Origin: Bacteroidales bacterium
GTDB taxonomy: Bacteria > Bacteroidota > Bacteroidia > Bacteroidales > F082
Assembly: GCA_017395365.1 (NCBI GenBank)
Contig: JAFPUN010000002.1
Location: 49,126 to 113,125 of the forward strand
DNA: 64,000 bases
Reading direction: 5' to 3'
This document shows positions 1-64,000 of this stretch, one piece after another (positions within the stretch are counted from its first letter, which is position 1; each line of letters opens with the position of its first letter). Made by a program: the position numbers and the translations under genes. The notes below the pieces were generated by a model that had not been told where the DNA came from, made no database searches, and worked only from the letters and a program-made list of their open reading frames with translations.

Positions 1-239
1 ACATCAACCGCCAGAAGACGCAGGAACGTGAGCGCGACCTCAACGACACGACGCAAGTCGAGCCAAAAGATTATGTGGCGATTTCAAAGGATTATTACGC
101 CCAGCTCTTCGAGCATTATGGCATCACCGACAGCATCTTCACACAGAACCTCAAATACTACACCGAGCATCCCGCCGACTTGGAGCGCATCATGGACTCG
201 GTGATGCAGCGGCTGATGAAGGAACAGGCAGAGCCCTGA
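1..239 (+). CDS. DUF4296 domain protein, C-terminal part
   Basis: Only the last 78 codons are present; the frame is open from base 3 and stops with TGA at 237-239. The readable end contains the pattern YYAQLFEHYGITDSIF, then LKYYTEHPADLERIMDSV. This matches the repeated 'y-y-x-h-gIt-x-x-F-x-x-s-l-x-Y-y' signature of the Bacteroidota family DUF4296, usually a small lipoprotein of unknown function. The start, and any signal peptide, lies left of the window. The family call rests on this motif alone and no function can be assigned. Confidence 0.7.
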   Translation, partial: INRQKTQERERDLNDTTQVEPKDYVAISKDYYAQLFEHYGITDSIFTQNLKYYTEHPADLERIMDSVMQRLMKEQAEP

Positions 240-249
240 AGGGGCGAGA

Positions 250-266
250 CGGTGTCAACCTCTGCC
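250..266. repeat. Inverted copy of the RAYT-flanking repeat
   Basis: CGGTGTCAACCTCTGCC lies 51 bp before the transposase start. It matches 15 of 17 bases of the reverse complement of GGCAGGGGTTTACACCG, which follows the transposase at 812-828. The transposase gene is therefore bracketed by inverted short repeats. Confidence 0.6.
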
Positions 267-317
267 CTTCGTTGTGTTTATAATGTCAAACATTATCAAA
301 TGAAATAAAACATCATC

Positions 318-773
318 ATGGCCAGCACATTAGTCCAGCAATATATACACATCGTATTCCATACGAAATGCACCAGCATCACCATGCGTGAAGAGGATTT
401 AGGGCGTATTTTCGATTATGTAGGGGGCATCATTCGAAACATCGACGGAGTTTCCATACAGGTGGGAGGTCGTCCCGACCACATCCACATTTTGGCATCC
501 ATGCCAAAAACCATGAGCCTAGCCGAATTTGTCAGAACCATTAAATCCAACAGCAGCAAGTGGGTGAAAACATTGGACAGCTATTATGAGCCATTCATGT
601 GGCAGGTAGGCTATGGGGCATTCAGCGTCAGCGCTTCAGTGTTGGACAAAGTCGCCAGATATATCAAAAACCAGAAATCACATCATGACAAACAAACCTA
701 CGTCGATGAATACAAACAATTCTTGGATGCATACCATATTGAATATGACGAACGGTATGCGTTCGGGGATTGA
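318..773 (+). CDS. REP-associated tyrosine transposase (Y1 transposase, IS200/IS605 superfamily)
   Basis: A 151-residue HUH/Y1 single-strand DNA transposase. The HUH motif is DHIHIL with His55 and His57. The presumed nucleophile is Tyr115 in RYIKNQ, following the family-typical segment GYGAFSVS (residues 98-105). Length is normal for the family, and the start is the ATG just after CATCATC. Enzymes of this type cut and rejoin single-stranded DNA at small hairpins. The gene stands alone: no TnpB-like gene and no IS200-type ends are visible. It is flanked by inverted short repeats (250-266 and 805-909), which is the arrangement expected for a RAYT rather than a selfish IS200. The reading frame is intact, so it may be active. 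It sits between a DUF4296 gene and a convergent lipoprotein gene. Confidence 0.9.
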   Translation: MASTLVQQYIHIVFHTKCTSITMREEDLGRIFDYVGGIIRNIDGVSIQVGGRPDHIHILASMPKTMSLAEFVRTIKSNSSKWVKTLDSYYEPFMWQVGYGAFSVSASVLDKVARYIKNQKSHHDKQTYVDEYKQFLDAYHIEYDERYAFGD

Positions 774-804
774 ATTTTGTCGGCTTGCGGACGGCTCGTC
801 CGCA

Positions 805-909
805 TTTTTTCGGCAGGGGTTTACACCGCCAGAATTGATTATTCCCGTTTTTTTTGTCGGCAAGGGTTTACACCCCATTTCGCCGTTTTTTTCGGCAGGG
901 GTTTACACC
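805..909. repeat. Three direct copies of a REP-like repeat
   Basis: Three copies of T-tract + CGGCAGGGGTTTACACC end near 828, 873 and 909; the middle copy reads TCGGCAAGGGTTTACACC. Each is preceded by a run of six or seven T. They lie directly downstream of the transposase and are the likely substrate sequences of that enzyme. They occupy most of the gap to the next gene. Confidence 0.7.
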
Positions 910-945
910 ACCTGCCTGCGAAGCTGTCACCCTTTCAGGGTTCCG

Positions 946-2007
946 TTATTTCTTCAATTCCTGGGCAATCAAATCATTCAGTTTCTTCGCGGCATCCAAT
1001 AGCATGCTTTCGTCCGTCGGGACGGGCACAGGCTTTGTGTTCAGGCGGCTCAAGGTCTCCGACGAGCAGGCCTCGCGGTCGCCCTTGATGGTGGTGTAGT
1101 CGTTCTTGAAGGTAGAGGTCACTTCGAAGGGAACTGTCGCCTTCTCAAATGTACGGTAACCGTCACAATCCATGTATTTTATCGTTCCTGAAACCGCCAC
1201 GCTTTTGTTCTGTGAATGATCAGTTACTATTACAGTCTTTCCCTCATTAGTTTCCTTAAAGGTAACTTCATCAAGACGGTTAGGGGTAATTTGAATGTCA
1301 TCTACAACAACGAGCATTTGAGCATCACCCCGTCTTGGTATCTTCCAGCTTGAAGAACACACCACATTTTCAGTAACCTCGCCTTCGTCGAAAGCCATTA
1401 CAGCATCGGCAAACTCCACCAACAAGGGACGTTCATCCTTACCCACAACTACAATCTCTACATGGTCACACGAAAGCAGGAGCATTTTCTTTTGCAATAA
1501 TGGCAGGTTGCTGTTCTCCTTATTGGTACGTCTCAACTGTTTGACATACTTTTCCGCCTCTACGGCATCCTCTTTTGAGCCTGAATCAAGCAGTTGGTTG
1601 GCCTTCGCCACCAAGAAAGCCTCTGCATGGTTGCGTGCCACCATCATGTCCTCATCAAGGTCGAGCTTCACATAGTTCATATCGTTTTTGACTTGGGTCG
1701 GGAAGCAGGCCAAGGCGTCGTTGCGGCCTTTCATGCTGCAATAACGCTGGTAGATTTCGGGCCACACATCGGGTTGACCCGTGGCCTTCAAGGCCTGTAT
1801 GCGCTCGTGGTCGGCCTGATTGGCCTTGTGGTAGGAAGCCGCCACATAGTTGATATGCTTGGCGTTCATGTCGCCGTCGCAGATGTCGGGCGCCACGCGC
1901 TGGATCACCTGGTCATATTCTTGGGCTTCATAGAGTTTCTTGGTCGTGTTGCAGGCAGTCAGCATCGCGCCGAACAACAAAGCGGGAATCAGTCGGAGGT
2001 ATTTCAT
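946..2007 (-). CDS. Hypothetical lipoprotein
   Basis: 353 residues, start ATG at 2005-2007. The N-terminus MKYLRLIPALLFGAMLTAC is a lipoprotein signal with lipobox LTAC and acylated Cys19, so the mature protein should sit on the periplasmic or outer membrane. The remaining sequence is helical and charged in the first half (short repeat-like helices around residues 25-175, with TPR-like spacing), followed by a beta-rich second half. A Cys pair and several isolated Cys are present (CDGD, CSMKGRND, CSSSWKIP). I do not recognise a family. It is convergent with the transposase gene and divergent from the polyprenyl synthase gene. Confidence 0.7.
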   Translation of the reverse strand: MKYLRLIPALLFGAMLTACNTTKKLYEAQEYDQVIQRVAPDICDGDMNAKHINYVAASYHKANQADHERIQALKATGQPDVWPEIYQRYCSMKGRNDALACFPTQVKNDMNYVKLDLDEDMMVARNHAEAFLVAKANQLLDSGSKEDAVEAEKYVKQLRRTNKENSNLPLLQKKMLLLSCDHVEIVVVGKDERPLLVEFADAVMAFDEGEVTENVVCSSSWKIPRRGDAQMLVVVDDIQITPNRLDEVTFKETNEGKTVIVTDHSQNKSVAVSGTIKYMDCDGYRTFEKATVPFEVTSTFKNDYTTIKGDREACSSETLSRLNTKPVPVPTDESMLLDAAKKLNDLIAQELKK

Positions 2008-2071
2008 TGATTCAATTATTGATTACTTTACTCATAGCGCTATACTGGGATGCGTGACTCCATGTCTTCAT

Positions 2072-2190
2072 CGTCATGGCGGAGGGACATCCGCCATCTC
2101 CTAAGCAAGAAGAGAGACTCGTTTGCTTTAGGAGATTGACTCGCTCCGCATCGTCGAATCTTCGATTTGCGGATCGAGTCCGCAATGACG
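2072..2190. repeat. Interspersed palindromic element, copy 1
   Basis: The element starts CGTCATGGCGGAGGGACATC and ends with a matching inverted arm (GGATCGAGTCCGCAATGACG). About 30 bp of its left arm is nearly identical to an element on the opposite strand at 25881-25969. The internal sequence is divergent. It occupies much of the roughly 310 bp gap between the lipoprotein gene and the polyprenyl synthase gene. Confidence 0.75.
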
Positions 2191-2287
2191 GCTGTCGAGT
2201 CTCGTAGTCACGCAGTCTCACAGTCTCGCGTCAATAAAGAAAAACTACAAATTTCGCTCCAAATTATCCTTTTCCAGCGAAAATCTT

Positions 2288-2295
2288 TAATTTTG
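2288..2295 (+). promoter_or_regulatory. -7 box of the polyprenyl synthase promoter
   Basis: TAATTTTG fits the Bacteroidota -7 consensus TAnnTTTG and lies 22 bp before the ATG of the downstream gene. Confidence 0.6.
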
Positions 2296-2317
2296 TGGCA
2301 TCGAAACCTCAATTTTC

Positions 2318-3289
2318 ATGGAAAAAATAAAGCAACTGCAACAGGATTTCGCCGAATTCTTGGCGAACACCAACTTCAACGGACAACCGAAGGAGTTATA
2401 CGAACCCATTGCCTACACCATTTTGCAAAGCGGCAAACGCCTCCGCCCGATGCTCTGCCTCTTGGCCAACGAACTATTTGACGGCGACGAGCAGCAAGCC
2501 CTTTGGCCCGCCTTGGCCTTGGAGACCTTCCACAACTTTACCCTCATCCACGACGACATCATGGACAAGGCACCCATGCGCCGCGGAATGCCGACGGTCT
2601 ACCAAAAATGGAACGCCGACATTGCCATCCTCTCTGGCGACGCTATGCTGGCTCAAGCCTTCCAATATGCGCTGAAACCCGATAAAGGCGCCGAACTCGC
2701 CCGACAACTCGGCAAGGTAGCCATCGAGATATGCGAAGGCCAGCAGATGGACCTCAACTTCGAGACCCTCGGCAACGTCACCATCCCCGAATATCTCGAG
2801 ATGATCCGCCTGAAGACCGCCGTCCTCTTGGCCACGGCCTTACAGATGGGCGCCACAGTAGCGGGAGCAAAAGAAACTGACATACAACACCTCTACGACT
2901 TTGGCATCAACCTGGGCATGAGCTTCCAACTGCAGGACGACATCCTCGACCTCTACAGCGATGTGGCGGTGTTCGGCAAGCGCCATGGCGGCGACATTGC
3001 CGACAACAAGAAGACCTACCTTTATCTGAAGGCGCTCGAAATGGCTTCCGAAAAAGACCGCAAGCGCCTCGAACAGCTTTTCGCCCTGCGCATCGGCCAC
3101 GACGAAGAGGAAAAAATCGAAGAGGTGCAATCCATCTACGACCGTCTTCAGGTGCGCGAGGCTGTCGAGCAGGTCATGCTCGACTATGACCACAAGGCTT
3201 TCGCGGCCTTGGAAGCCATCGACTTGCCTGAAGAAAGGAAAACACATCTTCGCACTTACGCGGAACTACTGTCGGGAAGGAAAAAATAA
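2318..3289 (+). CDS. Polyprenyl (isoprenyl) diphosphate synthase
   Basis: A 323-residue trans-prenyltransferase that condenses isopentenyl diphosphate with allylic diphosphates. The first Asp-rich motif DDIMD is at residues 79-83, followed by Arg88-Arg89. The second Asp-rich motif DDILD is at 207-211. The KRLRP diphosphate-binding segment is at 40-44. The spacing DDxxD, without the two extra residues of bacterial FPP synthases, and aromatic residues just before the motif (FHNFTLIHDD) resemble Bacteroidota short-chain (FPP/GGPP) synthases. Product length cannot be read with certainty. The gene has its own promoter and a hairpin terminator, so it is probably monocistronic. Confidence 0.92.
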   Translation: MEKIKQLQQDFAEFLANTNFNGQPKELYEPIAYTILQSGKRLRPMLCLLANELFDGDEQQALWPALALETFHNFTLIHDDIMDKAPMRRGMPTVYQKWNADIAILSGDAMLAQAFQYALKPDKGAELARQLGKVAIEICEGQQMDLNFETLGNVTIPEYLEMIRLKTAVLLATALQMGATVAGAKETDIQHLYDFGINLGMSFQLQDDILDLYSDVAVFGKRHGGDIADNKKTYLYLKALEMASEKDRKRLEQLFALRIGHDEEEKIEEVQSIYDRLQVREAVEQVMLDYDHKAFAALEAIDLPEERKTHLRTYAELLSGRKK

Positions 3290-3311
3290 GACCACGATAA
3301 CAATAAAAAAG

Positions 3312-3356
3312 AATGCGGAACAGAAGGCTCAAACCTCTATTCCGCATTTTTTGTTT
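3312..3356. terminator. Bidirectional Rho-independent terminator
   Basis: The perfect 9-bp stem AATGCGGAA/TTCCGCATT has A-rich sequence on its left and TTTTTTGTTTT on its right. It can serve both the polyprenyl synthase gene (+) and the convergent Cys-rich gene (-). Confidence 0.8.
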
Positions 3357-3375
3357 TAGCGAATCTCAAGAAAGA

Positions 3376-3807
3376 CTATTTTTCAGACTTTTCAGTACCT
3401 TCGTTTTTTTTGAGTTCCGGTTTCCGCGCGGCTCTCTTGGATTGTCTGTCGACCTTCAGAGCCTTCTTCTCTTCCTTCAAAACTTTCTTCTCGGCGCAGT
3501 GTTTGCCATCCTTGCATTCCACTTTCTTCTCGGCGCAGCAATCACCTTGTTTTTTCTCCACCTTCTTGTCAGCGCAGCAATCGCCTTGCTTTTTCTCTAC
3601 CTTCTTGGTGTCACAGCACTCGGCCTTCTTTTGCTCCACAGGCTTCTGAGTGTCCGTCGAAAGCGTAGGTTTCTCCTTCTTTTCCACTACGGCAGTCGTC
3701 TCCGATTTCTTAGTTTTCACTTCTACAGTTTGTGCGGTCGCATCTTGGATGCCCAAGGCACTAATGGCGAAGAAAGCCAAAGCGCCAAATAAGATTGATT
3801 TCTTCAT
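3376..3807 (-). CDS. Exported Lys/Glu-rich protein with di-cysteine repeats
   Basis: 143 residues, start ATG at 3805-3807. Residues 1-25 form a signal peptide (hydrophobic FGALAFFAISALG, cleavage near ATAQ). The mature part is almost entirely Lys, Glu, Asp, Ala and Thr. It carries three near-identical units of about 13 residues, each with a CC pair (AECCDTKKVEKKQ, GDCCADKKVEKKQ, GDCCAEKKVECKD), followed by a single-Cys unit (GKHCAEKK). The C-terminal tail is highly basic. It matches no family I recognise. Regular vicinal cysteines on a charged scaffold suggest metal binding or redox buffering in the periplasm, but this is inference. The gene is single and lies convergent to polyprenyl synthase and downstream of queA on the same strand. 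Confidence 0.75.
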   Translation of the reverse strand: MKKSILFGALAFFAISALGIQDATAQTVEVKTKKSETTAVVEKKEKPTLSTDTQKPVEQKKAECCDTKKVEKKQGDCCADKKVEKKQGDCCAEKKVECKDGKHCAEKKVLKEEKKALKVDRQSKRAARKPELKKNEGTEKSEK

Positions 3808-3864
3808 GTTGATAGGGTTTAATTAAGTTTACAAATGAATATCTAGCAAAAATCGTTCCAAAAA

Positions 3865-5076
3865 TCAAGGCAGGAAGAGGCAGCTGTCGCCATAACTCAA
3901 GAAGCGGAAGCCCTGGTCGAGGGCAAAGCGGTAGCAGTCCTTCCAACGCTCACCGATGAGGGCTGAGACCAACAGCAACAGTGTACTCTTCGGTTGGTGA
4001 AAATTGGTAATCAAGCCCGTGATGATATGCATCTTGTAACTCGGCGCTATCATCAAGGCTGTACTGGCTTCAAGCCTGGTGAGACCATGCTTGTCGAGAT
4101 AAGCCAAAATGCCTTGCAGGGCTTCTGTGGCCGACAAGGGTGCATGTGTTTCGTAAGGGAACCATTGCTCCACATGCAAAGGCCGCAATGCATCCCCTTG
4201 CTCCTTTAGCATCACGCCTATCCAATAGAGGCTTTCCAAGGTACGGGTACTAGTGGTGCCCACAGGAATGATGGGCTTTCCAAAATATTGTATTAGATCT
4301 TCAATCAATGACTTACGAACGATGATAGTCTCCGAGTGCATGGCATGTTCGCCAATAGTCTCAGTGGCCACTGGACGGAAAGTGCCCGCACCTACATGGA
4401 GCGTGACCTCATCGAAGCCAAAACCTTCGTCGCGCAGTTCAGCGATAAGCGGTTGTGTGAAATGCAGACCTGCCGTGGGAGCAGCCACCGAGCCGTCATA
4501 ACGGGCGAAGACGGTCTGATAACGGTCGCGGTCGTCAGGTTCGGCATCACGATGCAGGTAGGGCGGCAACGGTATCTCGCCTGCTGCCTCGAGTACAGCG
4601 GCAAACGACAGGTGTTCAGGAATCCATGAGAACTCGATCTCGGAATACTGGTCATTATGTGCCAAACGTTCGGCAAACAAGGTCACCTTCTCCCCTTTTA
4701 CCGACAACTCCATCGAAAGTTTGCCTTCCTTCCAACGCTTGGCATTGCCGACCAGGCATTTCCACCGTACGGGCGAGCAAGCCGAAAACGCCATCTGGTA
4801 GTCTTGTTCAGGCTCAAGACAGAACACCTCGATGCGCGATCCCGTGGTCTTGTGGAACTGAAGACGCGCCCGGATGACTTTGGTCTCGTTGAAGACCAAC
4901 AAAGCATCTTTGGGCAGGTACTCACCCACATGCTTGAACTGGGATTCACTTATCACATTGTCTTTCAGCACCAACAGCTTCGAAGCATCGCGCTCTGCCA
5001 AAGGGTATTTGGCGATGCGGTCATCGGGCAAGGGATAGTCGTAGGCTTCAATGGAAATGTCTTTTACCATATTCAT
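3865..5076 (-). CDS. queA: S-adenosylmethionine:tRNA ribosyltransferase-isomerase
   Basis: This enzyme transfers and isomerises the ribosyl moiety of AdoMet onto 7-aminomethyl-7-deazaguanine in tRNA, making epoxyqueuosine. Family hallmarks are YDYPLPDDRIAKYPL at the N-terminus, the long central segment VAAPTAGLHFT, and FGKPIIPVGTTSTRTLESLYW. The C-terminal region contains LITNFHQPKSTLLLLVSALIG. About 400 residues is normal for Bacteroidota QueA. The frame extends to a TTG at 5094, but that codon overlaps the TACTTTTG promoter box (5092-5099). Translation must therefore begin at the ATG at 5076 or at the ATG at 5070 (MVKDISIEAY). It is divergent from the GtrA gene. Confidence 0.95.
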   Translation of the reverse strand: MNMVKDISIEAYDYPLPDDRIAKYPLAERDASKLLVLKDNVISESQFKHVGEYLPKDALLVFNETKVIRARLQFHKTTGSRIEVFCLEPEQDYQMAFSACSPVRWKCLVGNAKRWKEGKLSMELSVKGEKVTLFAERLAHNDQYSEIEFSWIPEHLSFAAVLEAAGEIPLPPYLHRDAEPDDRDRYQTVFARYDGSVAAPTAGLHFTQPLIAELRDEGFGFDEVTLHVGAGTFRPVATETIGEHAMHSETIIVRKSLIEDLIQYFGKPIIPVGTTSTRTLESLYWIGVMLKEQGDALRPLHVEQWFPYETHAPLSATEALQGILAYLDKHGLTRLEASTALMIAPSYKMHIITGLITNFHQPKSTLLLLVSALIGERWKDCYRFALDQGFRFLSYGDSCLFLP

Positions 5077-5091
5077 CGTTGAAATTTTGCG

Positions 5092-5119
5092 CAAAAGTAG
5101 GGATTTATTCCTATTTTTG
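5092..5119. promoter_or_regulatory. Divergent promoter pair for queA and the GtrA gene
   Basis: On the minus strand TACTTTTG (5092-5099) faces queA. On the plus strand TATTTTTG (5112-5119) faces the GtrA gene, with a TTG at 5087-5089 as its -33 element. The two -7 boxes are only 12 bp apart, so the two promoters overlap. Their position rules out upstream start codons for both genes. Confidence 0.7.
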
Positions 5120-5138
5120 CGCCGTTAAAGCAAAAGAG

Positions 5139-5549
5139 ATGGTCCCCTTGCCCCTAAAAATAGAACTGACCCGTGAGTTTCTGCTGAAGTTCCTGAAATT
5201 CGGCGTGGTTGGCCTGTCAGGCGTATTCGTCAACTTCGGCGTCACCTATGTCTGCAAGGAATGGTTCAAGTGGAACAAATATTTGAGCAACATCCTAGGG
5301 TTCGTCTTTGCCGCCACCACCAACTACATCCTCAACCGGGTGTGGACCTTCCAGAGCACCAACCCACAAATCGGGGTGGAATACCTCAAATATTTTGTCA
5401 TTGCGCTCATCGGCTTGGGCATCGACACGCTGACTGTCTATCTGCTCAACGGCAAGCTGAAATGGAACTTCTACCTCAGCAAGGTGTTTGCCGTGGGCGC
5501 CTCCACACTGTGGAATTTCTTCGGAAATCTGCTGTTTACATTTGCCTAA
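5139..5549 (+). CDS. GtrA-family membrane protein
   Basis: 136 residues from the ATG at 5139; a longer frame from 5079 runs through the promoter and is rejected. The GtrA fold is clear: four hydrophobic helices, roughly residues 18-38, 48-66, 84-104 and 113-134. It carries the family motifs FLKFGVVGLSGVFVNFGVTY and NYILNRVWTF. GtrA proteins are thought to move polyprenyl-phosphate sugars across the inner membrane for surface glycan modification. No glycosyltransferase partner is adjacent. The 3' end overlaps the convergent cytidine deaminase gene by 4 bp. Confidence 0.9.
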   Translation: MVPLPLKIELTREFLLKFLKFGVVGLSGVFVNFGVTYVCKEWFKWNKYLSNILGFVFAATTNYILNRVWTFQSTNPQIGVEYLKYFVIALIGLGIDTLTVYLLNGKLKWNFYLSKVFAVGASTLWNFFGNLLFTFA

Positions 5550-6031
5550 CCAAGGAACTTATCCAAAAAGATAAATGGCATCAACGACTCGATGCCATCG
5601 AAGGCAAAGACGGGACCCGTCTCACCTTGGCATAGCACGCGCAGCGGCTGCTTCGACAACTGCTCCACCTCCACCATCACCTGACGGCAGGCACCGCAAG
5701 GGGCGACAGGCTCATCAATGGTTTTGCTGGTAGAATAGGCCGTCACCGCCAAGGCTTCGAAAGGCACATTGGGGTACTTGGCCATGGCTGCGAACATCGC
5801 CACACGCTCGGCACACAAACCACTAGGATAGGCAGCGTTCTCGATATTGTTGCCCGTCACAACCTCGCCGTTGGCCAAACGCACCGCAGCACCCACATTG
5901 AACTTGGAATAGGGCGCATAGGCATTGCGAGCCGCCTCGTGGGAAAGCCGCAACAATTCAGCATCGCTCGGGTCGAGTTCCTCAAGATGATCGTAAACAG
6001 TGTAAGGGCAAATAAGGCGTTCTTTTTTCAT
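5546..6031 (-). CDS. cdd: Cytidine deaminase
   Basis: A 161-residue zinc enzyme that deaminates cytidine and deoxycytidine to uridine and deoxyuridine in pyrimidine salvage. Zinc and catalytic residues are Cys73 and Glu75 in LCAER and Cys112/Cys115 in PCGACRQ. The substrate segment FNVGAAV (44-50) and NIENAAYPS (62-70) are present. The frame is open much further upstream, but the promoter box TATCTTTG at 6061-6068 places the start at the ATG at 6031. The length matches tetrameric bacterial deaminases with an N-terminal extension. The 3' end overlaps the GtrA gene end by 4 bp, so the two transcripts converge. Confidence 0.93.
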   Translation of the reverse strand: MKKERLICPYTVYDHLEELDPSDAELLRLSHEAARNAYAPYSKFNVGAAVRLANGEVVTGNNIENAAYPSGLCAERVAMFAAMAKYPNVPFEALAVTAYSTSKTIDEPVAPCGACRQVMVEVEQLSKQPLRVLCQGETGPVFAFDGIESLMPFIFLDKFLG

Positions 6032-6060
6032 GATGGCATCATTTTTCATCCATGATGCTG

Positions 6061-6068
6061 CAAAGATA
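6061..6068 (-). promoter_or_regulatory. -7 box for cdd
   Basis: On the minus strand this reads TATCTTTG followed by CAG, a good Bacteroidota -7 element 30 bp before the chosen start. Confidence 0.65.
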
Positions 6069-6080
6069 AGGAAAAAAACC

Positions 6081-7718
6081 TTATTGATTGACATCCACAC
6101 TTCTTTGAGGCTTGGCAAACAGCAACAAAGCCATAAAAAAGGCAAACAGGGTGGCACCCGCTTGGGTCTCAAGGGTGTCTTCGGGGAACATAGAGAGCAG
6201 CATGATGCAGAAAAACACCAAGTATAAATACGTATGGTTTTTTCGAGAAGCAAACCAAGGATAGAACAGCACAAAGAGGAAAAACGCCAAGCCTACAAGG
6301 CCAAAGGCCACGGCAATGGCCAAGTATTGATTATGTGCGCGAAAGCGATACTCCTCCTGCAAAGGCGAATGAATCTCATCATAGGCCTGACTGAATGCCT
6401 GTGGCACATCGCCCGTACCCACACCAAACCATGGATGCTGACCTATGAGGTGCAGCGAAGCCCTCGTGAACTCGATACGCTGCGAGAGCGAGCCTCCGTT
6501 AGGGTTGTTGTATTTGCGATAAAGACCGTACTCAAACAAGGTCGACGAGAGACGGGCCCGCAAGCCAGGATGCTGCCAGTTGTTGTAGTTGGCCACCCCC
6601 TGCTCGATGTTATGGATATCCTCGTCTGTCAATGCCATGACACCTTGCGCGTCCTTGCGCAGACCTTTCGAGGTGAGATAACGAGCCAATGTAGGCTCTA
6701 ACATCACGCCAGCCGAATCGTTCAAAGGAAGCGCACTACGCTGCTGCCATGCCTCCTGTAGTTCCTTGCGGCAATAGTAAAGCCCAACATATTTCCCGTC
6801 TTCCACGGGGTTGTGTATGGTATCGTGCCAATAGTCGTTGCCTTGGGCCGTCTTCTTCTCCAAAGTGGCGAAGTCAACGGGCTCAACCTTCAACAAGGGC
6901 TTCATTTCGTGCCACACAACAAGGAATCCCGTAACGACCACAGCCACTAACAAGGCGGCAATGGCGATGCGCCAACCCCAAGCTTTTTGCCAACGCAGGA
7001 AGGCATAGACGGCCGAAACAAGGACAACCGCTGCCAAAATCACATAGCCTGTCAGCGATTCGAAGATATAGATCTGATAGGCGAACCACAGCCAAATGAA
7101 CCACATCAAAAACTGATTCACAGCCACTTTCACCCCAAAAGCAGGAACGCCATGTCCCCTCGGAACGCGCATCTTGAAAATATAATAGCCGATGACGGCC
7201 ATGCTGAATACGATGTTGAGGCAGAAGCGGATGTGACTGATGAAATGCGAGATTTCACGGACATCTTCGTAGTCATGTCTCCAATAGGATATGCTACTGA
7301 ACAATGTGGCAATGAATACCGAGAGCACATAGACGAGCATGACGAAATCGAAACGCTTGCGGTCCAAAGGCGGCATGCTCGAAAGGACGAAAGGCATGAC
7401 CAGAATGGGGAGCTTGACACGCAAATCCTTAAGGGCATACTCGAAATCGGAGGTCCACAAGAGGCCTACGACATGCATAAGATAAAAGGCTACCAGAAGG
7501 ACGGCGGCTTTGTTGTGCCAAAAGCGGGAGAGTTTTGTTTTAATCCCCCCGGTCCCCTTAAAAGGGGAAGTAAGGGCATCAACAAGCCAGACGAGGACCA
7601 GCCAGAACTGCGACATGCCCATGAGGAAGGGCGAGAGGGTGAGTCCCACGGCCACCATCAACAAGCCTAGAAGATAGGCTTGGTTGACATAGGGTCGTAT
7701 GGAAACCTTGGAGGTCAT
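6081..7718 (-). CDS. O-antigen ligase-like polymerase/ligase (Wzy_C family)
   Basis: 545 residues with about ten to twelve hydrophobic helices: N-terminal helices from residue 15, a cluster at 215-275, and a C-terminal cluster at 460-540. Between the clusters lies a long periplasmic loop (residues about 280-455). The Wzy_C signature is GVGTGD...RAHNQYLAIAVAFGLVGL near residues 440-475, containing the His conserved in WaaL ligases. The protein probably attaches or polymerises a polyprenyl-linked glycan in the inner membrane. Its ATG overlaps the stop of the upstream S41 protease gene (TAATG), implying translational coupling. Oddity: residues 50-60 (TSPFKGTGGIK) are encoded by a dispersed palindromic repeat. 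The large loop is unusual, and a WaaL role rather than another Wzy-type enzyme is not proven. Confidence 0.85.
   Translation of the reverse strand: MTSKVSIRPYVNQAYLLGLLMVAVGLTLSPFLMGMSQFWLVLVWLVDALTSPFKGTGGIKTKLSRFWHNKAAVLLVAFYLMHVVGLLWTSDFEYALKDLRVKLPILVMPFVLSSMPPLDRKRFDFVMLVYVLSVFIATLFSSISYWRHDYEDVREISHFISHIRFCLNIVFSMAVIGYYIFKMRVPRGHGVPAFGVKVAVNQFLMWFIWLWFAYQIYIFESLTGYVILAAVVLVSAVYAFLRWQKAWGWRIAIAALLVAVVVTGFLVVWHEMKPLLKVEPVDFATLEKKTAQGNDYWHDTIHNPVEDGKYVGLYYCRKELQEAWQQRSALPLNDSAGVMLEPTLARYLTSKGLRKDAQGVMALTDEDIHNIEQGVANYNNWQHPGLRARLSSTLFEYGLYRKYNNPNGGSLSQRIEFTRASLHLIGQHPWFGVGTGDVPQAFSQAYDEIHSPLQEEYRFRAHNQYLAIAVAFGLVGLAFFLFVLFYPWFASRKNHTYLYLVFFCIMLLSMFPEDTLETQAGATLFAFFMALLLFAKPQRSVDVNQ
7541..7570. 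repeat. Palindrome-like repeat inside the O-antigen ligase gene
   Basis: The sequence CCCCCCGGTCCCCTTAAAAG followed by GGGAAG is a GC-rich near-palindrome in a coding region. It is translated in frame as SPFKGTGGI. It resembles dispersed Bacteroidota palindromes rather than transmembrane-protein sequence. Confidence 0.45.
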
Positions 7719-9370
7719 TACTTGCCGCTCAAGATGCTATGGTATTCATCCTTGCCGTTGGTGTTGAGCAGGATCTCAAAGGCGCGCTTTAAGTCAGGAT
7801 CGTCGTTAAGCGACGCGATGATACGGCCTTTTTGGTAATAATAACGGCCCACAATCTCGGAGCGTAATAACTCTTCGATATCTTTGCGGTTGCTGATCAA
7901 ATCATTTTCCTTCTCGGCAGCAAGATTCTTTTCCAACAGTTCAATTTGAGGCTTAATCTTGTCGAGATAGCCTTCCTCTTTGGCAGTCTTCTTCAACTTC
8001 TCAATGGCTTTTTCGCTCTCGGTGGTATAGGCAAACTTCTTGTCTTTCACAAACTTCATGAAGTCCTGATAAGTGGCCTCGTCGATCTGGAACGACTCCG
8101 CCGGGGCGATGCTCTTGTGTTCGTGGTAGAACTTATTGGCGTAGTCAAAGATATAGTTCTTGGCGAAGAGATAGGCCGTCACCGTGGCATAAGCATCTCG
8201 TTTCACTTTCACATCGGGCATAATGCCATGGCCTTCATAGACGGTGCGTCCGCCGAGGGTCTTGAAAGGCTTGCCGAGAGTGTCATTCTTCGTTTGCGTG
8301 GTATCTTTCTTATGCGAATAGTCAATCTCCTGGATGCAGCGACCGCTGGGGATGTAATAATGTGCGACAGTGACTTTCATCTGTGTGTTGTAGCTCAACG
8401 GCAGGATGTTCTGCACCAATCCTTTGCCGAAAGTCCTTTGGCCAATGATGACGCCACGATCGTAGTCTTGTATGGCACCTGCCACAATCTCGCTAGCCGA
8501 GGCGCTGTTGCCATCGACGAGGATGGCCAAGGGAATCTCCAAGTCGACGGGGTCGTTGGTGGTAGGATGAATGCTGTTGGCATTGGCGGCCTTGCCTTTC
8601 ATCGACACCACCGCTTTGGCTTTGGGGATAAACAAGTTGACGATGTCGACCGCCTCGTTCATCAGGCCACCGCCGTTACCGCGCAAGTCGAGGACGAAGC
8701 CTTTCAGCGTATGGTTCTTCTTCATTTCCAACAGTTTATCCTTTACTTCCTTGCCTGCGTCACGGGTAAAGCCACTCAACGCCAGATAGGCAACGCCGTT
8801 GTCGAACACCTTATAATAAGGTATATTGTCAATCTTCACCTTCTCGCGCTTCAAGGTCATCTCCAGCGGTTTGTCTTCCCCATAGCGCTTGATTTTGAGT
8901 TTCACCTCGGTACCTGGTTGTCCCTTCAGCAGGTTGCTGACCTCTTGGGTGTTTTTCTTCTTGCAGTCAACGCCGTTCACCTCAAGGATGGCATCGCCGG
9001 CAATGATTCCGGCTTTCTGTGCAGGCCAGCCTTCGTAAGGGTCGGAAATGCGGGTCAGCTCGCCGTCATATTGGATGAGGGCGCCAATGCCGCCGTATTC
9101 GCCCGTGGTCATGAACTTGGCGTTCTCGATGTCCGACTCGGGAATGAAGACCGTGTAAGGGTCGAGTCCGTCGAGCATGGCCTTGATGGCAGTCTCATTG
9201 AGTTCGCCGGGGTTGATTTCGTCAACATAGTTGAGGTTGAGTTCGCGCAGAAGGCTGTTGTAGATGTCAATGCTCTTGGCGATTTCGAAGTTGTTCTGCT
9301 TTTCTTGGGCAAGGAGTCCAAGGGGAAGGAGCAGAGCGAGGATGAAGGTAATAATTTGTATCTTTTTCAT
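7718..9370 (-). CDS. S41 family C-terminal processing peptidase (CtpA/Prc type)
   Basis: 550 residues from the ATG at 9370; the codon three residues earlier is TTG. Domain order is a signal peptide (residues 1-21, LALLLPLGLLAQ), an N-terminal helical domain, a PDZ domain (about 85-165, GEYGGIGALI), and the S41 protease domain. The Ser/Lys dyad is Ser291 in GNSASASE and Lys316 in FGKGLVQ, 25 residues apart as in Prc. LDLRGNGGGLMNEAVDI is the oxyanion and structural loop. It probably trims C-termini of periplasmic proteins. It is the first gene of a two-gene operon with the O-antigen ligase; the stop and start codons overlap. Confidence 0.93.
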   Translation of the reverse strand: MKKIQIITFILALLLPLGLLAQEKQNNFEIAKSIDIYNSLLRELNLNYVDEINPGELNETAIKAMLDGLDPYTVFIPESDIENAKFMTTGEYGGIGALIQYDGELTRISDPYEGWPAQKAGIIAGDAILEVNGVDCKKKNTQEVSNLLKGQPGTEVKLKIKRYGEDKPLEMTLKREKVKIDNIPYYKVFDNGVAYLALSGFTRDAGKEVKDKLLEMKKNHTLKGFVLDLRGNGGGLMNEAVDIVNLFIPKAKAVVSMKGKAANANSIHPTTNDPVDLEIPLAILVDGNSASASEIVAGAIQDYDRGVIIGQRTFGKGLVQNILPLSYNTQMKVTVAHYYIPSGRCIQEIDYSHKKDTTQTKNDTLGKPFKTLGGRTVYEGHGIMPDVKVKRDAYATVTAYLFAKNYIFDYANKFYHEHKSIAPAESFQIDEATYQDFMKFVKDKKFAYTTESEKAIEKLKKTAKEEGYLDKIKPQIELLEKNLAAEKENDLISNRKDIEELLRSEIVGRYYYQKGRIIASLNDDPDLKRAFEILLNTNGKDEYHSILSGK

Positions 9371-9400
9371 TTTCAATTATTTATTATTCGTATCAAGAGT

Positions 9401-9524
9401 TTCCCTTCGGGAATGGAGTACTCTTTTTTTTCGTTTTCGCGGCAGCTTCAAACAACATCCAACCCTTTGGCTTCTATTGCCGCCGCAATATAGACTTGTC
9501 CCTCCTCCATTCCCGAAGGGAATC
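9401..9524. repeat. Nested palindromic element, copy 1
   Basis: Outer arms TTCCCTTCGGGAATGGAG and CTCCATTCCCGAAGGGAATC enclose inner arms GCGGCAGC and GCCGCCGC, separated by a 32-nt loop. It fills the gap between the S41 protease gene and yidD and ends 2 bp from the yidD stop codon. Confidence 0.8.
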
Positions 9525-9526
9525 CC

Positions 9527-9757
9527 CTACGGGACTGGGTCATAGCCGCTACCGCCCCAAGGGTTGCACGAGAGGATGCGTTTGAAGGTGAGCCAGCCAC
9601 CCTTGAAGAAACCGTATTTCTCAATGGCCTCGATACCATAGTTGGAACAGGTGGGCGTATAGCGACAGCTGTTGCCAATGAAAGGCGACAATGTCACCTG
9701 ATAAATCCGAATCAAGAGGATCAGGAACTTAGCGGGTAGTTTTGCAATTTTTTTCAT
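9527..9757 (-). CDS. yidD: Membrane protein insertion efficiency factor YidD
   Basis: 76 residues from the ATG at 9755-9757. The YidD core is intact: [31 protein letters not shown], then [25 protein letters not shown], with the three conserved Cys. The protein is a small amphipathic inner-membrane-associated factor that assists YidC-dependent insertion. It overlaps the 3' end of rnpA by 29 bp, as in many bacteria. The last two codons and the TAG stop (CCG TAG GGG) lie at the edge of a palindromic repeat. Confidence 0.93.
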
Positions 9758-10139
9758 AGGTCTTGGCAATCTCCAGAACGACTTTTTCAGTCTTCTTGAG
9801 CATCTCTTCGTAGTTATGGATGACCGTAGCCGTATAGACTAACGCAACATCAGCGGAAATATTATCCCTTTGGCAGATTTCATAAAGGGCGGACTTGTTC
9901 TTGCGCCATGCCTCACGGATAAGGCGTTTCACGCGATTACGCTTGAAAGCATGATGGAAGCGTTTTTTCGATACCGAAACCAATAGACGGACCGTTGGCG
10001 GCCGACTATCGTCGTGACGGAAGAGGTAGATGGCCCGATAAGGATAGACTGAAATGCCCGAACCTCGGTCGAAGAGCGCCTGGATGTCGTTTTCCTTGCA
10101 AATACGCTCGTATTTCGGTAAACCTTCGGGGGCGACCAT
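9729..10139 (-). CDS. rnpA: Ribonuclease P protein component
   Basis: 136 residues from the ATG at 10137-10139. The RNase P protein signature is complete: [27 protein letters not shown], including the RNR RNA-binding motif. It helps the catalytic RNA remove tRNA 5' leaders. An upstream TTG at 10163 is not needed. It lies in the order hemD, rnpA, yidD on the minus strand, and yidD begins inside its 3' end. The usual rpmH neighbour is absent, as is common in Bacteroidota. Confidence 0.94.
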
Positions 10140-10168
10140 AGAGCAAAACGATTTGGTTGGCAACGCGT

Positions 10169-10933
10169 TTATTTCTTCTTGGTCTTTTTGTTTTCGGCAG
10201 CCACATATTCCTCAATGGCCATGGTTATGGAAGGGGCTGTTTGCGTGGGAGCGCGGAAACTGAGCGTGAAGCCAGCATCGACAATGGCTTGACATGTGGC
10301 ATCACCGAAACCTCCGATGGCCACATCACCTTGTTGGAAATCAGGGAAGTTCTCTTTCAGCGACTGGATGCCCATGGGGCTGAAGAAGACCAACATGTCA
10401 TAGTCATTGATCTTCACCACATCCTTCAGGTCGGCAGGCACGGTGCGGAATATCACGGCCTTGGTGAAGTTGAGCTTGGCGGCGGTCAGCAGGTCGATGG
10501 TGGCATCGGAACTGATGTCGGAGCAGCAGTAAAGGTACTTCTCGTCCTTGTGCTTCTTCATGATGTCGATGAGGTCGTTCAAGGTCTGGTTGCCGTAGAA
10601 AACCTTGCGCTTGCGATATTGAACATAACGTTGCAGATAGTAGGCGGTCGACTCGTTGATGCAGAAATACTTCAAAGTTTCGGGGACAGTATATCGCATT
10701 TCCTTGGCAACGCGGAAGAAATGGTCGATGGCATTGCGGCTGGTGAGGATGATGGCCGTGTATTCCGGAAGTTTGATGTGTTCCTGGCGGAGCTCGCTTG
10801 CCGTGACATCGTCAAGCTTGATGAACTTCTCAAATGTGAAATTCACGCCATATTTCTTCATCATGTCGGCAAAGGGGGTTTTCGAAATGTCTGCAGGCTT
10901 GGGCTGCGACACCAAAATCGACTTAATCTTCAT
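10169..10933 (-). CDS. hemD: Uroporphyrinogen-III synthase
   Basis: A 254-residue two-lobed HemD-type protein that closes and isomerises hydroxymethylbilane in tetrapyrrole synthesis. Recognisable segments are the N-terminal strand KSILVSQPKP, AIILTSRNAIDHFF (residues 59-72), CINESTAYYLQ, YCCSDISSDATIDLL, and DMLVFFSPMGIQSL (about 185-198). HemD sequences are weakly conserved. The call also rests on its position beside DUF4271 and rnpA, a standard Bacteroidota cluster. The extreme C-terminus is a Lys-rich tail (KKTKKK). It starts 30 bp before rnpA and is probably co-transcribed with it. Confidence 0.85.
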   Translation of the reverse strand: MKIKSILVSQPKPADISKTPFADMMKKYGVNFTFEKFIKLDDVTASELRQEHIKLPEYTAIILTSRNAIDHFFRVAKEMRYTVPETLKYFCINESTAYYLQRYVQYRKRKVFYGNQTLNDLIDIMKKHKDEKYLYCCSDISSDATIDLLTAAKLNFTKAVIFRTVPADLKDVVKINDYDMLVFFSPMGIQSLKENFPDFQQGDVAIGGFGDATCQAIVDAGFTLSFRAPTQTAPSITMAIEEYVAAENKKTKKK

Positions 10934-10998
10934 CTTTTTTCTTCTTTTTTAAGAACTAAAAACACTCAATTTTTCCCACCTCTGAATTGTATAACTCA

Positions 10999-11841
10999 TT
11001 AAAATACAGTTCCCTGACTAAAGTATCGCCAGACTGCAGTCACGAGCGTTGCAACGGGTGCGATTTCGAGGGCGCAAAAATACAAAAAAATATAAAACGC
11101 AGGTATTTTTGTTGAAACTCTCGTTTCAATCACCCCGATGACAAGCCTCACAATTGCCGCCAAACCCAACACTCCAACGCCAGCCCATACGAAGTATTTT
11201 GAGGGATTGTAGAGCAGTAGCAGCAGCAATGGGACCATGATGATAAGGGTAAAAATGGACACTGAGAATTGAACCGTCATCTGTCGGTCGACTGTCTCAT
11301 GGGTGTCGAAAAGCCAATTGACGATATGCAGGACGGCAAACCGAAGTAGCACCCATCCCGTCATGGCCGCGCAGATGATGCCAAACACACGCATCACATT
11401 ATAGGTGGACACATCGTGCGAGAGCACAACGCAACTCTTCTGAACGAAGAGCGCAATGAGGAGAATATAGCCCAACATGAACGACACACAGAGGAAACTG
11501 CGTTGCGGGTTCCATTCCCTGAGCAGTTGGTTGGTGTGTGCCACCCCTCCCGGCACGCTCAACACCTGACGGAACTGGCGGGGATAGAGCTGCTTGTTGA
11601 GCACGATGAGCAACAGCAATACACCCAACAACGCCAAGTTCCATCCCTGAAGTACCTCATACGACATCCTCGGCAGCGGAATAAGCGAGCCTTGGAACCC
11701 CGATGTGATAAAACTAGGCACAACACTATCGAGCGCCACGCTGTCAACAGCCTGCAAAGTGTCAGCAACTTGCACCGTATCAATGGGTTGAACCTTATCT
11801 ACAAAGGGAGGCGTGTAGAATATGTCGGTATACTGCGGCAT
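10999..11841 (-). CDS. DUF4271 membrane protein
   Basis: 280 residues. The N-terminal 75 residues are soluble with alternating VDTVQVADTLQAVDS-type sequence, followed by six or seven hydrophobic helices (about 82-98, 125-145, 160-180, 200-222, 225-245, 255-272). The segment LLREWNPQRSFL before the second helix and the C-terminal YFCALEIAPVATL are typical of DUF4271. Its function is unknown; it is consistently next to hemD in Bacteroidota. Here it is the first gene of the run DUF4271-hemD-rnpA-yidD, with a TATTTTTG promoter box. Confidence 0.85.
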   Translation of the reverse strand: MPQYTDIFYTPPFVDKVQPIDTVQVADTLQAVDSVALDSVVPSFITSGFQGSLIPLPRMSYEVLQGWNLALLGVLLLLIVLNKQLYPRQFRQVLSVPGGVAHTNQLLREWNPQRSFLCVSFMLGYILLIALFVQKSCVVLSHDVSTYNVMRVFGIICAAMTGWVLLRFAVLHIVNWLFDTHETVDRQMTVQFSVSIFTLIIMVPLLLLLLYNPSKYFVWAGVGVLGLAAIVRLVIGVIETRVSTKIPAFYIFLYFCALEIAPVATLVTAVWRYFSQGTVF

Positions 11842-11862
11842 GAAAGGTCATTTTTTCCGCTG

Positions 11863-11870
11863 CAAAAATA
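11863..11870 (-). promoter_or_regulatory. -7 box for the DUF4271-hemD-rnpA-yidD run
   Basis: TATTTTTG on the minus strand, 22 bp before the DUF4271 start. It is divergent from the pta promoter. Confidence 0.6.
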
Positions 11871-11878
11871 ATGGATTA

Positions 11879-11911
11879 TTTGCAAACCGACACAAAAACT
11901 TACTAACTTTG
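11879..11911 (+). promoter_or_regulatory. Promoter of pta-ackA
   Basis: TTTG at 11879-11882, 21 nt, then TAACTTTG at 11904-11911: a full match to the Bacteroidota housekeeping promoter. It leaves a 5' leader of about 75 nt before the pta start. Confidence 0.75.
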
Positions 11912-11992
11912 CAGTCTTATCTTGAAATGAACAATTAAACAATAATCAATCAACAAATCAAAGATTCAACGTAGTTAATTAAACATAACAAC

Positions 11993-13006
11993 ATGGATTT
12001 AATGCAAGAAATCATTGCCAATGCCCAAGCTAACAAACAGCGCATTGTGCTCCCCGAGGGCGACGAGCCCCGCACCCTGAAAGCCGCCGACCGTCTTTTA
12101 GCTGACGGTGTCGCCGACATCATCCTCATCGGTCCCGCCGAGAAAATCAAAGAGATGACCGCCGAGTTCGGTCTCCAAAACATCGGCAAGGCCCGCATCG
12201 TCGACCCGAAGAACAACCCCGACAAGCAGAAATATGCCGACCTGCTTTACGAACTGCGTAAAGCCAAGGGCATGACGCCCGAGCAAGCCGACGACCTGGC
12301 CCAGAATTTCATGTATCTCGGCATCCTCATGGTCAAGGCTGGTGAGGCCGATGGTCTCGTCAGCGGTGCCCGCAGCACCACCGGCGACATGCTCCGTCCC
12401 GCCCTGCAAATCATCAAGACCGTGCCTGGCGTGACCTGCGTCAGCGGCGCCTTCACGATGTTCCTGCCCGAGGGATGCCCCTACGGCACCAACGGCCGCA
12501 TGGTCTTTGCCGACTGCGCCGTCACGCCCATGCCGACGGCCGAGCAACTGGCTGAAATCGCCATCTGCACCGCCGACACCGCCAAGGCCATCGCCAAGAT
12601 CGACCCCGTCACCGCCATCCTGAGCTTCTCCACCAAGGGCAGCGCCAAGCATGAGGTGGTCGACAAGGTCATCGAAGCCACGCGTATCGCCAAGGAGCGT
12701 CGTCCCGACCTCGTCCTCGATGGTGAACTGCAAGCCGACGCCGCCATCGTGCCTTCGGTGGGTGCCAGCAAGGCTCCCGGCAGTGATGTCGCCGGCAAGG
12801 CCAACACCCTCGTGTTCCCCTGCCTCGAAGTCGGCAACATCGCATACAAACTCGTCCAGCGTCTGGCTGGTGCCGAAGCCGTCGGTCCCGTGCTGCAAGG
12901 CCTCGCCAAGCCCTGCAACGACCTCAGCCGCGGCTGCTCGATTGATGACGTTTACAAATTGGTCGCCATCACCTGCAATCAGGCTATCGCACAAAAACAG
13001 AAATAA
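11993..13006 (+). CDS. pta: Phosphate acetyltransferase
   Basis: A 337-residue single-domain Pta (no DRTGG or P-loop N-terminal domain), converting acetyl-CoA and phosphate to acetyl phosphate. Conserved segments are RIVLPEGDEPRTLKAA (residues 17-32), KAGEADGLVSGA (115-126), FADCAVTPMPTAEQLAEIA, ILSFSTKGSAKH and DGELQADAAIVP (about 243-254). It precedes ackA by 67 bp and almost certainly forms an operon with it for acetate and ATP production. A 28-bp palindromic repeat sits between the two genes. Codon use is strongly biased, as expected for a highly expressed gene. Confidence 0.96.
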   Translation: MDLMQEIIANAQANKQRIVLPEGDEPRTLKAADRLLADGVADIILIGPAEKIKEMTAEFGLQNIGKARIVDPKNNPDKQKYADLLYELRKAKGMTPEQADDLAQNFMYLGILMVKAGEADGLVSGARSTTGDMLRPALQIIKTVPGVTCVSGAFTMFLPEGCPYGTNGRMVFADCAVTPMPTAEQLAEIAICTADTAKAIAKIDPVTAILSFSTKGSAKHEVVDKVIEATRIAKERRPDLVLDGELQADAAIVPSVGASKAPGSDVAGKANTLVFPCLEVGNIAYKLVQRLAGAEAVGPVLQGLAKPCNDLSRGCSIDDVYKLVAITCNQAIAQKQK

Positions 13007-13013
13007 TACGCTT

Positions 13014-13041
13014 GTAGAGACGCGATTAATCGCGTCTCTAC
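13014..13041. repeat. 28-bp GTAGAGACG palindrome, copy 1
   Basis: GTAGAGACGCGATT pairs with AATCGCGTCTCTAC as a perfect inverted repeat. It lies between pta and ackA. The same-length palindrome recurs at 43967-43994 and, inside malQ, at 50675-50702. Without a T-run it is not an obvious terminator. Confidence 0.85.
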
Positions 13042-13073
13042 CTACACAATAATAACAACATCAACAATTCAAC

Positions 13074-14279
13074 ATGAAAATATTAGTCCTCAACTGCGGC
13101 AGTTCCTCCATCAAATACCAATTGCTGGAGATGGAAAACGCCAATTCATCGCGCCTGCTGGCCAAAGGCCTCTTGGAGCGCATCGGCCTCGAAATGGGCG
13201 AATTCACCCACAAATACAATGGCGAGAAATACTACGAGCAACTCCCCATCCCGAACCACACCGAAGGCATCAAGTTGGTGCTGAAGGCTTTGGTCGACCC
13301 GAAGATGGGTGTCATCAAAGACCTGAAAGAAATCAACGCCGTCGGTCACCGCGTGGCCCACGGTGGCGAGAAGTTCACCAAGAGCGTCCTCATCGACAAC
13401 CAAGTCATCAAGGGCATCGAAGACCTCTGTGACCTCGCTCCTTTGCACAACCCAGGCAGCCTGCAGGGCATCCACGCCATGGAAGAAGTGCTTCCCGGCA
13501 TCCCGATGGCCGCCGTGTTCGACACCTCGTTCCACAGCACCATGCCGCCTGAGGCCTACCTCTATGCCGTGCCTTACGAGTACTACGACAAGTACCGCGT
13601 GCGCCGCTATGGCTTCCACGGCACCAGCCACAAATACGTGGCCGAGAAGGCCGCCGCTTTCGTTGGCATGGACTGGAAGAAGTCGAAGATCGTGACCTGC
13701 CACCTCGGCAGTGGCGCCTCCATCGCCGCCGTCGAGTACGGCAAGTCGGTGGAGACCTCGATGGGCTTCACCCCCGTTGAAGGCCTCGTAATGGGTAGCC
13801 GTACAGGCGACCTCGACCTCGGCGCTTTCATGTACATCATGGACAAGGAAGGCTACACGACCAAGGAGATGAACACCCTGGTCAACAAGAAGTCGGGCCT
13901 CGTGGGCATCACGGGCGGCAAGCAGGACATGCGCGACGTGCGTGCCGGCAAGGAAGAAGGCGACGAGCGCTGCACCTATGCCTTCAACATGTTCGCCCAC
14001 CGCGTGAAGAAGTACATCGGCGGCTACATGGCCGTGATGAACGGTGCCGACCTCATCGTGATGACTGGCGGCATCGGCGAGAACGCCTGGTTCATGCGTG
14101 AAGCCATCCTCGAGAACATGGAAGGCCTCGGCATCGAATTCGACCCCTCAATGAACAAGGAAACCATCGGCGACGCTGGTGTGATCTCGACGCCTAACTC
14201 CAAGGTCAAAGTGGTGGTGTATCCTACCGACGAAGAGTTCGTCATCGCCCAGGACACCTACAACTTGGTGACGAAATAA
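13074..14279 (+). CDS. ackA: Acetate kinase
   Basis: 401 residues, full length for the family. AckA converts acetyl phosphate and ADP to acetate and ATP. Signatures are MKILVLNCGSSSIKYQL at the N-terminus (ASKHA phosphate-1 motif with Asn7), AHGGEKF, FDTSFH (about residues 146-151), RYGFHGTSHKYV with catalytic His/Arg region, HLGSGAS, and VMTGGIGENAW near residue 330. It is the second gene of the pta-ackA operon, downstream of a promoter at 11879-11911. Transcription probably ends at the hairpin at 14306-14369. Confidence 0.97.
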   Translation: MKILVLNCGSSSIKYQLLEMENANSSRLLAKGLLERIGLEMGEFTHKYNGEKYYEQLPIPNHTEGIKLVLKALVDPKMGVIKDLKEINAVGHRVAHGGEKFTKSVLIDNQVIKGIEDLCDLAPLHNPGSLQGIHAMEEVLPGIPMAAVFDTSFHSTMPPEAYLYAVPYEYYDKYRVRRYGFHGTSHKYVAEKAAAFVGMDWKKSKIVTCHLGSGASIAAVEYGKSVETSMGFTPVEGLVMGSRTGDLDLGAFMYIMDKEGYTTKEMNTLVNKKSGLVGITGGKQDMRDVRAGKEEGDERCTYAFNMFAHRVKKYIGGYMAVMNGADLIVMTGGIGENAWFMREAILENMEGLGIEFDPSMNKETIGDAGVISTPNSKVKVVVYPTDEEFVIAQDTYNLVTK

Positions 14280-14305
14280 GAAAATACGGAAATCGTGTTT
14301 TTATT

Positions 14306-14369
14306 GAACACGGATTTCACGGATGACACGGATCGGCTCCGTCAAATCCGAGAAATCCGTGTTCTTCTT
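14306..14369. terminator. Long inverted repeat acting as a bidirectional terminator
   Basis: GAACACGGATTT (14306-14317) pairs with AAATCCGTGTTC (14353-14364), with extra ACGGAT repeats in the loop and a T-rich right flank. It lies between the convergent ackA and YARHG-protein genes. The ACACGGATTTCACGGAT core is also a common dispersed repeat type in this phylum. Confidence 0.6.
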
Positions 14370-15512
14370 TTATTTCGACCAGAACTCAATCCATTCCCTC
14401 TCATCTTTGCTCATCTTGCTCATGTCGTCAATGTAGTCAGGATTGGGAATGTACCAAGCTGTCGACTCGAAGAATTTCTTCAGCCCTTGGTCCTTGAACA
14501 CATGGCCGCGATAAGCGAACGGAAGGTTCTTCATGATGCGTTTATCTTCCTTGGTCAGGCCAAAATCTTCGTCTTCAAAGGTCCATAAATACCATTTGGC
14601 ATATTGCCGTTTGACAGCATTCATCACGTCCGAAGCATTCCCATCGCCACCCCACAACATCATATTAGGGATAAACTTATAGATTTCCAATTCCCCTTCA
14701 GGATGGAAGTTCTTCTTATGATAAGAGATGCCACCTTTCTGCATGTGGAATAAAGGATCATTATTATATAACTCACCTCCGTTCGACTGTCTTCCCACGC
14801 CTTTCATGGTCCATTCGCTAGCGCTCTTGAAGAAGGTAGGACGAATGGCAAAAGACTCACATTCACCCATATCGACGTTTAGCGTAAAGTCATCGATCTG
14901 ATGGTTAGCCCAGCGGTTGGCGGCGGTCAGCACGTAGTCGAAATCATACTCGGCACCCACATAGGTCGACGCGTCGAAGACATAGGTGTGTTCCACGATG
15001 TTGAGGCCTTTCTTGAAGGTGGCATTAAAATGGTAGACAAACAAATACGGGATTCCTTCCATGAATTCCATCTCGCGTCCCAGTTCAAGCTCGCGTTGCT
15101 TCGAGAGCTCGTCGAACTTTCCATTGTGGTAATAACCAGTTTCATTGCCTTCGACATGCGACACCTGATAGTTCAAGCGCTCGCCATTGATGTACACAGT
15201 AAAGTCATGCATGTAGGGGTGGTCTACAAGTTTTTTGTATTCTTCTTCAGAAATATCCCAAGCACCGCTGGGCGGCATGGCTTCGAAACCCACCAAAAGC
15301 GTTTTTTCGTTACCAGGATTAAAGAACTCATAATAGACATGGACATGGATCATCCGATCTCGTCCCGTAATGTCAAGCACTTCCTTCTTCACCGAAATCT
15401 CGGTCTCGGTGATCGGAATCAGTTGGTTGCCCGACGTGAAGTATACGCCATCGTTGGCTTTCGCTCCAATGAACGAAAGAACCATCAATAAAAGAATGAG
15501 TGTTTTTTTCAT
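14370..15512 (-). CDS. Exported YARHG-domain protein
   Basis: 380 residues from the ATG at 15510-15512; the frame continues upstream but only there does a signal peptide appear (MKKTLILLLMVLSFIGAKA). The C-terminal 60 residues match the YARHG domain: LTKEDKRIMKNLPFAYRGHV, then FKDQGLKKFFESTAWYIPNP. The middle (about residues 25-290) is a beta-rich domain with DGVYFTSGNQLIPI near the start. YARHG domains are extracellular and presumed to bind the cell wall or polysaccharide. It is convergent with ackA and shares a strand with the small PAS gene 43 bp upstream. Function is unknown. Confidence 0.8.
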   Translation of the reverse strand: MKKTLILLLMVLSFIGAKANDGVYFTSGNQLIPITETEISVKKEVLDITGRDRMIHVHVYYEFFNPGNEKTLLVGFEAMPPSGAWDISEEEYKKLVDHPYMHDFTVYINGERLNYQVSHVEGNETGYYHNGKFDELSKQRELELGREMEFMEGIPYLFVYHFNATFKKGLNIVEHTYVFDASTYVGAEYDFDYVLTAANRWANHQIDDFTLNVDMGECESFAIRPTFFKSASEWTMKGVGRQSNGGELYNNDPLFHMQKGGISYHKKNFHPEGELEIYKFIPNMMLWGGDGNASDVMNAVKRQYAKWYLWTFEDEDFGLTKEDKRIMKNLPFAYRGHVFKDQGLKKFFESTAWYIPNPDYIDDMSKMSKDEREWIEFWSK

Positions 15513-15555
15513 GTGTAGTAGAGTTGAACGTTTAACTGTTTGATAATTGGCAAGG

Positions 15556-15891
15556 TTAACCACGGTCATAGTGCGGCATCTCGTCAGGTAGGATAATGGA
15601 AAACTCGATGAGTCCACCGACAACTTGCTTGGCGTCGTCCTCATACCAAGGCGTCTGGTAGATGAGTTTCTTCTTGCCTTTCTTCGAGATGGTGTAGACA
15701 TTGGTGGCAGCATCATCCAAGAGGTGACGTATGATTTGTTGAGAACGCTCGTTGTGGCACTTCATCAGGTCGCGCCCACGGGCATCGCCGTTCACCTCAA
15801 TGGAGCTGTCGTTTTGGTACAAGATTTCGCCGTCCTTGGCGCTGATCGTAATGGCTATATTAAGCCCTTTGAAATAATCGAGTTGATTCAT
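15556..15891 (-). CDS. Small single-domain PAS-like protein
   Basis: 111 residues with no signal peptide and no output domain. The fold pattern is that of a PAS core: GLNIAITISAKDGEILYQND at residues 9-28, then RGRDLMKCHNERSQQIIRHLL, and a terminal strand GGLIEFSIILPDEMPHYDR. The CH.ERS..I..L element is seen in small PAS proteins of Bacteroidota. It may bind a small ligand in the cytoplasm; partner and signal are unknown. It is divergent from the LptF/G permease gene, with the two -7 boxes only 9 bp apart. Confidence 0.65.
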   Translation of the reverse strand: MNQLDYFKGLNIAITISAKDGEILYQNDSSIEVNGDARGRDLMKCHNERSQQIIRHLLDDAATNVYTISKKGKKKLIYQTPWYEDDAKQVVGGLIEFSIILPDEMPHYDRG

Positions 15892-15910
15892 ATTGTGCGT
15901 ATTTTTTCGG

Positions 15911-15935
15911 CAAAGATAGAATTTTTCTAAATTTG
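15911..15935. promoter_or_regulatory. Divergent promoter pair, PAS gene and LptF/G gene
   Basis: On the minus strand TATCTTTG (15911-15918) serves the PAS gene. On the plus strand TAAATTTG (15928-15935) lies 20 bp before the permease ATG. The two promoters overlap. Confidence 0.65.
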
Positions 15936-15954
15936 CAGCGTTGTTTTTACAAAA

Positions 15955-17409
15955 ATGAAGAAACTTTACCGCTATATCACCAAGTCGTTTTTGGGCACCT
16001 TTGTACTCACCTTCTTCATTGTGGTATTCATTTGGGTGATGCAGTTTGTGTGGTTATATGTCGACGATTTAGTCGGTAAAGGGTTGGAATTCAAAATTAT
16101 AGCAGAGCTATTATTCTACACCTCCATCACCGCCATTCCCATGTCGTTGCCCTTGGCCTTACTATTGGCCTTGCTGATGTGCTTCGGCAACCTAGGCGAA
16201 CATTACGAGTTGGTGGCCATGAAAGCCTCGGGCATCTCCATGTGGCGCGCCATGCGTCCGTTATTCAATTTTGCATTGATCCTCAGCGTATTGGCATTCT
16301 TCATCTCCAACAGTCTTATCCCTATTGCCACACTCAAATGGCGCACCTTGTTAACTGATATACAGCGGCAGAAGTTGGCGTTCAACATCAAGGAGGGCGT
16401 GTTTTACAAGGACATTGAGAACTATGTCATCTTCGTCGACCGCAAAGGCAAAGACGGCAGCCACATCTACGGGGTAAAGATCTACGACCACACCGATCAT
16501 AACGGCTGCACCAAGGTCATCGCTGCCGACTCGGGCATGATGTCGATGAGCCCTAACCAACGCAGCATCATTTTCACCTTGTACAACGGCCACAACTACA
16601 CCGACCTCACCCCCGACAACTACAAGGAAAAAAGGCCTTTCGAAAGGATGTCGTTCAAGCAGGAACAACTCAAGTTCAGCTTGGCCTCGTTCGACATGAC
16701 ACGTTCGAGCGAGGACATGTACAAGTCGTACCAACAGATGATGAACATACGGCAACTCTCCACTGCCTTGGACTCGTTAGAGATACGATACAGTGACAAG
16801 CAGCAGGCCTTCAACGAAGGCTTCACGAGGAGGTGGGCCAACTACAACAGCACGAAGAATGACACATCCTGTGTCAACATGGCGGCCGACACCAGTCGGA
16901 GGCTACGCTGGCCGTTGTTAGACCTGTATGAAGGCGAAGCCCGTTCGGCCATCCTCGCCACAGCCATGGGAAGCGCACAAAATGCCAAGGACAATATCAC
17001 TTTCAACAAGTTGGACCTCGGCACACAAACCGAAAACATCAACAAGCACCGGAAAGAGTGGCACAAGAAGTTCACCTTAAGCATCGCGTGCCTCATCTTC
17101 TTCTTCATCGGGGCGCCACTCGGAAGCATCATCCGCAAAGGCGGACTAGGCCTGCCCGTTGTCGTCTCGGTGCTCTTCTTCGTCGTATACTACATCATCT
17201 CCACCATAGGCGAGCGCATGGCCGTGTTTGGCGACCTCAACATGTTTGTCGGCGTATGGTTGTCTTCCATCGTACTAGCGCCCGTCGGGCTCTTCCTCAC
17301 CTTCAAGGCCACCACCGATGCTGCGCTATTCGACGGCGACAGTTGGAAAAAATTCTTCCAGAGACTATTCAAGAAAAAGCGTAAACCCGAGGTTGAAATA
17401 CCTACATAA
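15955..17409 (+). CDS. LptF/LptG family permease
   Basis: A 484-residue member of the YjgP/YjgQ family that forms the inner-membrane channel of the LPS export ABC transporter. The N-terminus MKKLYRYITKSFLGTFVLTF is diagnostic. Membrane helices lie at about residues 13-40, 52-78, 98-122, and three C-terminal helices at about 365-470. The periplasmic beta-jellyroll domain lies between (about 130-360). The segment FFIGAPLGSIIRKGGLGLP is characteristic. At 484 residues it is longer than E. coli LptF/G, with the extra length in the periplasmic domain. F and G cannot be distinguished from the sequence alone. Two glycosyltransferase genes follow. Confidence 0.9.
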   Translation: MKKLYRYITKSFLGTFVLTFFIVVFIWVMQFVWLYVDDLVGKGLEFKIIAELLFYTSITAIPMSLPLALLLALLMCFGNLGEHYELVAMKASGISMWRAMRPLFNFALILSVLAFFISNSLIPIATLKWRTLLTDIQRQKLAFNIKEGVFYKDIENYVIFVDRKGKDGSHIYGVKIYDHTDHNGCTKVIAADSGMMSMSPNQRSIIFTLYNGHNYTDLTPDNYKEKRPFERMSFKQEQLKFSLASFDMTRSSEDMYKSYQQMMNIRQLSTALDSLEIRYSDKQQAFNEGFTRRWANYNSTKNDTSCVNMAADTSRRLRWPLLDLYEGEARSAILATAMGSAQNAKDNITFNKLDLGTQTENINKHRKEWHKKFTLSIACLIFFFIGAPLGSIIRKGGLGLPVVVSVLFFVVYYIISTIGERMAVFGDLNMFVGVWLSSIVLAPVGLFLTFKATTDAALFDGDSWKKFFQRLFKKKRKPEVEIPT

Positions 17410-17450
17410 ACAATCGGCAGCCGAGATTCGACAGCCATATTAGGAAAACC

Positions 17451-18668
17451 ATGAAAATACTCCTTCTTTGCAACAAGCCCCCCTACCCTGCCTCCGAAGG
17501 CGGTCCCATGGCGATGAACAGCATCATCACCGGACTGCTGGATGCTGGCCACCATGTCAAGATATTGGCAGTCAACAGTGAGAAGTTCAACGTCAAGGAG
17601 AGCGACATCCCTGAAGACTACAAGAAAAAGACGGGCATCGAACTCATCGATGTCGACTTGAGCGTCAAGCCCATGAACGCCTTCCTCAATCTTTTCACCA
17701 AGAAATCGTATCATGTGGAGCGTTTCATCTCTGACAACTTCAAGGCCAGACTCATCGAAGTGCTCGACAAGGAGCAGTTCGACATCGTGCAATTGGAGAT
17801 GCTTTACATGGCGCCTTATGTCGATGTTATCCGCGCCCATTCGAAGGCCATGATTGTGCTGCGTGCCCACAATGTAGAGCACAAAATTTGGGAACGCATT
17901 GCCAAGGAGACCCAATCGCCATTGAAGCGTTGGTATATCAACCATTTGGCCAAGACTTTGAAGGAATACGAACTCAACGCCTTGGAGACCGTCGATGGCA
18001 TCGCTGCCATCACACGCAAAGACGCCGCCTTCTTCAGGAAATACAGTTCCAAGCCCGTAATCGACATCCCGTTTGGCGTTTATCCCGAAGAGTTCACCCC
18101 AAAATACGAGATAGAAGGCAAGCCCAAGTTCTACCATATCGGCTCCATGAACTGGATGCCCAACGAGGAAGGCATTCGATGGTTCATCAATGAGGTGCTG
18201 CCCAAGACCGTGGAAAAAGTGTATGATTTCGTCTACCATCTGGCGGGACGCAACATGCCCGAGTGGCTCACTACGATGAAAGACCCTCATATCGATGTTG
18301 TCGGCGAAGTGCCTGATGCCAAGGCTTTTGTCTCCAATAATGATGTGGCCATCGTGCCCCTACTCTCGGGCAGCGGTATCCGCATCAAGATCATCGAGTC
18401 GATGGCGATGGGCAAGACCGTCATCACCACGCGCGTGGGTGCCGAGGGCATTCTCTACGACGAGGATGTCAACATCATCATCGCCGAAAACAAGGCCAAG
18501 ATGGTGGAGGCCATCCGCTCCATCAATGAGAACCCGCAGATTGCCGTCAAAATAGGCCAAGCGGCGCGACGACTTGTCGAAGAGACTTACGACAACCGCA
18601 AGATCATCGCCCGACTGCTGATGTTTTACGAGCAGATTAAGCCAGGAAGTAAGATTAGTTTTCTTTGA
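17451..18668 (+). CDS. Family 4 glycosyltransferase
   Basis: A 405-residue GT-B fold enzyme, probably cytoplasmic or peripheral membrane. The N-terminal domain begins MKILLLCNKPPYPASEGGPM with a glycine-rich acceptor loop. RAHNVEHKIWERIA (about residues 137-150) and DIPFGVYPEEF (about 205-215) are typical of GT4. The C-terminal donor-sugar motif is GSGIRIKIIESMAMGKTVI, the EX7E-like element. Donor and acceptor cannot be predicted. The gene follows the permease by 41 bp, and a second GT4 gene follows, so this looks like a surface-glycan block. Confidence 0.88.
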   Translation: MKILLLCNKPPYPASEGGPMAMNSIITGLLDAGHHVKILAVNSEKFNVKESDIPEDYKKKTGIELIDVDLSVKPMNAFLNLFTKKSYHVERFISDNFKARLIEVLDKEQFDIVQLEMLYMAPYVDVIRAHSKAMIVLRAHNVEHKIWERIAKETQSPLKRWYINHLAKTLKEYELNALETVDGIAAITRKDAAFFRKYSSKPVIDIPFGVYPEEFTPKYEIEGKPKFYHIGSMNWMPNEEGIRWFINEVLPKTVEKVYDFVYHLAGRNMPEWLTTMKDPHIDVVGEVPDAKAFVSNNDVAIVPLLSGSGIRIKIIESMAMGKTVITTRVGAEGILYDEDVNIIIAENKAKMVEAIRSINENPQIAVKIGQAARRLVEETYDNRKIIARLLMFYEQIKPGSKISFL

Positions 18669-18742
18669 GTGACTATGGCTAAAGCCATCAGCCATAGTCA
18701 ACAATTAAACAATTAAACAGTGCAACAATCAACAAAAAACTT

Positions 18743-18750
18743 TATCTTTG
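18743..18750 (+). promoter_or_regulatory. -7 box upstream of the second glycosyltransferase
   Basis: TATCTTTG 18 bp before the ATG at 18769. It shows that the upstream TTG at 18748 cannot be the start. Confidence 0.65.
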
Positions 18751-18768
18751 CCCCCTAAATCCGTTGAG

Positions 18769-19947
18769 ATGAAGATTTTTGTCCTTTTGCCCCGCATCCC
18801 CTACCCGCTTGAGAAAGGTGACAAGTTGCGGGCTTTTAACCAGATAAAGCAACTCGCAAAGCATAATGAGATCGTCCTCTGTGCCTTAAATGACAACGGC
18901 AAGGTGAACGAGCAGGATGCTTTTCGCGCCTTGCAGCCCTATTGTCAGTCCATCAACTTCATCAGAATCACGAAGCCGCAGATTCTTTTGGGTCTCATCC
19001 GTGCCTTCTTCAACGGCCTTCCTTTACAATGCGGCTATTTCTACAACCGCAAGGCCGCCAAAAAAGTCAATGCGCTGATTGCGAAGCACAAACCCGATAT
19101 GCTGTTTGGACAGCTGCTCCGTGTGGCAGAATACATCAGGTACAAAGACCTTCCGAAAACCATCGACTATCAAGACATCTTCTCCTACGGCATGAAACGC
19201 CGCGCCGACATCGCCTCCTTCGTCACCCGACCCATATATAACATGGAATACCACCGTTTGGCGCGCTACGAGGCCGCCATCTTTGACGACTTCGATGTGC
19301 GCACCATCATCAGCGAACCCGACCGGGCCTTGTTCCCTCATGAGAAACGCGAAGAGATTCTCATTATCCCCAACGGCGTGGACCACGAGAAATACCATCC
19401 GATGGACTGCGAGAAGCAATATGACCTGGTCTTCACAGGCAACATGAGCTACGCGCCCAATGTGAACGCCGTGGACTATCTGGCCAATGAGATCCTGCCT
19501 ATCGTGTGGAAGACCCTGCCCGAAGCGAAGATGTACATCGCCGGCGCCACTCCCGACCCCAAGGTGAAGAAAGTCGCATCAGATAGGATCATCGTCAGCG
19601 GCTGGCTCGACGACATCCGCGACGCTTATGCGCAAAGCCGTGTCTTCATCGCGCCCATGCGCATCGGCACAGGCCTGCAAAACAAGCTGTTGGAAGCCAT
19701 GTCGATGCGACTGCCTGCCATCACCTCGCCCTTGGCCAATGCCTCTTTGGGCGCCAAGCCCGATGAAGAAATCCTCATCGGCAACAACGCCGAAGAGATG
19801 GCACAACACATCATCACCCTGCTGACCGACAAAGAAAAGGCCGAACAAATCGCGCAAGCAGGGTACAATTTCACCAACCGCGTGTATGATTGGGGCAAGG
19901 CGACCGCCATCATGGAACACGCGATGACACAACAACTGAACAACTGA
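18769..19947 (+). CDS. Family 4 glycosyltransferase (sugar transferase, EpsH-associated type)
   Basis: 392 residues. The N-terminus MKIFVLLPRIPYPLEKGDKL, followed by RAFNQIKQLAKHNEI, is characteristic of a GT4 subgroup often annotated as sugar transferase of the PEP-CTERM/EpsH1 type. The middle has IDYQDIFSYGMKRRADIA. IIPNGVDHEKYHP lies near residue 202, and the donor site is APMRIGTGLQNKLLEAMSM (about 295-313). It has its own promoter. The ettA start follows the stop by 2 bp, implying co-transcription with ettA. The donor sugar is unknown. Confidence 0.87.
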   Translation: MKIFVLLPRIPYPLEKGDKLRAFNQIKQLAKHNEIVLCALNDNGKVNEQDAFRALQPYCQSINFIRITKPQILLGLIRAFFNGLPLQCGYFYNRKAAKKVNALIAKHKPDMLFGQLLRVAEYIRYKDLPKTIDYQDIFSYGMKRRADIASFVTRPIYNMEYHRLARYEAAIFDDFDVRTIISEPDRALFPHEKREEILIIPNGVDHEKYHPMDCEKQYDLVFTGNMSYAPNVNAVDYLANEILPIVWKTLPEAKMYIAGATPDPKVKKVASDRIIVSGWLDDIRDAYAQSRVFIAPMRIGTGLQNKLLEAMSMRLPAITSPLANASLGAKPDEEILIGNNAEEMAQHIITLLTDKEKAEQIAQAGYNFTNRVYDWGKATAIMEHAMTQQLNN

Positions 19948-19949
19948 AT

Positions 19950-21626
19950 ATGGCACAAACTGACGACACAAAAATCATCTTCTCGATGGTAGGCGTGAGC
20001 AAGATCATCCCGCCGTCGAGACAAATATTGAAAGACATCTACCTCTCCTTCTTCTATGGCGCCAAAATCGGCATCATCGGCTTGAACGGTGCGGGTAAAT
20101 CCACCCTGCTACGCATCATCGCGGGCAAGGAGAAGTCCTATAATGGCGAAGTGGTCTTCTCGCCTGGCTATTCCGTTGGCATGCTCGACCAAGAGCCGCA
20201 ACTCGACGACAACAAGACCGTCCGCCAAGTGGTGGAAGAAGGTGTGCAGGAGATTGTCGACATCCTCAAGGAATACGAGGAAATCAACAACAAGTTCGCT
20301 GAGCCCGACGCCGACTTCGACAAACTCATTGCCCGTCAAGGCGAACTCACAGAACTCATCGAACAACATGACGCCTGGGAGCTCGACAGCAAGTTGGAGC
20401 GCGCCATGGACGCCCTTAACTGTCCCGATGGCGACACACCCGTGCGTAACCTCTCGGGAGGCGAGCGTCGCCGTGTGGCCTTGTGCCGGCTCCTGCTGCA
20501 AGAGCCCGACATCCTGCTCCTCGACGAGCCCACCAACCACCTCGATGCCGAGAGCATCCAGTGGTTGGAGAGCCACTTGCAGCAATACAAAGGCACCGTC
20601 ATCGCCGTCACCCACGACCGTTACTTCCTCGACCACGTAGCTGGCTGGATCCTCGAACTCGACCGTGGCGAAGGCATCCCGTGGAAGGGCAACTACTCCT
20701 CGTGGCTCGACCAGAAGACCGCCCGCCTCGCCATGGAGGAAAAGACCGAGAGCAAACGCCGCAAGACCCTCGAACGCGAACTGGAATGGGTGCGCATGGC
20801 GCCCAAGGCACGTCACGCCAAAGGCAAGGCCCGTTTGGAGTCGTATGAGAAGATGCTCAACGAGGACGTGAAGGAAAAGGAAGAGAAACTCGAGATTTAT
20901 ATTCCCAACGGCGACCGCCTCGGCACCAAAGTCATCGAAGCGCATGACGTGACCAAGGCCTACGGCGACAAGTTGCTGTTTGAAAACCTCAACTTCAGCC
21001 TGCCACAAGGCGGCATCGTAGGCGTCATCGGACCCAACGGCGCAGGCAAGACCACGCTGTTCCGCCTCATCATGGGTTTGGAAAAGCCCGATTCGGGTTC
21101 CTTTGAGGTTGGCGAGACCGTGAAAATCGGCTATGTCGACCAGCAGCATGCCGATATTGACCCCGAGAAGACCGTCTGGGAGGTCATCAGCGGCGGCAAC
21201 GACTTGATCCAGCTGGGCAAGCGCAGCATCAACTCGCGCGCCTATGTCTCCCGCTTCAACTTCGGCGGCAACGACCAACAGAAGAAGGCGGGCGTGCTCT
21301 CTGGTGGTGAGCGCAACCGCATGCACCTTGCCTTGACCCTGAAGCAGGAAGCCAATGTGCTCCTTTTGGACGAGCCCACCAACGACATCGACGTGAACAC
21401 CCTTCGTGCTTTGGAAGAAGGCCTTGAGAATTTCGCGGGCTGCGCCGTTATCATCAGCCACGACCGTTGGTTCCTCGACCGTGTGGCCACCCATATCCTC
21501 GCCTTCGAGGGCAACTCGCAAGTGTATTTCTTCGAGGGCAGCTACTCGGAATATGAAGAAAACAAAATGAAGCGATTCGGCAATGTAGAGCCTAAACGGT
21601 TCAGATACAAGAAGCTGAAAGAATAA
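19950..21626 (+). CDS. ettA: Energy-dependent translational throttle protein EttA (ABC-F ATPase)
   Basis: A 558-residue protein with two ABC ATPase domains and no membrane segments. Walker A motifs are GLNGAGKST (about residue 39) and GPNGAGKTT (about 358). Signature motifs are LSGGERRR and LSGGERNR; Walker B motifs are LLLDEPTNHLD and LLLDEPTNDID. The interdomain linker TARLAMEEKTESKRRKTLER followed by ELEWVRMAPKARHAKGKARL is specific to EttA. EttA binds the ribosomal E site and gates elongation according to the ATP/ADP ratio. The start is the ATG 2 bp after the upstream glycosyltransferase stop; the frame extends upstream inside that gene. Confidence 0.95.
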   Translation: MAQTDDTKIIFSMVGVSKIIPPSRQILKDIYLSFFYGAKIGIIGLNGAGKSTLLRIIAGKEKSYNGEVVFSPGYSVGMLDQEPQLDDNKTVRQVVEEGVQEIVDILKEYEEINNKFAEPDADFDKLIARQGELTELIEQHDAWELDSKLERAMDALNCPDGDTPVRNLSGGERRRVALCRLLLQEPDILLLDEPTNHLDAESIQWLESHLQQYKGTVIAVTHDRYFLDHVAGWILELDRGEGIPWKGNYSSWLDQKTARLAMEEKTESKRRKTLERELEWVRMAPKARHAKGKARLESYEKMLNEDVKEKEEKLEIYIPNGDRLGTKVIEAHDVTKAYGDKLLFENLNFSLPQGGIVGVIGPNGAGKTTLFRLIMGLEKPDSGSFEVGETVKIGYVDQQHADIDPEKTVWEVISGGNDLIQLGKRSINSRAYVSRFNFGGNDQQKKAGVLSGGERNRMHLALTLKQEANVLLLDEPTNDIDVNTLRALEEGLENFAGCAVIISHDRWFLDRVATHILAFEGNSQVYFFEGSYSEYEENKMKRFGNVEPKRFRYKKLKE

Positions 21627-21646
21627 TCCAGAAAAACAGCAATATC

Positions 21647-22093
21647 ATGAACGAAGATACAAAAACCCCATGCCCTTATTGCGGGACTTTGGTTGACAAA
21701 ACAGAAGAAGTCTGTCCTCAATGCTATGCGCCCCTCAAGCAGACTCAAAATACCCCTGAGCCAAGCGAAGGAGTCGAAGGGCCGACAAAACCAGCAAAGC
21801 AACAAGCCAAACTTCTTGCTCCTACAGCCGTCGCCTCATTGGTCCTTGGCATCCTTTCCATCAATTTCAGCTCACTGATCATCCCTGGCTTTATCTTAGC
21901 AGCCATAGGTAAACGTAAGGCGAATGAAGGCTTTGATGCCATCGCTGCAAACCCTGACACCTACACTGGCGCGGGCATGCTCAACGCTGGTCGCATCACT
22001 TCCAAGGTAGGGCTCATCCTCAGCATCGTCATGATTCCTATATGGATATTCTATATCGCCATCTATGCCATTGCACTCAGCGAAGGCTTCTAA
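21647..22093 (+). CDS. Zinc-ribbon small membrane protein (DUF4190-like)
   Basis: 148 residues. A zinc ribbon at the N-terminus has Cys9/Cys12 (CPYC) and Cys23/Cys26 (CPQC). A linker follows, then two hydrophobic helices at about residues 60-80 and 120-143, with a basic loop GKRKANEGFD between. This architecture matches small DUF4190-like proteins of unknown role. The linker peptide PEPSEGVEGP (about residues 37-46) is encoded by a dispersed palindromic repeat and is probably not part of the ancestral protein. The gene follows ettA by 20 bp. Confidence 0.75.
   Translation: MNEDTKTPCPYCGTLVDKTEEVCPQCYAPLKQTQNTPEPSEGVEGPTKPAKQQAKLLAPTAVASLVLGILSINFSSLIIPGFILAAIGKRKANEGFDAIAANPDTYTGAGMLNAGRITSKVGLILSIVMIPIWIFYIAIYAIALSEGF
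21753..21781. repeat. CCTGAGC/GTCGAAGG-type repeat inside the zinc-ribbon gene
   Basis: CCCCTGAGCCAAGCGAAGGA then GTCGAAGGG, read in frame as PEPSEGVEG. It shares the 14-mer GTCGAAGGGCCGAC with the repeat embedded in the Kdo transferase gene (36715-36735, opposite strand). Confidence 0.7.
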
Positions 22094-22183
22094 AAAAGTT
22101 CAGACCATTGTTATTTTTTCATGCCGAATAGCACCCAATTTCTAACTAAAGCTTATATTAACAAACAAACAATAGTTTAAACG

Positions 22184-24541
22184 ATGAGAAAAACCATTTT
22201 TACCTTAAGCCTTGTCGCCCTTACTTTGGGCAACTTGTTGGCTGGCCCCGTCGACCAACAGAAGGCACAAAAAGTGGGTGCCAAGTTTTTGAGCACCACT
22301 GCTGTTAGCGAAAAAAACGCTGACATCCAACTCCAGTTGGCAAGTACGGCCACAGACCGCGACGCCACCGACTATTACGTCTTCAACGTCAGCAACGGAG
22401 AAGGCTTCGTCATCGTCGCTGGCGACGACTGCGCAAAACCCATCCTCGCCTATTCCACCACCGGCCATTTCGACCCGAGCGACGTCTCCGAAGGCTTCGC
22501 TTTCACGTTGAACGGTTTCCAAGAGGAAATCCAATACATGCGTGAACACAACATCGCCGCTACTCCCGACATCATCGCCGAATGGAAACAGGTGAGCGAA
22601 ACGGGTAGCCTCAACCGTGGCGGACAGACCCGTGCCGTGGTCGACATGCTCTGCCAGACCCTCTGGAACCAAAACTTCCCCTGGAACAGCCAATGCCCTG
22701 AAGACCCCGAAGGCAACGGCGGCCACGTCTACGCCGGCTGCGTAGCCACCGCCATGGGACAGGTGATGAAGTTCTGGGAGTGGCCTGCACAAGGCACCGG
22801 TTCGCACACCTACAATCCTCAAGGCTACGCCCAACAAACCGCCAACTTCGGCGAGACCGAATACCACTTTGAGCTGATGCCCAACGTGCTCGACTCGACC
22901 AGCACCGAAGACGACTACTACTACATCGCCCAGTTCCTGCACCACTGCGGCATCGCTGTCGACATGCAATACAGCGGCAACGGCAGCGGCGCCTACTCCG
23001 AAATGGTGCCCGACGCCCTGCGCAACTATTTCCGCTACACCTGCGACGACCACATCACCAACTACGGCAATTGGTGGCCAGGCTGGGGCTACACCAACGA
23101 GGAATGGGCCCAGATGCTGAAAGATGGCGGCTTGGACGAGCTCCTACCCCTCTACTACAGCGGTCAAGACGACAGCGGCGCTGGTGGTCATGCCTATGTG
23201 TGCGACGGTTACGACGAGAACGACTACTTCCACTACAACTGGGGCTGGAGCGGCCGCGACAACGCTTGGTGCCCCATCGGCGCTGCCAACACCACCCGCT
23301 ACAACTTCAACACGATGGTGGGCTTCACGGGTCACATCATCCCGCAAGGCGATGTCTACTATAGCCGTCCCGACAGCGTGGACAAAATGGTCGCCATTGA
23401 GGAAGCTTCACTGGATGCCGTACGACTCAGCTGGACCAACCCCACCCTCGACCTCAACGGTAACACCTTGACAGGTATCACCTCCATTACTATCCGCCGC
23501 AACTTCGAGGTCATCGCCGAACTGACTGACGCCCAAGTGGGTGCCGACATGGAATATGAAGACAACGGTCTCGAGCCTGGTCTTTACGAATATTCCATCT
23601 TTGTCACCAATGAGGCTGGCATCAGCCGCACCACTTACCGCAGCGTGCTCGTCGGCGAGAAGTGTAACGTCGTCTTCCAACTCCACGATGACGGTGGTGA
23701 CGGCTGGAAAGGCGCCGCCATTAGCGTGGCCTCCGAAAGCGGCCAGCGCATTGCGGTGGTCAGCATGACGCAAGGCTCCGAGTTGATCGTCGACCTGCCT
23801 TTGTTGAGAGGCAACCTCAACTTCATCTGGAATCATGGCTGGTACCATGCCTATCCTGAACACGATACTGATGGTGAGTGTTCATTCACCATCCTCGACA
23901 GCAACGGCAACGAACTCTATACCTCCGCCGACCTCGAAGATGGCATCTTCATGACTTATGAGAACAACTGCGAGGAAGCCCCGTTGGCTTGCTATCCTGT
24001 GCAGAACCTGCAAGGCGAGTATCAATGGCATAGCGAAGAAGAGTATGGTGTCTACCTCTCTTGGAGCAAACCCAACGTAACTGCCAACCTTGACCACTTC
24101 AACGTATATCGCTCCATTCTTGTCACCAAAGAATCAGAACTCATTGCCGAAGTACCCTACACTGGTGCCAACACATACGAATTCTTCGACGACAACAATG
24201 AGCAAGGCGAATACGAGTATGAAGTCACCTCTATCTTCGTTAGAGGTAGCGAGCAATGCGAATCAGAGGCTGAAGGCATTGGCGACCTGATTGTCACCTC
24301 CGTCAATGAAAACACTGCCAACGTCAACCTCTACCCCAACCCGACCAACGGCATGCTCAACATCGAAGGCCAAGGAACAATGCTCATTAGCATAAGCAAT
24401 CTCTTGGGTCAGACGCTCCAAGAGACGAAAGCCGAAGGCAACACTACCCTCGACATGAGCCGCTTCGAATCAGGCATGTATCTCATCCGCATCGAGACTG
24501 AAAATGGCGTAACGATACAGAAGGTCAACTTACGGAAATAA
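22184..24541 (+). CDS. Secreted C10 (streptopain-like) cysteine protease with T9SS sorting domain
   Basis: 785 residues. Order: signal peptide (1-20, LSLVALTLGNLLA), Spi_C10-type prodomain (about 25-145), C10 catalytic domain (about 150-395), two or three beta-sandwich domains, and a C-terminal T9SS type A domain (about 710-785) starting NLYPNPTNGMLNIEG. The catalytic Cys is Cys186 in YAGCVATAMGQV and the catalytic His is His336 in GGHAYVCDGYDENDYFHYNW. The prodomain should keep the enzyme inactive until it is outside the cell. A glycine-rich segment QLHDDGGDGWKGAAISV resembles a domain also seen in the S8 protease at 37915. A paralogue with the same core is at 58621. A hairpin terminator follows. 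Confidence 0.93.
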   Translation: MRKTIFTLSLVALTLGNLLAGPVDQQKAQKVGAKFLSTTAVSEKNADIQLQLASTATDRDATDYYVFNVSNGEGFVIVAGDDCAKPILAYSTTGHFDPSDVSEGFAFTLNGFQEEIQYMREHNIAATPDIIAEWKQVSETGSLNRGGQTRAVVDMLCQTLWNQNFPWNSQCPEDPEGNGGHVYAGCVATAMGQVMKFWEWPAQGTGSHTYNPQGYAQQTANFGETEYHFELMPNVLDSTSTEDDYYYIAQFLHHCGIAVDMQYSGNGSGAYSEMVPDALRNYFRYTCDDHITNYGNWWPGWGYTNEEWAQMLKDGGLDELLPLYYSGQDDSGAGGHAYVCDGYDENDYFHYNWGWSGRDNAWCPIGAANTTRYNFNTMVGFTGHIIPQGDVYYSRPDSVDKMVAIEEASLDAVRLSWTNPTLDLNGNTLTGITSITIRRNFEVIAELTDAQVGADMEYEDNGLEPGLYEYSIFVTNEAGISRTTYRSVLVGEKCNVVFQLHDDGGDGWKGAAISVASESGQRIAVVSMTQGSELIVDLPLLRGNLNFIWNHGWYHAYPEHDTDGECSFTILDSNGNELYTSADLEDGIFMTYENNCEEAPLACYPVQNLQGEYQWHSEEEYGVYLSWSKPNVTANLDHFNVYRSILVTKESELIAEVPYTGANTYEFFDDNNEQGEYEYEVTSIFVRGSEQCESEAEGIGDLIVTSVNENTANVNLYPNPTNGMLNIEGQGTMLISISNLLGQTLQETKAEGNTTLDMSRFESGMYLIRIETENGVTIQKVNLRK

Positions 24542-24564
24542 AGGTTTTGTTTTCATATATGTTG

Positions 24565-24602
24565 AAAGCCGCCTCGTCTATTCGGGGCGGCTTTCTGTTT
24601 TC
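24565..24602. terminator. Rho-independent terminator
   Basis: AAAGCCGCCTC pairs with GGGGCGGCTTT across an 8-nt loop, then CTGTTTTCTG. It lies between the convergent C10 protease and phosphofructokinase genes. Confidence 0.8.
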
Positions 24603-24623
24603 TGTAGGGCTGTCAAACCGGAA

Positions 24624-25841
24624 TTACCATTTCAAGATCTTCTTGAAGTCGTAGTCCTCGGGATTCGGCAGATAGGCTTTGGCTGCTTCGTAGTCGGCAG
24701 GACCGATGTACTGCAAGCCCTCGTTGAAGATGAGCTCTGCCTTGGGACCGCTCAAGTTGACCAAACGCGGCTTGATCTTGCCGTTCTCATCTTCCACATC
24801 CTTGAGATACAACGGCTCAATCTCACCCTTGGGGTTGGCGGTGACCATAGCGCCACTCACGCCCTTGTCGAAGAGTTTCTTCACGCCATAGCCCAACAAC
24901 GAGCAGTAGGTCAGGTCGTAGCCATTGGGCTCGACGCAACGAATGCCATAGCCAATCTCGACAGGACGGCTCTTCACATTCAAGCCTAATGCCTTCAGGC
25001 GCTGCTGCAACAAGAGGTTGAAGATGTGTGCCTTACTGACATTGCCCAGCTCGGGATGGCCGTGCTCGTCGTAGGTGAAGGCCACACCCGACTTCTCGAT
25101 CTCCTCGTCGCTCATGAAGTGGAAAACGCCCTCGCTGATGATAGCCACGCCATAGTTGACGCCCAACAACTTGCGCTTCACGATGGAGCTCACCACCATC
25201 TTGATGATGGAATCGAAAGTCACTTGGGCATTATTGAACATCTCGGGGATGACCACCATCGGGCAGTGGCAGGCCGATGTCATGCCGAAAGCCAAGTGAC
25301 CCGCCTCGCGACCCATGGCGGAGACCACGAACCAGTTGCCGCTGGTACGAGCATCTTCGTAGATGGTCTGCACCAAATGCACGCCAGCGTCTTTAGCTGA
25401 ATAATAACCAAAAGTGGGGCTGCCTTCAGGCAAAGGCAGGTCATTGTCAATGGTCTTGGGCACATGGATATTCTGGATGGGGAAACCGCTGTTGGCCAAG
25501 AACTTGGAGATGCGGTTGGCCGTCGAAGCGGTATCATCGCCGCCGATGGTCACCAACAATTTAATGTTGTTCTTGACAAAAAACTCGGTGTTAAACTCCT
25601 CGTTCTTCGGTTTGTAACGGCTCATCTTCAAGGCAGAACCACCTTGTTTGAGGATGGCATCGGCATAGAGGAAGTCCATTTCGATGACATCTGGGTCGGG
25701 CTTGAAGAGGTTCTTGTAGCCTTCGTTGAGGCCGAGAACGCGATAACCGTCCTTGAGGAAGGTCTTGGCTACGGTGCTGATCACCGTGTTGATTCCAGGA
25801 GCCGGACCGCCGCCGGCGAGGATTACGATGGATTCTTTCAT
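24624..25841 (-). CDS. Pyrophosphate-dependent 6-phosphofructokinase
   Basis: A 405-residue PfkA-superfamily enzyme. GGDDT at residues 100-104 has Asp103 where ATP-dependent enzymes have Gly, and PKTIDND at 128-134 has Lys129. Both features mark pyrophosphate as phosphoryl donor (diphosphate:fructose-6-phosphate 1-phosphotransferase). The N-terminal glycine loop LAGGGPAPGINTV is intact, as is AMGREAGHLAFG in the substrate region. The enzyme makes fructose 1,6-bisphosphate reversibly, saving ATP, which fits the acetate-producing fermentation implied by pta-ackA. It is monocistronic and convergent to the C10 protease gene. Confidence 0.93.
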   Translation of the reverse strand: MKESIVILAGGGPAPGINTVISTVAKTFLKDGYRVLGLNEGYKNLFKPDPDVIEMDFLYADAILKQGGSALKMSRYKPKNEEFNTEFFVKNNIKLLVTIGGDDTASTANRISKFLANSGFPIQNIHVPKTIDNDLPLPEGSPTFGYYSAKDAGVHLVQTIYEDARTSGNWFVVSAMGREAGHLAFGMTSACHCPMVVIPEMFNNAQVTFDSIIKMVVSSIVKRKLLGVNYGVAIISEGVFHFMSDEEIEKSGVAFTYDEHGHPELGNVSKAHIFNLLLQQRLKALGLNVKSRPVEIGYGIRCVEPNGYDLTYCSLLGYGVKKLFDKGVSGAMVTANPKGEIEPLYLKDVEDENGKIKPRLVNLSGPKAELIFNEGLQYIGPADYEAAKAYLPNPEDYDFKKILKW

Positions 25842-25880
25842 TGTTATGTTGTTTAGTTAGTTCGTTGTTTCTCTTTTTCA

Positions 25881-25969
25881 GCGTCATCGCGGACTTGATC
25901 CGCGATCTCCTGAGCATTGGAGTATCCTTTGCGTTCAGGAGATGGCGGATGTCCCTCCGCCATGACGCT
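25881..25969. repeat. Interspersed palindromic element, copy 2
   Basis: GCGTCATCGCGGACTTGATC at one end and GGATGTCCCTCCGCCATGAC at the other form two hairpin arms around TCCTGA/TCAGGA. The reverse complement matches the element at 2072-2190. It separates the phosphofructokinase and GH92 genes. Confidence 0.8.
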
Positions 25970-25998
25970 CAGGGGGTAGGCTTGTCCTCCCCAGACTA

Positions 25999-28968
25999 TT
26001 ATTCTATCACCAGCTCATCACAGAAGATCCAAGCCTTCTGACCTGCGCCGACATGGCCTTCGGGGCAAGTGCCGATGGTCTTGGCCACCATCTTCACATA
26101 GCGGGCATTGGTGCGCGGACGCACTTCCATCTCCTGAACGAAAGCGCCGTCGGCATCAGTAGGCACATTGTTCTTCACCTTACCCACGCTGCGGAAACTC
26201 TTGCCGTCGTCGCTGACAAAATACTCCACCTCGGTTGGCATCCAAATCCAGGAGTAGATCTCCTGCAGGAAGCTTCCCGCCAAGCGGTTGATTTTCTTGC
26301 TTTGGCCCAAGTCGACGGTAGCGATGAGGTCGACACCATAATAGCCTTGCCACGAACCCGTGCGGAAGTTTTCACCTCCCCGCTGGTGATCGATGAGGGC
26401 CTTGAGGCCACCTGCCTCGTATTGCTCGTTGTATTTGTTCTCCAATTTCACGCTGTGACGCGCATCAATCAGATAGTATTGCGCGTCGATGGGCAGACTC
26501 CAGCGACCGTCTTGCTCTGCTGCGGCACATAGGGTCGCATTCTCTTTGAGACAAAGCGGCTGTTCATACAACTGGCCGTTCTCCCTTGGGTCTGTGCCGT
26601 CCATAGTATAGTATATCTTCACACCTTCCACAGGATGGCTCATACTCACCATGAGGCTATCGAAGAAAGTATCGGATTGGGCGTTGATGGTCGGAACGAT
26701 GACGATATTGTCGCCATGAGTACGCACCGCGGGGCAATTTTCGGGTTGCGTCGCCCAAGTGGAGTTGGACTGGTCGGTCATGGTAAATTCCAAGGTGCCG
26801 CCATTGTAGACCTCCTCAAAGGTGATGAAACTACGCTCCAAAGGTTGGCCATTCAGCTTGACCGACTTCACGAAGCAGTTCTTGTTGTTCAAGTTCTTGG
26901 CGATAACCTCAAACTGTTTGCCGTTCTCGAAGGTCAGACGGGTGCGCTCGAAGCGCGGCACGCCCAACACATAATACCCCGAAGCGGGTGTGGCGGGATA
27001 GAAGCCCATGCATGAGAGCACGGCCCATGCCGACATTTGACCACAGTCTTCATTGCCGGCATAGCCGTCACGACGGTCGGTATAGAAGTCATCCAGCACT
27101 TGTTTCACATATCTCTGCGTCTTGGCCGGCTGTCCGACGAAGTTATACATATACACCGTATTATGGCTCGGCTCGTTGCCATGGGCATATTGCCCGATGA
27201 GGCCCGTGATGTCGGGTTGCTCGCGGCCCGTCAAGTTGGAAGGGGCGTTGAAGAGGGCATCGAGTTTGGCCTCGTAAGCGTTCCAGCCACCCATCAGGTC
27301 GATATGGCCGTTCACATCCTGCGGCACAAAGAAACCGTATTGGTAGGAGTTGGCCTCGGTCAGTGTGAAATTGACCTGTGCGGGATCGAAGGGACGCGAC
27401 CAGCCGCCATTGCGACGGCCCTGGAAGAACTGGTTCTCGGGGTTGTAGATGTTCTTGTAAGCCTGTGCACGGGCATAGAACTCGTCGGCAATATCCTGCT
27501 TACCCATGTCCTCTGCCATGCGGGCCACGCACCAGTCGTCGTAGGCATATTCCAGCGTCTTGGAGACTGCCTCGCCTTCGACCTCAATCGGAATGTAGCC
27601 ATATTTCATGTAGGCACCCATGCCACGGAAGTCGTCTTTCTGACTGGCCACCATGGCTTCCAATGCCTTTTCCGTATCGAAGTCGCGGATACCCGCAAAA
27701 TAGGCGTCGGCGATGACGGGGATGGCGTGGTTGCCGATCATGCAGTAGGTCTCGTTGGCGGCCAGCTCCCAGATGGGCAGCATGTGGTGCGGGTTGGTCT
27801 CGTACTTATTAATAAAGGTGTTGATGAAATCGAGGGTGCGCTCGCGCTGCATGAGGCTAAAGAGCGGATGCAGGCTACGGAAGGTATCCCACAAAGAGAA
27901 CACAGTGTAAACGGGTCTTTCGGACTTATAGACCTGCAGGTCGTGGGCACGATAGCGTCCATCGGCATCGCTGAAGAGGTTGGGCGCCACCATGCAGTGG
28001 TAAAGCGCCGTATAAAACACCGTCTTGTTCGACTCGTTGGGGTCGCTCACCTCATAGCGGAGCAGTTCCTTGTTCCACTTGTCATATGCTTTTTGCTTTA
28101 GAGCATCGAAATCAAAGTCATTGTCGGCAAGTTCGGCTTTCAGGTTGTTCTTGGCGCCTTCCACATCGACAGCAGAGATAGCGATGCGCATAGTGATTTG
28201 CTCACTTTCCTCGGTATCAAATTCAAAACAAGCTTTCAATTTGACGCTTGCAGCGGTATCAGCGACCAACTTTTCACCATCGTCAAAGAAAGCATGACTC
28301 TTGAAAGGCTTCGAAAACTCGGCGTAAAAATAAAGGTACTGCTCGTTGGCCCAGTCGCGGGTGCGGCGGAAACCGCTGATGGCGTTCTCGCCTTCCACTT
28401 TGAGGTTGGCTTCATACACAAACTCGTCGTTAACACCCTCCACCATATCCAGGAACATATGGGCATCAGCGCTCTTGGGGAATGTGCAGCGCATCATACC
28501 CACACGGTCGCCCGTGGTGAGTTCGACCTTCGTATTGTAATCATCAAGCAGGACGGCATAATAGCCTGCCTTGGCATCCTCGTTCTCATGCTGGAATGCC
28601 GACCGGTAACCCGAAGCGGTATTGTTTTCATCACCCTTGTCGAGTTTCACCTCGCCCACGATGGGCATAAAACGAAAATCACCATAATCGGAGCAGCCGG
28701 TGCCACTGAGGTGGGTGGTGCTGAAGCCGAGGATGGTGTTGTCGGAGGTGTGGTAGCCCGAACAGCCGTCCCAGTCGTTCATACGGGTGTCGGGGCTGAA
28801 CTGCACCATGCCGAAAGGCACCGTGGCGCCCGGGAAGGTGTGGCCGTGGCCACCCGTCCCGATGAAGGGGTCTACATATTGGGCCGCATCGGTGACGAAG
28901 TCGGCCTTGGGTTCCTGTGTACATGCCGCGAGGGCAAGAAGCAATAAGGGTAGGAATAGTTTTTTCAT
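25999..28968 (-). CDS. GH92 alpha-mannosidase lipoprotein with C-terminal discoidin-like domain
   Basis: 989 residues from the ATG at 28966-28968. The lipoprotein signal is MKKLFLPLLLLALAAC. The GH92 region begins QYVDPFIGTGGHGHTFPGAT with VPFGMVQFSPD and continues to about residue 725. It includes WELAANETYCMIG and GNEDCGQMSAWAVLSCMGFYP (about residues 635-655), the conserved GH92 catalytic region. The remaining part has a short chitobiase-like beta domain (about 760-830) and an F5/8 type C domain (about 840-989) ending KMVAKTIG and FCDELVIE. GH92 enzymes are Ca-dependent exo-alpha-mannosidases acting on host or yeast mannans and N-glycans. No SusC/D genes are adjacent, so this is an orphan glycosidase gene. 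Confidence 0.93.
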   Translation of the reverse strand: MKKLFLPLLLLALAACTQEPKADFVTDAAQYVDPFIGTGGHGHTFPGATVPFGMVQFSPDTRMNDWDGCSGYHTSDNTILGFSTTHLSGTGCSDYGDFRFMPIVGEVKLDKGDENNTASGYRSAFQHENEDAKAGYYAVLLDDYNTKVELTTGDRVGMMRCTFPKSADAHMFLDMVEGVNDEFVYEANLKVEGENAISGFRRTRDWANEQYLYFYAEFSKPFKSHAFFDDGEKLVADTAASVKLKACFEFDTEESEQITMRIAISAVDVEGAKNNLKAELADNDFDFDALKQKAYDKWNKELLRYEVSDPNESNKTVFYTALYHCMVAPNLFSDADGRYRAHDLQVYKSERPVYTVFSLWDTFRSLHPLFSLMQRERTLDFINTFINKYETNPHHMLPIWELAANETYCMIGNHAIPVIADAYFAGIRDFDTEKALEAMVASQKDDFRGMGAYMKYGYIPIEVEGEAVSKTLEYAYDDWCVARMAEDMGKQDIADEFYARAQAYKNIYNPENQFFQGRRNGGWSRPFDPAQVNFTLTEANSYQYGFFVPQDVNGHIDLMGGWNAYEAKLDALFNAPSNLTGREQPDITGLIGQYAHGNEPSHNTVYMYNFVGQPAKTQRYVKQVLDDFYTDRRDGYAGNEDCGQMSAWAVLSCMGFYPATPASGYYVLGVPRFERTRLTFENGKQFEVIAKNLNNKNCFVKSVKLNGQPLERSFITFEEVYNGGTLEFTMTDQSNSTWATQPENCPAVRTHGDNIVIVPTINAQSDTFFDSLMVSMSHPVEGVKIYYTMDGTDPRENGQLYEQPLCLKENATLCAAAEQDGRWSLPIDAQYYLIDARHSVKLENKYNEQYEAGGLKALIDHQRGGENFRTGSWQGYYGVDLIATVDLGQSKKINRLAGSFLQEIYSWIWMPTEVEYFVSDDGKSFRSVGKVKNNVPTDADGAFVQEMEVRPRTNARYVKMVAKTIGTCPEGHVGAGQKAWIFCDELVIE

Positions 28969-29039
28969 AGAATCCATATTTGAGGGTGTAAAAGTAGAAA
29001 TAAAAACTGTCCGTTTTACAAGAGCAGGTGTTTTTTTGA

Positions 29040-29218
29040 GATTCCCAAGGGAATGGAGTTTCTCCAACCTGTTGTTATCCGCGGCGGCTTATGACGTTCC
29101 CAACAATGAATTCTTTTCTGCCGCCGCTAAACATAAAACAAACACCTCTCCATTCCCGCAGGGAATCCTCTGCCGCCGCATTACACGCCGAACTTATTCT
29201 CCATTCCCTACGGGAATC
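29040..29218. repeat. Nested palindromic element, copy 2, plus an extra right half
   Basis: The full element is 29040-29168: outer arms ATTCCCAAGGGAATGGAG and CTCCATTCCCGCAGGGAATC, inner arms GCGGCGGC and GCCGCCGC, loop 31 nt. A second right half follows at 29172-29218 (GCCGCCGC to GGGAATC). It lies in the roughly 390 bp gap between the GH92 gene and the first Asp-box gene; the rest of the gap holds promoter sequence. Confidence 0.85.
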
Positions 29219-29294
29219 TCTGGCACAACTTTTGCAACGATACCTAATTTGGACAAAAAAAAGTCATTTTAGCTTCCATAATCAAAAAAATGTC

Positions 29295-29302
29295 TATATT
29301 TG
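29295..29302 (+). promoter_or_regulatory. -7 box of the first Asp-box gene
   Basis: TATATTTG followed by TAG, 62 bp before the ATG, in an AT-rich stretch. Confidence 0.6.
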
Positions 29303-29364
29303 TAGCCTCAAAATTGAGCACAATCATAATCACAAATTATTAACTCATTAAAAAACAAAACATC

Positions 29365-31467
29365 ATGAAGAAATTGTTTTTACTAACTTTGAGCCTTGCT
29401 TTAGGCTTTAGTGCAATCGCACAACATCGCGTTGCAAAGTCTGACATCCGTTCAGGTGTTGCCCGCGACCAAAAAGTTACCGTAGGCAAAGACATGGCAG
29501 AACCCACTGCTGCCCAATTTGCCCCTCAAGCCCCCGTCGTGGTGAGCAGCAGATATCAAGGCGACCTTGATTACGCTGGTACCATCATGACCTTCTACGA
29601 CCTCCAGTCGAACCAGTTTGTTGCCAACCGTATGTATCAGCTGCCCAATGGTTCGGTTGGTGTTACCGCCACCATGTCGCACCTGACCAGCAACTCTTCC
29701 GTTCCGGATCGTGGTACGGGTTACAACTTCTACAAGCCCATGGAAAGCAAAGAGTTTTCCTCTGGCGAATGGATCTTTGGCACTGTCGAAAACGGTGAAG
29801 GCCCCGATGCTCGCGTTGAGACCTGGATGTCGGGTTGGCCGACCATCGCCCAATGGGGTGATAATGGCGAAATCCTCCTTTCTCACGGCAATGGAGCTTT
29901 GAACTGCTACACCAGAGAGCACGCCGGTGAAGGCGAATGGCAATTCCGTGGCGCTCTGCCGAACTATCCCGAAGGCTATCCCTACAATGAATACCCGACC
30001 TGGCCGAGAGTGGTCACCACTGGCGATCACCACAATATCATCCACGTGGCTGCCGCTTTGCAACACAGCATCAGCAGCGACGAGACCGACATCCGTACGG
30101 TGTTGTTCCGTTCGGAAGACGCCGAAAACTGGACGGTGAGCTATGGTCCCCTCGAGGAGTACAACTATCACATCGGCACTTTCTCGGCTGACGACTATGC
30201 CCTGGCTGCCAATGGTCACACCGTGGCCCTCCTCTATTCCGGCCAACTGACCAACAGCGTCTGGATGTTCAAGTCGACCGACGACGGTCTGACCTGGAAC
30301 ACCTTCAAGATTTGGGAGAACCCCTATGAAGGCAGATCATTCGATTTTGAAAATGGTGAGCCTTGGGGCATGGAAGACACCCTCTTCATCCCCATGAATG
30401 GTGCCATCACCGTCGACAACAATGGCACTGCCCACGTTGCCCTCAACACCCACGAAATCATCCACACCACGGATAACGAGGAAGGCTACTACACCTTGTA
30501 CTATGGCCGCACCGTTGACGGCATCCTCTATTGGAACGACACCCAAGAGGCTCCTATGCAAGACACCGAGCACCCTGAATACACAGATCCTCACCTCAGA
30601 AATCCCAACCCGCACCATGTTGCTCGTCTGTGGTGGCCGGATCCCGAAAACCCGGGTTATGTCACCATCGTGGGCGACACCACCAAATGGATCGGTTGGA
30701 TGCCCTACTATGAGGAGTTTGGTGATTGGAGCAACTGGACCAACTATTATTATCACGGCGATGACTACTATCCCAAGTTTTATGGTACTTCTGGTCAACC
30801 CGCCCTTTCGTGCGACCCCCAAGGCAACCTGGCTTGCGCCTATTCAGCACCTTGCTCGGATCCCGATAATAGCGGCTACTACAACATGAATGGCAACCAA
30901 TACTTCTTCAGACATGTCTATGTAAGCTATCGCAATGTCGACGAAGGTTATTGGCATCAAATCATTGACGACATCTCCGATGGTCAAGATGCCTTCGAAT
31001 TCAGTGAGCAAGAGAACACCTTCACCATGTCGGTGCCCAACACCGTCAACGATGGTGAATTCTGGTTCGGCTTCCAAACCGACCCGGACGTCGGCTGGTG
31101 GTGGGGCTCCAATGCCGCCCAGACCCAAGCCTCTGAAAACGTCATCAATGCCGTCAGAGTTCTTGCCGATCCCGAAATGGTGAACGTCCCCGAAAACCAT
31201 GATGCCGTCAATCCTGTGACCACCACCCGCATCTATCCCAACCCCGTCGTCGACCAAATGACCATCGAAGTGAACGCCGCCCAGGCTTCCGAGATGAGCA
31301 TCAGCGTCTACAACCTCATGGGCCAGAAGGTGATGGACAAGAACGTCAGCATCAACACGGGTATCAACACCCCGACCATCAACACCAGCAGCCTCAGCAG
31401 CGGCGTCTACTTCGTCACCGTGAAGGCCAACGGCTTTGAGAACACCATGAAGTTCGTTGTGAAGTAA
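29365..31467 (+). CDS. T9SS-secreted Asp-box (BNR/sialidase-fold-like) protein, paralogue A
   Basis: 700 residues. Signal peptide MKKLFLLTLSLALGFSAIAQ; large central domain rich in Trp, Tyr, Asp and Gly; C-terminal T9SS type A domain from about residue 620 (RIYPNPVVDQMTIEV ... GVYFVTVKANGF). One clear Asp-box, STDDGLTW, is at about residue 305, and several degenerate ones are visible, suggesting a beta-propeller such as sialidases have. I see no Arg triad or other catalytic signature, so an enzymatic role cannot be claimed; glycan binding or degradation at the cell surface is possible. A paralogue follows at 31974 after a terminator and repeats. Confidence 0.82.
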   Translation: MKKLFLLTLSLALGFSAIAQHRVAKSDIRSGVARDQKVTVGKDMAEPTAAQFAPQAPVVVSSRYQGDLDYAGTIMTFYDLQSNQFVANRMYQLPNGSVGVTATMSHLTSNSSVPDRGTGYNFYKPMESKEFSSGEWIFGTVENGEGPDARVETWMSGWPTIAQWGDNGEILLSHGNGALNCYTREHAGEGEWQFRGALPNYPEGYPYNEYPTWPRVVTTGDHHNIIHVAAALQHSISSDETDIRTVLFRSEDAENWTVSYGPLEEYNYHIGTFSADDYALAANGHTVALLYSGQLTNSVWMFKSTDDGLTWNTFKIWENPYEGRSFDFENGEPWGMEDTLFIPMNGAITVDNNGTAHVALNTHEIIHTTDNEEGYYTLYYGRTVDGILYWNDTQEAPMQDTEHPEYTDPHLRNPNPHHVARLWWPDPENPGYVTIVGDTTKWIGWMPYYEEFGDWSNWTNYYYHGDDYYPKFYGTSGQPALSCDPQGNLACAYSAPCSDPDNSGYYNMNGNQYFFRHVYVSYRNVDEGYWHQIIDDISDGQDAFEFSEQENTFTMSVPNTVNDGEFWFGFQTDPDVGWWWGSNAAQTQASENVINAVRVLADPEMVNVPENHDAVNPVTTTRIYPNPVVDQMTIEVNAAQASEMSISVYNLMGQKVMDKNVSINTGINTPTINTSSLSSGVYFVTVKANGFENTMKFVVK

Positions 31468-31493
31468 GTTCAACACTCACACAACGTGAAACC

Positions 31494-31521
31494 AAAAAGG
31501 AGGCTTCGGCCTCCTTTTTTT
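31494..31521 (+). terminator. Rho-independent terminator of Asp-box gene A
   Basis: GGAGGC-TTCG-GCCTCC with a UUCG-type tetraloop, preceded by A5 and followed by T7. Confidence 0.9.
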
Positions 31522-31527
31522 GTGAGG

Positions 31528-31845
31528 TTCCCTTCGCGAAATAGAGTTTCTTCATCTTTCTTATATCCGCGGCGGCTTGTCGTGTTTCCAACATTCAAAT
31601 CTTTTCTGCCGCCGCTTGATAGATGAAACTCATTCTCCATTCCCGAAGGGAATCTCCTACATTTGGGATTCCCTGCGGGAATGGAGTTTCTTCATCTTTC
31701 TTATATCCGCGGCGGCTTGTCGTGTTTCCAACATTCAAATCTTTTCTGCCGCCGCTTGATAGATGAAACTCATTCTCCATTCCCGAAGGGAATCTCCTGC
31801 CGCCGCAATTATAATACAAACAGCTCTCCATACCCGAAAGGAATC
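31528..31845. repeat. Nested palindromic element, copies 3 and 4 in tandem plus a half copy
   Basis: Copy 3 is 31528-31654 (its left arm is degenerate: TTCCCTTCGCGAAATAGAG). Copy 4 is 31668-31794, with period 140 bp. A right half follows at 31799-31845. Inner arms are GCGGCGGC/GCCGCCGC with an identical 31-nt loop in both copies. It fills the gap between the terminator of Asp-box gene A and the promoter of gene B. Confidence 0.88.
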
Positions 31846-31880
31846 TTCTATAAAAACCGAAAAAAAAACTCCAAAACCAC

Positions 31881-31909
31881 TTGCATATTAGAAAAAACCA
31901 TTATCTTTG
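31881..31909 (+). promoter_or_regulatory. Promoter of Asp-box gene B
   Basis: TTG at 31881-31883, 18 nt, TATCTTTG at 31902-31909. The leader before the ATG is about 60 nt. Confidence 0.65.
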
Positions 31910-31973
31910 CTCCACATTTCCTATAAAAGAAAACACAATCAATCAACTCAATTATCAACTAAAACCACACAAA

Positions 31974-33932
31974 ATGAAAAAGTTATTTACTTTAGCTTTA
32001 GCCTTGTTGGTAGCCATGGCTGGCTACTCGCAAGTGAGAACGATGTCTCACAAAGACGTCAAGCACAATGTGGCCACCATGCAGAAGGCCAATGGCTTTG
32101 AGACGCTGCAGAATGTGCAGACCGAGCCTACCATGATGCGTGCCGAACCGACCGAGTTGGACTACAGCACCTACGACTGGCAGACCAACGCTGGCTACAT
32201 CACCAGAACGATCACTTGGCCTGATGGCATCGCCAACTTTGCCTCCACTTGGGCCAGCACCACTAGCTACAGCGACCGTGGCACCAACATCGCCACCTAT
32301 GACAGTGAAAAAGACGAATGGATTCCGCTCGGTGGCCGTATCGAAAACGAGAGAACCGGCTTCGGCTCCATCGCCCGCTACAAAGAGAACGGCATCGTCA
32401 TTGCAGCCCACACTGCCGACAACCTCGGCATCTACATCGCTGAAGACAAGGACAATATGACGCCTGAATGCGCCACCGGTGTCCTTTACACCAACAACCC
32501 TGACTACACCCACCCCTCGGTGATGACCTCGGGTGCCGAGCGCGACATCATCCATGTGGCTGCTGCCAAGTTCACGGCTTGGGAAGGCGAAGTGTATGAG
32601 CCCATCCGCTACTGGCGTTCGAGCGACGGCGGCCAGACCTGGGACAAGGAGTGCGTCGAACTGCCCTTCACGACTGCTGAATACGGCCTCAACTGGGGTA
32701 CCAACACCTATTATTGGATGGAGACCACCGAAGACAACCGCCTCGCCCTTGTCATCAACAACACTTGGAGCGACGGTATGGTCATCTACAGCGACGACAA
32801 CGGCGAAACCTGGGAAAGAAAGGTGTTCTATCACCATCCCGATCCGTTTGGAACCTGGCCGAGTGAGGGTTGGGGCTTCGGCTGCCCCCGCTGGACTTCC
32901 TGCCAATGGAATGCCAACGGCGAGCTCTGCATGGCCTACGAATGGAACGGCACCAACGACGTAGCCACCTCTGAAGATGGTGGTTATTTCCCGGGCATGG
33001 GCGGTGTCGCTTTCTGGAGCGAATACCTGCCTTTCCAAGGTTATAACGACGGCAGCTACGGTTATGGTTACGACCCCAACAACCCGATTACCCCCACTCA
33101 CGGTCAGCCCTTCATCATCGACACGGCCTATATCTATGAAGACCTCTTTGCTTCATGGTGGCCTTGGAGCGACGCCAACCATGAGATGTGGCCCGAGTAT
33201 TTCGGCTCCCTCGCACCTTTGACCGACGAAGGTTTCTGGGAAGATCCCTATGAAGCCACTGAATTCAACATTGACGTGACCGAAGCCCTCGGTGACCTTC
33301 ACGGACACTACAACTGCGGTATCTGCGCCATGCCTATCCTTTGCATGGTGCCCGGCACTGGCGGCAGCGACATGGTTGCTGTGTGGATGATGATGGATGA
33401 AAACAACATGGATGCCGACAGATACTTCTTCAAGATTTTCGCCAACTACTCGGGCGACGGCGGTCTCACTTGGTCGCACTTCGAACCCCTTACTTGGGAC
33501 TTCCAATTCACCAACAGTGAATTCGCCTATCCTCAAGCCACTGTCATCGGTCACACCCTCGTTGTGGCCGTGCAAGAAGACGGTGCTCCCGGCACTTATG
33601 TCCAATCAGAAGAGGGTGCCAGCCAAAGCGCCAACGATAACTTCTATCGTGGCTTGACCTTCGAGCTGGATGAACTCTTCCCGAATGCCGGTGTTGGTGT
33701 TCCGGAAGTGAACCACAACACGCACATGAGCGTCTATCCCAACCCCGCTGTCAACCAGCTGCAAGTCGTCCTCAGCCAGAACGCTGACATCGTGATCTAC
33801 AACATGATGGGTCAGAGCGTGATGAGCGTCAAGGGCAACGCTGGCGTCAACAGCGTCAACATCAGCGAACTCACTGCTGGCGTCTACTTCGTGAATGCTG
33901 GCAACGACACGCAGAAGCTCATCGTGAAGTAA
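31974..33932 (+). CDS. T9SS-secreted Asp-box (BNR/sialidase-fold-like) protein, paralogue B
   Basis: 652 residues from the ATG at 31974; the frame extends upstream through the promoter. Signal peptide MKKLFTLALALLVAMAGYSQ. Three clean Asp-boxes, SSDGGQTW (about residue 214), SDDNGETW (about 272) and SGDGGLTW (about 491), indicate a beta-propeller. The T9SS type A domain begins SVYPNPAVNQLQVVL near residue 585. The pattern RDIIHVAAA is shared with paralogue A (HNIIHVAAA), supporting common origin. No sialidase catalytic set is evident. It has its own promoter and terminator; repeats lie on both sides. Confidence 0.83.
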   Translation: MKKLFTLALALLVAMAGYSQVRTMSHKDVKHNVATMQKANGFETLQNVQTEPTMMRAEPTELDYSTYDWQTNAGYITRTITWPDGIANFASTWASTTSYSDRGTNIATYDSEKDEWIPLGGRIENERTGFGSIARYKENGIVIAAHTADNLGIYIAEDKDNMTPECATGVLYTNNPDYTHPSVMTSGAERDIIHVAAAKFTAWEGEVYEPIRYWRSSDGGQTWDKECVELPFTTAEYGLNWGTNTYYWMETTEDNRLALVINNTWSDGMVIYSDDNGETWERKVFYHHPDPFGTWPSEGWGFGCPRWTSCQWNANGELCMAYEWNGTNDVATSEDGGYFPGMGGVAFWSEYLPFQGYNDGSYGYGYDPNNPITPTHGQPFIIDTAYIYEDLFASWWPWSDANHEMWPEYFGSLAPLTDEGFWEDPYEATEFNIDVTEALGDLHGHYNCGICAMPILCMVPGTGGSDMVAVWMMMDENNMDADRYFFKIFANYSGDGGLTWSHFEPLTWDFQFTNSEFAYPQATVIGHTLVVAVQEDGAPGTYVQSEEGASQSANDNFYRGLTFELDELFPNAGVGVPEVNHNTHMSVYPNPAVNQLQVVLSQNADIVIYNMMGQSVMSVKGNAGVNSVNISELTAGVYFVNAGNDTQKLIVK

Positions 33933-33953
33933 TTCACTTAAACACACACTATG

Positions 33954-33983
33954 AAAAAAGGAGGCCAAAAGCCTCCTTTTTTT
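33954..33983 (+). terminator. Rho-independent terminator of Asp-box gene B
   Basis: A6 then GGAGGC-CAAAA-GCCTCC then T7. The sequence after the stem, GTGAGGTTCCCTTCG, is the same as after the terminator at 31494-31521. Confidence 0.88.
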
Positions 33984-33989
33984 GTGAGG

Positions 33990-34428
33990 TTCCCTTCGGG
34001 AATGGAGAAAAGCGTTTGTTGTTTTGCGGCGGCTGGTGAAATCTACAATTCGTCAGACCCTCTAGCCGCCGCATATTATAGATGATGAAACTCCATTCCC
34101 GCAGGGAATCTCCTTAAACCTGTGAATTCCGAGAATTTGAAACAGAGATTCCCTTCGGGAATGGAGAAAAGCGTTTGTTGTTTTGCGGCGGCTGGTGAAA
34201 TCTACAATTCGTCAGGCCCTCTAGCCGCCGCATATTATAGATGATGAAACTCCATTCCCGCAGGGAATCTCCTTAAACCTGTGAATTCCGAGAATTTGAA
34301 ACAGAGGTTCCCTTCGGGAATGGAGAAAAGCGTTTGTTATTTTGCGGCGGCTGGTGAAATCTACAATTCGTCAGACCCTCTAGCCGCCACATATTATAGA
34401 TGATGAAACTCCATTCCCGCAGGGAATC
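33990..34428. repeat. Nested palindromic element, three tandem copies (5 to 7)
   Basis: Units at 33990-34110, 34149-34269 and 34308-34428 have an exact 159-bp period. Outer arms are TTCCCTTCGGGAATGGAG and CTCCATTCCCGCAGGGAATC; inner arms GCGGCGGC and GCCGCCGC (GCCGCCAC in the third); loop 31 nt. The 38-bp spacers between units are nearly identical. The array fills the gap of about 530 bp between Asp-box gene B and pdxA; no gene is visible in it. Confidence 0.92.
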
Positions 34429-34464
34429 TAACCTCCTTTAAGTAAGTAAATTCCGAGAAGCAGT

Positions 34465-35436
34465 TTAAATAATTTTCCTTGAATTCACAATGTCAGAGGC
34501 AAGGTACACCGCCTTGCGGTAATCGTCGGGCACAGCTTGGTTGGTGTTGGCGATGTCGAAAGCGGGACCATGCAGCGGTGCGGTACACACCACAGGCAAC
34601 CCGGCCCAATAAGAGGCGCAACCACCCGTCGTCATCAGCCTGAGCGGCAGGATGCCTTGCTCGTAATGCAAAGCCAACACTGCATCGTATTTCTTCCACA
34701 ATCCCGTGGCAAAGAGCTGCGTGGCCGAGAAAGGCCCGAAGGCAAAGATGTCTTTGTTCTTGGCTTCAGCAATAGCCGCCACCACCTGGTCATCATGGCC
34801 TGAATGGGGATTGAGACCCATGACGGCAATCTTCGGCGCGTTAAGGCCAAAGTCCGTCGACAAGGCCTGGGCAAAGACGGTCAGCTTCGACACGAGATAA
34901 CGAGAATTGAGAAGACCCAAGGCATCGTTGAGCGGCATATCATCCGTGGCCAGTCCAATACGCATCAAGTCATTGACCATCACGCGCAATGGATCCGTAG
35001 CCTTATGGAACGACAGCAGATAGTCAAGGTTGCTCTTGGCCACTATAGGACCATCGGGTGCAACGACCAAAGCATCGATAAAGCCGTCGTTGAGGTCGGC
35101 GGTGGCGCGTTTCATCGAGAGCACCGACATCTCGGCCGAGACCTCGGTAGGCGTGCCTGGATCAATCTTCACCTCGTTTTCCACGATGTTGATAATATTG
35201 AACTTCTTGTCCCATGCCTGGCGTGCGTCACGCGTCAGCGAATAGTTGGGACTCTCAAGGCCAAAGTTCTTCTTGTAATAGGAAAACGCCTTGGATTGCC
35301 CATACAAGACAGGGATGAGCGCGTCCAACATACGAGCGTCGGCAAAGGTCTTCAAGATGATTTCATAGCCGATGCCATTGAGGTCGCCAGGGCAAAGCCC
35401 GATGCGGGGAAACAGTTGGGTAGGTTTGTCTTGCAT
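34465..35436 (-). CDS. pdxA: Divergent 4-hydroxythreonine-4-phosphate dehydrogenase
   Basis: 323 residues from the ATG at 35434-35436 (an upstream GTG at 35445 is possible). PdxA oxidises 4-phosphohydroxy-threonine in pyridoxal phosphate synthesis. The family frame is visible: GLCPGDLNGIGYEIILK, LNPHSGHDDQ (His211), YDAVLALHYEQGILPLRL (His257) and LHGPAFDIAN. It is divergent, however: the usual GHTE is replaced by SFHKATDP (His144), YHDQG by HYEQG, and DHGT by LHGP. The three possible metal-binding His are kept, so it may still be an oxidoreductase, but substrate identity is uncertain. The gene stands alone between the repeat array and the Kdo transferase gene. Confidence 0.8.
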   Translation of the reverse strand: MQDKPTQLFPRIGLCPGDLNGIGYEIILKTFADARMLDALIPVLYGQSKAFSYYKKNFGLESPNYSLTRDARQAWDKKFNIINIVENEVKIDPGTPTEVSAEMSVLSMKRATADLNDGFIDALVVAPDGPIVAKSNLDYLLSFHKATDPLRVMVNDLMRIGLATDDMPLNDALGLLNSRYLVSKLTVFAQALSTDFGLNAPKIAVMGLNPHSGHDDQVVAAIAEAKNKDIFAFGPFSATQLFATGLWKKYDAVLALHYEQGILPLRLMTTGGCASYWAGLPVVCTAPLHGPAFDIANTNQAVPDDYRKAVYLASDIVNSRKII

Positions 35437-35528
35437 AGGCGTCACTTTTATATGAAACTGAATTTCAACACGAAATCAGCCTTCAAAATTAGTCATTAAA
35501 ATCAAGAAAGCAAAAAAAACTTGAAATT

Positions 35529-36890
35529 TTATGAAAAAAGTGACTTTTCCAGCCCCGACATTATGCTTTGTGTGGCACCTACTTGTGCATTGAGGTAGTC
35601 GATGCAGACTCCAGAGGCTTGGTTGAGGAAGGCCTCGTCATCTATCAGCCGACGAAAAACGGACTGCAACTCTTCTGCATTCCGTATGGGGAAAGCACCT
35701 TCGAGCGCCACCAAGTCGACCGCCTCGCGGAAACTCTTGTACTTGGGACCGAACACCACAGGACAGCCAAAAGTGACTGGCTCCTGGATGTTGTGGATGT
35801 TGACGCCGAAGCCTCCGCCGATGTAGACGAAGCGTGCATACTGATACAGTTGGGAAAGAATTCCAATCGTATTGATCACCAAAACATTGGAACACTTGCC
35901 AAGAGATACACTCGACTGCGTTTCGTTAGGACATTGGCAGAGCGACGACCATTCGGAATACAACAGCGCATTGGGGAATTGTGCCCTGATTTGTGCGATA
36001 TGCGTCTCCGAAATATCGTGCGGAGCGATAATGAGGCAATAGTCATCCGGCATGTGAGGCATGAAGTCGAGGAGCAGACGCTCGTCGGGGGGCCATGTGC
36101 TACCCGCGATGATGCATTTGCGTCCCTTGATGAATTGTTCGACCTCAGGGAAAGGTTGGGCCTGACGGGCAATGGCAGCCACGCGGTCGAAGCGGGTGTC
36201 GCCACACACGGTGACATTAGACAAACCATTGGTCACAAGCAACTTTGCCGTGGTATCGTCTTGTACAAAGAAATGGGTCACATGATGGAGTTGGCGGAAA
36301 AACCAGGTACCATACCAACGGAAGAAATAGGAATCGGAACTGAGGATGAGCGAGATGTAGAACAACGGTATGCCAGCATCTTTCAGCGCTTGCATGTAGT
36401 TGAACCAAAACTCGTACTTGATAAAAACGGCGGCTACGAAATGGTGGCGTCGCACCCATTGGGCGGCATGACGAGGCGTGTCGGAAGGTAGGTAGAGCAC
36501 CTCGTCGGCCAAGGGATAGTTCTTGCGCACCTCATAGCCCGAAGGCGAGAAAAACGTGAGGGAAATCTTCAATTCAGGATGACGTTCCTTCAGTGCCTCG
36601 ATGACGGGACGGCCTTGCTCAAATTCGCCAAGGGAGGCAGCGTGGAACCAGACCCATGAAGAATCAGGTTCCTGAGCCCTGAGCTTGTCGAAAGGTCGAA
36701 GGACCGGTTCTTTTATGGTCGGCCCTTCGACAGGCTCAGGGACCTCAGTTTTTTCAGGTTCCTGAAGACTCTGGGGTCCTTGTTTTCTACGTCCTTCGAC
36801 CCACTTCATCGCCTTGGCATGGCCAAAGAGGGCGGCAAGGCGAACGCCGAGGGAATAGAGAAGGATTCCTATGGTATAGAGGACTCGCAT
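35529..36890 (-). CDS. waaA: 3-deoxy-D-manno-octulosonic acid (Kdo) transferase
   Basis: 453 residues from the ATG at 36888-36890. The enzyme adds Kdo to lipid A precursor on the cytoplasmic face. An N-terminal membrane anchor (residues 2-22) is followed by WFHAASLGEFEQGRPVIEAL (about 81-100) with the catalytic Glu region, and LTFFSPSGYEVRKNYPLADEV. KRCIIAGSTWPPDE-like and VYIGGGFGVNIHNIQEP segments, characteristic of WaaA, follow. Unusual: residues about 39-77, including VPEPVEGP and RPFDKLRAQE, are encoded by dispersed palindromic repeats inserted between the anchor region and the catalytic domain. The gene follows a beta-barrel protein gene on the same strand. Confidence 0.93.
   Translation of the reverse strand: MRVLYTIGILLYSLGVRLAALFGHAKAMKWVEGRRKQGPQSLQEPEKTEVPEPVEGPTIKEPVLRPFDKLRAQEPDSSWVWFHAASLGEFEQGRPVIEALKERHPELKISLTFFSPSGYEVRKNYPLADEVLYLPSDTPRHAAQWVRRHHFVAAVFIKYEFWFNYMQALKDAGIPLFYISLILSSDSYFFRWYGTWFFRQLHHVTHFFVQDDTTAKLLVTNGLSNVTVCGDTRFDRVAAIARQAQPFPEVEQFIKGRKCIIAGSTWPPDERLLLDFMPHMPDDYCLIIAPHDISETHIAQIRAQFPNALLYSEWSSLCQCPNETQSSVSLGKCSNVLVINTIGILSQLYQYARFVYIGGGFGVNIHNIQEPVTFGCPVVFGPKYKSFREAVDLVALEGAFPIRNAEELQSVFRRLIDDEAFLNQASGVCIDYLNAQVGATQSIMSGLEKSLFS
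36668..36790. repeat. Palindromic repeats embedded in waaA
   Basis: CCTGAGCTTGTCGAAAGG (about 36678-36695) and CCCTTCGACAGGCTCAGGG (36723-36741) are inverted copies of the dispersed CCTGAGC-n-TGTCGAAGG palindrome. Further GGTTCCTGA/TCAGGAACC-like fragments surround them. They are translated in frame, adding about 35-40 residues. Confidence 0.8.
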
Positions 36891-36974
36891 GTTTTCCTTA
36901 CCCTGACCAAAGACCATGATCCTGACCTGCCACAATTAGGTTGGTCAGGGTCTGGGTCAATGGTCTGGGTCTAT

Positions 36975-37790
36975 TTAATCGTAATAGTAGTCATCAGGCT
37001 TGCGCTCGTATGTGGGGATACTCCACGTGACGCGTATGCCGTAGTAAAAGTCGTTGTAGCGCTTGTGAGGATCGGTGTGACCCACGGGCTCAAGCTGACC
37101 CGTCTCGGGGTTGGTAAACACGCGGAAGTCGTAGTCGCGCAGATCGCGGGTACGGGCATAGGTCACCTCAAGGGCAACGGAGAGGTTGAACAAACGTGTG
37201 TCGCTGAGATAGAGATAGCCTGTCTCGAAATGCACTGCCGGACCGCCGCGCAAGCGGTCGTAGCCGTATTGATAGTCGCCTTCCACCTGATAGGGCGGGT
37301 TGAGCAAGGTCTGCTGGAAATCGACACGGAGGCGGTTTTGGAGGTAGCCAAGGCCGCCTTGCACGAAGATGCCACAGTTGGGGTTGGGGCCCAAGGAGAA
37401 CATCTTGCCCATTTCAGCCTGGACATGGAAACCACGTTGGTTGACATCAAGCAATGCGACGCTACCCGCGCCACCGATGATTTCACCATGGACTGTGGTG
37501 ATGCCCTCGCCAAAAAGCTCGATGCGGTCACCTTTCACCTTGTCGCCCATGATGAAATTGGCGTTGGCCGCAAAGAGCCAGTTCGTTTCGGTCTTGTAAG
37601 CAAATCCGCCGCCTATGCTATGGTTAACGCCATACAATTTCCTTGTGTCGAAGGCAGGCATCTGGAAGGCATAGTTAACCTGGAACATGGCCACAGGGAT
37701 GGACTCTTTCATGATGTCTTTAGGCGTCTGCGCGGCCACCTGCAGCGCTACACCCAACAGAAGCAATAAGGATATAAAGAGTTTTCGCAT
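36975..37790 (-). CDS. Putative outer-membrane beta-barrel protein
   Basis: 271 residues from the ATG at 37788-37790 (an ATG two codons earlier is equally possible). Signal peptide MRKLFISLLLLLGVALQVAAQ. The rest alternates polar and hydrophobic residues in short strands separated by turns (for example YGVNHSIGGGFAYKTETNWLF) and ends in an aromatic-rich tail YERKPDDYYYD, as expected for an eight- to ten-strand barrel. I recognise no named family. The promoter box TATCTTTG lies at 37851-37858. waaA follows after 84 bp containing an imperfect inverted repeat (ACCCTGACC...GGTCAGGGT). Confidence 0.7.
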   Translation of the reverse strand: MRKLFISLLLLLGVALQVAAQTPKDIMKESIPVAMFQVNYAFQMPAFDTRKLYGVNHSIGGGFAYKTETNWLFAANANFIMGDKVKGDRIELFGEGITTVHGEIIGGAGSVALLDVNQRGFHVQAEMGKMFSLGPNPNCGIFVQGGLGYLQNRLRVDFQQTLLNPPYQVEGDYQYGYDRLRGGPAVHFETGYLYLSDTRLFNLSVALEVTYARTRDLRDYDFRVFTNPETGQLEPVGHTDPHKRYNDFYYGIRVTWSIPTYERKPDDYYYD

Positions 37791-37850
37791 TGTCATCAGT
37801 CATCAGTTTTTATAATGAACGGAATACAAGTCATTTTAGTATAGAGACTG

Positions 37851-37858
37851 CAAAGATA
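37851..37858 (-). promoter_or_regulatory. -7 box of the beta-barrel gene
   Basis: TATCTTTG followed by CAG on the minus strand, giving a leader of about 55 nt. Confidence 0.6.
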
Positions 37859-37914
37859 CGAAAAAAGGTCGCCTCGTTAACGAAGCGACCTTGAATTATA
37901 AACGGAACGCGTTT

Positions 37915-40900
37915 TTACATCTTCACGACCCTGCGGATGAAGATGCTTTCTCCCTTCATGACGCGGAGCGTGTAGACGCCGCTCTCCAAGCCGTCAAGTT
38001 GATAGGTGTCGCCTTCCACCTTGACGCGTTGCACCAACTTACCCTCGGCAGAATAAACCTCTACCATAGTCATGCCTTCGCATTGGATAGTTACCTTGTC
38101 GGTGGTTGGGTTGGGGAAGATGGCGACCTTACTGTCATCCTCGCCAACACCTGCGAAATAGTTAGCGCAAGCTTCCTCAGAGAGGTCGGAGACGCCTTTC
38201 TCAAAGACTGACTGCACCGCATAGCAATGTTGGGCATTGAGGGCCATTTCGGTGTCGGAGTAAGCCAACTCGGTGAGATTTTCTTCAATCATTTCACCGT
38301 CACGATAGAGGTTGTAGGCGACGGCACCGTCAACGGCATTCCAAGCCGTGGCTATAAGGCCTTCGCGAACATCGGCGATTTGAATGGTGGGAGCAACATT
38401 AGTGACCACAAACCTAAATTCTGACATTATGGACAGACATTCTCCATCGATATAGTAAGGCTCAACCAAAATAAAGTGTTCTCCATCTTCTTCTAACATG
38501 ATATTATAAGTAATACTTTCCACATTGAAAGGAGTATCGGTGAAGTCGCCTCTGATGATGTATGAATCGGCATCACCGTTCCAGCTCACTGTAACCAAGT
38601 TGCCAACGAAAGAATAGTCGAAGCCATCGACGAGGGCACAGACCTCCTTCGTCAGGCAAACCGGCTCCGAATCGCAGCCATAGACAGAATGGGCCGTCAC
38701 GCAAATGGTATTCTCGCCAACAACAGGATGGAATGAAAATTCCGTGTCACTAGGAGCAACCTGGACGGTACTGTCATTGTAGGTCACCAGATAATACTCC
38801 ACATTCGGCACGGCATTCCAAGCGAAACCAATCCCATCGTAATTAATGGAAACAAACCTCAAATCAGCGACAGGTTCGATGTAGCAGGCCTCAACATTCG
38901 AGCCAAGCACATAGCAACTCTCGGCGACTGCCTTCACTGTGATGGAGACCACACCAGGTTCCGCCTCAAAGGTATAGGCAGGTTCGTCGACAGTAGCGAC
39001 CAAAGCGCCATCAATGTAGACCTCATACTGGTCCACGCCCTCAATGGCATCCCAGGTCACATTGGCTTGGTCTCCTTCTATCTTGCAATCCAGATTCTGA
39101 ACCGCACCCACTACGCAAACTGCGATATGGACATCTTTCTCACAGCTTTCGAAGACCGCGTTCACAGCCACGTCATGCTGGCCTTCGGTAATGGTGAAGG
39201 CATAGGTCAGTTCGTTGGTTGTCGTCACAAGTTCATCATCCATATAGACTTGGTACTCTATCAATCCCGACGGGTCTTCAGGTGCCTCCCATGTGAGGGT
39301 GAGCAGCAAGTCGTCGTTCAAGGCATAGTCGAGATGCTGTACAGGACCACACATCAACACCTCCGCCTCGACACACACATATTCGCTCTGACAATCGGCA
39401 TATACCGCATAGACGCAATAGTTGTAAAGGCCTTCATCCAAATCAGCATCGGTGTATGCCAACTCGGTAGTAGTTGTGAGCAAAACTGTCTCACGATAGA
39501 CCTCATAGCCCGTGGGGGAACCCGTCTCTGGAGCCTCCCAAGTGAGAACAATATCATGTCCTACCTGTTCGTAAGCCAGATTACGCACAGGATCACAGAA
39601 TTCAGGCGTACCGCCGCCACCACCACAATTGATGGTGAAGGTCTGGGTGCCATTGAATCCACCTGCATTTTGGTAGATGACTGTGCCGTCCTCGTAGGTA
39701 ACCTCGAAACTGCACTCTGAAGTCCATTGGCCGTTATGCCAAGTCAGCGAGATGGTGGAACCCGAAGCCACTTCACGGATATAGGTGGCTGTGCTGCCAT
39801 TATTAACCGTCATCTGCTCGGTGGGCGTGCCGTCGGAATAAACCACAGTGAGATAGTTGCCCTGCCAGCCGTCACCATAAGAGTCGACCAACGAGAAGAT
39901 GATGTTACAGGCATTCCTGTAGTTGAAAGTCAATACGGTATGGCGTCCAAAAGCATCCACAAGGTCAAGAGTGAAAGGAATCACGAAGTCCTCGGGGGCA
40001 GCGGCATCGAGGGTGACATTATAGTCAGCGTAGGCCATCATGTTGGCACCGATGGTGCTGTAAGGCTTTTCTGTCTCGTTGAGCGTGACGAATTCATAAT
40101 CAGTCGACAAGGTTCCCACCACCATCTGCGCCAACTCATTACCCACATTGTCGACCAAGATGCGAAGGTCGGCGGTCTCGCCAGGATTGAGGAGGCCGTT
40201 GGCGTTATCGTCATTTAAGACGACGGTGGCGCCATATTGCAACAAATAGTCATAGACATCCACATTGAAATTGAAGTGGGCGGTCACCTCTCCTTCGACA
40301 GAAATCTCGATGCTAAAACGAATCCTTTCGTTGGCAAGCAATTGGTCATCAATAGAGAACGCAAAGGCATCAGCAACGGTGAGCGTCTCATTGGCGGCAA
40401 AGCTGGGGAAGTCGACGGTATTGTCGGTGATGGTGACATGTTCGTTTTCGGTGCTCAAGACCACATGCACATTGTTCACGGGTTGGTCGGTGATATTGTC
40501 CAAGGTCAGGTCCATCGTGACCGACTCGCCCGGGTTGAGCTTGTGGTTGTTGTTGCCTTGCAGGTCGTTGATGGCAAAAGTGTTATACTTGATAGCACCC
40601 AGTTGGATGGCTTCCACAGCGGCAAGCACATCGATACGGCCGAAGCCGTATATGTTGCTCTTGCCTTCAGCCAAACGGACGGCAGTCTCCTCAAGGATGC
40701 GGCACACATCGGCGGGCATCAGATTGGGGTCTTTGCTCAACATGAGCGCCATGCAACCAGCCGCACACGGTGTGGCCATTGAGGTGCCACTCATCGAAGT
40801 ATAGCCCGTGTTGGTTTGATAGTTCAGCGACTTGATGTCGACACCAGGGGCGCACACATCGGGACGGATGAGGCCGATACCCGGGTCATAGGGGTAGTCG

Positions 40901-42066
40901 CCAAACTCGGTGTTGGTCCAAGTGACAGGACCGTGCGAAGTGAAATTGGCAGCAGCATCGTTGTAGTTGACGGCGCCGATGCACACCGAGCAGGTCAGGT
41001 CGCCAGGGTTCTCGCCCTGCACCTCGTCCATATAGGGAGGCGGGCAGCTTCCAGGGACGCGCACATTGTTGGGAATAGGTGCTTGCCACATCTGGTTGCC
41101 CTCATTACCAGCGGCGATGGCAGCCACCACACCCGCATCCAAGGCTGCGACACACATATGGCGCAGCAGCGTACGCTCGGCAATCGTAGAATTGGCGATG
41201 CCAAGCGACATGCTGAACAAATCACAGCCATGTTCCACTGCCCATTGGATGCCTGCGGCGATTGGCGTCGCACCACCTCCACCTTGGGAGTTCAAGCACT
41301 TGACGCACATCAGCGTGGCATTGGGAGCCATACCTGTCTGCGAGCCTGCCGAGCCATCGCCACACACTGTGCCTGCACAATGTGAGCCATGGCCCATATC
41401 GTCCATGGGGTCATTGTCGTTATTATAGACATCATAGCCATGATGCGGGAACTCGGTTCCACCATCCCAGAGGTGATCCGCCACATCCAAGTGGTTGTAG
41501 TTGACGCCGGTGTCGATGACGGCCACCACCACGCCTTCACCTGTATAACCCAAGGCCCACACATCGTCGGCATTCACTTGGGTGACATTAGGAGTGATTT
41601 CGCGCGTGGCAGAGGCAGAAGCGGCCACTTCCCCATCGGGGATCCAATTGCGCTCTATATCATAACCAATGATCTGGATGTCATTGCGTCGCGCAAGGTC
41701 ATTGATGGCGGCTTTATTTGCCGAGAGGCCCATGGCATTGGCCATCCAGAGGATACGCGGCGAGGTGACCATGCCCACGCGTTCCATCTCGGCGAGCGTA
41801 TGGAGCAAGTCGTACTGGGTGGCATTGGCGAACTCCTTCAGTTCGTTCACCACAAACTCACGCCGTTCCGAACGCGTCGTGAACCAGTCGGCGCGACGGT
41901 TCAGTTGGGCGCGGTCGTATTGTGCCTTCATGATAACGATGATGTTGATCTTCTCATCGTCGCTACGGCGTGTCATCTCTTCCCCCAGAAACGGGTCGAT
42001 GACACTTTGGGCGAAGCCATTCATGCACAGCATCGCCGTCAATAAAAAGAATAATAGTTTTCTCAT
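37915..42066 (-). CDS. Giant secreted subtilisin-family (S8) protease with Fn3-like repeats and T9SS domain
   Basis: 1383 residues. Signal peptide (1-19), propeptide (about 35-160), S8 catalytic domain (about 165-490), beta-rich domains, at least six Fn3-like repeats of about 85-95 residues (about 790-1290), and a C-terminal T9SS type A domain (about 1310-1383, IFPNPTTDKVTIQCE). The catalytic triad is Asp185 (AVIDTGVNY), His226 (GHGSHCAGT) and Ser429 (SGTSMATP), with oxyanion Asn321 in AAGNEGN. Many Cys occur in the catalytic domain (CAGTVC, MCVKC, CSVC), unusual for subtilisins. A glycine-rich module SLVDSYGDGWQGNYL is related to one in the C10 protease at 22184. It is monocistronic and divergent from the M16 peptidase gene. 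Confidence 0.94.
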   Translation of the reverse strand: MRKLLFFLLTAMLCMNGFAQSVIDPFLGEEMTRRSDDEKINIIVIMKAQYDRAQLNRRADWFTTRSERREFVVNELKEFANATQYDLLHTLAEMERVGMVTSPRILWMANAMGLSANKAAINDLARRNDIQIIGYDIERNWIPDGEVAASASATREITPNVTQVNADDVWALGYTGEGVVVAVIDTGVNYNHLDVADHLWDGGTEFPHHGYDVYNNDNDPMDDMGHGSHCAGTVCGDGSAGSQTGMAPNATLMCVKCLNSQGGGGATPIAAGIQWAVEHGCDLFSMSLGIANSTIAERTLLRHMCVAALDAGVVAAIAAGNEGNQMWQAPIPNNVRVPGSCPPPYMDEVQGENPGDLTCSVCIGAVNYNDAAANFTSHGPVTWTNTEFGDYPYDPGIGLIRPDVCAPGVDIKSLNYQTNTGYTSMSGTSMATPCAAGCMALMLSKDPNLMPADVCRILEETAVRLAEGKSNIYGFGRIDVLAAVEAIQLGAIKYNTFAINDLQGNNNHKLNPGESVTMDLTLDNITDQPVNNVHVVLSTENEHVTITDNTVDFPSFAANETLTVADAFAFSIDDQLLANERIRFSIEISVEGEVTAHFNFNVDVYDYLLQYGATVVLNDDNANGLLNPGETADLRILVDNVGNELAQMVVGTLSTDYEFVTLNETEKPYSTIGANMMAYADYNVTLDAAAPEDFVIPFTLDLVDAFGRHTVLTFNYRNACNIIFSLVDSYGDGWQGNYLTVVYSDGTPTEQMTVNNGSTATYIREVASGSTISLTWHNGQWTSECSFEVTYEDGTVIYQNAGGFNGTQTFTINCGGGGGTPEFCDPVRNLAYEQVGHDIVLTWEAPETGSPTGYEVYRETVLLTTTTELAYTDADLDEGLYNYCVYAVYADCQSEYVCVEAEVLMCGPVQHLDYALNDDLLLTLTWEAPEDPSGLIEYQVYMDDELVTTTNELTYAFTITEGQHDVAVNAVFESCEKDVHIAVCVVGAVQNLDCKIEGDQANVTWDAIEGVDQYEVYIDGALVATVDEPAYTFEAEPGVVSITVKAVAESCYVLGSNVEACYIEPVADLRFVSINYDGIGFAWNAVPNVEYYLVTYNDSTVQVAPSDTEFSFHPVVGENTICVTAHSVYGCDSEPVCLTKEVCALVDGFDYSFVGNLVTVSWNGDADSYIIRGDFTDTPFNVESITYNIMLEEDGEHFILVEPYYIDGECLSIMSEFRFVVTNVAPTIQIADVREGLIATAWNAVDGAVAYNLYRDGEMIEENLTELAYSDTEMALNAQHCYAVQSVFEKGVSDLSEEACANYFAGVGEDDSKVAIFPNPTTDKVTIQCEGMTMVEVYSAEGKLVQRVKVEGDTYQLDGLESGVYTLRVMKGESIFIRRVVKM

Positions 42067-42122
42067 AGTGGATAGTATTACGATAATAAAGATGCAAATG
42101 TAAGAATGTTTTCGATTTGTCG

Positions 42123-42130
42123 TATCTTTG
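42123..42130 (+). promoter_or_regulatory. -7 box of the M16 peptidase gene
   Basis: TATCTTTG followed by CAG, 18 bp before the ATG. Confidence 0.65.
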
Positions 42131-42148
42131 CAGCCCGATTTTTAACCC

Positions 42149-43390
42149 ATGTTGGAAAACAAATACACAGAATCCGTCCTCCCCAATGGCATCAGACTGA
42201 TACATAAGGAGAAGCCAGGCGAGATAGCCCATTTGGTGCTCATGGTGGAGACCGGCACTCGCGATGAATTGGCCCACGAGAATGGCCTTGCCCATTTCGT
42301 GGAGCACACCATCTTTAAAGGCACGCAAAACCGCAAGGCCTACCATATCTTGAGCTGCCTTGACAATGTAGGCGGCGACCTCAACGCCTTCACCACCAAG
42401 GAGGAGACATGCATCCAAGCCACATTCTTGAAGCAGCACTACAAACGCAGTCTCGACCTCTTCGCCGACATCGCCTTCCACTCCACTTTCCCCGAGAACG
42501 AGTTGGCCAAGGAGAAAGAAGTCATCTTGGATGAAATCAACTCCTATTTGGACTCGCCCTCCGACGAGATTTATGACCTGTTTGAAGAGATGGTCTTCAA
42601 CGGGCATCCGTTGGCACGCAACATCTTGGGTACCACCGAATTAGTAAAAGGCTTCCATCGCGAGGACATCCTCGCCTTCATGGCGCACAACTACAGCACC
42701 GACCAAATGATTTTGGCCAGCATCGGCGACATCAGCTTCAAGGAGTTCGAGAAGATGGCCATGGCCTATTTTGGAAGCCAGCCAGCGCACCTTATTAATA
42801 AAAAGAGGGTGAACTTCACGGGCTACAAACCCGAAAACCGATGCGACAAACGCAACAACCACTTGAGTCACTGCATCATTGGCGGTCTGGCGCCCGAATT
42901 CAGCAGTCCCATGAGGATGCCCATCGTGATGCTCAACAACATATTAGGTGGTCCAGCCATGAGTTCACGCCTCGGCTTGAACATCCGTGAGAAATATGGT
43001 TTTGCCTACAGCATCGAGTCGCAATATACCGCTTATAGCGATGTCGGCCTCATCAATGTCTATATGGGTGTCGACCCCGATTCTTTGGAGCGCGCCATCG
43101 AGTTGGTCCACAAAGAGTTGGATAAACTATGTCAACAGAGGTTGGGTACTTTGCAGTTGCATCACGCCAAACAGCAACTCATCGGCCAAGTCGCCTTGAG
43201 CTACGAGAGCGGCATGAATGAACTCTTGAGTGCCACCCGTTCCCTTCTCATGGGCGAGCCCATCGAATACATGGACGACATCATCCGCAATGTGGATGCG
43301 GTGACGGCTGACGACATTCTCGAGATAGCCAATCAAGTGTTTGACAAGAGGCAATTGAGCCAGATTGTTTTTCTAGGAGATACCCCGTAG
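42149..43390 (+). CDS. M16 family zinc peptidase (processing-peptidase type)
   Basis: 413 residues, one complete M16 unit with N- and C-terminal halves. The inverted zinc motif HFVEH is at residues 49-53 (His49, Glu52, His53), and the distal Glu is in KEKEVILDEINSY about 76 residues later. The C-terminal half has the R/Y-type segment LGLNIREKYGFAYSIESQYT. There is no signal peptide, so a cytoplasmic or unusually exported location is possible. The stop codon TAG lies within a small palindrome (TACCCCGTAGGGGTT), so the last two residues (TP) come from repeat sequence. Confidence 0.92.
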   Translation: MLENKYTESVLPNGIRLIHKEKPGEIAHLVLMVETGTRDELAHENGLAHFVEHTIFKGTQNRKAYHILSCLDNVGGDLNAFTTKEETCIQATFLKQHYKRSLDLFADIAFHSTFPENELAKEKEVILDEINSYLDSPSDEIYDLFEEMVFNGHPLARNILGTTELVKGFHREDILAFMAHNYSTDQMILASIGDISFKEFEKMAMAYFGSQPAHLINKKRVNFTGYKPENRCDKRNNHLSHCIIGGLAPEFSSPMRMPIVMLNNILGGPAMSSRLGLNIREKYGFAYSIESQYTAYSDVGLINVYMGVDPDSLERAIELVHKELDKLCQQRLGTLQLHHAKQQLIGQVALSYESGMNELLSATRSLLMGEPIEYMDDIIRNVDAVTADDILEIANQVFDKRQLSQIVFLGDTP

Positions 43391-43450
43391 GGGTTGCCTT
43401 TTCATAACCGACAAACGCCAACGCATTAAAAGTACCCCATAGGGGTTTAC
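43381..43450. repeat. Pair of small ACCCC/GGGGT palindromes
   Basis: TACCCCGTAGGGGTTG at 43381-43396 and GTACCCCATAGGGGTTTAC at 43432-43450. The first contains the stop codon of the M16 gene. Confidence 0.65.
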
Positions 43451-43584
43451 TTTTAAACGGAATTATTTGGTTTAAAACAACCATTTTATCAATTATATTG
43501 ATTAGAACAAAAAATAATGCATTTTTTATCATCTTGCAACACAAAGGTTTATGTCAAGTGACGAAAAATAATTGAAAAAAAAGC

Positions 43585-43614
43585 TTGACAAAACATCTTG
43601 AGGTTGTATATTTG
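43585..43614 (+). promoter_or_regulatory. Near-consensus promoter without an obvious gene
   Basis: TTG at 43585-43587, exactly 19 nt, TATATTTG at 43607-43614, then CAAT. The match is as good as the promoters of recognised genes in this window. Confidence 0.6.
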
Positions 43615-43966
43615 CAATATGAAACGACAAATATATAACTTGAAACGGATTTTTTTCATTTAAAATAACAATTCGGGGATTAGGCTGAAAAACTGACAAC
43701 ATGAAACAAAATTACCAAATTGCTCACCCAAAAACGAACGACATGAAACAAGACCACGAGACACCCCTTCACTCTTTGCTTCCAACCCCGTGAAAGACCG
43801 ACAACCCCTCCGCTTCGACGACGGCGTCTAGCCCGAGAGCGTTGAACGACAAAACACAATGCTAAATGCGCAATGTCACAATGCTAGCTCATATCCCACC
43901 GGGGTCTAAACACAGAAAGAACAAAAAGTAAGTGCTTTTTTCATAATGATTGGTTTTAGTTGATTT
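43615..43966 (+). other. About 350 bp downstream of the orphan promoter: possible non-coding RNA or small peptide
   Basis: No convincing gene is seen. The stretch contains three copies of ATGAAAC(A/G)A (near 43619, 43702 and 43744). One short frame, at 43701-43793, would give 30 residues starting MKQNYQIAHPKTND and ending LLPTP. Composition changes from AT-rich to mixed at about 43760. I see no strong terminator hairpin with a T-run before the palindrome at 43967. It could be a small RNA, a leader or a decayed gene. Confidence 0.35.
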
Positions 43967-43994
43967 GTAGAGACGTTGCGTGCAACGTCTCTAC
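43967..43994. repeat. 28-bp GTAGAGACG palindrome, copy 2
   Basis: GTAGAGACGTTGCG pairs exactly with its reverse complement TGCAACGTCTCTAC except at the centre. It lies 14 bp beyond the purE stop and may help end purE transcription. Confidence 0.85.
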
Positions 43995-44008
43995 TTATTT
44001 CAACCCAA

Positions 44009-44515
44009 TCAGTTCGTCTTGAACTTGTACTGCACTTCCTTCAGCTCGGCATTAGCCTTCGTGATCTTGTTCTTCAGGTTTTCCTTGTAGTTTGCCACCT
44101 TGGCAGCTATTTCAGCATCGCCTAAAGCCAGCATTTCGGCGGCGAGGATAGCCGCATTAAGGGCCCCATTCACGCCCACCGTAGCCACAGGAATGCCAGG
44201 AGGCATCTGGATGATGGACAGCATGGCGTCGAGGCCGTCGAGCATACCTTTCACGGGAACGCCTATGACGGGCAAGGTGGTGTTGGCGGCAATCACGCCC
44301 GGCAGGGCAGCGGCCATGCCTGCGGCAGCGATGATGACTTTGATGCCACGGCCTTGGGCTTCGCGGGCGAAGGTTTCGACTTCTTGTGGCGTGCGATGCG
44401 CGCTGAGGGCGTTCATCTCGAACGGGATTTCCATCTCGTCGAAGAACTGCGCGGCTTTTTCGAGAACGGGAAGATCGCTGGTGCTTCCCATGATGATGCT
44501 TACAATTGGGTTCAT
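44009..44515 (-). CDS. purE: N5-carboxyaminoimidazole ribonucleotide mutase
   Basis: 168 residues from the ATG at 44513-44515. It is a class I PurE, converting N5-CAIR to CAIR in purine synthesis. Signature segments are IIMGSTSDLPVLEKAAQF, NALSAHRTPQEV (catalytic His region), AAAGMAAALPGVIAANT and VGVNGALNAAILAAEML. The upstream frame to a TTG at 44524 is not needed. The promoter box is at 44681-44688, so the mRNA leader of about 160 nt contains a 135-bp repeat element with terminal inverted repeats. It is divergent from hpt, another purine gene. Confidence 0.95.
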   Translation of the reverse strand: MNPIVSIIMGSTSDLPVLEKAAQFFDEMEIPFEMNALSAHRTPQEVETFAREAQGRGIKVIIAAAGMAAALPGVIAANTTLPVIGVPVKGMLDGLDAMLSIIQMPPGIPVATVGVNGALNAAILAAEMLALGDAEIAAKVANYKENLKNKITKANAELKEVQYKFKTN

Positions 44516-44531
44516 AACTGTCAACTTTTGT

Positions 44532-44666
44532 CACAAAACCTCCAAAACTAACAAAACCCATGCGGATTTGGGAAAGCAGCCAACTGGCCTGCTTTCCGGC
44601 GGCAACACGGTTGTGTAGCCGCCCTCGCTTCTCTTTGAAGTTTTGACATGTTTTGTTAGTTTTGTG
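44532..44666. repeat. MITE-like element with terminal inverted repeats, copy 1 (purE leader)
   Basis: It begins CACAAAAC and ends GTTTTGTG, with further ACAAAAC/GTTTTGT pairing inside. Internal hairpins are GGAAAGCAGGCC-like (GAAAGCAGCCAACTGGCCTG, then CTTTC) and CGGCGGC...GCCGCC. A second copy is at 46017-46157. There is no coding capacity. Confidence 0.8.
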
Positions 44667-44680
44667 ATTATTAACTCCTG

Positions 44681-44688
44681 CAAAAATA
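44681..44688 (-). promoter_or_regulatory. -7 box of purE
   Basis: TATTTTTG followed by CAGGAG on the minus strand, about 165 bp before the purE start. Confidence 0.6.
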
Positions 44689-44706
44689 GTTTTTTTCCCC
44701 ATGCGG

Positions 44707-44736
44707 TTGACCCAATGGAAGCATTTTGTATATTTG
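44707..44736 (+). promoter_or_regulatory. Promoter of hpt
   Basis: TTG at 44707-44709, 19 nt, TATATTTG at 44729-44736; the leader to the ATG at 44780 is about 40 nt. Confidence 0.7.
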
Positions 44737-44779
44737 TAACCTCTAAACAATCGGGAAAGAAAAAGACAATCCTTTGAAA

Positions 44780-45316
44780 ATGAAAACGGTAAAAGTTATA
44801 GACAAGGAATTTGGGCTGTATATCCCCCAAGAAAAAATCGAGAGCAGCATCCAAAATGTGGCCAACCAGATCAACCAAGACATGGAAGGCATGAATCCGT
44901 TGTTTCTCGTGATTCTCAATGGCGCCTTCATGTTCGCGTCAGAGCTGTTCAAGCGCATCACCATCCCCTGCGAGATTAGCTTCGTCAAGTTGTCGTCGTA
45001 TGCGGGCACCGAGACCACCAGCGTCGTACGCGAGCTCATCGGCTTGGACCATCCTTTGAACGGCCGTCATGTGGTCATCGTGGAAGACATCGTCGACACG
45101 GGCCACACCTTGCGCTACACCACCCAAAAACTCCGCGACCTGAAGGCCTCCGACGTGCGCATCGCCACGCTTTTCTTCAAGCCGGACAACTTCAAATACA
45201 CCTACCCCATCGACTACAAAGGCATGGAGATCGGCAACGAGTTTATCGTTGGCTATGGTTTGGATTATGACCAACAAGGGAGAAATCTGCCAGATATTTA
45301 TAAAATCATCGAATAA
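44780..45316 (+). CDS. hpt: Hypoxanthine phosphoribosyltransferase
   Basis: 178 residues from the ATG at 44780 (TTG two codons earlier rejected). The enzyme salvages hypoxanthine and guanine with PRPP. The PRPP-binding loop VVIVEDIVDTGHTL is at residues 98-111. The flexible loop KLSSYAGTETTS (70-81) and the C-terminal base-binding segment VGYGLDYDQQGRNLPDIY are typical of the family. It is divergent from purE and upstream of adk, so three nucleotide-metabolism genes are clustered. A repeat-rich 120-bp gap separates it from adk. Confidence 0.95.
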   Translation: MKTVKVIDKEFGLYIPQEKIESSIQNVANQINQDMEGMNPLFLVILNGAFMFASELFKRITIPCEISFVKLSSYAGTETTSVVRELIGLDHPLNGRHVVIVEDIVDTGHTLRYTTQKLRDLKASDVRIATLFFKPDNFKYTYPIDYKGMEIGNEFIVGYGLDYDQQGRNLPDIYKIIE

Positions 45317-45319
45317 ACG

Positions 45320-45420
45320 GCCTCTGGCTCCTGGCCTCTGGCTTCTGGCAACTTCATGAAGAAGATATACTACACACCTAATTGAAAGTTGCAGCAGCCA
45401 ATAGCCAGCAGCCAATAGCC
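45320..45420. repeat. Imperfect inverted repeat of TGGC-rich units between hpt and adk
   Basis: The left arm has tandem CCTCTGGCTCCTGGC-type units (45320-45353). The right arm has CAGCCAATAGCCAGCAGCCAA (45391-45411 region), the approximate reverse complement. The loop is 34 nt. No coding sequence is visible. Confidence 0.6.
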
Positions 45421-45440
45421 AACCAAAAACAAACAACACT

Positions 45441-46010
45441 ATGCTAAACATCGTACTTTTTGGCCCTCCTGGGGCTGGCAAGGGAACGCAATCGCAGTTC
45501 CTGCGCGAGAAATATAACCTGACCTATATCTCCACCGGCGAAATCCTCCGTGAGGAAATCGCAGCCGAGAGCGAGTTGGGCTTGCAAGTGAAAGAAATCA
45601 TCAGCCAGGGCAACCTCGTCTCCGACGAGATCGTGGCCCAGATCATCGAGAAGAAACTCTCCGAGAACATGGACTCGGCCGGTTTCCTCTTCGACGGTTA
45701 TCCGCGAACGGTGCGCCAAGCCGAGATCCTGGACGAGATGATGGAAAAATACGAAATGTCGCTGACTGGTGTGTTGAGCCTCGAAGTACCCGAGAAGCTT
45801 CTCATCGAGCGCATGTTGGAGCGCGGCAAGACTAGCGGTCGCGCCGACGACAACATCGAATCCATCAAGAAACGGTTCGTGGAATACAACGAGAAGACAC
45901 ATCCTGTGCTCGACTTCTACGAAGACAAGGGCAACCTGCATCCGGTGAACGGCGTAGGCGAGATCCCGCAAATCTTCGAGAACCTCTGCACCGTCATTGA
46001 CGCTTTATAG
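45441..46010 (+). CDS. adk: Adenylate kinase
   Basis: A 189-residue enzyme interconverting ATP + AMP and 2 ADP. The P-loop GPPGAGKGT is at residues 8-16, STGEILREE (AMP site) at about 32-40, and LFDGYPRTVRQAE at about 83-95. It is the short type with no zinc-binding LID: only GKTSGRADDN links the core. Bacteroidota adenylate kinases are commonly of this length. The stop is followed 6 bp later by copy 2 of the MITE-like element. Confidence 0.96.
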   Translation: MLNIVLFGPPGAGKGTQSQFLREKYNLTYISTGEILREEIAAESELGLQVKEIISQGNLVSDEIVAQIIEKKLSENMDSAGFLFDGYPRTVRQAEILDEMMEKYEMSLTGVLSLEVPEKLLIERMLERGKTSGRADDNIESIKKRFVEYNEKTHPVLDFYEDKGNLHPVNGVGEIPQIFENLCTVIDAL

Positions 46011-46016
46011 GATTAT

Positions 46017-46157
46017 CACAAAACCCACAAAACAATCAAAACTTCTTTGTAGTAGAGGGAAAGCGGCCAACTGGCCCGCTTTCCGGCGGCGACAGAGTTG
46101 TGCGCCGTCCTCCTCTTTGACAAATAAAACGGTTTTGTGGGTTTTGTATGTTTTGTG
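46017..46157. repeat. MITE-like element with terminal inverted repeats, copy 2 (between adk and the acyltransferase)
   Basis: It runs CACAAAAC to GTTTTGTG and includes GGAAAGCGGCCAACTGGCCC, then GCTTTCC and CGGCGGCGACAGAGTTGTGC, then GCCG. The internal core is about 85% like copy 1 (44532-44666). It lies between convergent genes. Confidence 0.8.
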
Positions 46158-46164
46158 AGAAAAA

Positions 46165-46914
46165 TCAGTGTTCCCAGCGAATGTCGTGCTTGAGGACAAC
46201 TGGCGGGTTGCCGCCAATGACCTGATGCTCGCCGTTGAAGGAGGAGGTCAGCAGCGTGCCTGCAGCCACGACTGTATTGTTTGGCACCTCGGCACCTTTC
46301 AGCAACACGCATTTGCAACCAATCCACACATGGTCGCCCACTAGAATGGGTTTGTCGGGATTGATGCGTTCGTTTTCCATATCATTTGACACGGGATGCG
46401 GGACTTCAGGACACGGGACAGAACTAGAGTCCCGCGTCTCGCGTCTCGAAGTCTCGTGTCCATTATACAAGGGATGCTCGTCGGTGTCCATCACGAGGAT
46501 GTCCCAACTCAACAGGCAGTCATTGCCAAAGCGGATTTCCTTGGCACAGACGATGGTGCTTTCAGCCGTCATATTGAAATCCGCACCAAAGCACAAATTT
46601 CCCCTCACCGAAATCTTCGAGCCATGCCCGAGACTCGCCTTGCCGCCGAAACTCACCGTGCCACTCACCTGCCAGATGCCACGTGAGCGTTTGCGGTCGT
46701 AGTGGCCCACATCGCCAAAACCGATTTTTACCATTGCCCTTTCCACCTTTTCGGGGAGCTCCACCTTGCCGTGCAGCTCGCGCAGATAAGTGCGGTGCGA
46801 CACCACGACGGGCAGCTTCAAAGCCGTCTTCAGCGGAAAATAATGCAGGTTGAAACGCAGCGTCTTCGGAATCGAACGAATGATATTAAAGAAATCGAAA
46901 GCGGTCATGGACAT
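46165..46914 (-). CDS. Left-handed beta-helix (hexapeptide) acyltransferase
   Basis: 249 residues. Hexapeptide-repeat sequence (V/I/L-G-x-x-x-x) runs from about residue 85 to 240: VSFGGKASLGHGSKISVRGN, then ILVGDHVWIGCKCVLLKGAE and VIGGNPPVVLKHDI. This is the fold of serine- or sugar-acetyltransferases such as those modifying surface polysaccharide. The acceptor is unknown. The insertion HETSRRETRDSSSVPCPEVP followed by HPVS, around residues 153-176 between LYNG and NDMENERINPDKP, is encoded by an inverted-repeat sequence and is absent from the usual family pattern. Confidence 0.85.
   Translation of the reverse strand: MSMTAFDFFNIIRSIPKTLRFNLHYFPLKTALKLPVVVSHRTYLRELHGKVELPEKVERAMVKIGFGDVGHYDRKRSRGIWQVSGTVSFGGKASLGHGSKISVRGNLCFGADFNMTAESTIVCAKEIRFGNDCLLSWDILVMDTDEHPLYNGHETSRRETRDSSSVPCPEVPHPVSNDMENERINPDKPILVGDHVWIGCKCVLLKGAEVPNNTVVAAGTLLTSSFNGEHQVIGGNPPVVLKHDIRWEH
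46388..46461. repeat. Inverted repeat embedded in the acyltransferase gene
   Basis: GACACGGGATGCGGGACTTC at one end and GTCTCGCGTCTCGAAGTCTC, then GTGTCC at the other form imperfect complementary arms rich in GGGAC/GTCCC and GAGAC/GTCTC. They are translated in frame. Confidence 0.7.
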
Positions 46915-47051
46915 CGGATTGATTGGGCAAAAATAGGGTTTTTAGACATATAATTGCCATTAATTGAACACGAATTTTTCAAAAATACAGCCATGGTATT
47001 ATTGCCTGTTTTAATCACCGAAGAAGAAAAATTAGATTTAAAGTGTAAAGA

Positions 47052-47084
47052 TTTGCATTTGAATTGAAAGATTACCTATATTTG
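47052..47084 (+). promoter_or_regulatory. Promoter of the first CarboxypepD_reg gene
   Basis: TTTG at 47052-47055, 21 nt, TATATTTG at 47077-47084; leader about 40 nt. Confidence 0.65.
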
Positions 47085-47129
47085 TCACAATAAAATGTAC
47101 CGATTGGCAACTCAAAAACTACCTGAAAC

Positions 47130-48392
47130 ATGAAAAAGACAACTTTTCTTTTGATGCTTTTCTGTCTCGGTTTCATCTATCAGATTGTCGCCCAGGAACG
47201 CCAAGTCATCCAAGGTTACTGTAAGGATGAGAACGGCAAAGCCATTGAGAATGTAAGTGTCTACGCCCACGACTCACTGCTCGTTTCAGTCACTGACGAG
47301 CAGGGCCGCTTCACCTACGGTTATGCCAAAGCCAGCGAAAAACTCCGTTTCGCGCACATGGTCTTTGAGCCGACCTATTACACCATAAAAGACAAAGACA
47401 TCAACGGCAAGAACCTGACAATCAGAATGAAAACAAAGAGCCATGAATTGCTTGAAGTGGAAGTGACAGCCAATGCTCCTCAAATCGTTTTCGACAATCC
47501 CGTGATGACCGTCATCGATTACACCCTCCGTGAAGACGGCATCTATATGATTGTCTATCGTCGCCGCAATTCCGCCCTACTCCACCTCTCATTTGATGGA
47601 GACACACTGCACGAAATGCCCATCTCCTCGCGTTACAAATACCTCAGCAAAGATGCGTTCGGCGAAATCCATGCTATCAGCGACTACAAAGTCGATCAAC
47701 TTGGATTTCAAGAATCGATAGACGGTAAGAAGATTTTCATGAATTTTTACAATTCCATGTCACGGAAAACATTCTATGACCAATTCTCGACCATTTTGGC
47801 CGCTTCCGACAGCATATTCGTGACAGGACGGTATTATTACTACAATAAAGAATTGGGCTACTACCGGAACAGATTGGGTAGCGACAAAGAACCGGAATTG
47901 CTCCATTACATCGTTGACGAAGAAGGGCGGGACGACATTTGGCTGCTGACTCATACAGGAGGCATCGGCGCCAATTTTTGGGTGGCCGACCCTATTTACA
48001 ACCCTATCTATGCCATCGACAACAAGTTCTATCTCTTTGCCTACACCGACCGCGAGACCATTGTCTTCGATGCCGTCGGCAATGAATTGGAGCGCTATCC
48101 CCTCACCTTACACGAATACCGCAAATGGAACGGCAAGATGGTGCCCGACCGCCGCTGGAAACAAAAGATGATGATGGATGTGGCGCGAAAGGAATTCTAC
48201 ACTTTTTTCGTCACCGACGGTATCTACACTTTGAAGCGCATCGACCTGAAAACCGGAACGGCCACCTCCGTGATGGACCTCAGCGGCTATCCTTTTGCGC
48301 AAAACATGAGGATACATGACGGCGTTTTGTATTTCATTTATCCGACGGGCATCAACCACCGAAAGGCATTGTATCAGGTGAGGATAGAATGA
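47130..48392 (+). CDS. Exported protein with N-terminal carboxypeptidase-regulatory-like domain, paralogue A
   Basis: 420 residues. Signal peptide MKKTTFLLMLFCLGFIYQIVAQ, then a CarboxypepD_reg-like beta-sandwich (about residues 25-105: VIQGYCKDENGKAIENVSVY ... DEQGRFTY). About 310 residues follow without a recognised domain, with beta-propeller-like periodicity (repeated D-G/Y turns). There is no TonB-dependent receptor barrel, although the N-terminal domain is common in SusC-like proteins. The next gene is a diverged paralogue with the same layout. Function is unknown; a cell-envelope role is inferred from the signal peptide. Confidence 0.75.
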   Translation: MKKTTFLLMLFCLGFIYQIVAQERQVIQGYCKDENGKAIENVSVYAHDSLLVSVTDEQGRFTYGYAKASEKLRFAHMVFEPTYYTIKDKDINGKNLTIRMKTKSHELLEVEVTANAPQIVFDNPVMTVIDYTLREDGIYMIVYRRRNSALLHLSFDGDTLHEMPISSRYKYLSKDAFGEIHAISDYKVDQLGFQESIDGKKIFMNFYNSMSRKTFYDQFSTILAASDSIFVTGRYYYYNKELGYYRNRLGSDKEPELLHYIVDEEGRDDIWLLTHTGGIGANFWVADPIYNPIYAIDNKFYLFAYTDRETIVFDAVGNELERYPLTLHEYRKWNGKMVPDRRWKQKMMMDVARKEFYTFFVTDGIYTLKRIDLKTGTATSVMDLSGYPFAQNMRIHDGVLYFIYPTGINHRKALYQVRIE

Positions 48393-48482
48393 AATTATGA
48401 TTGATTATTTATCAAAGTCGGTATGATTTTTGTATTATTTAACCTGAATCTTTCCTGGTTAAATCCTCAAAAATCACACTCC

Positions 48483-49934
48483 ATGAAGAAGATTTACATT
48501 CTATTGCTTTTTGCAACGTTAACTTTTCAATGCGCCGTGTCACAAAACGCCAAAACCACCGTTTACGGCAACCTCGGCGTGGAGAACGTGAACATCAGCA
48601 TCGTGAACACGCCTTACGGCACCAGCACCGATGCCAAAGGGCATTACGAACTGCCGCTTTTCGACCGCTCGGAGGCCGTCAACCTTTATTATTCGTGTAT
48701 CGGCTATCAGGATACGGTAGTGAGCTTTACGCCAAGACAATTACAGCGTGATTCCATCAACATCAGTTTCCGAATGCGCAAGATGAGTTATGACCTTCAG
48801 GAAGTGGGCGTCTCGGCAAGCAAAGACTTTTACCGTTCTGGTTCCAACCGCAACATCGCCGACATCGCGTTTTTAGGCGGGAAAATCTACCTTTTGGAGA
48901 ACAAACCCAAGACTTCATCGATGGTCGTCCTCGACGCCGAAGGCGTTGAACAAGCCCGCAAGGACTTCGACCAACTCTTTGAAAAGTTCCACATTGACGC
49001 TTTCGACGATCTCATTCTCGTTGGTCAAGACAGTTGTCTGCAAGTGTATCTCGATGAAAAGCAAGGCATTTTGCCCGTTTCCACCTTCTCACGCGATGAT
49101 TACCGCAACAAACTCCTCAAAATCGTTTGCGAGTACAACGGGGCTTACATCGTAAGGACCATCGTTCACGACCGAGGACTTTACTGGCTCAAATTCAACC
49201 ACGGCAAAAGCCAGGATTTCCTTTACATGAAGAAAGACGGCTCCATGGAGAAACCCCAATATTTATGCAGTTTCATCGACACCCTCGGCTACCGCGCCTG
49301 CCAGTCGCAATGGATGAAAATCCAAAACGAATACCATCAAGCGATGGCAGAAAACTTCACCCTCGAGTCCTTCTACGATGAGAACGGGAACAGTGAAGGA
49401 GAAAGCATAACCTCCATGAGCATCAAAAAAGCGGAACGAGGAAGCCCAGGCATTGACCTCATTAACGAGGGAACTTGGGACGGAAATTTGGTACGCTTGG
49501 CAGAAACCCCAACCTTGCTTGGGATGATACAATGGTATTGCTCCATGCTGGCCAAAAAGGAATTCCAGATTGTCCCCTTGAAAGTCAACGGCATGCTTCA
49601 ATTCGTCGGTCTTGACAACCGTGAAATCGTGGAAATCGGCCCCGACTTCAAGATTGCGAAAAGACAACCATTGAAAATCACTTCGGGAGAGCAATGTTTC
49701 AAAAACGAGTTCCTCACCGACAAAGCCACAGGCAAAACTTACGGTCTTTTTGTGGAAGACGGGATGAACCACATCGGTCTCTATGACCCCGAAGCGGGCG
49801 CAGTGGGTATGGGACAAAAAGCCAGCAAGAAGATTTATCCAAGGGTATTCAAGGTGCATGGCGGCTATGCCTACAGCGTGTTTTTCGATTCAGGTAGCAA
49901 TCGAGGAGTGATTAGTCGGATGAAGATTGAATAG
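48483..49934 (+). CDS. Exported protein with N-terminal carboxypeptidase-regulatory-like domain, paralogue B
   Basis: 483 residues from the ATG at 48483; the frame extends upstream without signal-peptide character. Signal peptide MKKIYILLLFATLTFQCAVSQ. The CarboxypepD_reg-like domain (about 25-110: NISIVNTPYGTSTDAKGHY ... SCIGYQDTVVSF) resembles that of the preceding gene. The remainder has short strand repeats with FLGGKIYLLENKP and RRVFKVHGGYAYSVFF-like ends. The genes are 90 bp apart and share the ending pattern 'ISRMKIE' / 'LYQVRIE', indicating duplication. Function is unknown. Confidence 0.75.
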   Translation: MKKIYILLLFATLTFQCAVSQNAKTTVYGNLGVENVNISIVNTPYGTSTDAKGHYELPLFDRSEAVNLYYSCIGYQDTVVSFTPRQLQRDSINISFRMRKMSYDLQEVGVSASKDFYRSGSNRNIADIAFLGGKIYLLENKPKTSSMVVLDAEGVEQARKDFDQLFEKFHIDAFDDLILVGQDSCLQVYLDEKQGILPVSTFSRDDYRNKLLKIVCEYNGAYIVRTIVHDRGLYWLKFNHGKSQDFLYMKKDGSMEKPQYLCSFIDTLGYRACQSQWMKIQNEYHQAMAENFTLESFYDENGNSEGESITSMSIKKAERGSPGIDLINEGTWDGNLVRLAETPTLLGMIQWYCSMLAKKEFQIVPLKVNGMLQFVGLDNREIVEIGPDFKIAKRQPLKITSGEQCFKNEFLTDKATGKTYGLFVEDGMNHIGLYDPEAGAVGMGQKASKKIYPRVFKVHGGYAYSVFFDSGSNRGVISRMKIE

Positions 49935-49964
49935 GTTTTCGGGGACAACAATTAGGTTTTTATC

Positions 49965-49972
49965 TATATTTG
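49965..49972 (+). promoter_or_regulatory. -7 box of the small lipoprotein gene
   Basis: TATATTTG followed by CCCC, 30 bp before the ATG. Confidence 0.6.
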
Positions 49973-50002
49973 CCCCGTCAAACCAATCAAATCTATTTCA
50001 TC

Positions 50003-50524
50003 ATGAAAAAACTATTCATCTTTATCACCATGGCAACCTTCGCATTCGCCATGATGGCATGCAACAACAACGGAAACAACAAACAAAACACTGACAACAA
50101 AGCAAGCACAGAGAACACCGTCAGCACACCAGATGCCTCGGTAGAGTTGGGCAAAACCTTCTTGGAGAACTTCTACCAAGGGCTGGAGGAAGCATTTGAC
50201 CAAGAACAAGAGGAAGCCTATCAGTATGTATATAAACATGTTACCCCAAAAGCCAAGCAGTCTCTGATAGACCAATACGACTACGACTGTGATGGCGAAT
50301 GCATGGCGATATGGCTGTTCTTTTATGAGGGAGGCGGTGATGTGATCGGCGACTGCCAGCGCACTATTGAACCGGCTGACGGGCTTTCGTACAAGGTTAC
50401 CAATACCTATTATTATGAAGGCAAAAAAAGCTACGAATATCACGTGAAGCTTGGCCTTGTCAAAGACGGAGACTCTTTCAAGATCGATTCCATCACCCCG
50501 GAAGACGAAGAATACTTCGATTAA
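50003..50524 (+). CDS. Small lipoprotein of unknown function
   Basis: 173 residues from the ATG at 50003. The lipoprotein signal is MKKLFIFITMATFAFAMMAC with the acylated Cys in MMACNNNG. An Asn/Thr/Ser-rich linker follows, then a compact acidic domain (about residues 50-173) with LGKTFLENFYQGLEEAFDQE and a C-terminal strand set ending GDSFKIDSITPEDEEYFD. The pattern resembles small domains of the DUF3828/DUF4878 type (NTF2-like), but the match is weak. malQ starts 6 bp after its stop, so the two may be co-transcribed. Confidence 0.7.
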   Translation: MKKLFIFITMATFAFAMMACNNNGNNKQNTDNKASTENTVSTPDASVELGKTFLENFYQGLEEAFDQEQEEAYQYVYKHVTPKAKQSLIDQYDYDCDGECMAIWLFFYEGGGDVIGDCQRTIEPADGLSYKVTNTYYYEGKKSYEYHVKLGLVKDGDSFKIDSITPEDEEYFD

Positions 50525-50530
50525 CGAATC

Positions 50531-52444
50531 ATGGCCTCCTTATTCCGATTAAGATACGACAGCCGCTGGGGCGAGGAACTGTTCCTCACGGGAAACATCC
50601 CGGAATTAGGAAATTGGAATCCTAACAAGGCCGTTCCTATGGAATATGTGGGGCCTGGGATTTGGTCCGCCATGGTAGAGACGGTGTGCACACCGTCTCT
50701 ACAGACAATGGAATACAAATATTTCATCCGTGAAAACGGCCAAATCCATTGGGAGGACGGCCCCAACCGCCTTTTGCCCGAGGGCAAAGACCGCGTTTGG
50801 GATTGGTTCGGACTCACCGAACGCCAAACGATGCGAGGTGTAGCCGTGCCGCTGTTCAGCCTGCGCACGGAAAATGATTTCGGTATCGGTGAGTTTGCCG
50901 ACTTGCCGAAATTAGGCGATTGGTGCTTAGCCAACGGCTTGAAAATCATCCAAATCCTTCCCATCAACGACACGACATTACATTACGACTGGCGCGATTC
51001 GTATCCGTACAATGCCATATCGGCCTTTGCGCTGAACCCGATTTACCTCAACCTCAAGCAATTGGGCATCAAGGAAGACACAGCTTTCAAACGAGCAAGG
51101 ACGATACTCAACAAAGAGGAATCCGTCAACTATCCCAAGGTGCTGAAAGCCAAATGGAAGCATTTCCAAACCGCTTTCGAGCAACAATGGGAAGCGCTGA
51201 AAGGCACCGCTGAATTCCAACAATTTGTCAAGGAGAACGAAGACTGGCTCCATGACTATGCCCAATATTGCGCCGAGCGCGACAACAACGGCACAGAGAT
51301 CCATCTCTTCCTGCAATACCACTGCGACAAACAGCTGCGCGAGGCAGTCAAGGCCTTGCACGACAAGGGCCTACTGCTGAAGGGCGACATTCCCATCGGG
51401 GTAAATCCCTCTGGAGTAGATGTGAAATCACATCCCGACTTGTTCAACCTCGACGTGCAAGTGGGTGCCCCGCCCGACGACTTTGCCTATGAGGGACAGA
51501 ATTGGGGCTTCCCATCCTACAATTGGGAAGCAATGGCGAAGGACAACTACGCCTGGTGGCAACGCCGCCTGCAAGTGATGGCGCGCTATTTCGATGCCTA
51601 CCGCATCGACCATATCTTGGGCTTCTTCCGCATTTGGGAGATACCGAAGTCGACCAGGTCGGGGTTATTGGGACATTTCAATCCTTCTCTGCCTTTGAGC
51701 GTGGAAGAAATTGAAAAACAAGGGTTTAAGTTCAGCAAAAGATTCCATACGACAAGAGGAGTGGAAACGCTTTTCATCCCCGACCCGATTGAGAAGGACA
51801 AATACATTCCTCGCATCGAACTGCAAAGAACCTACCATTACCAGCACCTAAAAGACGACCAAAAACAAGCCCTCGACCGCATCTACGAGGACTTCTACTA
51901 CCACCGCCACAACGAGTTTTGGAAGCAGAAAGCCCTTGAAAAACTGCCACCGCTCATCAACGCGACAAAGATGATTGCCTGCGGCGAGGACTTGGGCATG
52001 ATTCCCGCCTCCGTGCCCGAGGTGATGCAACAGTTGGGCATCATGAGCCTTGAAGTGCAACGAATGCCAAAAGTATTTGGCCACCAGTTCGTGCACACCG
52101 AAGACCTGCCCGAAAACTGCGTCTACACCACCGGCACCCACGACATGCCCACTTTGCGCGGATGGCTTGACGAAGACCGCGTGCGCACCCGCCAATTCTT
52201 CGACAGCCTCGACCTCGACGACCGCAAAATCACCGGCAAGACAATCAAAAAAATCTTGGAAAAACATTGCGACAGCCCATCGAAGTGGAACATCTACCCA
52301 CTGCAAGACCTTCTGGACAGGGAACAAAAGAATTGGTCGCCCAACCCCAAGGAAGACCAAATCAATGTGCCAGCCAATGCCAGAAACCAGTGGAAATGGC
52401 GGATGCGGATGAATTTGGAAACTTTATTGCCACCAATCCGATAA
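50531..52444 (+). CDS. malQ: 4-alpha-glucanotransferase (GH77) with one N-terminal starch-binding domain
   Basis: 637 residues. A CBM20-like module (about 3-90: LFLTGNIPELGNWNPNKAVPM) is followed by GH77. The catalytic set is Asp360 (YRIDHILGFFRIW), Glu486 (CGEDLGMIP) and Asp538 (GTHDMPTLRGW). The enzyme rearranges alpha-1,4-glucans in maltodextrin and glycogen metabolism in the cytoplasm. Many Bacteroidota homologues have two CBM20 modules and about 900 residues; this one has only one. Codons 49-58 are encoded by the 28-bp palindrome at 50675-50702, giving the peptide VETVCTPSLQT in the CBM20 module. Confidence 0.92.
   Translation: MASLFRLRYDSRWGEELFLTGNIPELGNWNPNKAVPMEYVGPGIWSAMVETVCTPSLQTMEYKYFIRENGQIHWEDGPNRLLPEGKDRVWDWFGLTERQTMRGVAVPLFSLRTENDFGIGEFADLPKLGDWCLANGLKIIQILPINDTTLHYDWRDSYPYNAISAFALNPIYLNLKQLGIKEDTAFKRARTILNKEESVNYPKVLKAKWKHFQTAFEQQWEALKGTAEFQQFVKENEDWLHDYAQYCAERDNNGTEIHLFLQYHCDKQLREAVKALHDKGLLLKGDIPIGVNPSGVDVKSHPDLFNLDVQVGAPPDDFAYEGQNWGFPSYNWEAMAKDNYAWWQRRLQVMARYFDAYRIDHILGFFRIWEIPKSTRSGLLGHFNPSLPLSVEEIEKQGFKFSKRFHTTRGVETLFIPDPIEKDKYIPRIELQRTYHYQHLKDDQKQALDRIYEDFYYHRHNEFWKQKALEKLPPLINATKMIACGEDLGMIPASVPEVMQQLGIMSLEVQRMPKVFGHQFVHTEDLPENCVYTTGTHDMPTLRGWLDEDRVRTRQFFDSLDLDDRKITGKTIKKILEKHCDSPSKWNIYPLQDLLDREQKNWSPNPKEDQINVPANARNQWKWRMRMNLETLLPPIR
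50675..50702. repeat. 28-bp GTAGAGACG palindrome, copy 3, inside malQ
   Basis: GTAGAGACGGTGTG/CACACCGTCTCTAC is a perfect 28-bp palindrome in the CBM20 part of malQ. Its length and arms match the intergenic copies at 13014 and 43967. Confidence 0.85.
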
Positions 52445-52451
52445 AAAACCT

Positions 52452-52459
52452 TACCTTTG
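52452..52459 (+). promoter_or_regulatory. -7 box of deoC
   Basis: TACCTTTG, 20 bp before the deoC ATG, with TTG at 52427-52429 as a possible -33 element. Confidence 0.5.
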
Positions 52460-52479
52460 AAGCCTAAATTCAAACCATC

Positions 52480-53325
52480 ATGAAATTCAAACCCTACAAC
52501 CATAGTGAAGCCGCGCTCAACGAACGCATCGCATTGATTCTCAACGAAGAGAAGAAAAAAGGACACGAAAAGGAAGCCTTGCGCACCATCTTCCAAAGCA
52601 TCGACTTCACCACCTTGGAAGCCTTCGACAACGAAGCCAAGATCAAAGACTTCTGCGAAAAGGCCTTGGCCTTCCCAAAGCAGAAACCTCATTTGAGCGT
52701 GCCCGCCATCTGCATCTACAGTCCCTTTATCCGTCAGGCCAAGAAACAGCTTGAAGGTAGTGGCATCCGTGTGGCCACGGTGGCCTGTGCCTTCCCTTCG
52801 GGCATGATGCCCTTCGACTTGAAAGTCAAGGAGGTGGAATATTGCGTCAACGAAGGTGCCGATGAGGTGGACATGGTCATCTCGCGCGGCACATTCCTCG
52901 CTGGTCGCTACGACGAGGTCTTCGACGAAATCAAGACCATCAAGGAAACCTGCGGAAATAAGGCTAGACTGAAAGTCATCCTTGAGACGGGCGAACTGAA
53001 GACCGTGGAAAACATCCGCAAAGCCAGCGAACTGGCAATTCTCGCCGGTGCCGACTTCATCAAGACCTCGACGGGCAAGGTGCCAGTGGCCGCCACACCA
53101 CTCGCCGCCATCGTCATGATCGACACCATCAAGGAATACTACGAAGCAACGGGCAAGAAGGTCGGCTTCAAGCCCGCTGGCGGCATGAAAGTGCCGGACG
53201 ATGCCCTCACCTATTATTATTTGGTGAAAAACATCCTCGGCGAACAGTGGCTCAACCCGAACCTCTTCCGCGTGGGCACAAGCCGCCTCGCTGGACTTAT
53301 CTTGGAACAAATTAATAAATGCTGA
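52480..53325 (+). CDS. deoC: Deoxyribose-phosphate aldolase
   Basis: A 281-residue TIM-barrel class I aldolase that cleaves 2-deoxyribose 5-phosphate to glyceraldehyde 3-phosphate and acetaldehyde. The Schiff-base Lys is Lys195 in ADFIKTSTGK. GADEVDMVISRG, LKVILETGEL and VGFKPAGGMKVPDDA (second catalytic Lys region) are conserved. The N-terminal 45 residues form a helical extension typical of Bacteroidota DeoC. The stop codon (AAA TGC TGA) falls in the left arm of a repeat. Together with cdd, hpt and adk it belongs to nucleoside salvage. Confidence 0.95.
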   Translation: MKFKPYNHSEAALNERIALILNEEKKKGHEKEALRTIFQSIDFTTLEAFDNEAKIKDFCEKALAFPKQKPHLSVPAICIYSPFIRQAKKQLEGSGIRVATVACAFPSGMMPFDLKVKEVEYCVNEGADEVDMVISRGTFLAGRYDEVFDEIKTIKETCGNKARLKVILETGELKTVENIRKASELAILAGADFIKTSTGKVPVAATPLAAIVMIDTIKEYYEATGKKVGFKPAGGMKVPDDALTYYYLVKNILGEQWLNPNLFRVGTSRLAGLILEQINKC

Positions 53326-53430
53326 ATGCGGAATTATGAAATCGCAGATTCAGCGAAGCTAATGCGGAATGCCGCAATGCGCTGTTGGGCTTCGCCCCCA
53401 TTCAGCATTCCTCATTCAGCATTCCGAATT
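53319..53430. repeat. GAATGCTGAATG-type inverted repeat between deoC and the OsmC gene
   Basis: The left arm ATGCTGAATGCGGAATTA (53319-53336) is matched by the right arm CATTCAGCATTCCTCATTCA, then GCATTCCGAATT (53399-53430). Extra AATGCGGAATGCCGCAATGCG sits between. It contains the deoC stop codon and reads as open frame into the OsmC gene, which produces a spurious longer start. Confidence 0.75.
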
Positions 53431-53442
53431 AAAAACACAAAT

Positions 53443-53853
53443 ATGGCAACAATTAAAGGAACTTATAAAGGTAATCTCCGTAACGAGATGACCCATGTGC
53501 AGTCGGGCAACACCATCCTCACCGACGCACCCACCGACAACCACGGCAAGGGCGAAGCCTTCTCGCCCACCGACCTCGCCTGCGCGGCTCTTGCCGGCTG
53601 CATGATGACCATCATGGGCATCAGCGCGCAAGGCCACAAATTCGACATCGACGGCACCACATACACGGTGAAAAAGACCATGAACGCCGACCCGCGCCGC
53701 ATCGGGCAAATCGACATCGTCTTCAACTTCCCTGCCAAGGAATATACCGAGAAGCAAAAAGCCCTGTTGTGGGCCGCTGCCGAGAGCTGCCCCGTGGGCC
53801 GCTCGCTGCACCCCGATGTCATCGTCAACATCACCATGAACTTCCAAGCCTGA
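53443..53853 (+). CDS. OsmC/Ohr family peroxiredoxin-like protein
   Basis: 136 residues from the ATG at 53443; the upstream open frame is repeat sequence. The two redox Cys of the OsmC fold are in AALAGCMMTIMG (about residue 56) and ESCPVGRSL (about 113), and the FSPTDLACAALAGC segment is diagnostic. The family reduces organic hydroperoxides with a Cys pair; this member is of the short YhfA/OsmC-like subgroup and its physiological substrate is unknown. The start of the next gene overlaps its stop (TGATG), so the two are translationally coupled. Confidence 0.92.
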   Translation: MATIKGTYKGNLRNEMTHVQSGNTILTDAPTDNHGKGEAFSPTDLACAALAGCMMTIMGISAQGHKFDIDGTTYTVKKTMNADPRRIGQIDIVFNFPAKEYTEKQKALLWAAAESCPVGRSLHPDVIVNITMNFQA

Positions 53854-54101
53854 TGAGATACACTTATAGAACCCAAGGCACCTGCAGCCAAGCCATCGAG
53901 TTTGAAATCGAGGATGGCATTTTGAAAAATGTACAGTTCTACGGCGGTTGCAACGGCAACACGCAAGGCGTTGCCACTTTGGTGGAAGGCATGAAGGCAG
54001 AGGATGTCGTTGCCAAACTAGAAGGCATCCGCTGCGGCTTCAAAGGCACCTCTTGTCCCGACCAACTTGCCAAAGCTATCAAACAAGCATTGGCGGAATA
54101 A
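53853..54101 (+). CDS. TSCPD-domain protein (TIGR03905 type)
   Basis: 82 residues. The C-terminal motif GTSCPDQLAKAI gives the TSCPD name. The N-terminus YRTQGTCSQAIEFEIEDG and the middle YGGCNGNTQGVATLVEGM match the small stand-alone family TIGR03905. Four Cys (in GTCSQ, GGCNG, IRCGF and TSCPD) could bind metal, as in the related ribonucleotide reductase tail domain. The ATG overlaps the OsmC stop codon. Function is unknown. Confidence 0.88.
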   Translation: MRYTYRTQGTCSQAIEFEIEDGILKNVQFYGGCNGNTQGVATLVEGMKAEDVVAKLEGIRCGFKGTSCPDQLAKAIKQALAE

Positions 54102-54165
54102 ATTAAATGCCTTTGCAATTTTATAGACATTCTCGCGTTAATTGAGCAAACAAACATAATCGAAT

Positions 54166-55269
54166 ATGAAGAAACACATTTTATCGGTGGCAGTATTGGC
54201 ACTTGCAGTCGCCCTTACCACCTTCAGTAGCTGCAGAAAACCCAAGGCAGAAGACAACACTCCGGCCAAGGAAGGCCTCTATCTCGGCATCGTAGGGTTC
54301 AACAGCGAACTATACACCATGCCACTCGGCCTGCTCAACCAAGACACGAAACACAACTTTGAGAATTTCGTTGACGGCCTCTCGATGCAAAACGGCACCA
54401 TCCTCTATCATGCCGTCAACACTGGCCTCAACAGCCTGGCAGCAGCCAAAATCCCGGAGAACCTCATCAATGTCTCCGTCGTGACCTTTACCGACGGCCT
54501 CGACCAAGGGTCGTATGTGCTTTCCGACAGCTATAGTTCGGGCAGCGAATACCTGGCAGCCGTCAACTCAAGAATCAACAACGAGCTCGTCGGCGGAACC
54601 AACATCTCGGCCTACTCCATCGGCGTGCGCGGATCGGACGTGAGCGACATCGAAGGCTTCCGCAACAACCTCAAGAAACTGTCGAGCGACCCCACAAACA
54701 ATGTCTTCGAAGTGAGCAACATGAGCGAGGCTTCCGAGCAATTCGCACAAATCGCGCAAAAGCTTTACAACCAGAGCACCTTCTATAATGTCACTCTCAA
54801 ACTGCCGGCACAGGAGCCCAACACGAAAATCCGTTTCACCTTCGACAATGTGACCGATGTCAACGAGTCGCAATGCTACATTGAGGGCACCTACATCAGA
54901 AACGGTGGCAAAGGCCAACTGACTGACATTCAATATGTCGGATTGGAATGCATGTCGGGCATCGCCGTGACGGCCTCGACCGAAGGTATTTTCGACCTGT
55001 TCTCGTTCCAAAACCTCACCGACCAGAATGGAGCTCAAATCAGCACCGACTATGTGAAGCAATGGAACTGGCTCGAGTCGACCTCGCAGTGGCAATACAA
55101 CAGCGAGTTCACGCCTTCGGGCAACACCCAAGTCGTCAACGAATACAAGAGCGCAATGATCATGCTTGTGCTCGACTGCTCCAGCTCACTAGGCAGCGAT
55201 TTCGTCAACATGAAGACGGCAGCCAACGGCTTCATCGAGACCTTGAGCGGTAATTACAACGGTCGTTGA
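54166..55269 (+). CDS. vWA-like lipoprotein with apparently permuted MIDAS motif
   Basis: 367 residues. Lipoprotein signal MKKHILSVAVLALAVALTTF ending SSC (Cys23). Residues 37-205 look like a von Willebrand A domain lacking its first strand: LYLGIVGFNSELYT, NGTILYHAVNTGL with Thr78, VSVVTFTDGLDQGS with Asp110, SAYSIGVRG and FEVSNMSEASEQFAQIAQKL. The missing DxSxS strand and first helix occur at the C-terminus: MIMLVLDCSSSLGSDFVNMK with Asp337, Ser339 and Ser341. Between lies a beta-rich domain of about 125 residues. The simplest reading is a circularly permuted vWA domain with an insertion. It is probably surface or periplasmic; ligand unknown. Confidence 0.78.
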   Translation: MKKHILSVAVLALAVALTTFSSCRKPKAEDNTPAKEGLYLGIVGFNSELYTMPLGLLNQDTKHNFENFVDGLSMQNGTILYHAVNTGLNSLAAAKIPENLINVSVVTFTDGLDQGSYVLSDSYSSGSEYLAAVNSRINNELVGGTNISAYSIGVRGSDVSDIEGFRNNLKKLSSDPTNNVFEVSNMSEASEQFAQIAQKLYNQSTFYNVTLKLPAQEPNTKIRFTFDNVTDVNESQCYIEGTYIRNGGKGQLTDIQYVGLECMSGIAVTASTEGIFDLFSFQNLTDQNGAQISTDYVKQWNWLESTSQWQYNSEFTPSGNTQVVNEYKSAMIMLVLDCSSSLGSDFVNMKTAANGFIETLSGNYNGR

Positions 55270-55295
55270 TTTTTCGACGACAACCATCGACTTTG

Positions 55296-55336
55296 ACGAT
55301 GACCATTTCCATTCGAAGTGGTCATCGTTATTTTTA
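55296..55336. terminator. Hairpin terminator between convergent genes
   Basis: ACGATGACCATTT pairs with AAGTGGTCATCGT and is followed by TATTTTTAT. It serves the vWA-like lipoprotein gene and perhaps the convergent GH16-GH20 gene. Confidence 0.7.
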
Positions 55337-55344
55337 TGCATGGA

Positions 55345-57912
55345 TCATTTGTCGGCAGAGTTTTTGTAGTGGATGCCCGACACTTCAGTCACGGTGCCAT
55401 CGGTATGCAATTTTACGGGCATAAACGCAAAACTCCAGCGTAAGCCATGATAGGTTTTTGGCACACGCATTTCCACAAGGTTTTCACCCTGATTCAAATG
55501 GATGGTTACTGGTTGCCTCATCCAATAAAGCTGCTCATCGGTAAATGGCTCTTCCTCTTCAGGCTTGCCCCAAGTGTTGAAATGGTAGTCATATTTTCCT
55601 GGTTCAAGCCATGATTCCTGCGGCAAGACCTCTTCCCCATTTACGAAGCACTGGCAGCCACCTTCCCATTGTCCTTGTTCTCCAATACCGTAACCATTGC
55701 GATTGGAACGAGCCGGTGTGCAGAAGCCTATCCAAGCCTCAACATCAGTGTCCTCATCGGCTATGATTACTGTTTGCGCCACGGCCGAAGCTCGCTCTCC
55801 TACATTAAAACGATGGACCTGACAAAACATGTCTAAATCGACCACTCCACCACAAGTCAAAAACGGCTGGTTATCATCGACCTGCACCTTCCATTCCATC
55901 AGCGAGTTGGCCACCCAACGCATCTTGTGGCGATAGAATCGGTTGCGATGAATGGCCATCTTCTCTTCAAAATTGGCCAATTGCGAGCCCGCCTCCGTCA
56001 AGGGACCTGGCAAAAGATTCTCGTTCTCCACCTCGCCAGCATCGCCGCCGTTCCAGAACCGTTCGGAAAACGCCATCATACCGTTGATCATGCCGTTATG
56101 AAGTGAGATGTTATCTTCATCATCTACACGGACATCGTTCCAAAGGCATAAGATACCTCCCATCGCCGTTGTGGTGTCAGGCGTGGTTTGCGCAGCAGCC
56201 GTATGCAGAAAACATCGACTCGTAAACAACATCGGGTCATAATAGTTTAAATAACCGACAAAAGAATCAAGGTATTTCCCTGCCTTCTTTGACGCCGCTG
56301 CATTAGAACCTGCTGCCTCATTCCAAATCTGACGAATCACATGGTCAGAAGCGGGCAAGCCCGGATCCCAAGCGATGGGCTGCCGACCGTATCCTGCCAC
56401 CAAGTTCTCTATCCATTGCATGAAGCCTTTGGGGTCTTCAATCCAAACTTCGTCGGAGCCGATATGGATGTATGGACAGTCGCTTTTCGGAATCTCGCGA
56501 AAGAACTCGTCGAGGCATCGCTCCAACACCTTACGGCCTTCCGATGAATCCATCGTAAAACCAAAGGCATTTTTAAAATAGGTGGAATGCCCAGGCATGT
56601 CAATCTCCGGCACCACGGTGATGCCTCGTTCTTTGGCATAAGCAATCACCTCCCGGATCTCATCATAGGTATAGTATCGTCCCTCATCACGCCCTTCTCT
56701 TTGGTGTCGAGCGTCATTGAGTTGCGGATACACCTTACACTCAATGCGCCATGCGGGATAATCGGTGAGGTGCCAATGGAAATAGTTGAGTTTGTAGAAA
56801 CTCATCAAATCAATTGTCTCCTTCAGCTTACTGACAGTCTGATAATTGCGTCCCGTGTCATGCATGAAGCCTCTGAAAGGATATTCCGCCCAGTCATGGA
56901 CTTCAAGGTTGGCTATTTTTCCTTGTTCATCAACTAACTGATTCAAAGTATTTTGTGCCCATATCACATTGCCAGAAATCGTAGCTTTGCCTCGTTTCAC
57001 GACGATACGGTATTCATCGGGATTGTCGAAGGTTTCCTTCGAATCGACCACCACCTTCTTGAACTTATACTTTCTTCTCGTATACTGTTGATATTCCTTG
57101 GGTTCAGGAATCACATCGGTCTTTGTATCCAACTCATAGTAGCGCACATAGTCGATGCGCAGCTCCACCGGCAACTTGGTAGTGTCGATGTAAGGCGAGC
57201 GGTCGCGGCCCAGTTGGGCGTCAAGGATGAGGTAATAGTCTTGCAGGTCGAAAGGGAACTGGCCATCAACGCCCTTACGATAACGAGGATAGTTGAGCGT
57301 CCTTTTGCCGTTGACAAAAAACACAAGACTATCGTGGAAGCGTTCCATGCCATAAGTGTTGTATTCGCCCTGGTTGTATTTCGGATAGGCCACATGTGAA
57401 GGTCTGTTGCGCTTGCCGAGGTGGACCGTATAATGGCTGTGGACGGTATTGTTCACAAAGGGGTTGTCCCTGAAATGCTCCATGATGTCAATCTCGCCCC
57501 CATAGGGCCAATCTATCGACTGGTTGACTTGTGGCATCATCCAGATGGCAGGCCAAAAGCCTTGCGCCACATCAAACTTGGACCTAACCTCCACCCTGCC
57601 AAAGCCAAAGGCCTTGCGGTTGCGACTCCACACACCGCCGGTAAGAAAAGCCGCCGTGTCTTTCGGCAGGAAATCATTCACCATGCCACGAAGCACGAGA
57701 TCACCCTTCTCCAAGGCATACAGCCGTTCATCCGACGACATGTGAATCATCCAGTCGGCCCGGCCTCGCCAAATCTTCGACCATACATTCTTGTCCAAGA
57801 CACTCTCATTGAACTCGTCATGCCAAATCAAAGCATAACGGCGATTCTCTTGAGCCGTAGCCAAGCCCAAAAAACAGAGAGACACCAAAAACAATAAAAA
57901 GTACTTTCTCAA
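55345..57912 (-). CDS. GH16-GH20 bifunctional glycoside hydrolase
   Basis: 855 residues. The start is TTG at 57910-57912: no ATG is available before the signal peptide (LRKYFLLFLVSLCFLGLATA). GH16 domain (about 22-262) has the catalytic motif EIDIME with Glu140, Asp142 and Glu145. It is followed by a GH20b-like linker domain (about 280-345) and a GH20 beta-N-acetylhexosaminidase domain (about 346-690) with Asp487-Glu488 in HIGSDEVW. HWHLTDYPAWRIE and VVPEIDMPGHS are GH20 hallmarks. A C-terminal beta domain follows. GH16 cuts beta-1,3/1,4-galactans or glucans internally and GH20 removes terminal HexNAc, so the fusion suits poly-LacNAc or mucin-type host glycans (inference). Confidence 0.93.
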   Translation of the reverse strand: MRKYFLLFLVSLCFLGLATAQENRRYALIWHDEFNESVLDKNVWSKIWRGRADWMIHMSSDERLYALEKGDLVLRGMVNDFLPKDTAAFLTGGVWSRNRKAFGFGRVEVRSKFDVAQGFWPAIWMMPQVNQSIDWPYGGEIDIMEHFRDNPFVNNTVHSHYTVHLGKRNRPSHVAYPKYNQGEYNTYGMERFHDSLVFFVNGKRTLNYPRYRKGVDGQFPFDLQDYYLILDAQLGRDRSPYIDTTKLPVELRIDYVRYYELDTKTDVIPEPKEYQQYTRRKYKFKKVVVDSKETFDNPDEYRIVVKRGKATISGNVIWAQNTLNQLVDEQGKIANLEVHDWAEYPFRGFMHDTGRNYQTVSKLKETIDLMSFYKLNYFHWHLTDYPAWRIECKVYPQLNDARHQREGRDEGRYYTYDEIREVIAYAKERGITVVPEIDMPGHSTYFKNAFGFTMDSSEGRKVLERCLDEFFREIPKSDCPYIHIGSDEVWIEDPKGFMQWIENLVAGYGRQPIAWDPGLPASDHVIRQIWNEAAGSNAAASKKAGKYLDSFVGYLNYYDPMLFTSRCFLHTAAAQTTPDTTTAMGGILCLWNDVRVDDEDNISLHNGMINGMMAFSERFWNGGDAGEVENENLLPGPLTEAGSQLANFEEKMAIHRNRFYRHKMRWVANSLMEWKVQVDDNQPFLTCGGVVDLDMFCQVHRFNVGERASAVAQTVIIADEDTDVEAWIGFCTPARSNRNGYGIGEQGQWEGGCQCFVNGEEVLPQESWLEPGKYDYHFNTWGKPEEEEPFTDEQLYWMRQPVTIHLNQGENLVEMRVPKTYHGLRWSFAFMPVKLHTDGTVTEVSGIHYKNSADK

Positions 57913-57982
57913 ATTGTTCGTTTTTTTCGGGTGTAAAAATACGATTTTTCCTTTTCGGTTATGCGTTTTCGAGTTTGTTTCT

Positions 57983-57990
57983 TACTTTTG
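57983..57990 (+). promoter_or_regulatory. -7 box of the 5-FTHF cyclo-ligase gene
   Basis: TACTTTTG followed by CCAC, 16 bp before the ATG. Confidence 0.6.
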
Positions 57991-58006
57991 CCACAAATTT
58001 TACCCT

Positions 58007-58531
58007 ATGGACAAAAAAGAACTGCGAGCCTACATCAAGGGCTTAAAAAAACAGCATACCAAAGAACAACTTCTCGATCAGTCGGAGAAGATTCTGGCCA
58101 AGTTGGAACAGCATCCTGAATTCATCAAAGCCGAGAAGGTAATGCTCTATAGCGCCTTGCCCGACGAGGTACAGACACAAGCCTTCCTTGAGAAATGGCA
58201 TCTCAAGAAGACCATCATCCTGCCCACCGTGGTCGGCGACGACATCATCCCCGTGGAATACGGCAAGGACACCGCTTTTGACGTGGGCGACTTCAACATT
58301 TTGGAACCGCAGAACGAGCCTTACACTGGTGATTTCGACCTCATCGTCGTCCCTGGCGTGGCTTTTGACCGACAAGGCAACCGGTTAGGACGCGGCAAGG
58401 GCTACTATGACCGTTTCCTTTGCCAACACATGGAGGTGAAACGCATCGGTATCTGCTTTGACTTTCAATGTGTTGACACCATCCCCACCGAGCCTTTCGA
58501 CATCCGGATGGACGAGATAATCACACTTTGA
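58007..58531 (+). CDS. 5-formyltetrahydrofolate cyclo-ligase
   Basis: 174 residues from the ATG at 58007; the upstream frame runs through the promoter. The enzyme converts 5-formyl-THF to 5,10-methenyl-THF with ATP. Diagnostic segments are the N-terminal basic helix KKELRAYIKGLKKQHT, VMLYSALPDEVQTQAFL, DLIVVPGVAFDRQGNRLGRG, then KGYYDRFL (the phosphate-binding GRGxGYYD motif, about residues 122-131), and TEPFDIRMDEIIT. Length and order are normal (YgfA/MTHFS family). It is monocistronic with its own promoter and divergent from the GH16-GH20 gene. Confidence 0.94.
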   Translation: MDKKELRAYIKGLKKQHTKEQLLDQSEKILAKLEQHPEFIKAEKVMLYSALPDEVQTQAFLEKWHLKKTIILPTVVGDDIIPVEYGKDTAFDVGDFNILEPQNEPYTGDFDLIVVPGVAFDRQGNRLGRGKGYYDRFLCQHMEVKRIGICFDFQCVDTIPTEPFDIRMDEIITL

Positions 58532-58586
58532 TCCCTGTTTTCTATGATTTCTTTTCCAATACAGCATTGCACTTCCAAATTTTTAT

Positions 58587-58594
58587 TATTTTTG
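58587..58594 (+). promoter_or_regulatory. -7 box of the second C10 protease gene
   Basis: TATTTTTG with TTG at 58567-58569 upstream; leader about 20-25 nt. Confidence 0.6.
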
Positions 58595-58620
58595 AGCCCT
58601 TTTAGAAACACATATTCACA

Positions 58621-61398
58621 ATGAAGAAACAACTCCTATTCATGCTTATCGTCATGCTTGCCAGCGTGACCATGCTGAACGCCCGTCCCGTCGATGCGGC
58701 CAAAGCCAAGGACATTGGACAGAAATTTGCCTGCGCCAATTTCAATCATATTTCGAGAACCAACGACTTGCAGTTGGTCTACACAGGCACTTCCGACCGC
58801 AACGAGGTATGCTTCTATGCCTTCAACGTAGGGCAGGAAGGCTTCGTCATCGTTAGTGCCGACGACCGTTTCCGTCCCATCGTGGGCTACTCTGACGAGG
58901 GTCCTTTTGAGACCGAAAACATGTCGCCCGAGTTGGAGTTCTACCTCGGTAAAATCATCGAGGCACGCACGAGTCGTGCTGCCGTGCTCGACAGCCGCAC
59001 TGCCGAAGAATGGCAAAGTGTGATCTCCACCGGCAAACTGCTTTCACGTAATGGTGGCCGTGGTGTCGACTACATCTGCACCACCCTGTGGAATCAGGAC
59101 TCACCCTATAACCTATACGCCCCCGAGGCCAGCGGCGGTTCTGGCGGCCGCTGCTATGCTGGTTGTGTAGCCACAGCCATGAGCCAAGTGATGAAAAGAT
59201 GGAACCACCCGTTGCAAGGCACGGGCAGCCACTCCTATTACTGCCAAGGCTATGGTACGCAAAGCGCCAATTTCGGCAACACCACCTACGATTGGGACCA
59301 CATGCCCGACCGTCTCGCCGGTGCCTCACAAGAGGAAATTGAGGCTGTAGCGTTGTTTATGTACCATTGCGGCGTGTCTGTCGACATGCAATTCTCCCCC
59401 TCTGGTAGCGGCGCCAACTCATGGGATGTGCCCTATGCCATTCGTCACTACTTCTCCTATTCCAACAATGCCTCTCTAAGGAACCGCGACGAGTATTCTC
59501 TCACCAACTGGCAGAACATGCTCAAGGAGCAATTCGACATTGGTTGGCCAGTCTACTATTCCGGTTTCAGCAATAGCGGCGGTCACGCTTTCGTGTGCGA
59601 TGGCTATGATGACAATGACCTCTTCCATTTCAACTGGGGTTGGGGCGGTAGCAGTGATGGTTGGTTCGTCATCGACGAAATCGACTATGCCGGTTGGGCC
59701 CAAGCCGTGATCAACTACGTGCCGACGGATGTATACAACTACCAGCCCTTGCAACCTGACAACTTCACCGTGGAAGCCAGCAACGACTTTGACTATTCCG
59801 CCACTTTGAGTTGGACCAACCCCACCCAAAACATCCATCTCAACGACCTCTCGTCTCTCGATCAGATCGTCATCACCCGCGATGGCGTCATCATTGAGAC
59901 CTTCAACGATGTAACCCCTGGCCAAAATATGACCTTCACCGACCACTATATGCCCGCCATGGTCACCTACGGAGTATATGCAGTAGCCCACAACGCCATG
60001 GGTTTACCTGCCATCGAGCCTGATGTCCTTGTTGGTCCCAACTGCCGTTGGACAGTGACGATGAGTTCGTCCGATGCCCAAGGTTGGCACGAAGGTTCAT
60101 TGTCATTCATCAATGAGGCTGGCAACGTAGTAGCCGACGTCACTCTCAATGCTTCTAATGCCGACCGTGACATCATGCTGCCCCTCGGCCATGTGGAAAT
60201 CCATTGGAATCTACCCACTCAAAACATTGAAAACGTAAGCTTTGTCGTCAAAAACGAAAATGGTACCGTCAAAGCCCAGTACCATGGACCATCGGGCAAC
60301 ATCACCAAAGGTCTTTTCTATATCCTCAACAACACCTGCAGCGATAAGGACGGCGAAGTCGAAGGCCCCACTAATCTCACGGCTACCGTCACAGGACCAG
60401 GTGCTGAACTCAATTGGAATGCACCCGACATGCCCAGTGTCATCAACTACCACGTCTATCGCGACAACATCCTCTATGCTGTCGTCACCGACACGCATTT
60501 CACCGACACTGAAGTGGGCGACATCTTCCACAACTATTATGTCACCGCCTTTAGCACAGAAGGAGAAACCATGGCTTCCAACCTCTGCAATGTGATTCCC
60601 GAATCGCCTTGCGACACCCCCGTCAACTTCCGTTATGAGATGGCGACACCCACAAAAGTAAATCTATCATGGGACGCTCCAGATCCCGCTCCTACTGGCT
60701 ACTACGTATACCGCCGTGCCCGAGGTGAAGAATTCAAACGTGTTAAATCGACCTCCTCCACCACTGTTTTCGACAACATCGCAAATCAAATCGACCAGCA
60801 CTATGAATATGCGGTGGTGGCTTATTTCAGGGATAGTGACTGCACCTCTGGCTTTGCTCCCACACAAGCCGACCTCAACCAGTATTTCCTGTCGGTCAAC
60901 AAGACGATCATCCCGCAGCACCTCAGATTCCTCATCCATGAAGGCCGTGTCATCCTGCAATGGGACGAAGCCTCAATGGCTGAAAAGTATCGCATTTATC
61001 GCGATGGCGAGCGAATCGGGCATAGTTCAGGGACTGATTTCATAGACTATTCGGCCAATTCATCCCAGTCCTACCACTACACGGTGACTGGAATGAGCAA
61101 TGGCCTCGAATCCAGCCATTCCAACGAAGTCTTCGTTGACTGGACCACTGCTATCGACGAAACAGAAGGCTCAAATGAGACCATACTCTATCCTAACCCC
61201 ACCTCTGGCATCGTATATCTTGAAAGCGACGGACTGCAAGAAATCAGCGTCTTCAACCTGATGGGACAAGAGATGATGCACCAGAGCGTCATCGACGGCC
61301 AAGCCACCATCGACATGACATCGCTTCCCGAAGGCACCTATTTCCTGAAATTGACAGGCACGCGCAACGAAATCAAAAAAATGGTCAAAATCCAATAA
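58621..61398 (+). CDS. Secreted C10 (streptopain-like) cysteine protease with Fn3-like repeats and T9SS domain
   Basis: 925 residues. Signal peptide (1-21), Spi_C10-type prodomain (about 22-140), C10 catalytic domain (about 145-375) with Cys182 in YAGCVATAMSQV and His322 in GGHAFVCDGYDDNDLFHFNW. Four or more Fn3-like domains follow (about 380-840; PTNLTATVTGPGAELNWNAP is one start), then the T9SS type A domain (about 855-925: ILYPNPTSGIVYLESDG ... GTYFLKLTG). It is a paralogue of the protease at 22184 but with more Fn3 repeats. The next gene starts 11 bp after its stop, so it probably heads an operon with the two C1B peptidases. Confidence 0.94.
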   Translation: MKKQLLFMLIVMLASVTMLNARPVDAAKAKDIGQKFACANFNHISRTNDLQLVYTGTSDRNEVCFYAFNVGQEGFVIVSADDRFRPIVGYSDEGPFETENMSPELEFYLGKIIEARTSRAAVLDSRTAEEWQSVISTGKLLSRNGGRGVDYICTTLWNQDSPYNLYAPEASGGSGGRCYAGCVATAMSQVMKRWNHPLQGTGSHSYYCQGYGTQSANFGNTTYDWDHMPDRLAGASQEEIEAVALFMYHCGVSVDMQFSPSGSGANSWDVPYAIRHYFSYSNNASLRNRDEYSLTNWQNMLKEQFDIGWPVYYSGFSNSGGHAFVCDGYDDNDLFHFNWGWGGSSDGWFVIDEIDYAGWAQAVINYVPTDVYNYQPLQPDNFTVEASNDFDYSATLSWTNPTQNIHLNDLSSLDQIVITRDGVIIETFNDVTPGQNMTFTDHYMPAMVTYGVYAVAHNAMGLPAIEPDVLVGPNCRWTVTMSSSDAQGWHEGSLSFINEAGNVVADVTLNASNADRDIMLPLGHVEIHWNLPTQNIENVSFVVKNENGTVKAQYHGPSGNITKGLFYILNNTCSDKDGEVEGPTNLTATVTGPGAELNWNAPDMPSVINYHVYRDNILYAVVTDTHFTDTEVGDIFHNYYVTAFSTEGETMASNLCNVIPESPCDTPVNFRYEMATPTKVNLSWDAPDPAPTGYYVYRRARGEEFKRVKSTSSTTVFDNIANQIDQHYEYAVVAYFRDSDCTSGFAPTQADLNQYFLSVNKTIIPQHLRFLIHEGRVILQWDEASMAEKYRIYRDGERIGHSSGTDFIDYSANSSQSYHYTVTGMSNGLESSHSNEVFVDWTTAIDETEGSNETILYPNPTSGIVYLESDGLQEISVFNLMGQEMMHQSVIDGQATIDMTSLPEGTYFLKLTGTRNEIKKMVKIQ

Positions 61399-61409
61399 AT
61401 CAAAATAAT

Positions 61410-62540
61410 ATGAACAAAATCTTGAAATTGGTAGCTGTTGCGCTACTGTTGGGAACCGGATCAACGCTTTTTGCCCAAGACAAGGAAGAACCCGTCTACC
61501 AAATCACCGAGACCGTCAACGTGAAGCATACGCCCGTTGACAACCAAGGCAGTTCAGGCACCTGCTGGTGCTTCGCCGGCATCGGTTTCGTCGAGGCGGA
61601 AATCCTCCGCATGTACGGCAAGGAGTTCAACCTCTCCGAGATGTTTGTCGTCCGCAATGCATGGACCGAGAAAGTGGCCAAGTTTACCAGAATGCACGGC
61701 AACAACACCCTCAGCCAAGGCGGCGAGGTGTGCGATGTGCTCTATATGATCGACAAATACGGCATGATGCCCGAAGCCGACTACAGCGGCAAGGTCATCG
61801 GCGAGGAACGCCACATGCACGCCGAGATGAACGAAGTCATCAGTTCGGTGGCCCGCGGCATCATCAAGAACGGCAACAAGAAGATTTCGCCCGCTGGCCC
61901 AAAAGCCATTCAAGGCGTCTTGGATGCCTATCTCGGCGAAGTGCCTGAAGAGTTTACCGTCGACGGCAAGAAATACACTCCCAAGTCATTTGCGGAGAAG
62001 TATCCCATCGACCCCGCCAACTACATTGAGATCTGCTCGTTCACCAGCGAGGAATACAACAAGCCTTGCATGGTTGAGATCCCCGACAACTGGACCTGGA
62101 CCCCTGCCTACAACCTGCCCCTTGACAAGCTGATGGAAGCCGTCGACTATGCCCTTGAGCATGGCTACACCCTCGGTTGGGCACAGGACGTCAGCAACAA
62201 GGGCTTCTCGGGCAAGACCGGCATTGGCATCGTCCCTGAAGACCCCGAAAGCGAGCAGCTTTGGAAAGAGATTGTCGCCGAAAAGAAGGTGACCGACGAG
62301 GACCACCAGAGAGCTTACGACAACTGGGATGCAGGCGACGACCACAGCATGTTGGTTGTCGGTATCGCCAAAGACCAAAACGGCAACAAATATTACAAGA
62401 TCAAGAACTCGTGGGGCGACAGAGGTCCTTACAAAGGCTACTGGTACTGTTCCGAGCAATACCTGCGCCAATACACCATCTTCTTCACGCTCAACAAAGA
62501 AGCCCTCTCGAAGTCCATGCGTAAAGACCTTGGACTTTAA
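61410..62540 (+). CDS. Exported C1B (bleomycin hydrolase/aminopeptidase C-like) cysteine peptidase, paralogue A
   Basis: 376 residues. Signal peptide MNKILKLVAVALLLGTGSTLFAQ. The papain-superfamily C1B triad is Cys52 (NQGSSGTCWCFAG), His312 (DDHSMLVVG) and Asn333 (KIKNSWGDRG). FNLSEMFVVRNAWTEK and SQGGEVCDVLYMI are typical of the PepC/bleomycin hydrolase group. Classical members are cytoplasmic hexamers of about 450 residues; this one is shorter and exported, with no T9SS domain, so it is presumably periplasmic. An extra Cys (Cys54) stands two residues after the nucleophile in both paralogues. It lies 11 bp after the C10 protease gene and 61 bp before paralogue B. Confidence 0.92.
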   Translation: MNKILKLVAVALLLGTGSTLFAQDKEEPVYQITETVNVKHTPVDNQGSSGTCWCFAGIGFVEAEILRMYGKEFNLSEMFVVRNAWTEKVAKFTRMHGNNTLSQGGEVCDVLYMIDKYGMMPEADYSGKVIGEERHMHAEMNEVISSVARGIIKNGNKKISPAGPKAIQGVLDAYLGEVPEEFTVDGKKYTPKSFAEKYPIDPANYIEICSFTSEEYNKPCMVEIPDNWTWTPAYNLPLDKLMEAVDYALEHGYTLGWAQDVSNKGFSGKTGIGIVPEDPESEQLWKEIVAEKKVTDEDHQRAYDNWDAGDDHSMLVVGIAKDQNGNKYYKIKNSWGDRGPYKGYWYCSEQYLRQYTIFFTLNKEALSKSMRKDLGL

Positions 62541-62601
62541 TTCAATTTTGAATCTTTGAATTTTGAATCTTAAATTTTAAATTATTAAATATCAACACAT
62601 T

Positions 62602-63831
62602 ATGAAATTCAAACATCTATTAACCGCCACCGCATTGATGCTCAGCATCAGCGTTGTTGCCCAGCCGCAGGCTAAAGAAGAAGCCAAGGATGAAGAAGGC
62701 TTCAAGTTTACCACCATTAAAGAGCTACCTGTCACCTCCGTGAAAGACCAGAACCAAGCTGGTACCTGCTGGTGCTACAGCTCATTGGCTTTCTTCGAGG
62801 CCGAGTTGCTCCGTATGGGCAAGCCCGAATACGACTTCTCTGAGATGTACATCGTTTACAAGACCTATCTCGACCGCGCTGAAGCCGCTGTCCGTACCCA
62901 CGGCGACGTCTCCTTCTCGCAAGGCGGTTCCTTCGGTGATGTGTTGTATGCCATCAAGCACTATGGCCTCGTCCCCGACGAACTGATGCCTGCTGGTGCC
63001 ATGCACGGCGACTCACTGTCGAACTTCACCGAGCTCTCCGCTGTTACCGACCCCTATGTGGAAGGTGTCATCAAGAGCCGCAAGATCCAGATGGACAAGG
63101 ACGGCAACGCCCTTTGGAAGAAAGGCCTGGCGGGCATTTATGATGCTTACCTTGGCGTCCCTCCGACCGAGTTCACCTACAAAGGCAAGAAGTACACGCC
63201 CATGACTTTCGCCGAGTCGACGGGCCTCAACATGAATGACTACATCAACCTGACTTCGTTCACGCACCATCCTTTCTATGAGCCCTTCGTCATCGAAGTG
63301 CAAGACAACTGGCGCTGGGGTCAGGCATGGAACCTCCCAATCGACGAATTCATGCAGGTGATGGACAATGCCATCGACAAAGGCTACCCGATTGCTTGGG
63401 GTTCCGACGTCAGCGAAGCTGGTTGGCTCCGTGGCAAGATGGCTGGTGTGGCTGTGCTACCCGACCTCGAAGCTAAAGGCCGTGACCTCCAAGGTAGCGA
63501 CATGGCCCACTGGCTGGGTATGAGCGCCGCCGACCGTAAGAAAGAAGCACAAAATGGTCCTACCCCGCAGAAATGGGTCACCCAGAAGGAACGTCAGATT
63601 GCCTACGACAACTACGAGACGGGCGACGACCACGGCATGTTGATTTACGGTACCGCCAAAGACCAAATGGGCAATGAGTACTTCATCGTGAAGAACAGCT
63701 GGGGCGATGCAGGCCAGTACAACGGCATTTGGTACGTCAGCAAGGCTTTCGTCCGCTACAAGACCTTGAATATCGTGGTCCACAAGGACGCCCTGCCGAA
63801 AGACATCGCCAAGAAGCTTGGCATCAAGTAA
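62602..63831 (+). CDS. Exported C1B (bleomycin hydrolase/aminopeptidase C-like) cysteine peptidase, paralogue B
   Basis: 409 residues. Signal peptide MKFKHLLTATALMLSISVVAQ followed by a charged linker (AKEEAKDEEG). The triad is Cys56 (NQAGTCWCYSS), His344 (DDHGMLIYG) and Asn365 (IVKNSWGDAG). It shares with the preceding gene the DAYLG.VP..FT..GKKYTP segment and the DNW.W..A.NLPID/LDE pattern, showing tandem duplication. An insertion of about 30 residues near 290-325 (DLEAKGRDLQGSDMAHWLGM) distinguishes it. It probably acts on peptides in the periplasm after the secreted proteases. Transcription probably ends at the hairpin at 63859-63898. Confidence 0.92.
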   Translation: MKFKHLLTATALMLSISVVAQPQAKEEAKDEEGFKFTTIKELPVTSVKDQNQAGTCWCYSSLAFFEAELLRMGKPEYDFSEMYIVYKTYLDRAEAAVRTHGDVSFSQGGSFGDVLYAIKHYGLVPDELMPAGAMHGDSLSNFTELSAVTDPYVEGVIKSRKIQMDKDGNALWKKGLAGIYDAYLGVPPTEFTYKGKKYTPMTFAESTGLNMNDYINLTSFTHHPFYEPFVIEVQDNWRWGQAWNLPIDEFMQVMDNAIDKGYPIAWGSDVSEAGWLRGKMAGVAVLPDLEAKGRDLQGSDMAHWLGMSAADRKKEAQNGPTPQKWVTQKERQIAYDNYETGDDHGMLIYGTAKDQMGNEYFIVKNSWGDAGQYNGIWYVSKAFVRYKTLNIVVHKDALPKDIAKKLGIK

Positions 63832-63858
63832 TCAAACCAATTGAAACAATTGCAATTA

Positions 63859-63898
63859 AGAGGGTGTGTCAAAATAAGGCGCGCCCTCTGTTTTTTTA
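63859..63898 (+). terminator. Hairpin terminator after the C1B genes, overlapping a possible IS end
   Basis: AGAGGGTG pairs with CGCCCTCT (one G-T pair), followed by GTTTTTTT. The left arm with its next bases (GAGGGTGTGTCAAAATA) looks like the tip of an insertion sequence. Confidence 0.65.
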
Positions 63899-63904
63899 CA
63901 GCGA

Positions 63905-63935
63905 AGCCCCAACTTTTTCGAGCTGGGGCTTTGTC
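63905..63935. terminator. Second hairpin, AGCCCCAA...GGGGCT
   Basis: AGCCCCAACT pairs with AGCTGGGGCT around TTTTCG and is followed by TTGTC. It may be a terminator or part of an IS end that blocks read-through into a transposase. Confidence 0.5.
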
Positions 63936-63952
63936 ATGTCCAAAGGTTTTCG

Positions 63953-63960
63953 TACCTTTG
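63953..63960 (+). promoter_or_regulatory. -7 box of the gene at the right edge
   Basis: TACCTTTG, 17 bp before the ATG at 63978. Confidence 0.5.
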
Positions 63961-63977
63961 GAGAAAGTTTAAAAAGC

Positions 63978-64000
63978 ATGGCAAAGATAGACAAAATTCA
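63978..64000 (+). CDS. Start of an unidentified gene, possibly a transposase
   Basis: Only MAKIDKI is visible before the window ends. It has a -7 promoter box and follows an IS-tip-like sequence and a strong hairpin, an arrangement seen at the left end of insertion sequences. Seven residues are too few to name a family; the transposase reading is inference. Confidence 0.35.

Follow-up and report, generated by a model that had tools for sequence, protein, structure and literature searches.

Many bacteria contain palindromes of the REP type. Like free-standing GIY-YIG homing endonuclease genes, such as those of the phage Seg and I-TevI types, the family described here has a small GIY-YIG gene that adjoins its apparent target, but the target is a 130-bp repeat with about 33 copies, and the gene lies between two of them. 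The family also resembles MITEs and solo LTRs, in that gene-less copies far outnumber gene-bearing units, and direct copies flank the gene while lone copies are found at an orthologous site. Unlike in those systems, the repeated unit has the form of a nested palindrome. No target-site duplication was seen outside the element, the comparison sites being too diverged.

Which enzymes are known to partner REP-type palindromes? The literature considered here names HUH-type tyrosine transposases (PMC3116915, PMC3733652, PMC6006769, PMC8266576). The REPIN/BIME elements associated with RAYT (TnpA-REP) share with our family inverted terminal hairpin repeats, a variable spacer of conserved length, a mostly extragenic position, tandem clusters and tens of copies per genome (PMC3116915, PMC6006769, PMC8266576). 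The initial annotation knew of no described family with this layout, a view that is not supported, since REPs paired in inverted orientation around a variable spacer of conserved length are REPINs/BIMEs (PMC3116915). However, our element lacks the GTAG/GTGG guide, and inside it an extra conserved 8-bp GC stem encloses a loop of 31 nt; a Y1 gene was not found near it, and the gene that lies between copies encodes a GIY-YIG endonuclease. Y1 transposases of subclass 1.2 (PMC6006769), which have stem-loop repeats in the same genus, likewise show short perfect hairpins that flank a small nuclease-like gene, but there the enzyme fold and the repeat sequences are different.

Results

A nested palindrome of about 130 bp occurs in the window, which is the whole 64,000-nt stretch of DNA analyzed here, as seven full copies plus two right halves, at the positions initially annotated apart from small corrections to arms and REPs. 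Each full element consists of two inverted REP hairpins and a conserved 8-bp inner GC stem around a loop, which is 31 nt long in the window copies and 32 nt in the 9401 copy. That copy (9397..9526) has yidD to one side and an S41 peptidase gene to the other, its left inner arm reads GCGGCAGC, and same-site copies exist in L158, L161, L162, L163, L167, L169 and L203. The full element at 29037..29169 has an orthologous copy in G099 (L094, core identity 0.99) and is followed by a right half at 29172..29219 comprising GCCGCCGC, a spacer and a REP. A tandem pair is formed by a full element at 31524..31654, the mutated left REP of which reads TTCCCTTCGCGAAATAGAG, and another at 31665..31796, and a second right half with a degenerate REP occupies 31799..31844. 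An array with a period of 159 bp contains full elements at 33986..34112, 34145..34271 and 34304..34430, the last having the right inner arm GCCGCCAC; the array has two copies in the sister genome G113. The pattern GCGGCGGC-N15-45-GCCGCCGC occurs five times in the window (mean 0.00 in 100 shuffles), and the REP pattern has 14 matches (shuffled mean 0.60). The outer end of the element is (T)GAG and the inner foot GGAG, and the tetranucleotide GTAG/GTGG is absent 5' of the hairpin. No Rfam family scored above its gathering score on the window. Separate terminator-like hairpins adjoin some of the window elements, and the GC stem has no trailing T-run.

The initial annotation took these copies for a genuine family, stronger than a simple REP, in which arms and spacing are kept while the loop drifts, and this was borne out beyond the window. 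A covariance model placed 33 full-length elements and one truncated match in the same genome, that of a rumen bacterium (2.1 Mb, 72.6% complete); its 67 matches reflect the scoring of each full place on both strands. When loops of 22-43 nt were permitted, 90 distinct copies were collected, those from related genomes not being independent of each other, and loop length was exactly 31 nt in 75 of them and 30-33 nt in all 90, so that the clustering near 31 nt anticipated from the window extends to the wider family. When R1 was searched against 295 genomes from the order, strong matches were confined to G000 and G028, with two weak ones elsewhere. Element-rich genomes make up 14 of 149 in the family, counted from R1 matches among those listed (best 23 per genome), and their distribution is patchy within a single genus. 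Viral contigs searched with one exact pattern gave no match. A simple ORF caller classed 73 of the 90 copies, those on short loci, and skipped 17; nine lay inside a heuristic ORF, two at an ORF edge, and the rest were extragenic. Among 62 placed copies, 26 were in convergent, 29 in tandem and 7 in divergent gene contexts, which favors 3' ends; on long loci (12 tandem, 6 convergent, 4 divergent) the bias is not clear.

At orthologous sites the REPs and arms differ by 4-8%, and the loop and spacers by 23-29%. The compensatory changes looked for in the arms are present in the REP hairpins, where stem lengths covary (125 concordant versus 7 discordant for 3- and 4-C/G stems, leaving out 6 REPs of other stem lengths and 19 off-pattern REPs); the GC arm shows them weakly (P 0.02), and the loop shows none. 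Selection on a folded form, as initially suggested, thus fits two local REP hairpins and, weakly, the GC arm, but does not extend to pairing inside the 31-nt loop: complementary cells numbered 226 against 237 expected (P lower 0.16). The loop consensus is nevertheless a dyad with a central TTAC-N5-GTAA and halves of similar column preferences, which we read as two like half-sites or as ancestry, with no stem. When four of the window copies were folded as single strands, one long stem between the left and right REPs was preferred. Such a stem was rejected because the loops of the two REPs vary independently (8 of 30 equal versus 8.6 expected).

The gene found between copies, GIY-A, belongs to a group of small stand-alone GIY-YIG endonucleases, defined by at least 73% identity to the G119 protein and present at 11 places in 9 genomes. 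GIY-A is not in the window. A family-A element is located both upstream and downstream of the gene at all 11 loci, and full family-A elements were found at both gene ends in 0 of 27 other small GIY-YIG loci, a fetched subset of the GIY-YIG matches from which the duplicate L315 and loci with flanks shorter than 150 bp were dropped. Within the same 149 genomes, GIY-A occurs in 9 of the 14 that are element-rich and in none of the 135 others (Fisher 2.6e-11, treating genomes as independent). The cassette is compact: a stop codon is at, or no more than 3 nt from, the downstream element in 8 of 11 loci, and a TAnnTTTG stretch, presumably a promoter motif, is situated 3' of the upstream element. GIY-A matches the Pfam GIY-YIG model (4.5e-12), and ten aligned proteins retain Tyr, Arg, Glu and Asn positions that we take to be the GIY-YIG catalytic residues, the invariant Glu66 among them. 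Of 45 pairs, 38 had saturated dS and were dropped; dN/dS was 0.03-0.46 in the remaining 7, and for pairs with dS below 2 (n=5) the median was 0.08 and the highest value 0.46. The GIY-A reading in G113 falls into two frames. Searches by sequence of NCBIfam, PHROGs, PADLOC and PDB gave no match to GIY-A. The gene was not found in five of the 14 element-rich genomes, namely the window's own (72.6% complete), G091 (99%), G092 (98%), G123 (93%) and G129 (82%), G091 having only weak R1 matches; elements therefore either outlive GIY-A or do without it.

At one orthologous site, a lone copy is present in G000, G113, G100, G126, L162 and L203, and copy-gene-copy in G119 and G028; L163 and L167, which have cores identical to those of G126 and G100 and are apparently the same genomes, were counted once in this tally. 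The composite copies of G119 and G028 are direct and 0.99 identical. Similarity to the lone G100/G126 copy is 0.91-0.92 for the G119 pair, whereas the identical G028 pair reaches only 0.60-0.68 with its lone orthologues, so that just one case supports duplication of a resident copy, and the same picture would result from gene conversion within an old composite. In five of 11 composites the flanking copies are dissimilar (direct identity 0.55-0.61), and in three of 11 they are slightly more alike when inverted. No orthologous composite turned up in the window's own genome when the G113 composite locus served as the query. Sites in relatives without the element were too diverged to yield a junction; neither a clean empty site nor a target-site duplication outside the element was seen at them. 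The suggestion that the element is a recombinase substrate stands in part, through the GIY-YIG partner and through clear in-place core inversions at two of 17 site clusters, with two further clusters leaning weakly the same way. L167 and L172 differ at 3 of 82 positions when inverted and 35 of 81 when direct, and L251 and L254 are 0.93 identical inverted and 0.58 direct.

Discussion

What might explain a REPIN-like palindrome that brackets a GIY-YIG gene? The family, together with the gene between its copies, suggests a kind of mobile DNA that has not been described. We consider it probable, at roughly 0.6, that the palindrome and GIY-A are the DNA and protein halves, respectively, of one two-part system. 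The best reading is that the palindrome, with which GIY-A is associated at every locus, is the boundary and putative target of a mobile cassette encoded by the GIY-YIG gene; we infer that GIY-A cuts the element, where it does so, and that it moves the element. A complete unit would then run element, promoter, GIY-A, element, and lone elements, including all of the window copies, would be its dispersed gene-less form. GIY-A most likely recognizes the paired REP hairpins, probably together with the GC stem, and nicks the element edges, and repair or insertion at the element would duplicate the whole element of about 130 bp. Entry of the cassette could thereby give element-gene-element, duplication without a cassette could give tandem arrays, and recombination between direct copies, or loss of the gene, could leave a lone element.

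It is unlikely, in comparison, that this is an ordinary REPIN/BIME family moved in trans by a Y1 (RAYT-type) transposase, with the GIY-YIG gene as a passenger or a homing gene landing on repeats. The layout fits REPINs, as do the hairpins in an inverted doublet, the arrangement in tandem arrays and the location outside genes; the genus is rich in Y1 genes, one of which is in the window at 318-773, and 26 of 81 Y1 loci have a 13-base word at least three times in their flanks, often as a stem-loop. These loci, returned or fetched in a PF01797 search of the window's own genome and 37 relatives in which further matches exist, nonetheless had no convincing copy of our repeat beside them in fetched flanks of about 0.7-1.5 kb (0 of 81), and four had only a two-mismatch REP look-alike. 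Among fetched loci clustered at 60% identity or more, no Y1 cluster was shared by every one of the 11 element-rich genomes that were tested first; the largest cluster, found in 9 of them, was missing from G028 (99% complete) and G092, yet present in the element-free G051 and G083. The GTAG guide, too, is absent.

More doubtful still is a host role for elements that are now immobile, as 3'-end structures under selection for mRNA protection, as bidirectional hairpins, or as gyrase or nucleoid sites. REPs and arms change more slowly than the loop and the spacers do, and the 62 placed copies prefer 3' ends, both of which are in keeping with it, but the preference is not clear on long loci, presence is patchy within one genus, the GC stem lacks a T-run while terminator-like hairpins stand separately beside window elements, and the GIY-A association is left unexplained. 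Invertible switches (invertons), in which a site-specific recombinase would act at the inverted REPs, are very improbable: the inversions at L167/L172 and L251/L254, and the weaker ones, speak for them, but the L251/L254 copy has a convergent stop codon 2-5 nt away on either side, a position that does not call for a promoter switch, and the window copies keep their orientation in G113, which is about 97% identical.

Does the GIY-A cassette have relatives? At locus L294 another GIY-YIG subfamily, 47% identical, is flanked by a different nested palindrome in direct copies, and direct repeats of at least 39 bp occur on both sides of 10 of 27 non-A GIY-YIG loci, 9 of 11 GIY-A loci and 5 of 300 control ORFs. 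We tentatively propose, at somewhat less than even odds, that small GIY-YIG endonucleases are the driving force behind a class of mobile DNA in bacteria. Each subfamily would have its own palindromic repeat as boundary and target, the repeat would be duplicated in full upon insertion, and lone repeats would spread in a REPIN-like manner without an HUH (Y1) enzyme; family A would be one case within that possible class. Among the PMC articles searched, no relevant paper on GIY-YIG enzymes with dispersed bacterial palindromes was found. If a palindrome family is tied to a GIY-YIG nuclease, this DNA architecture has also arisen together with an enzyme unrelated to the HUH transposases, stand-alone GIY-YIG proteins would gain a testable substrate, and the cutting and duplication of a 130-bp element would provide a ready assay for how repeats spread and arrays form.

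Results

The initial annotation placed seven full copies of the nested palindrome (family A, about 130 bp each) and two right halves in the window; all of its positions are exact, and chance is excluded by a wide margin. The left half consists of GAG, ATTCCC TTC GGGAAT (a hairpin of 6 bp with a 3-nt loop), GGAG, 16 to 22 nt and GCGGCGGC; after the loop, the right half consists of GCCGCCGC, 17 to 24 nt, CTCC, ATTCCC GAA GGGAAT and CTC. Further copies and loop lengths near 31 nt had been set as checks, and both are found: searched with a covariance model built on 26 copies, the window's own 2.1-Mb genome yields 33 places matched at full length and a single truncated one, and of 90 distinct copies, 75 have a loop of 31 nt and all 90 one of 30-33 nt, with 22-43 nt permitted.

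Compensatory change, also proposed as a check, is present in only some of the paired positions. Double changes affect 4 of the 20 stem pairs of the first alignment (0.9 in shuffles), two in the GC arm and two in the right REP. The C run and the G run of REP stems (3 or 4 each) agree in length in 125 cases and disagree in 7, and thus both REP hairpins are local structures constrained by pairing. The loops of the left and right REPs are independent, being equal in 8 of 30 copies (8.6 expected). The inner GC arm rarely changes, and its changes tend to be paired, T-A accounting for 6 of 15 departures at one pair (P 0.02, 36 copies after dereplication). The consensus of the central loop is a dyad around TTAC-N5-GTAA, and the column preferences of its two halves resemble each other; no covariation was found within it. 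Mean differences at three orthologous sites, where pairs are not independent, are 4-8% for the REPs, 5% for the GC arms, 23% for the loop and 28-29% for the spacers; REPs and arms are therefore held while the remainder drifts, mostly without change of length.

The sister genome G113 (identity about 97% across much of the window) has elements at the same four sites as the window, with two array copies versus three in the window and one extra element where the window has another palindrome. Between species, the core is clearly inverted in place in 2 of 17 site clusters (locus L167 versus L172, L163 and L161; L251 versus L254), and two further clusters lean weakly the same way. Gene 3' ends are preferred: 26 of 62 placed copies are convergent, 29 tandem and 7 divergent, a stronger preference than in background gaps of at least 60 bp (46, 147 and 78, respectively); long loci alone (6, 12 and 4) exhibit no clear bias.

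At least one element match occurs in 31 of 149 genomes of the same family, 29 of them in the window's genus (own genome included), where the spread is patchy; 14 of the 149 are element-rich (14 or more strand hits per genome, counted up to a ceiling of 23). An order-wide search of 295 genomes gave strong matches only in the own genome and G028, and one exact pattern was not found in viral contigs. Relatives that carry names are MAGs of uncultured Bacteroidales, many of them ruminant-derived (RUG358, "bacterium F082" and others).

Two intergenic palindromes of the window, AGAGACGCGATTAATCGCGTCTCT (13007-13046) and GACTATGGCTAAAGCCATCAGCCATAGTC (18657-18768), are unrelated to family A. G113 has different palindromes at these spots, one of them a family-A element, which suggests that different palindromes use common intergenic landing sites. 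Two secreted-protein genes with type IX sorting tails (29365-33932) lie between element clusters.

Because the element layout is that of REPINs, as outlined in PMC3116915, a Y1/RAYT partner was tested. Y1 genes are numerous in the genus. None of 81 Y1 loci examined has a convincing element copy nearby (there are four two-mismatch look-alikes), and no Y1 cluster is common to every element-rich genome tested; on these grounds Y1 was judged an unlikely partner.

Some of the Y1 genes have repeats of their own. A 13-base word, often a stem-loop, recurs at least three times in the flanks of 26 of the 81 loci (including L108, L115, L112, L121, L137, L153, L258 and L278), and the stem-loops differ by Y1 group (ACCCCGTAGGGGT, GCCCCGAAGGGGC, AGGCCGTTAGGCC, AGGGCAACGCCCT, GTGTCGAAGACAC, GTCCCGTAGGGAC). 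The window's Y1_Tnp gene (318-773, about 151 aa, motif Y---Q--HH) resembles subclass 1.2 as set out in PMC6006769, a subclass described there as generally without typical IS200 terminal structures. It is followed by TCGGCAGGGGTTTACACC-type repeats (775-915), which occur four times in the flanks of related genes in G113 and G143. The yidD-S41 intergenic site of relatives (e.g. L160, L176-L180, L188, L214) carries another short repeat, AGTCCCGTAGGGACGACA-N12-CAGGCGACGTGAGTCCCTGC, and variants; this type also flanks the own genome's Y1 gene at L053.

In both G119 and G028, the DNA between neighboring elements holds a small GIY-YIG endonuclease gene. Searches for the domain in 27 genomes, and then for the protein itself in 149, define a sharply separated group, GIY-A, found at 11 places across 9 genomes with identities of 73-100%; beyond it, full-length relatives reach at most 54%, and a few partial matches 61-63%. 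All 11 places have an element upstream and another downstream. In 8 of 11 the protein match ends 22-27 nt from the downstream element, and in 8 of 11 a stop codon is at, or within 3 nt of, that element (for L323, with its split frame, the count uses the DNA). Full family-A elements at both ends of the gene were seen in none of the 27 other small GIY-YIG loci examined; a few, notably L299 and L330, have isolated, weaker REP-like or GC-core matches. GIY-A is present in 9 of 14 element-rich genomes versus 0 of 135 others. It was undetected in the other five, which include the own genome (72.6% complete) and three that are at least 93% complete (G091, G092, G123). The catalytic positions of the GIY-YIG domain are kept in ten aligned members; of 45 pairs, 7 had a computable dN/dS, with values of 0.03-0.46. 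The G113 gene (L323, C32:19030-19369) reads in two frames, which could reflect decay or an assembly error.

Among small GIY-YIG genes outside GIY-A, 10 of 27 examined are flanked on both sides by direct copies of a repeat other than family A (L294 in G143:C73, L301, L336, L339, L332, L320, L334, L318, L292, L297), and at L294 that repeat, too, is a nested palindrome (143 nt). The GIY-YIG genes at L299 (G091:C1:183086) and L330 (G076:C47:32936), of 44-46% identity, have REP-A-like hairpins and a GC core nearby, respectively. Matches in G091 are only weak in the element search, so a diverged sister family may be present there.

Discussion

How might one palindrome come to stand alone, in arrays and around a gene? 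At one orthologous intergenic site, the own genome (C21:149613), G113, G100, G126, L162 and L203 have a lone element (L167 and L163, apparently G100 and G126 again, are counted once), whereas G119 and G028 have element - GIY-A - element with homologous outer flanks. Within each of these two composites the elements are direct and 0.99 identical. Both G119 copies match the lone copy of G100/G126 at 0.91-0.92, as would be expected if a resident element had been duplicated on entry of the gene; the G028 pair matches the lone copies at 0.60-0.68. Gene orientation is the same in G119 and G028, so a single old insertion kept in both lineages is also possible, its copies homogenized by gene conversion, which could mimic a fresh duplication. 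Across the 11 composites the outer flanks form up to seven groups, unmatched flanks being no proof of different sites, and the flanking elements are more alike as direct copies in 7, as inverted copies in 3 and tied in 1.

The simplest account of these sequence patterns would be a two-part system, a GIY-YIG cassette bounded by the nested palindrome, which is probably the target of the cassette. Given limits that include the 5 of 14 element-rich genomes without detected GIY-A and a cleavage that is putative, family A is classed as REPIN-like in its workings, though with another enzyme, and not as a member of the REPIN systems. Gene-less copies, the only form present in the window, are dispersed over the genome and may be self-mobile with the enzyme acting in trans or may be remnants of composites. 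Insertion of the cassette would duplicate the whole element to give a composite, array growth with short fillers would give tandem arrays, and collapse of composites would leave lone copies; together, duplication, array growth and collapse would explain the composites, tandem arrays and solo elements of this family.
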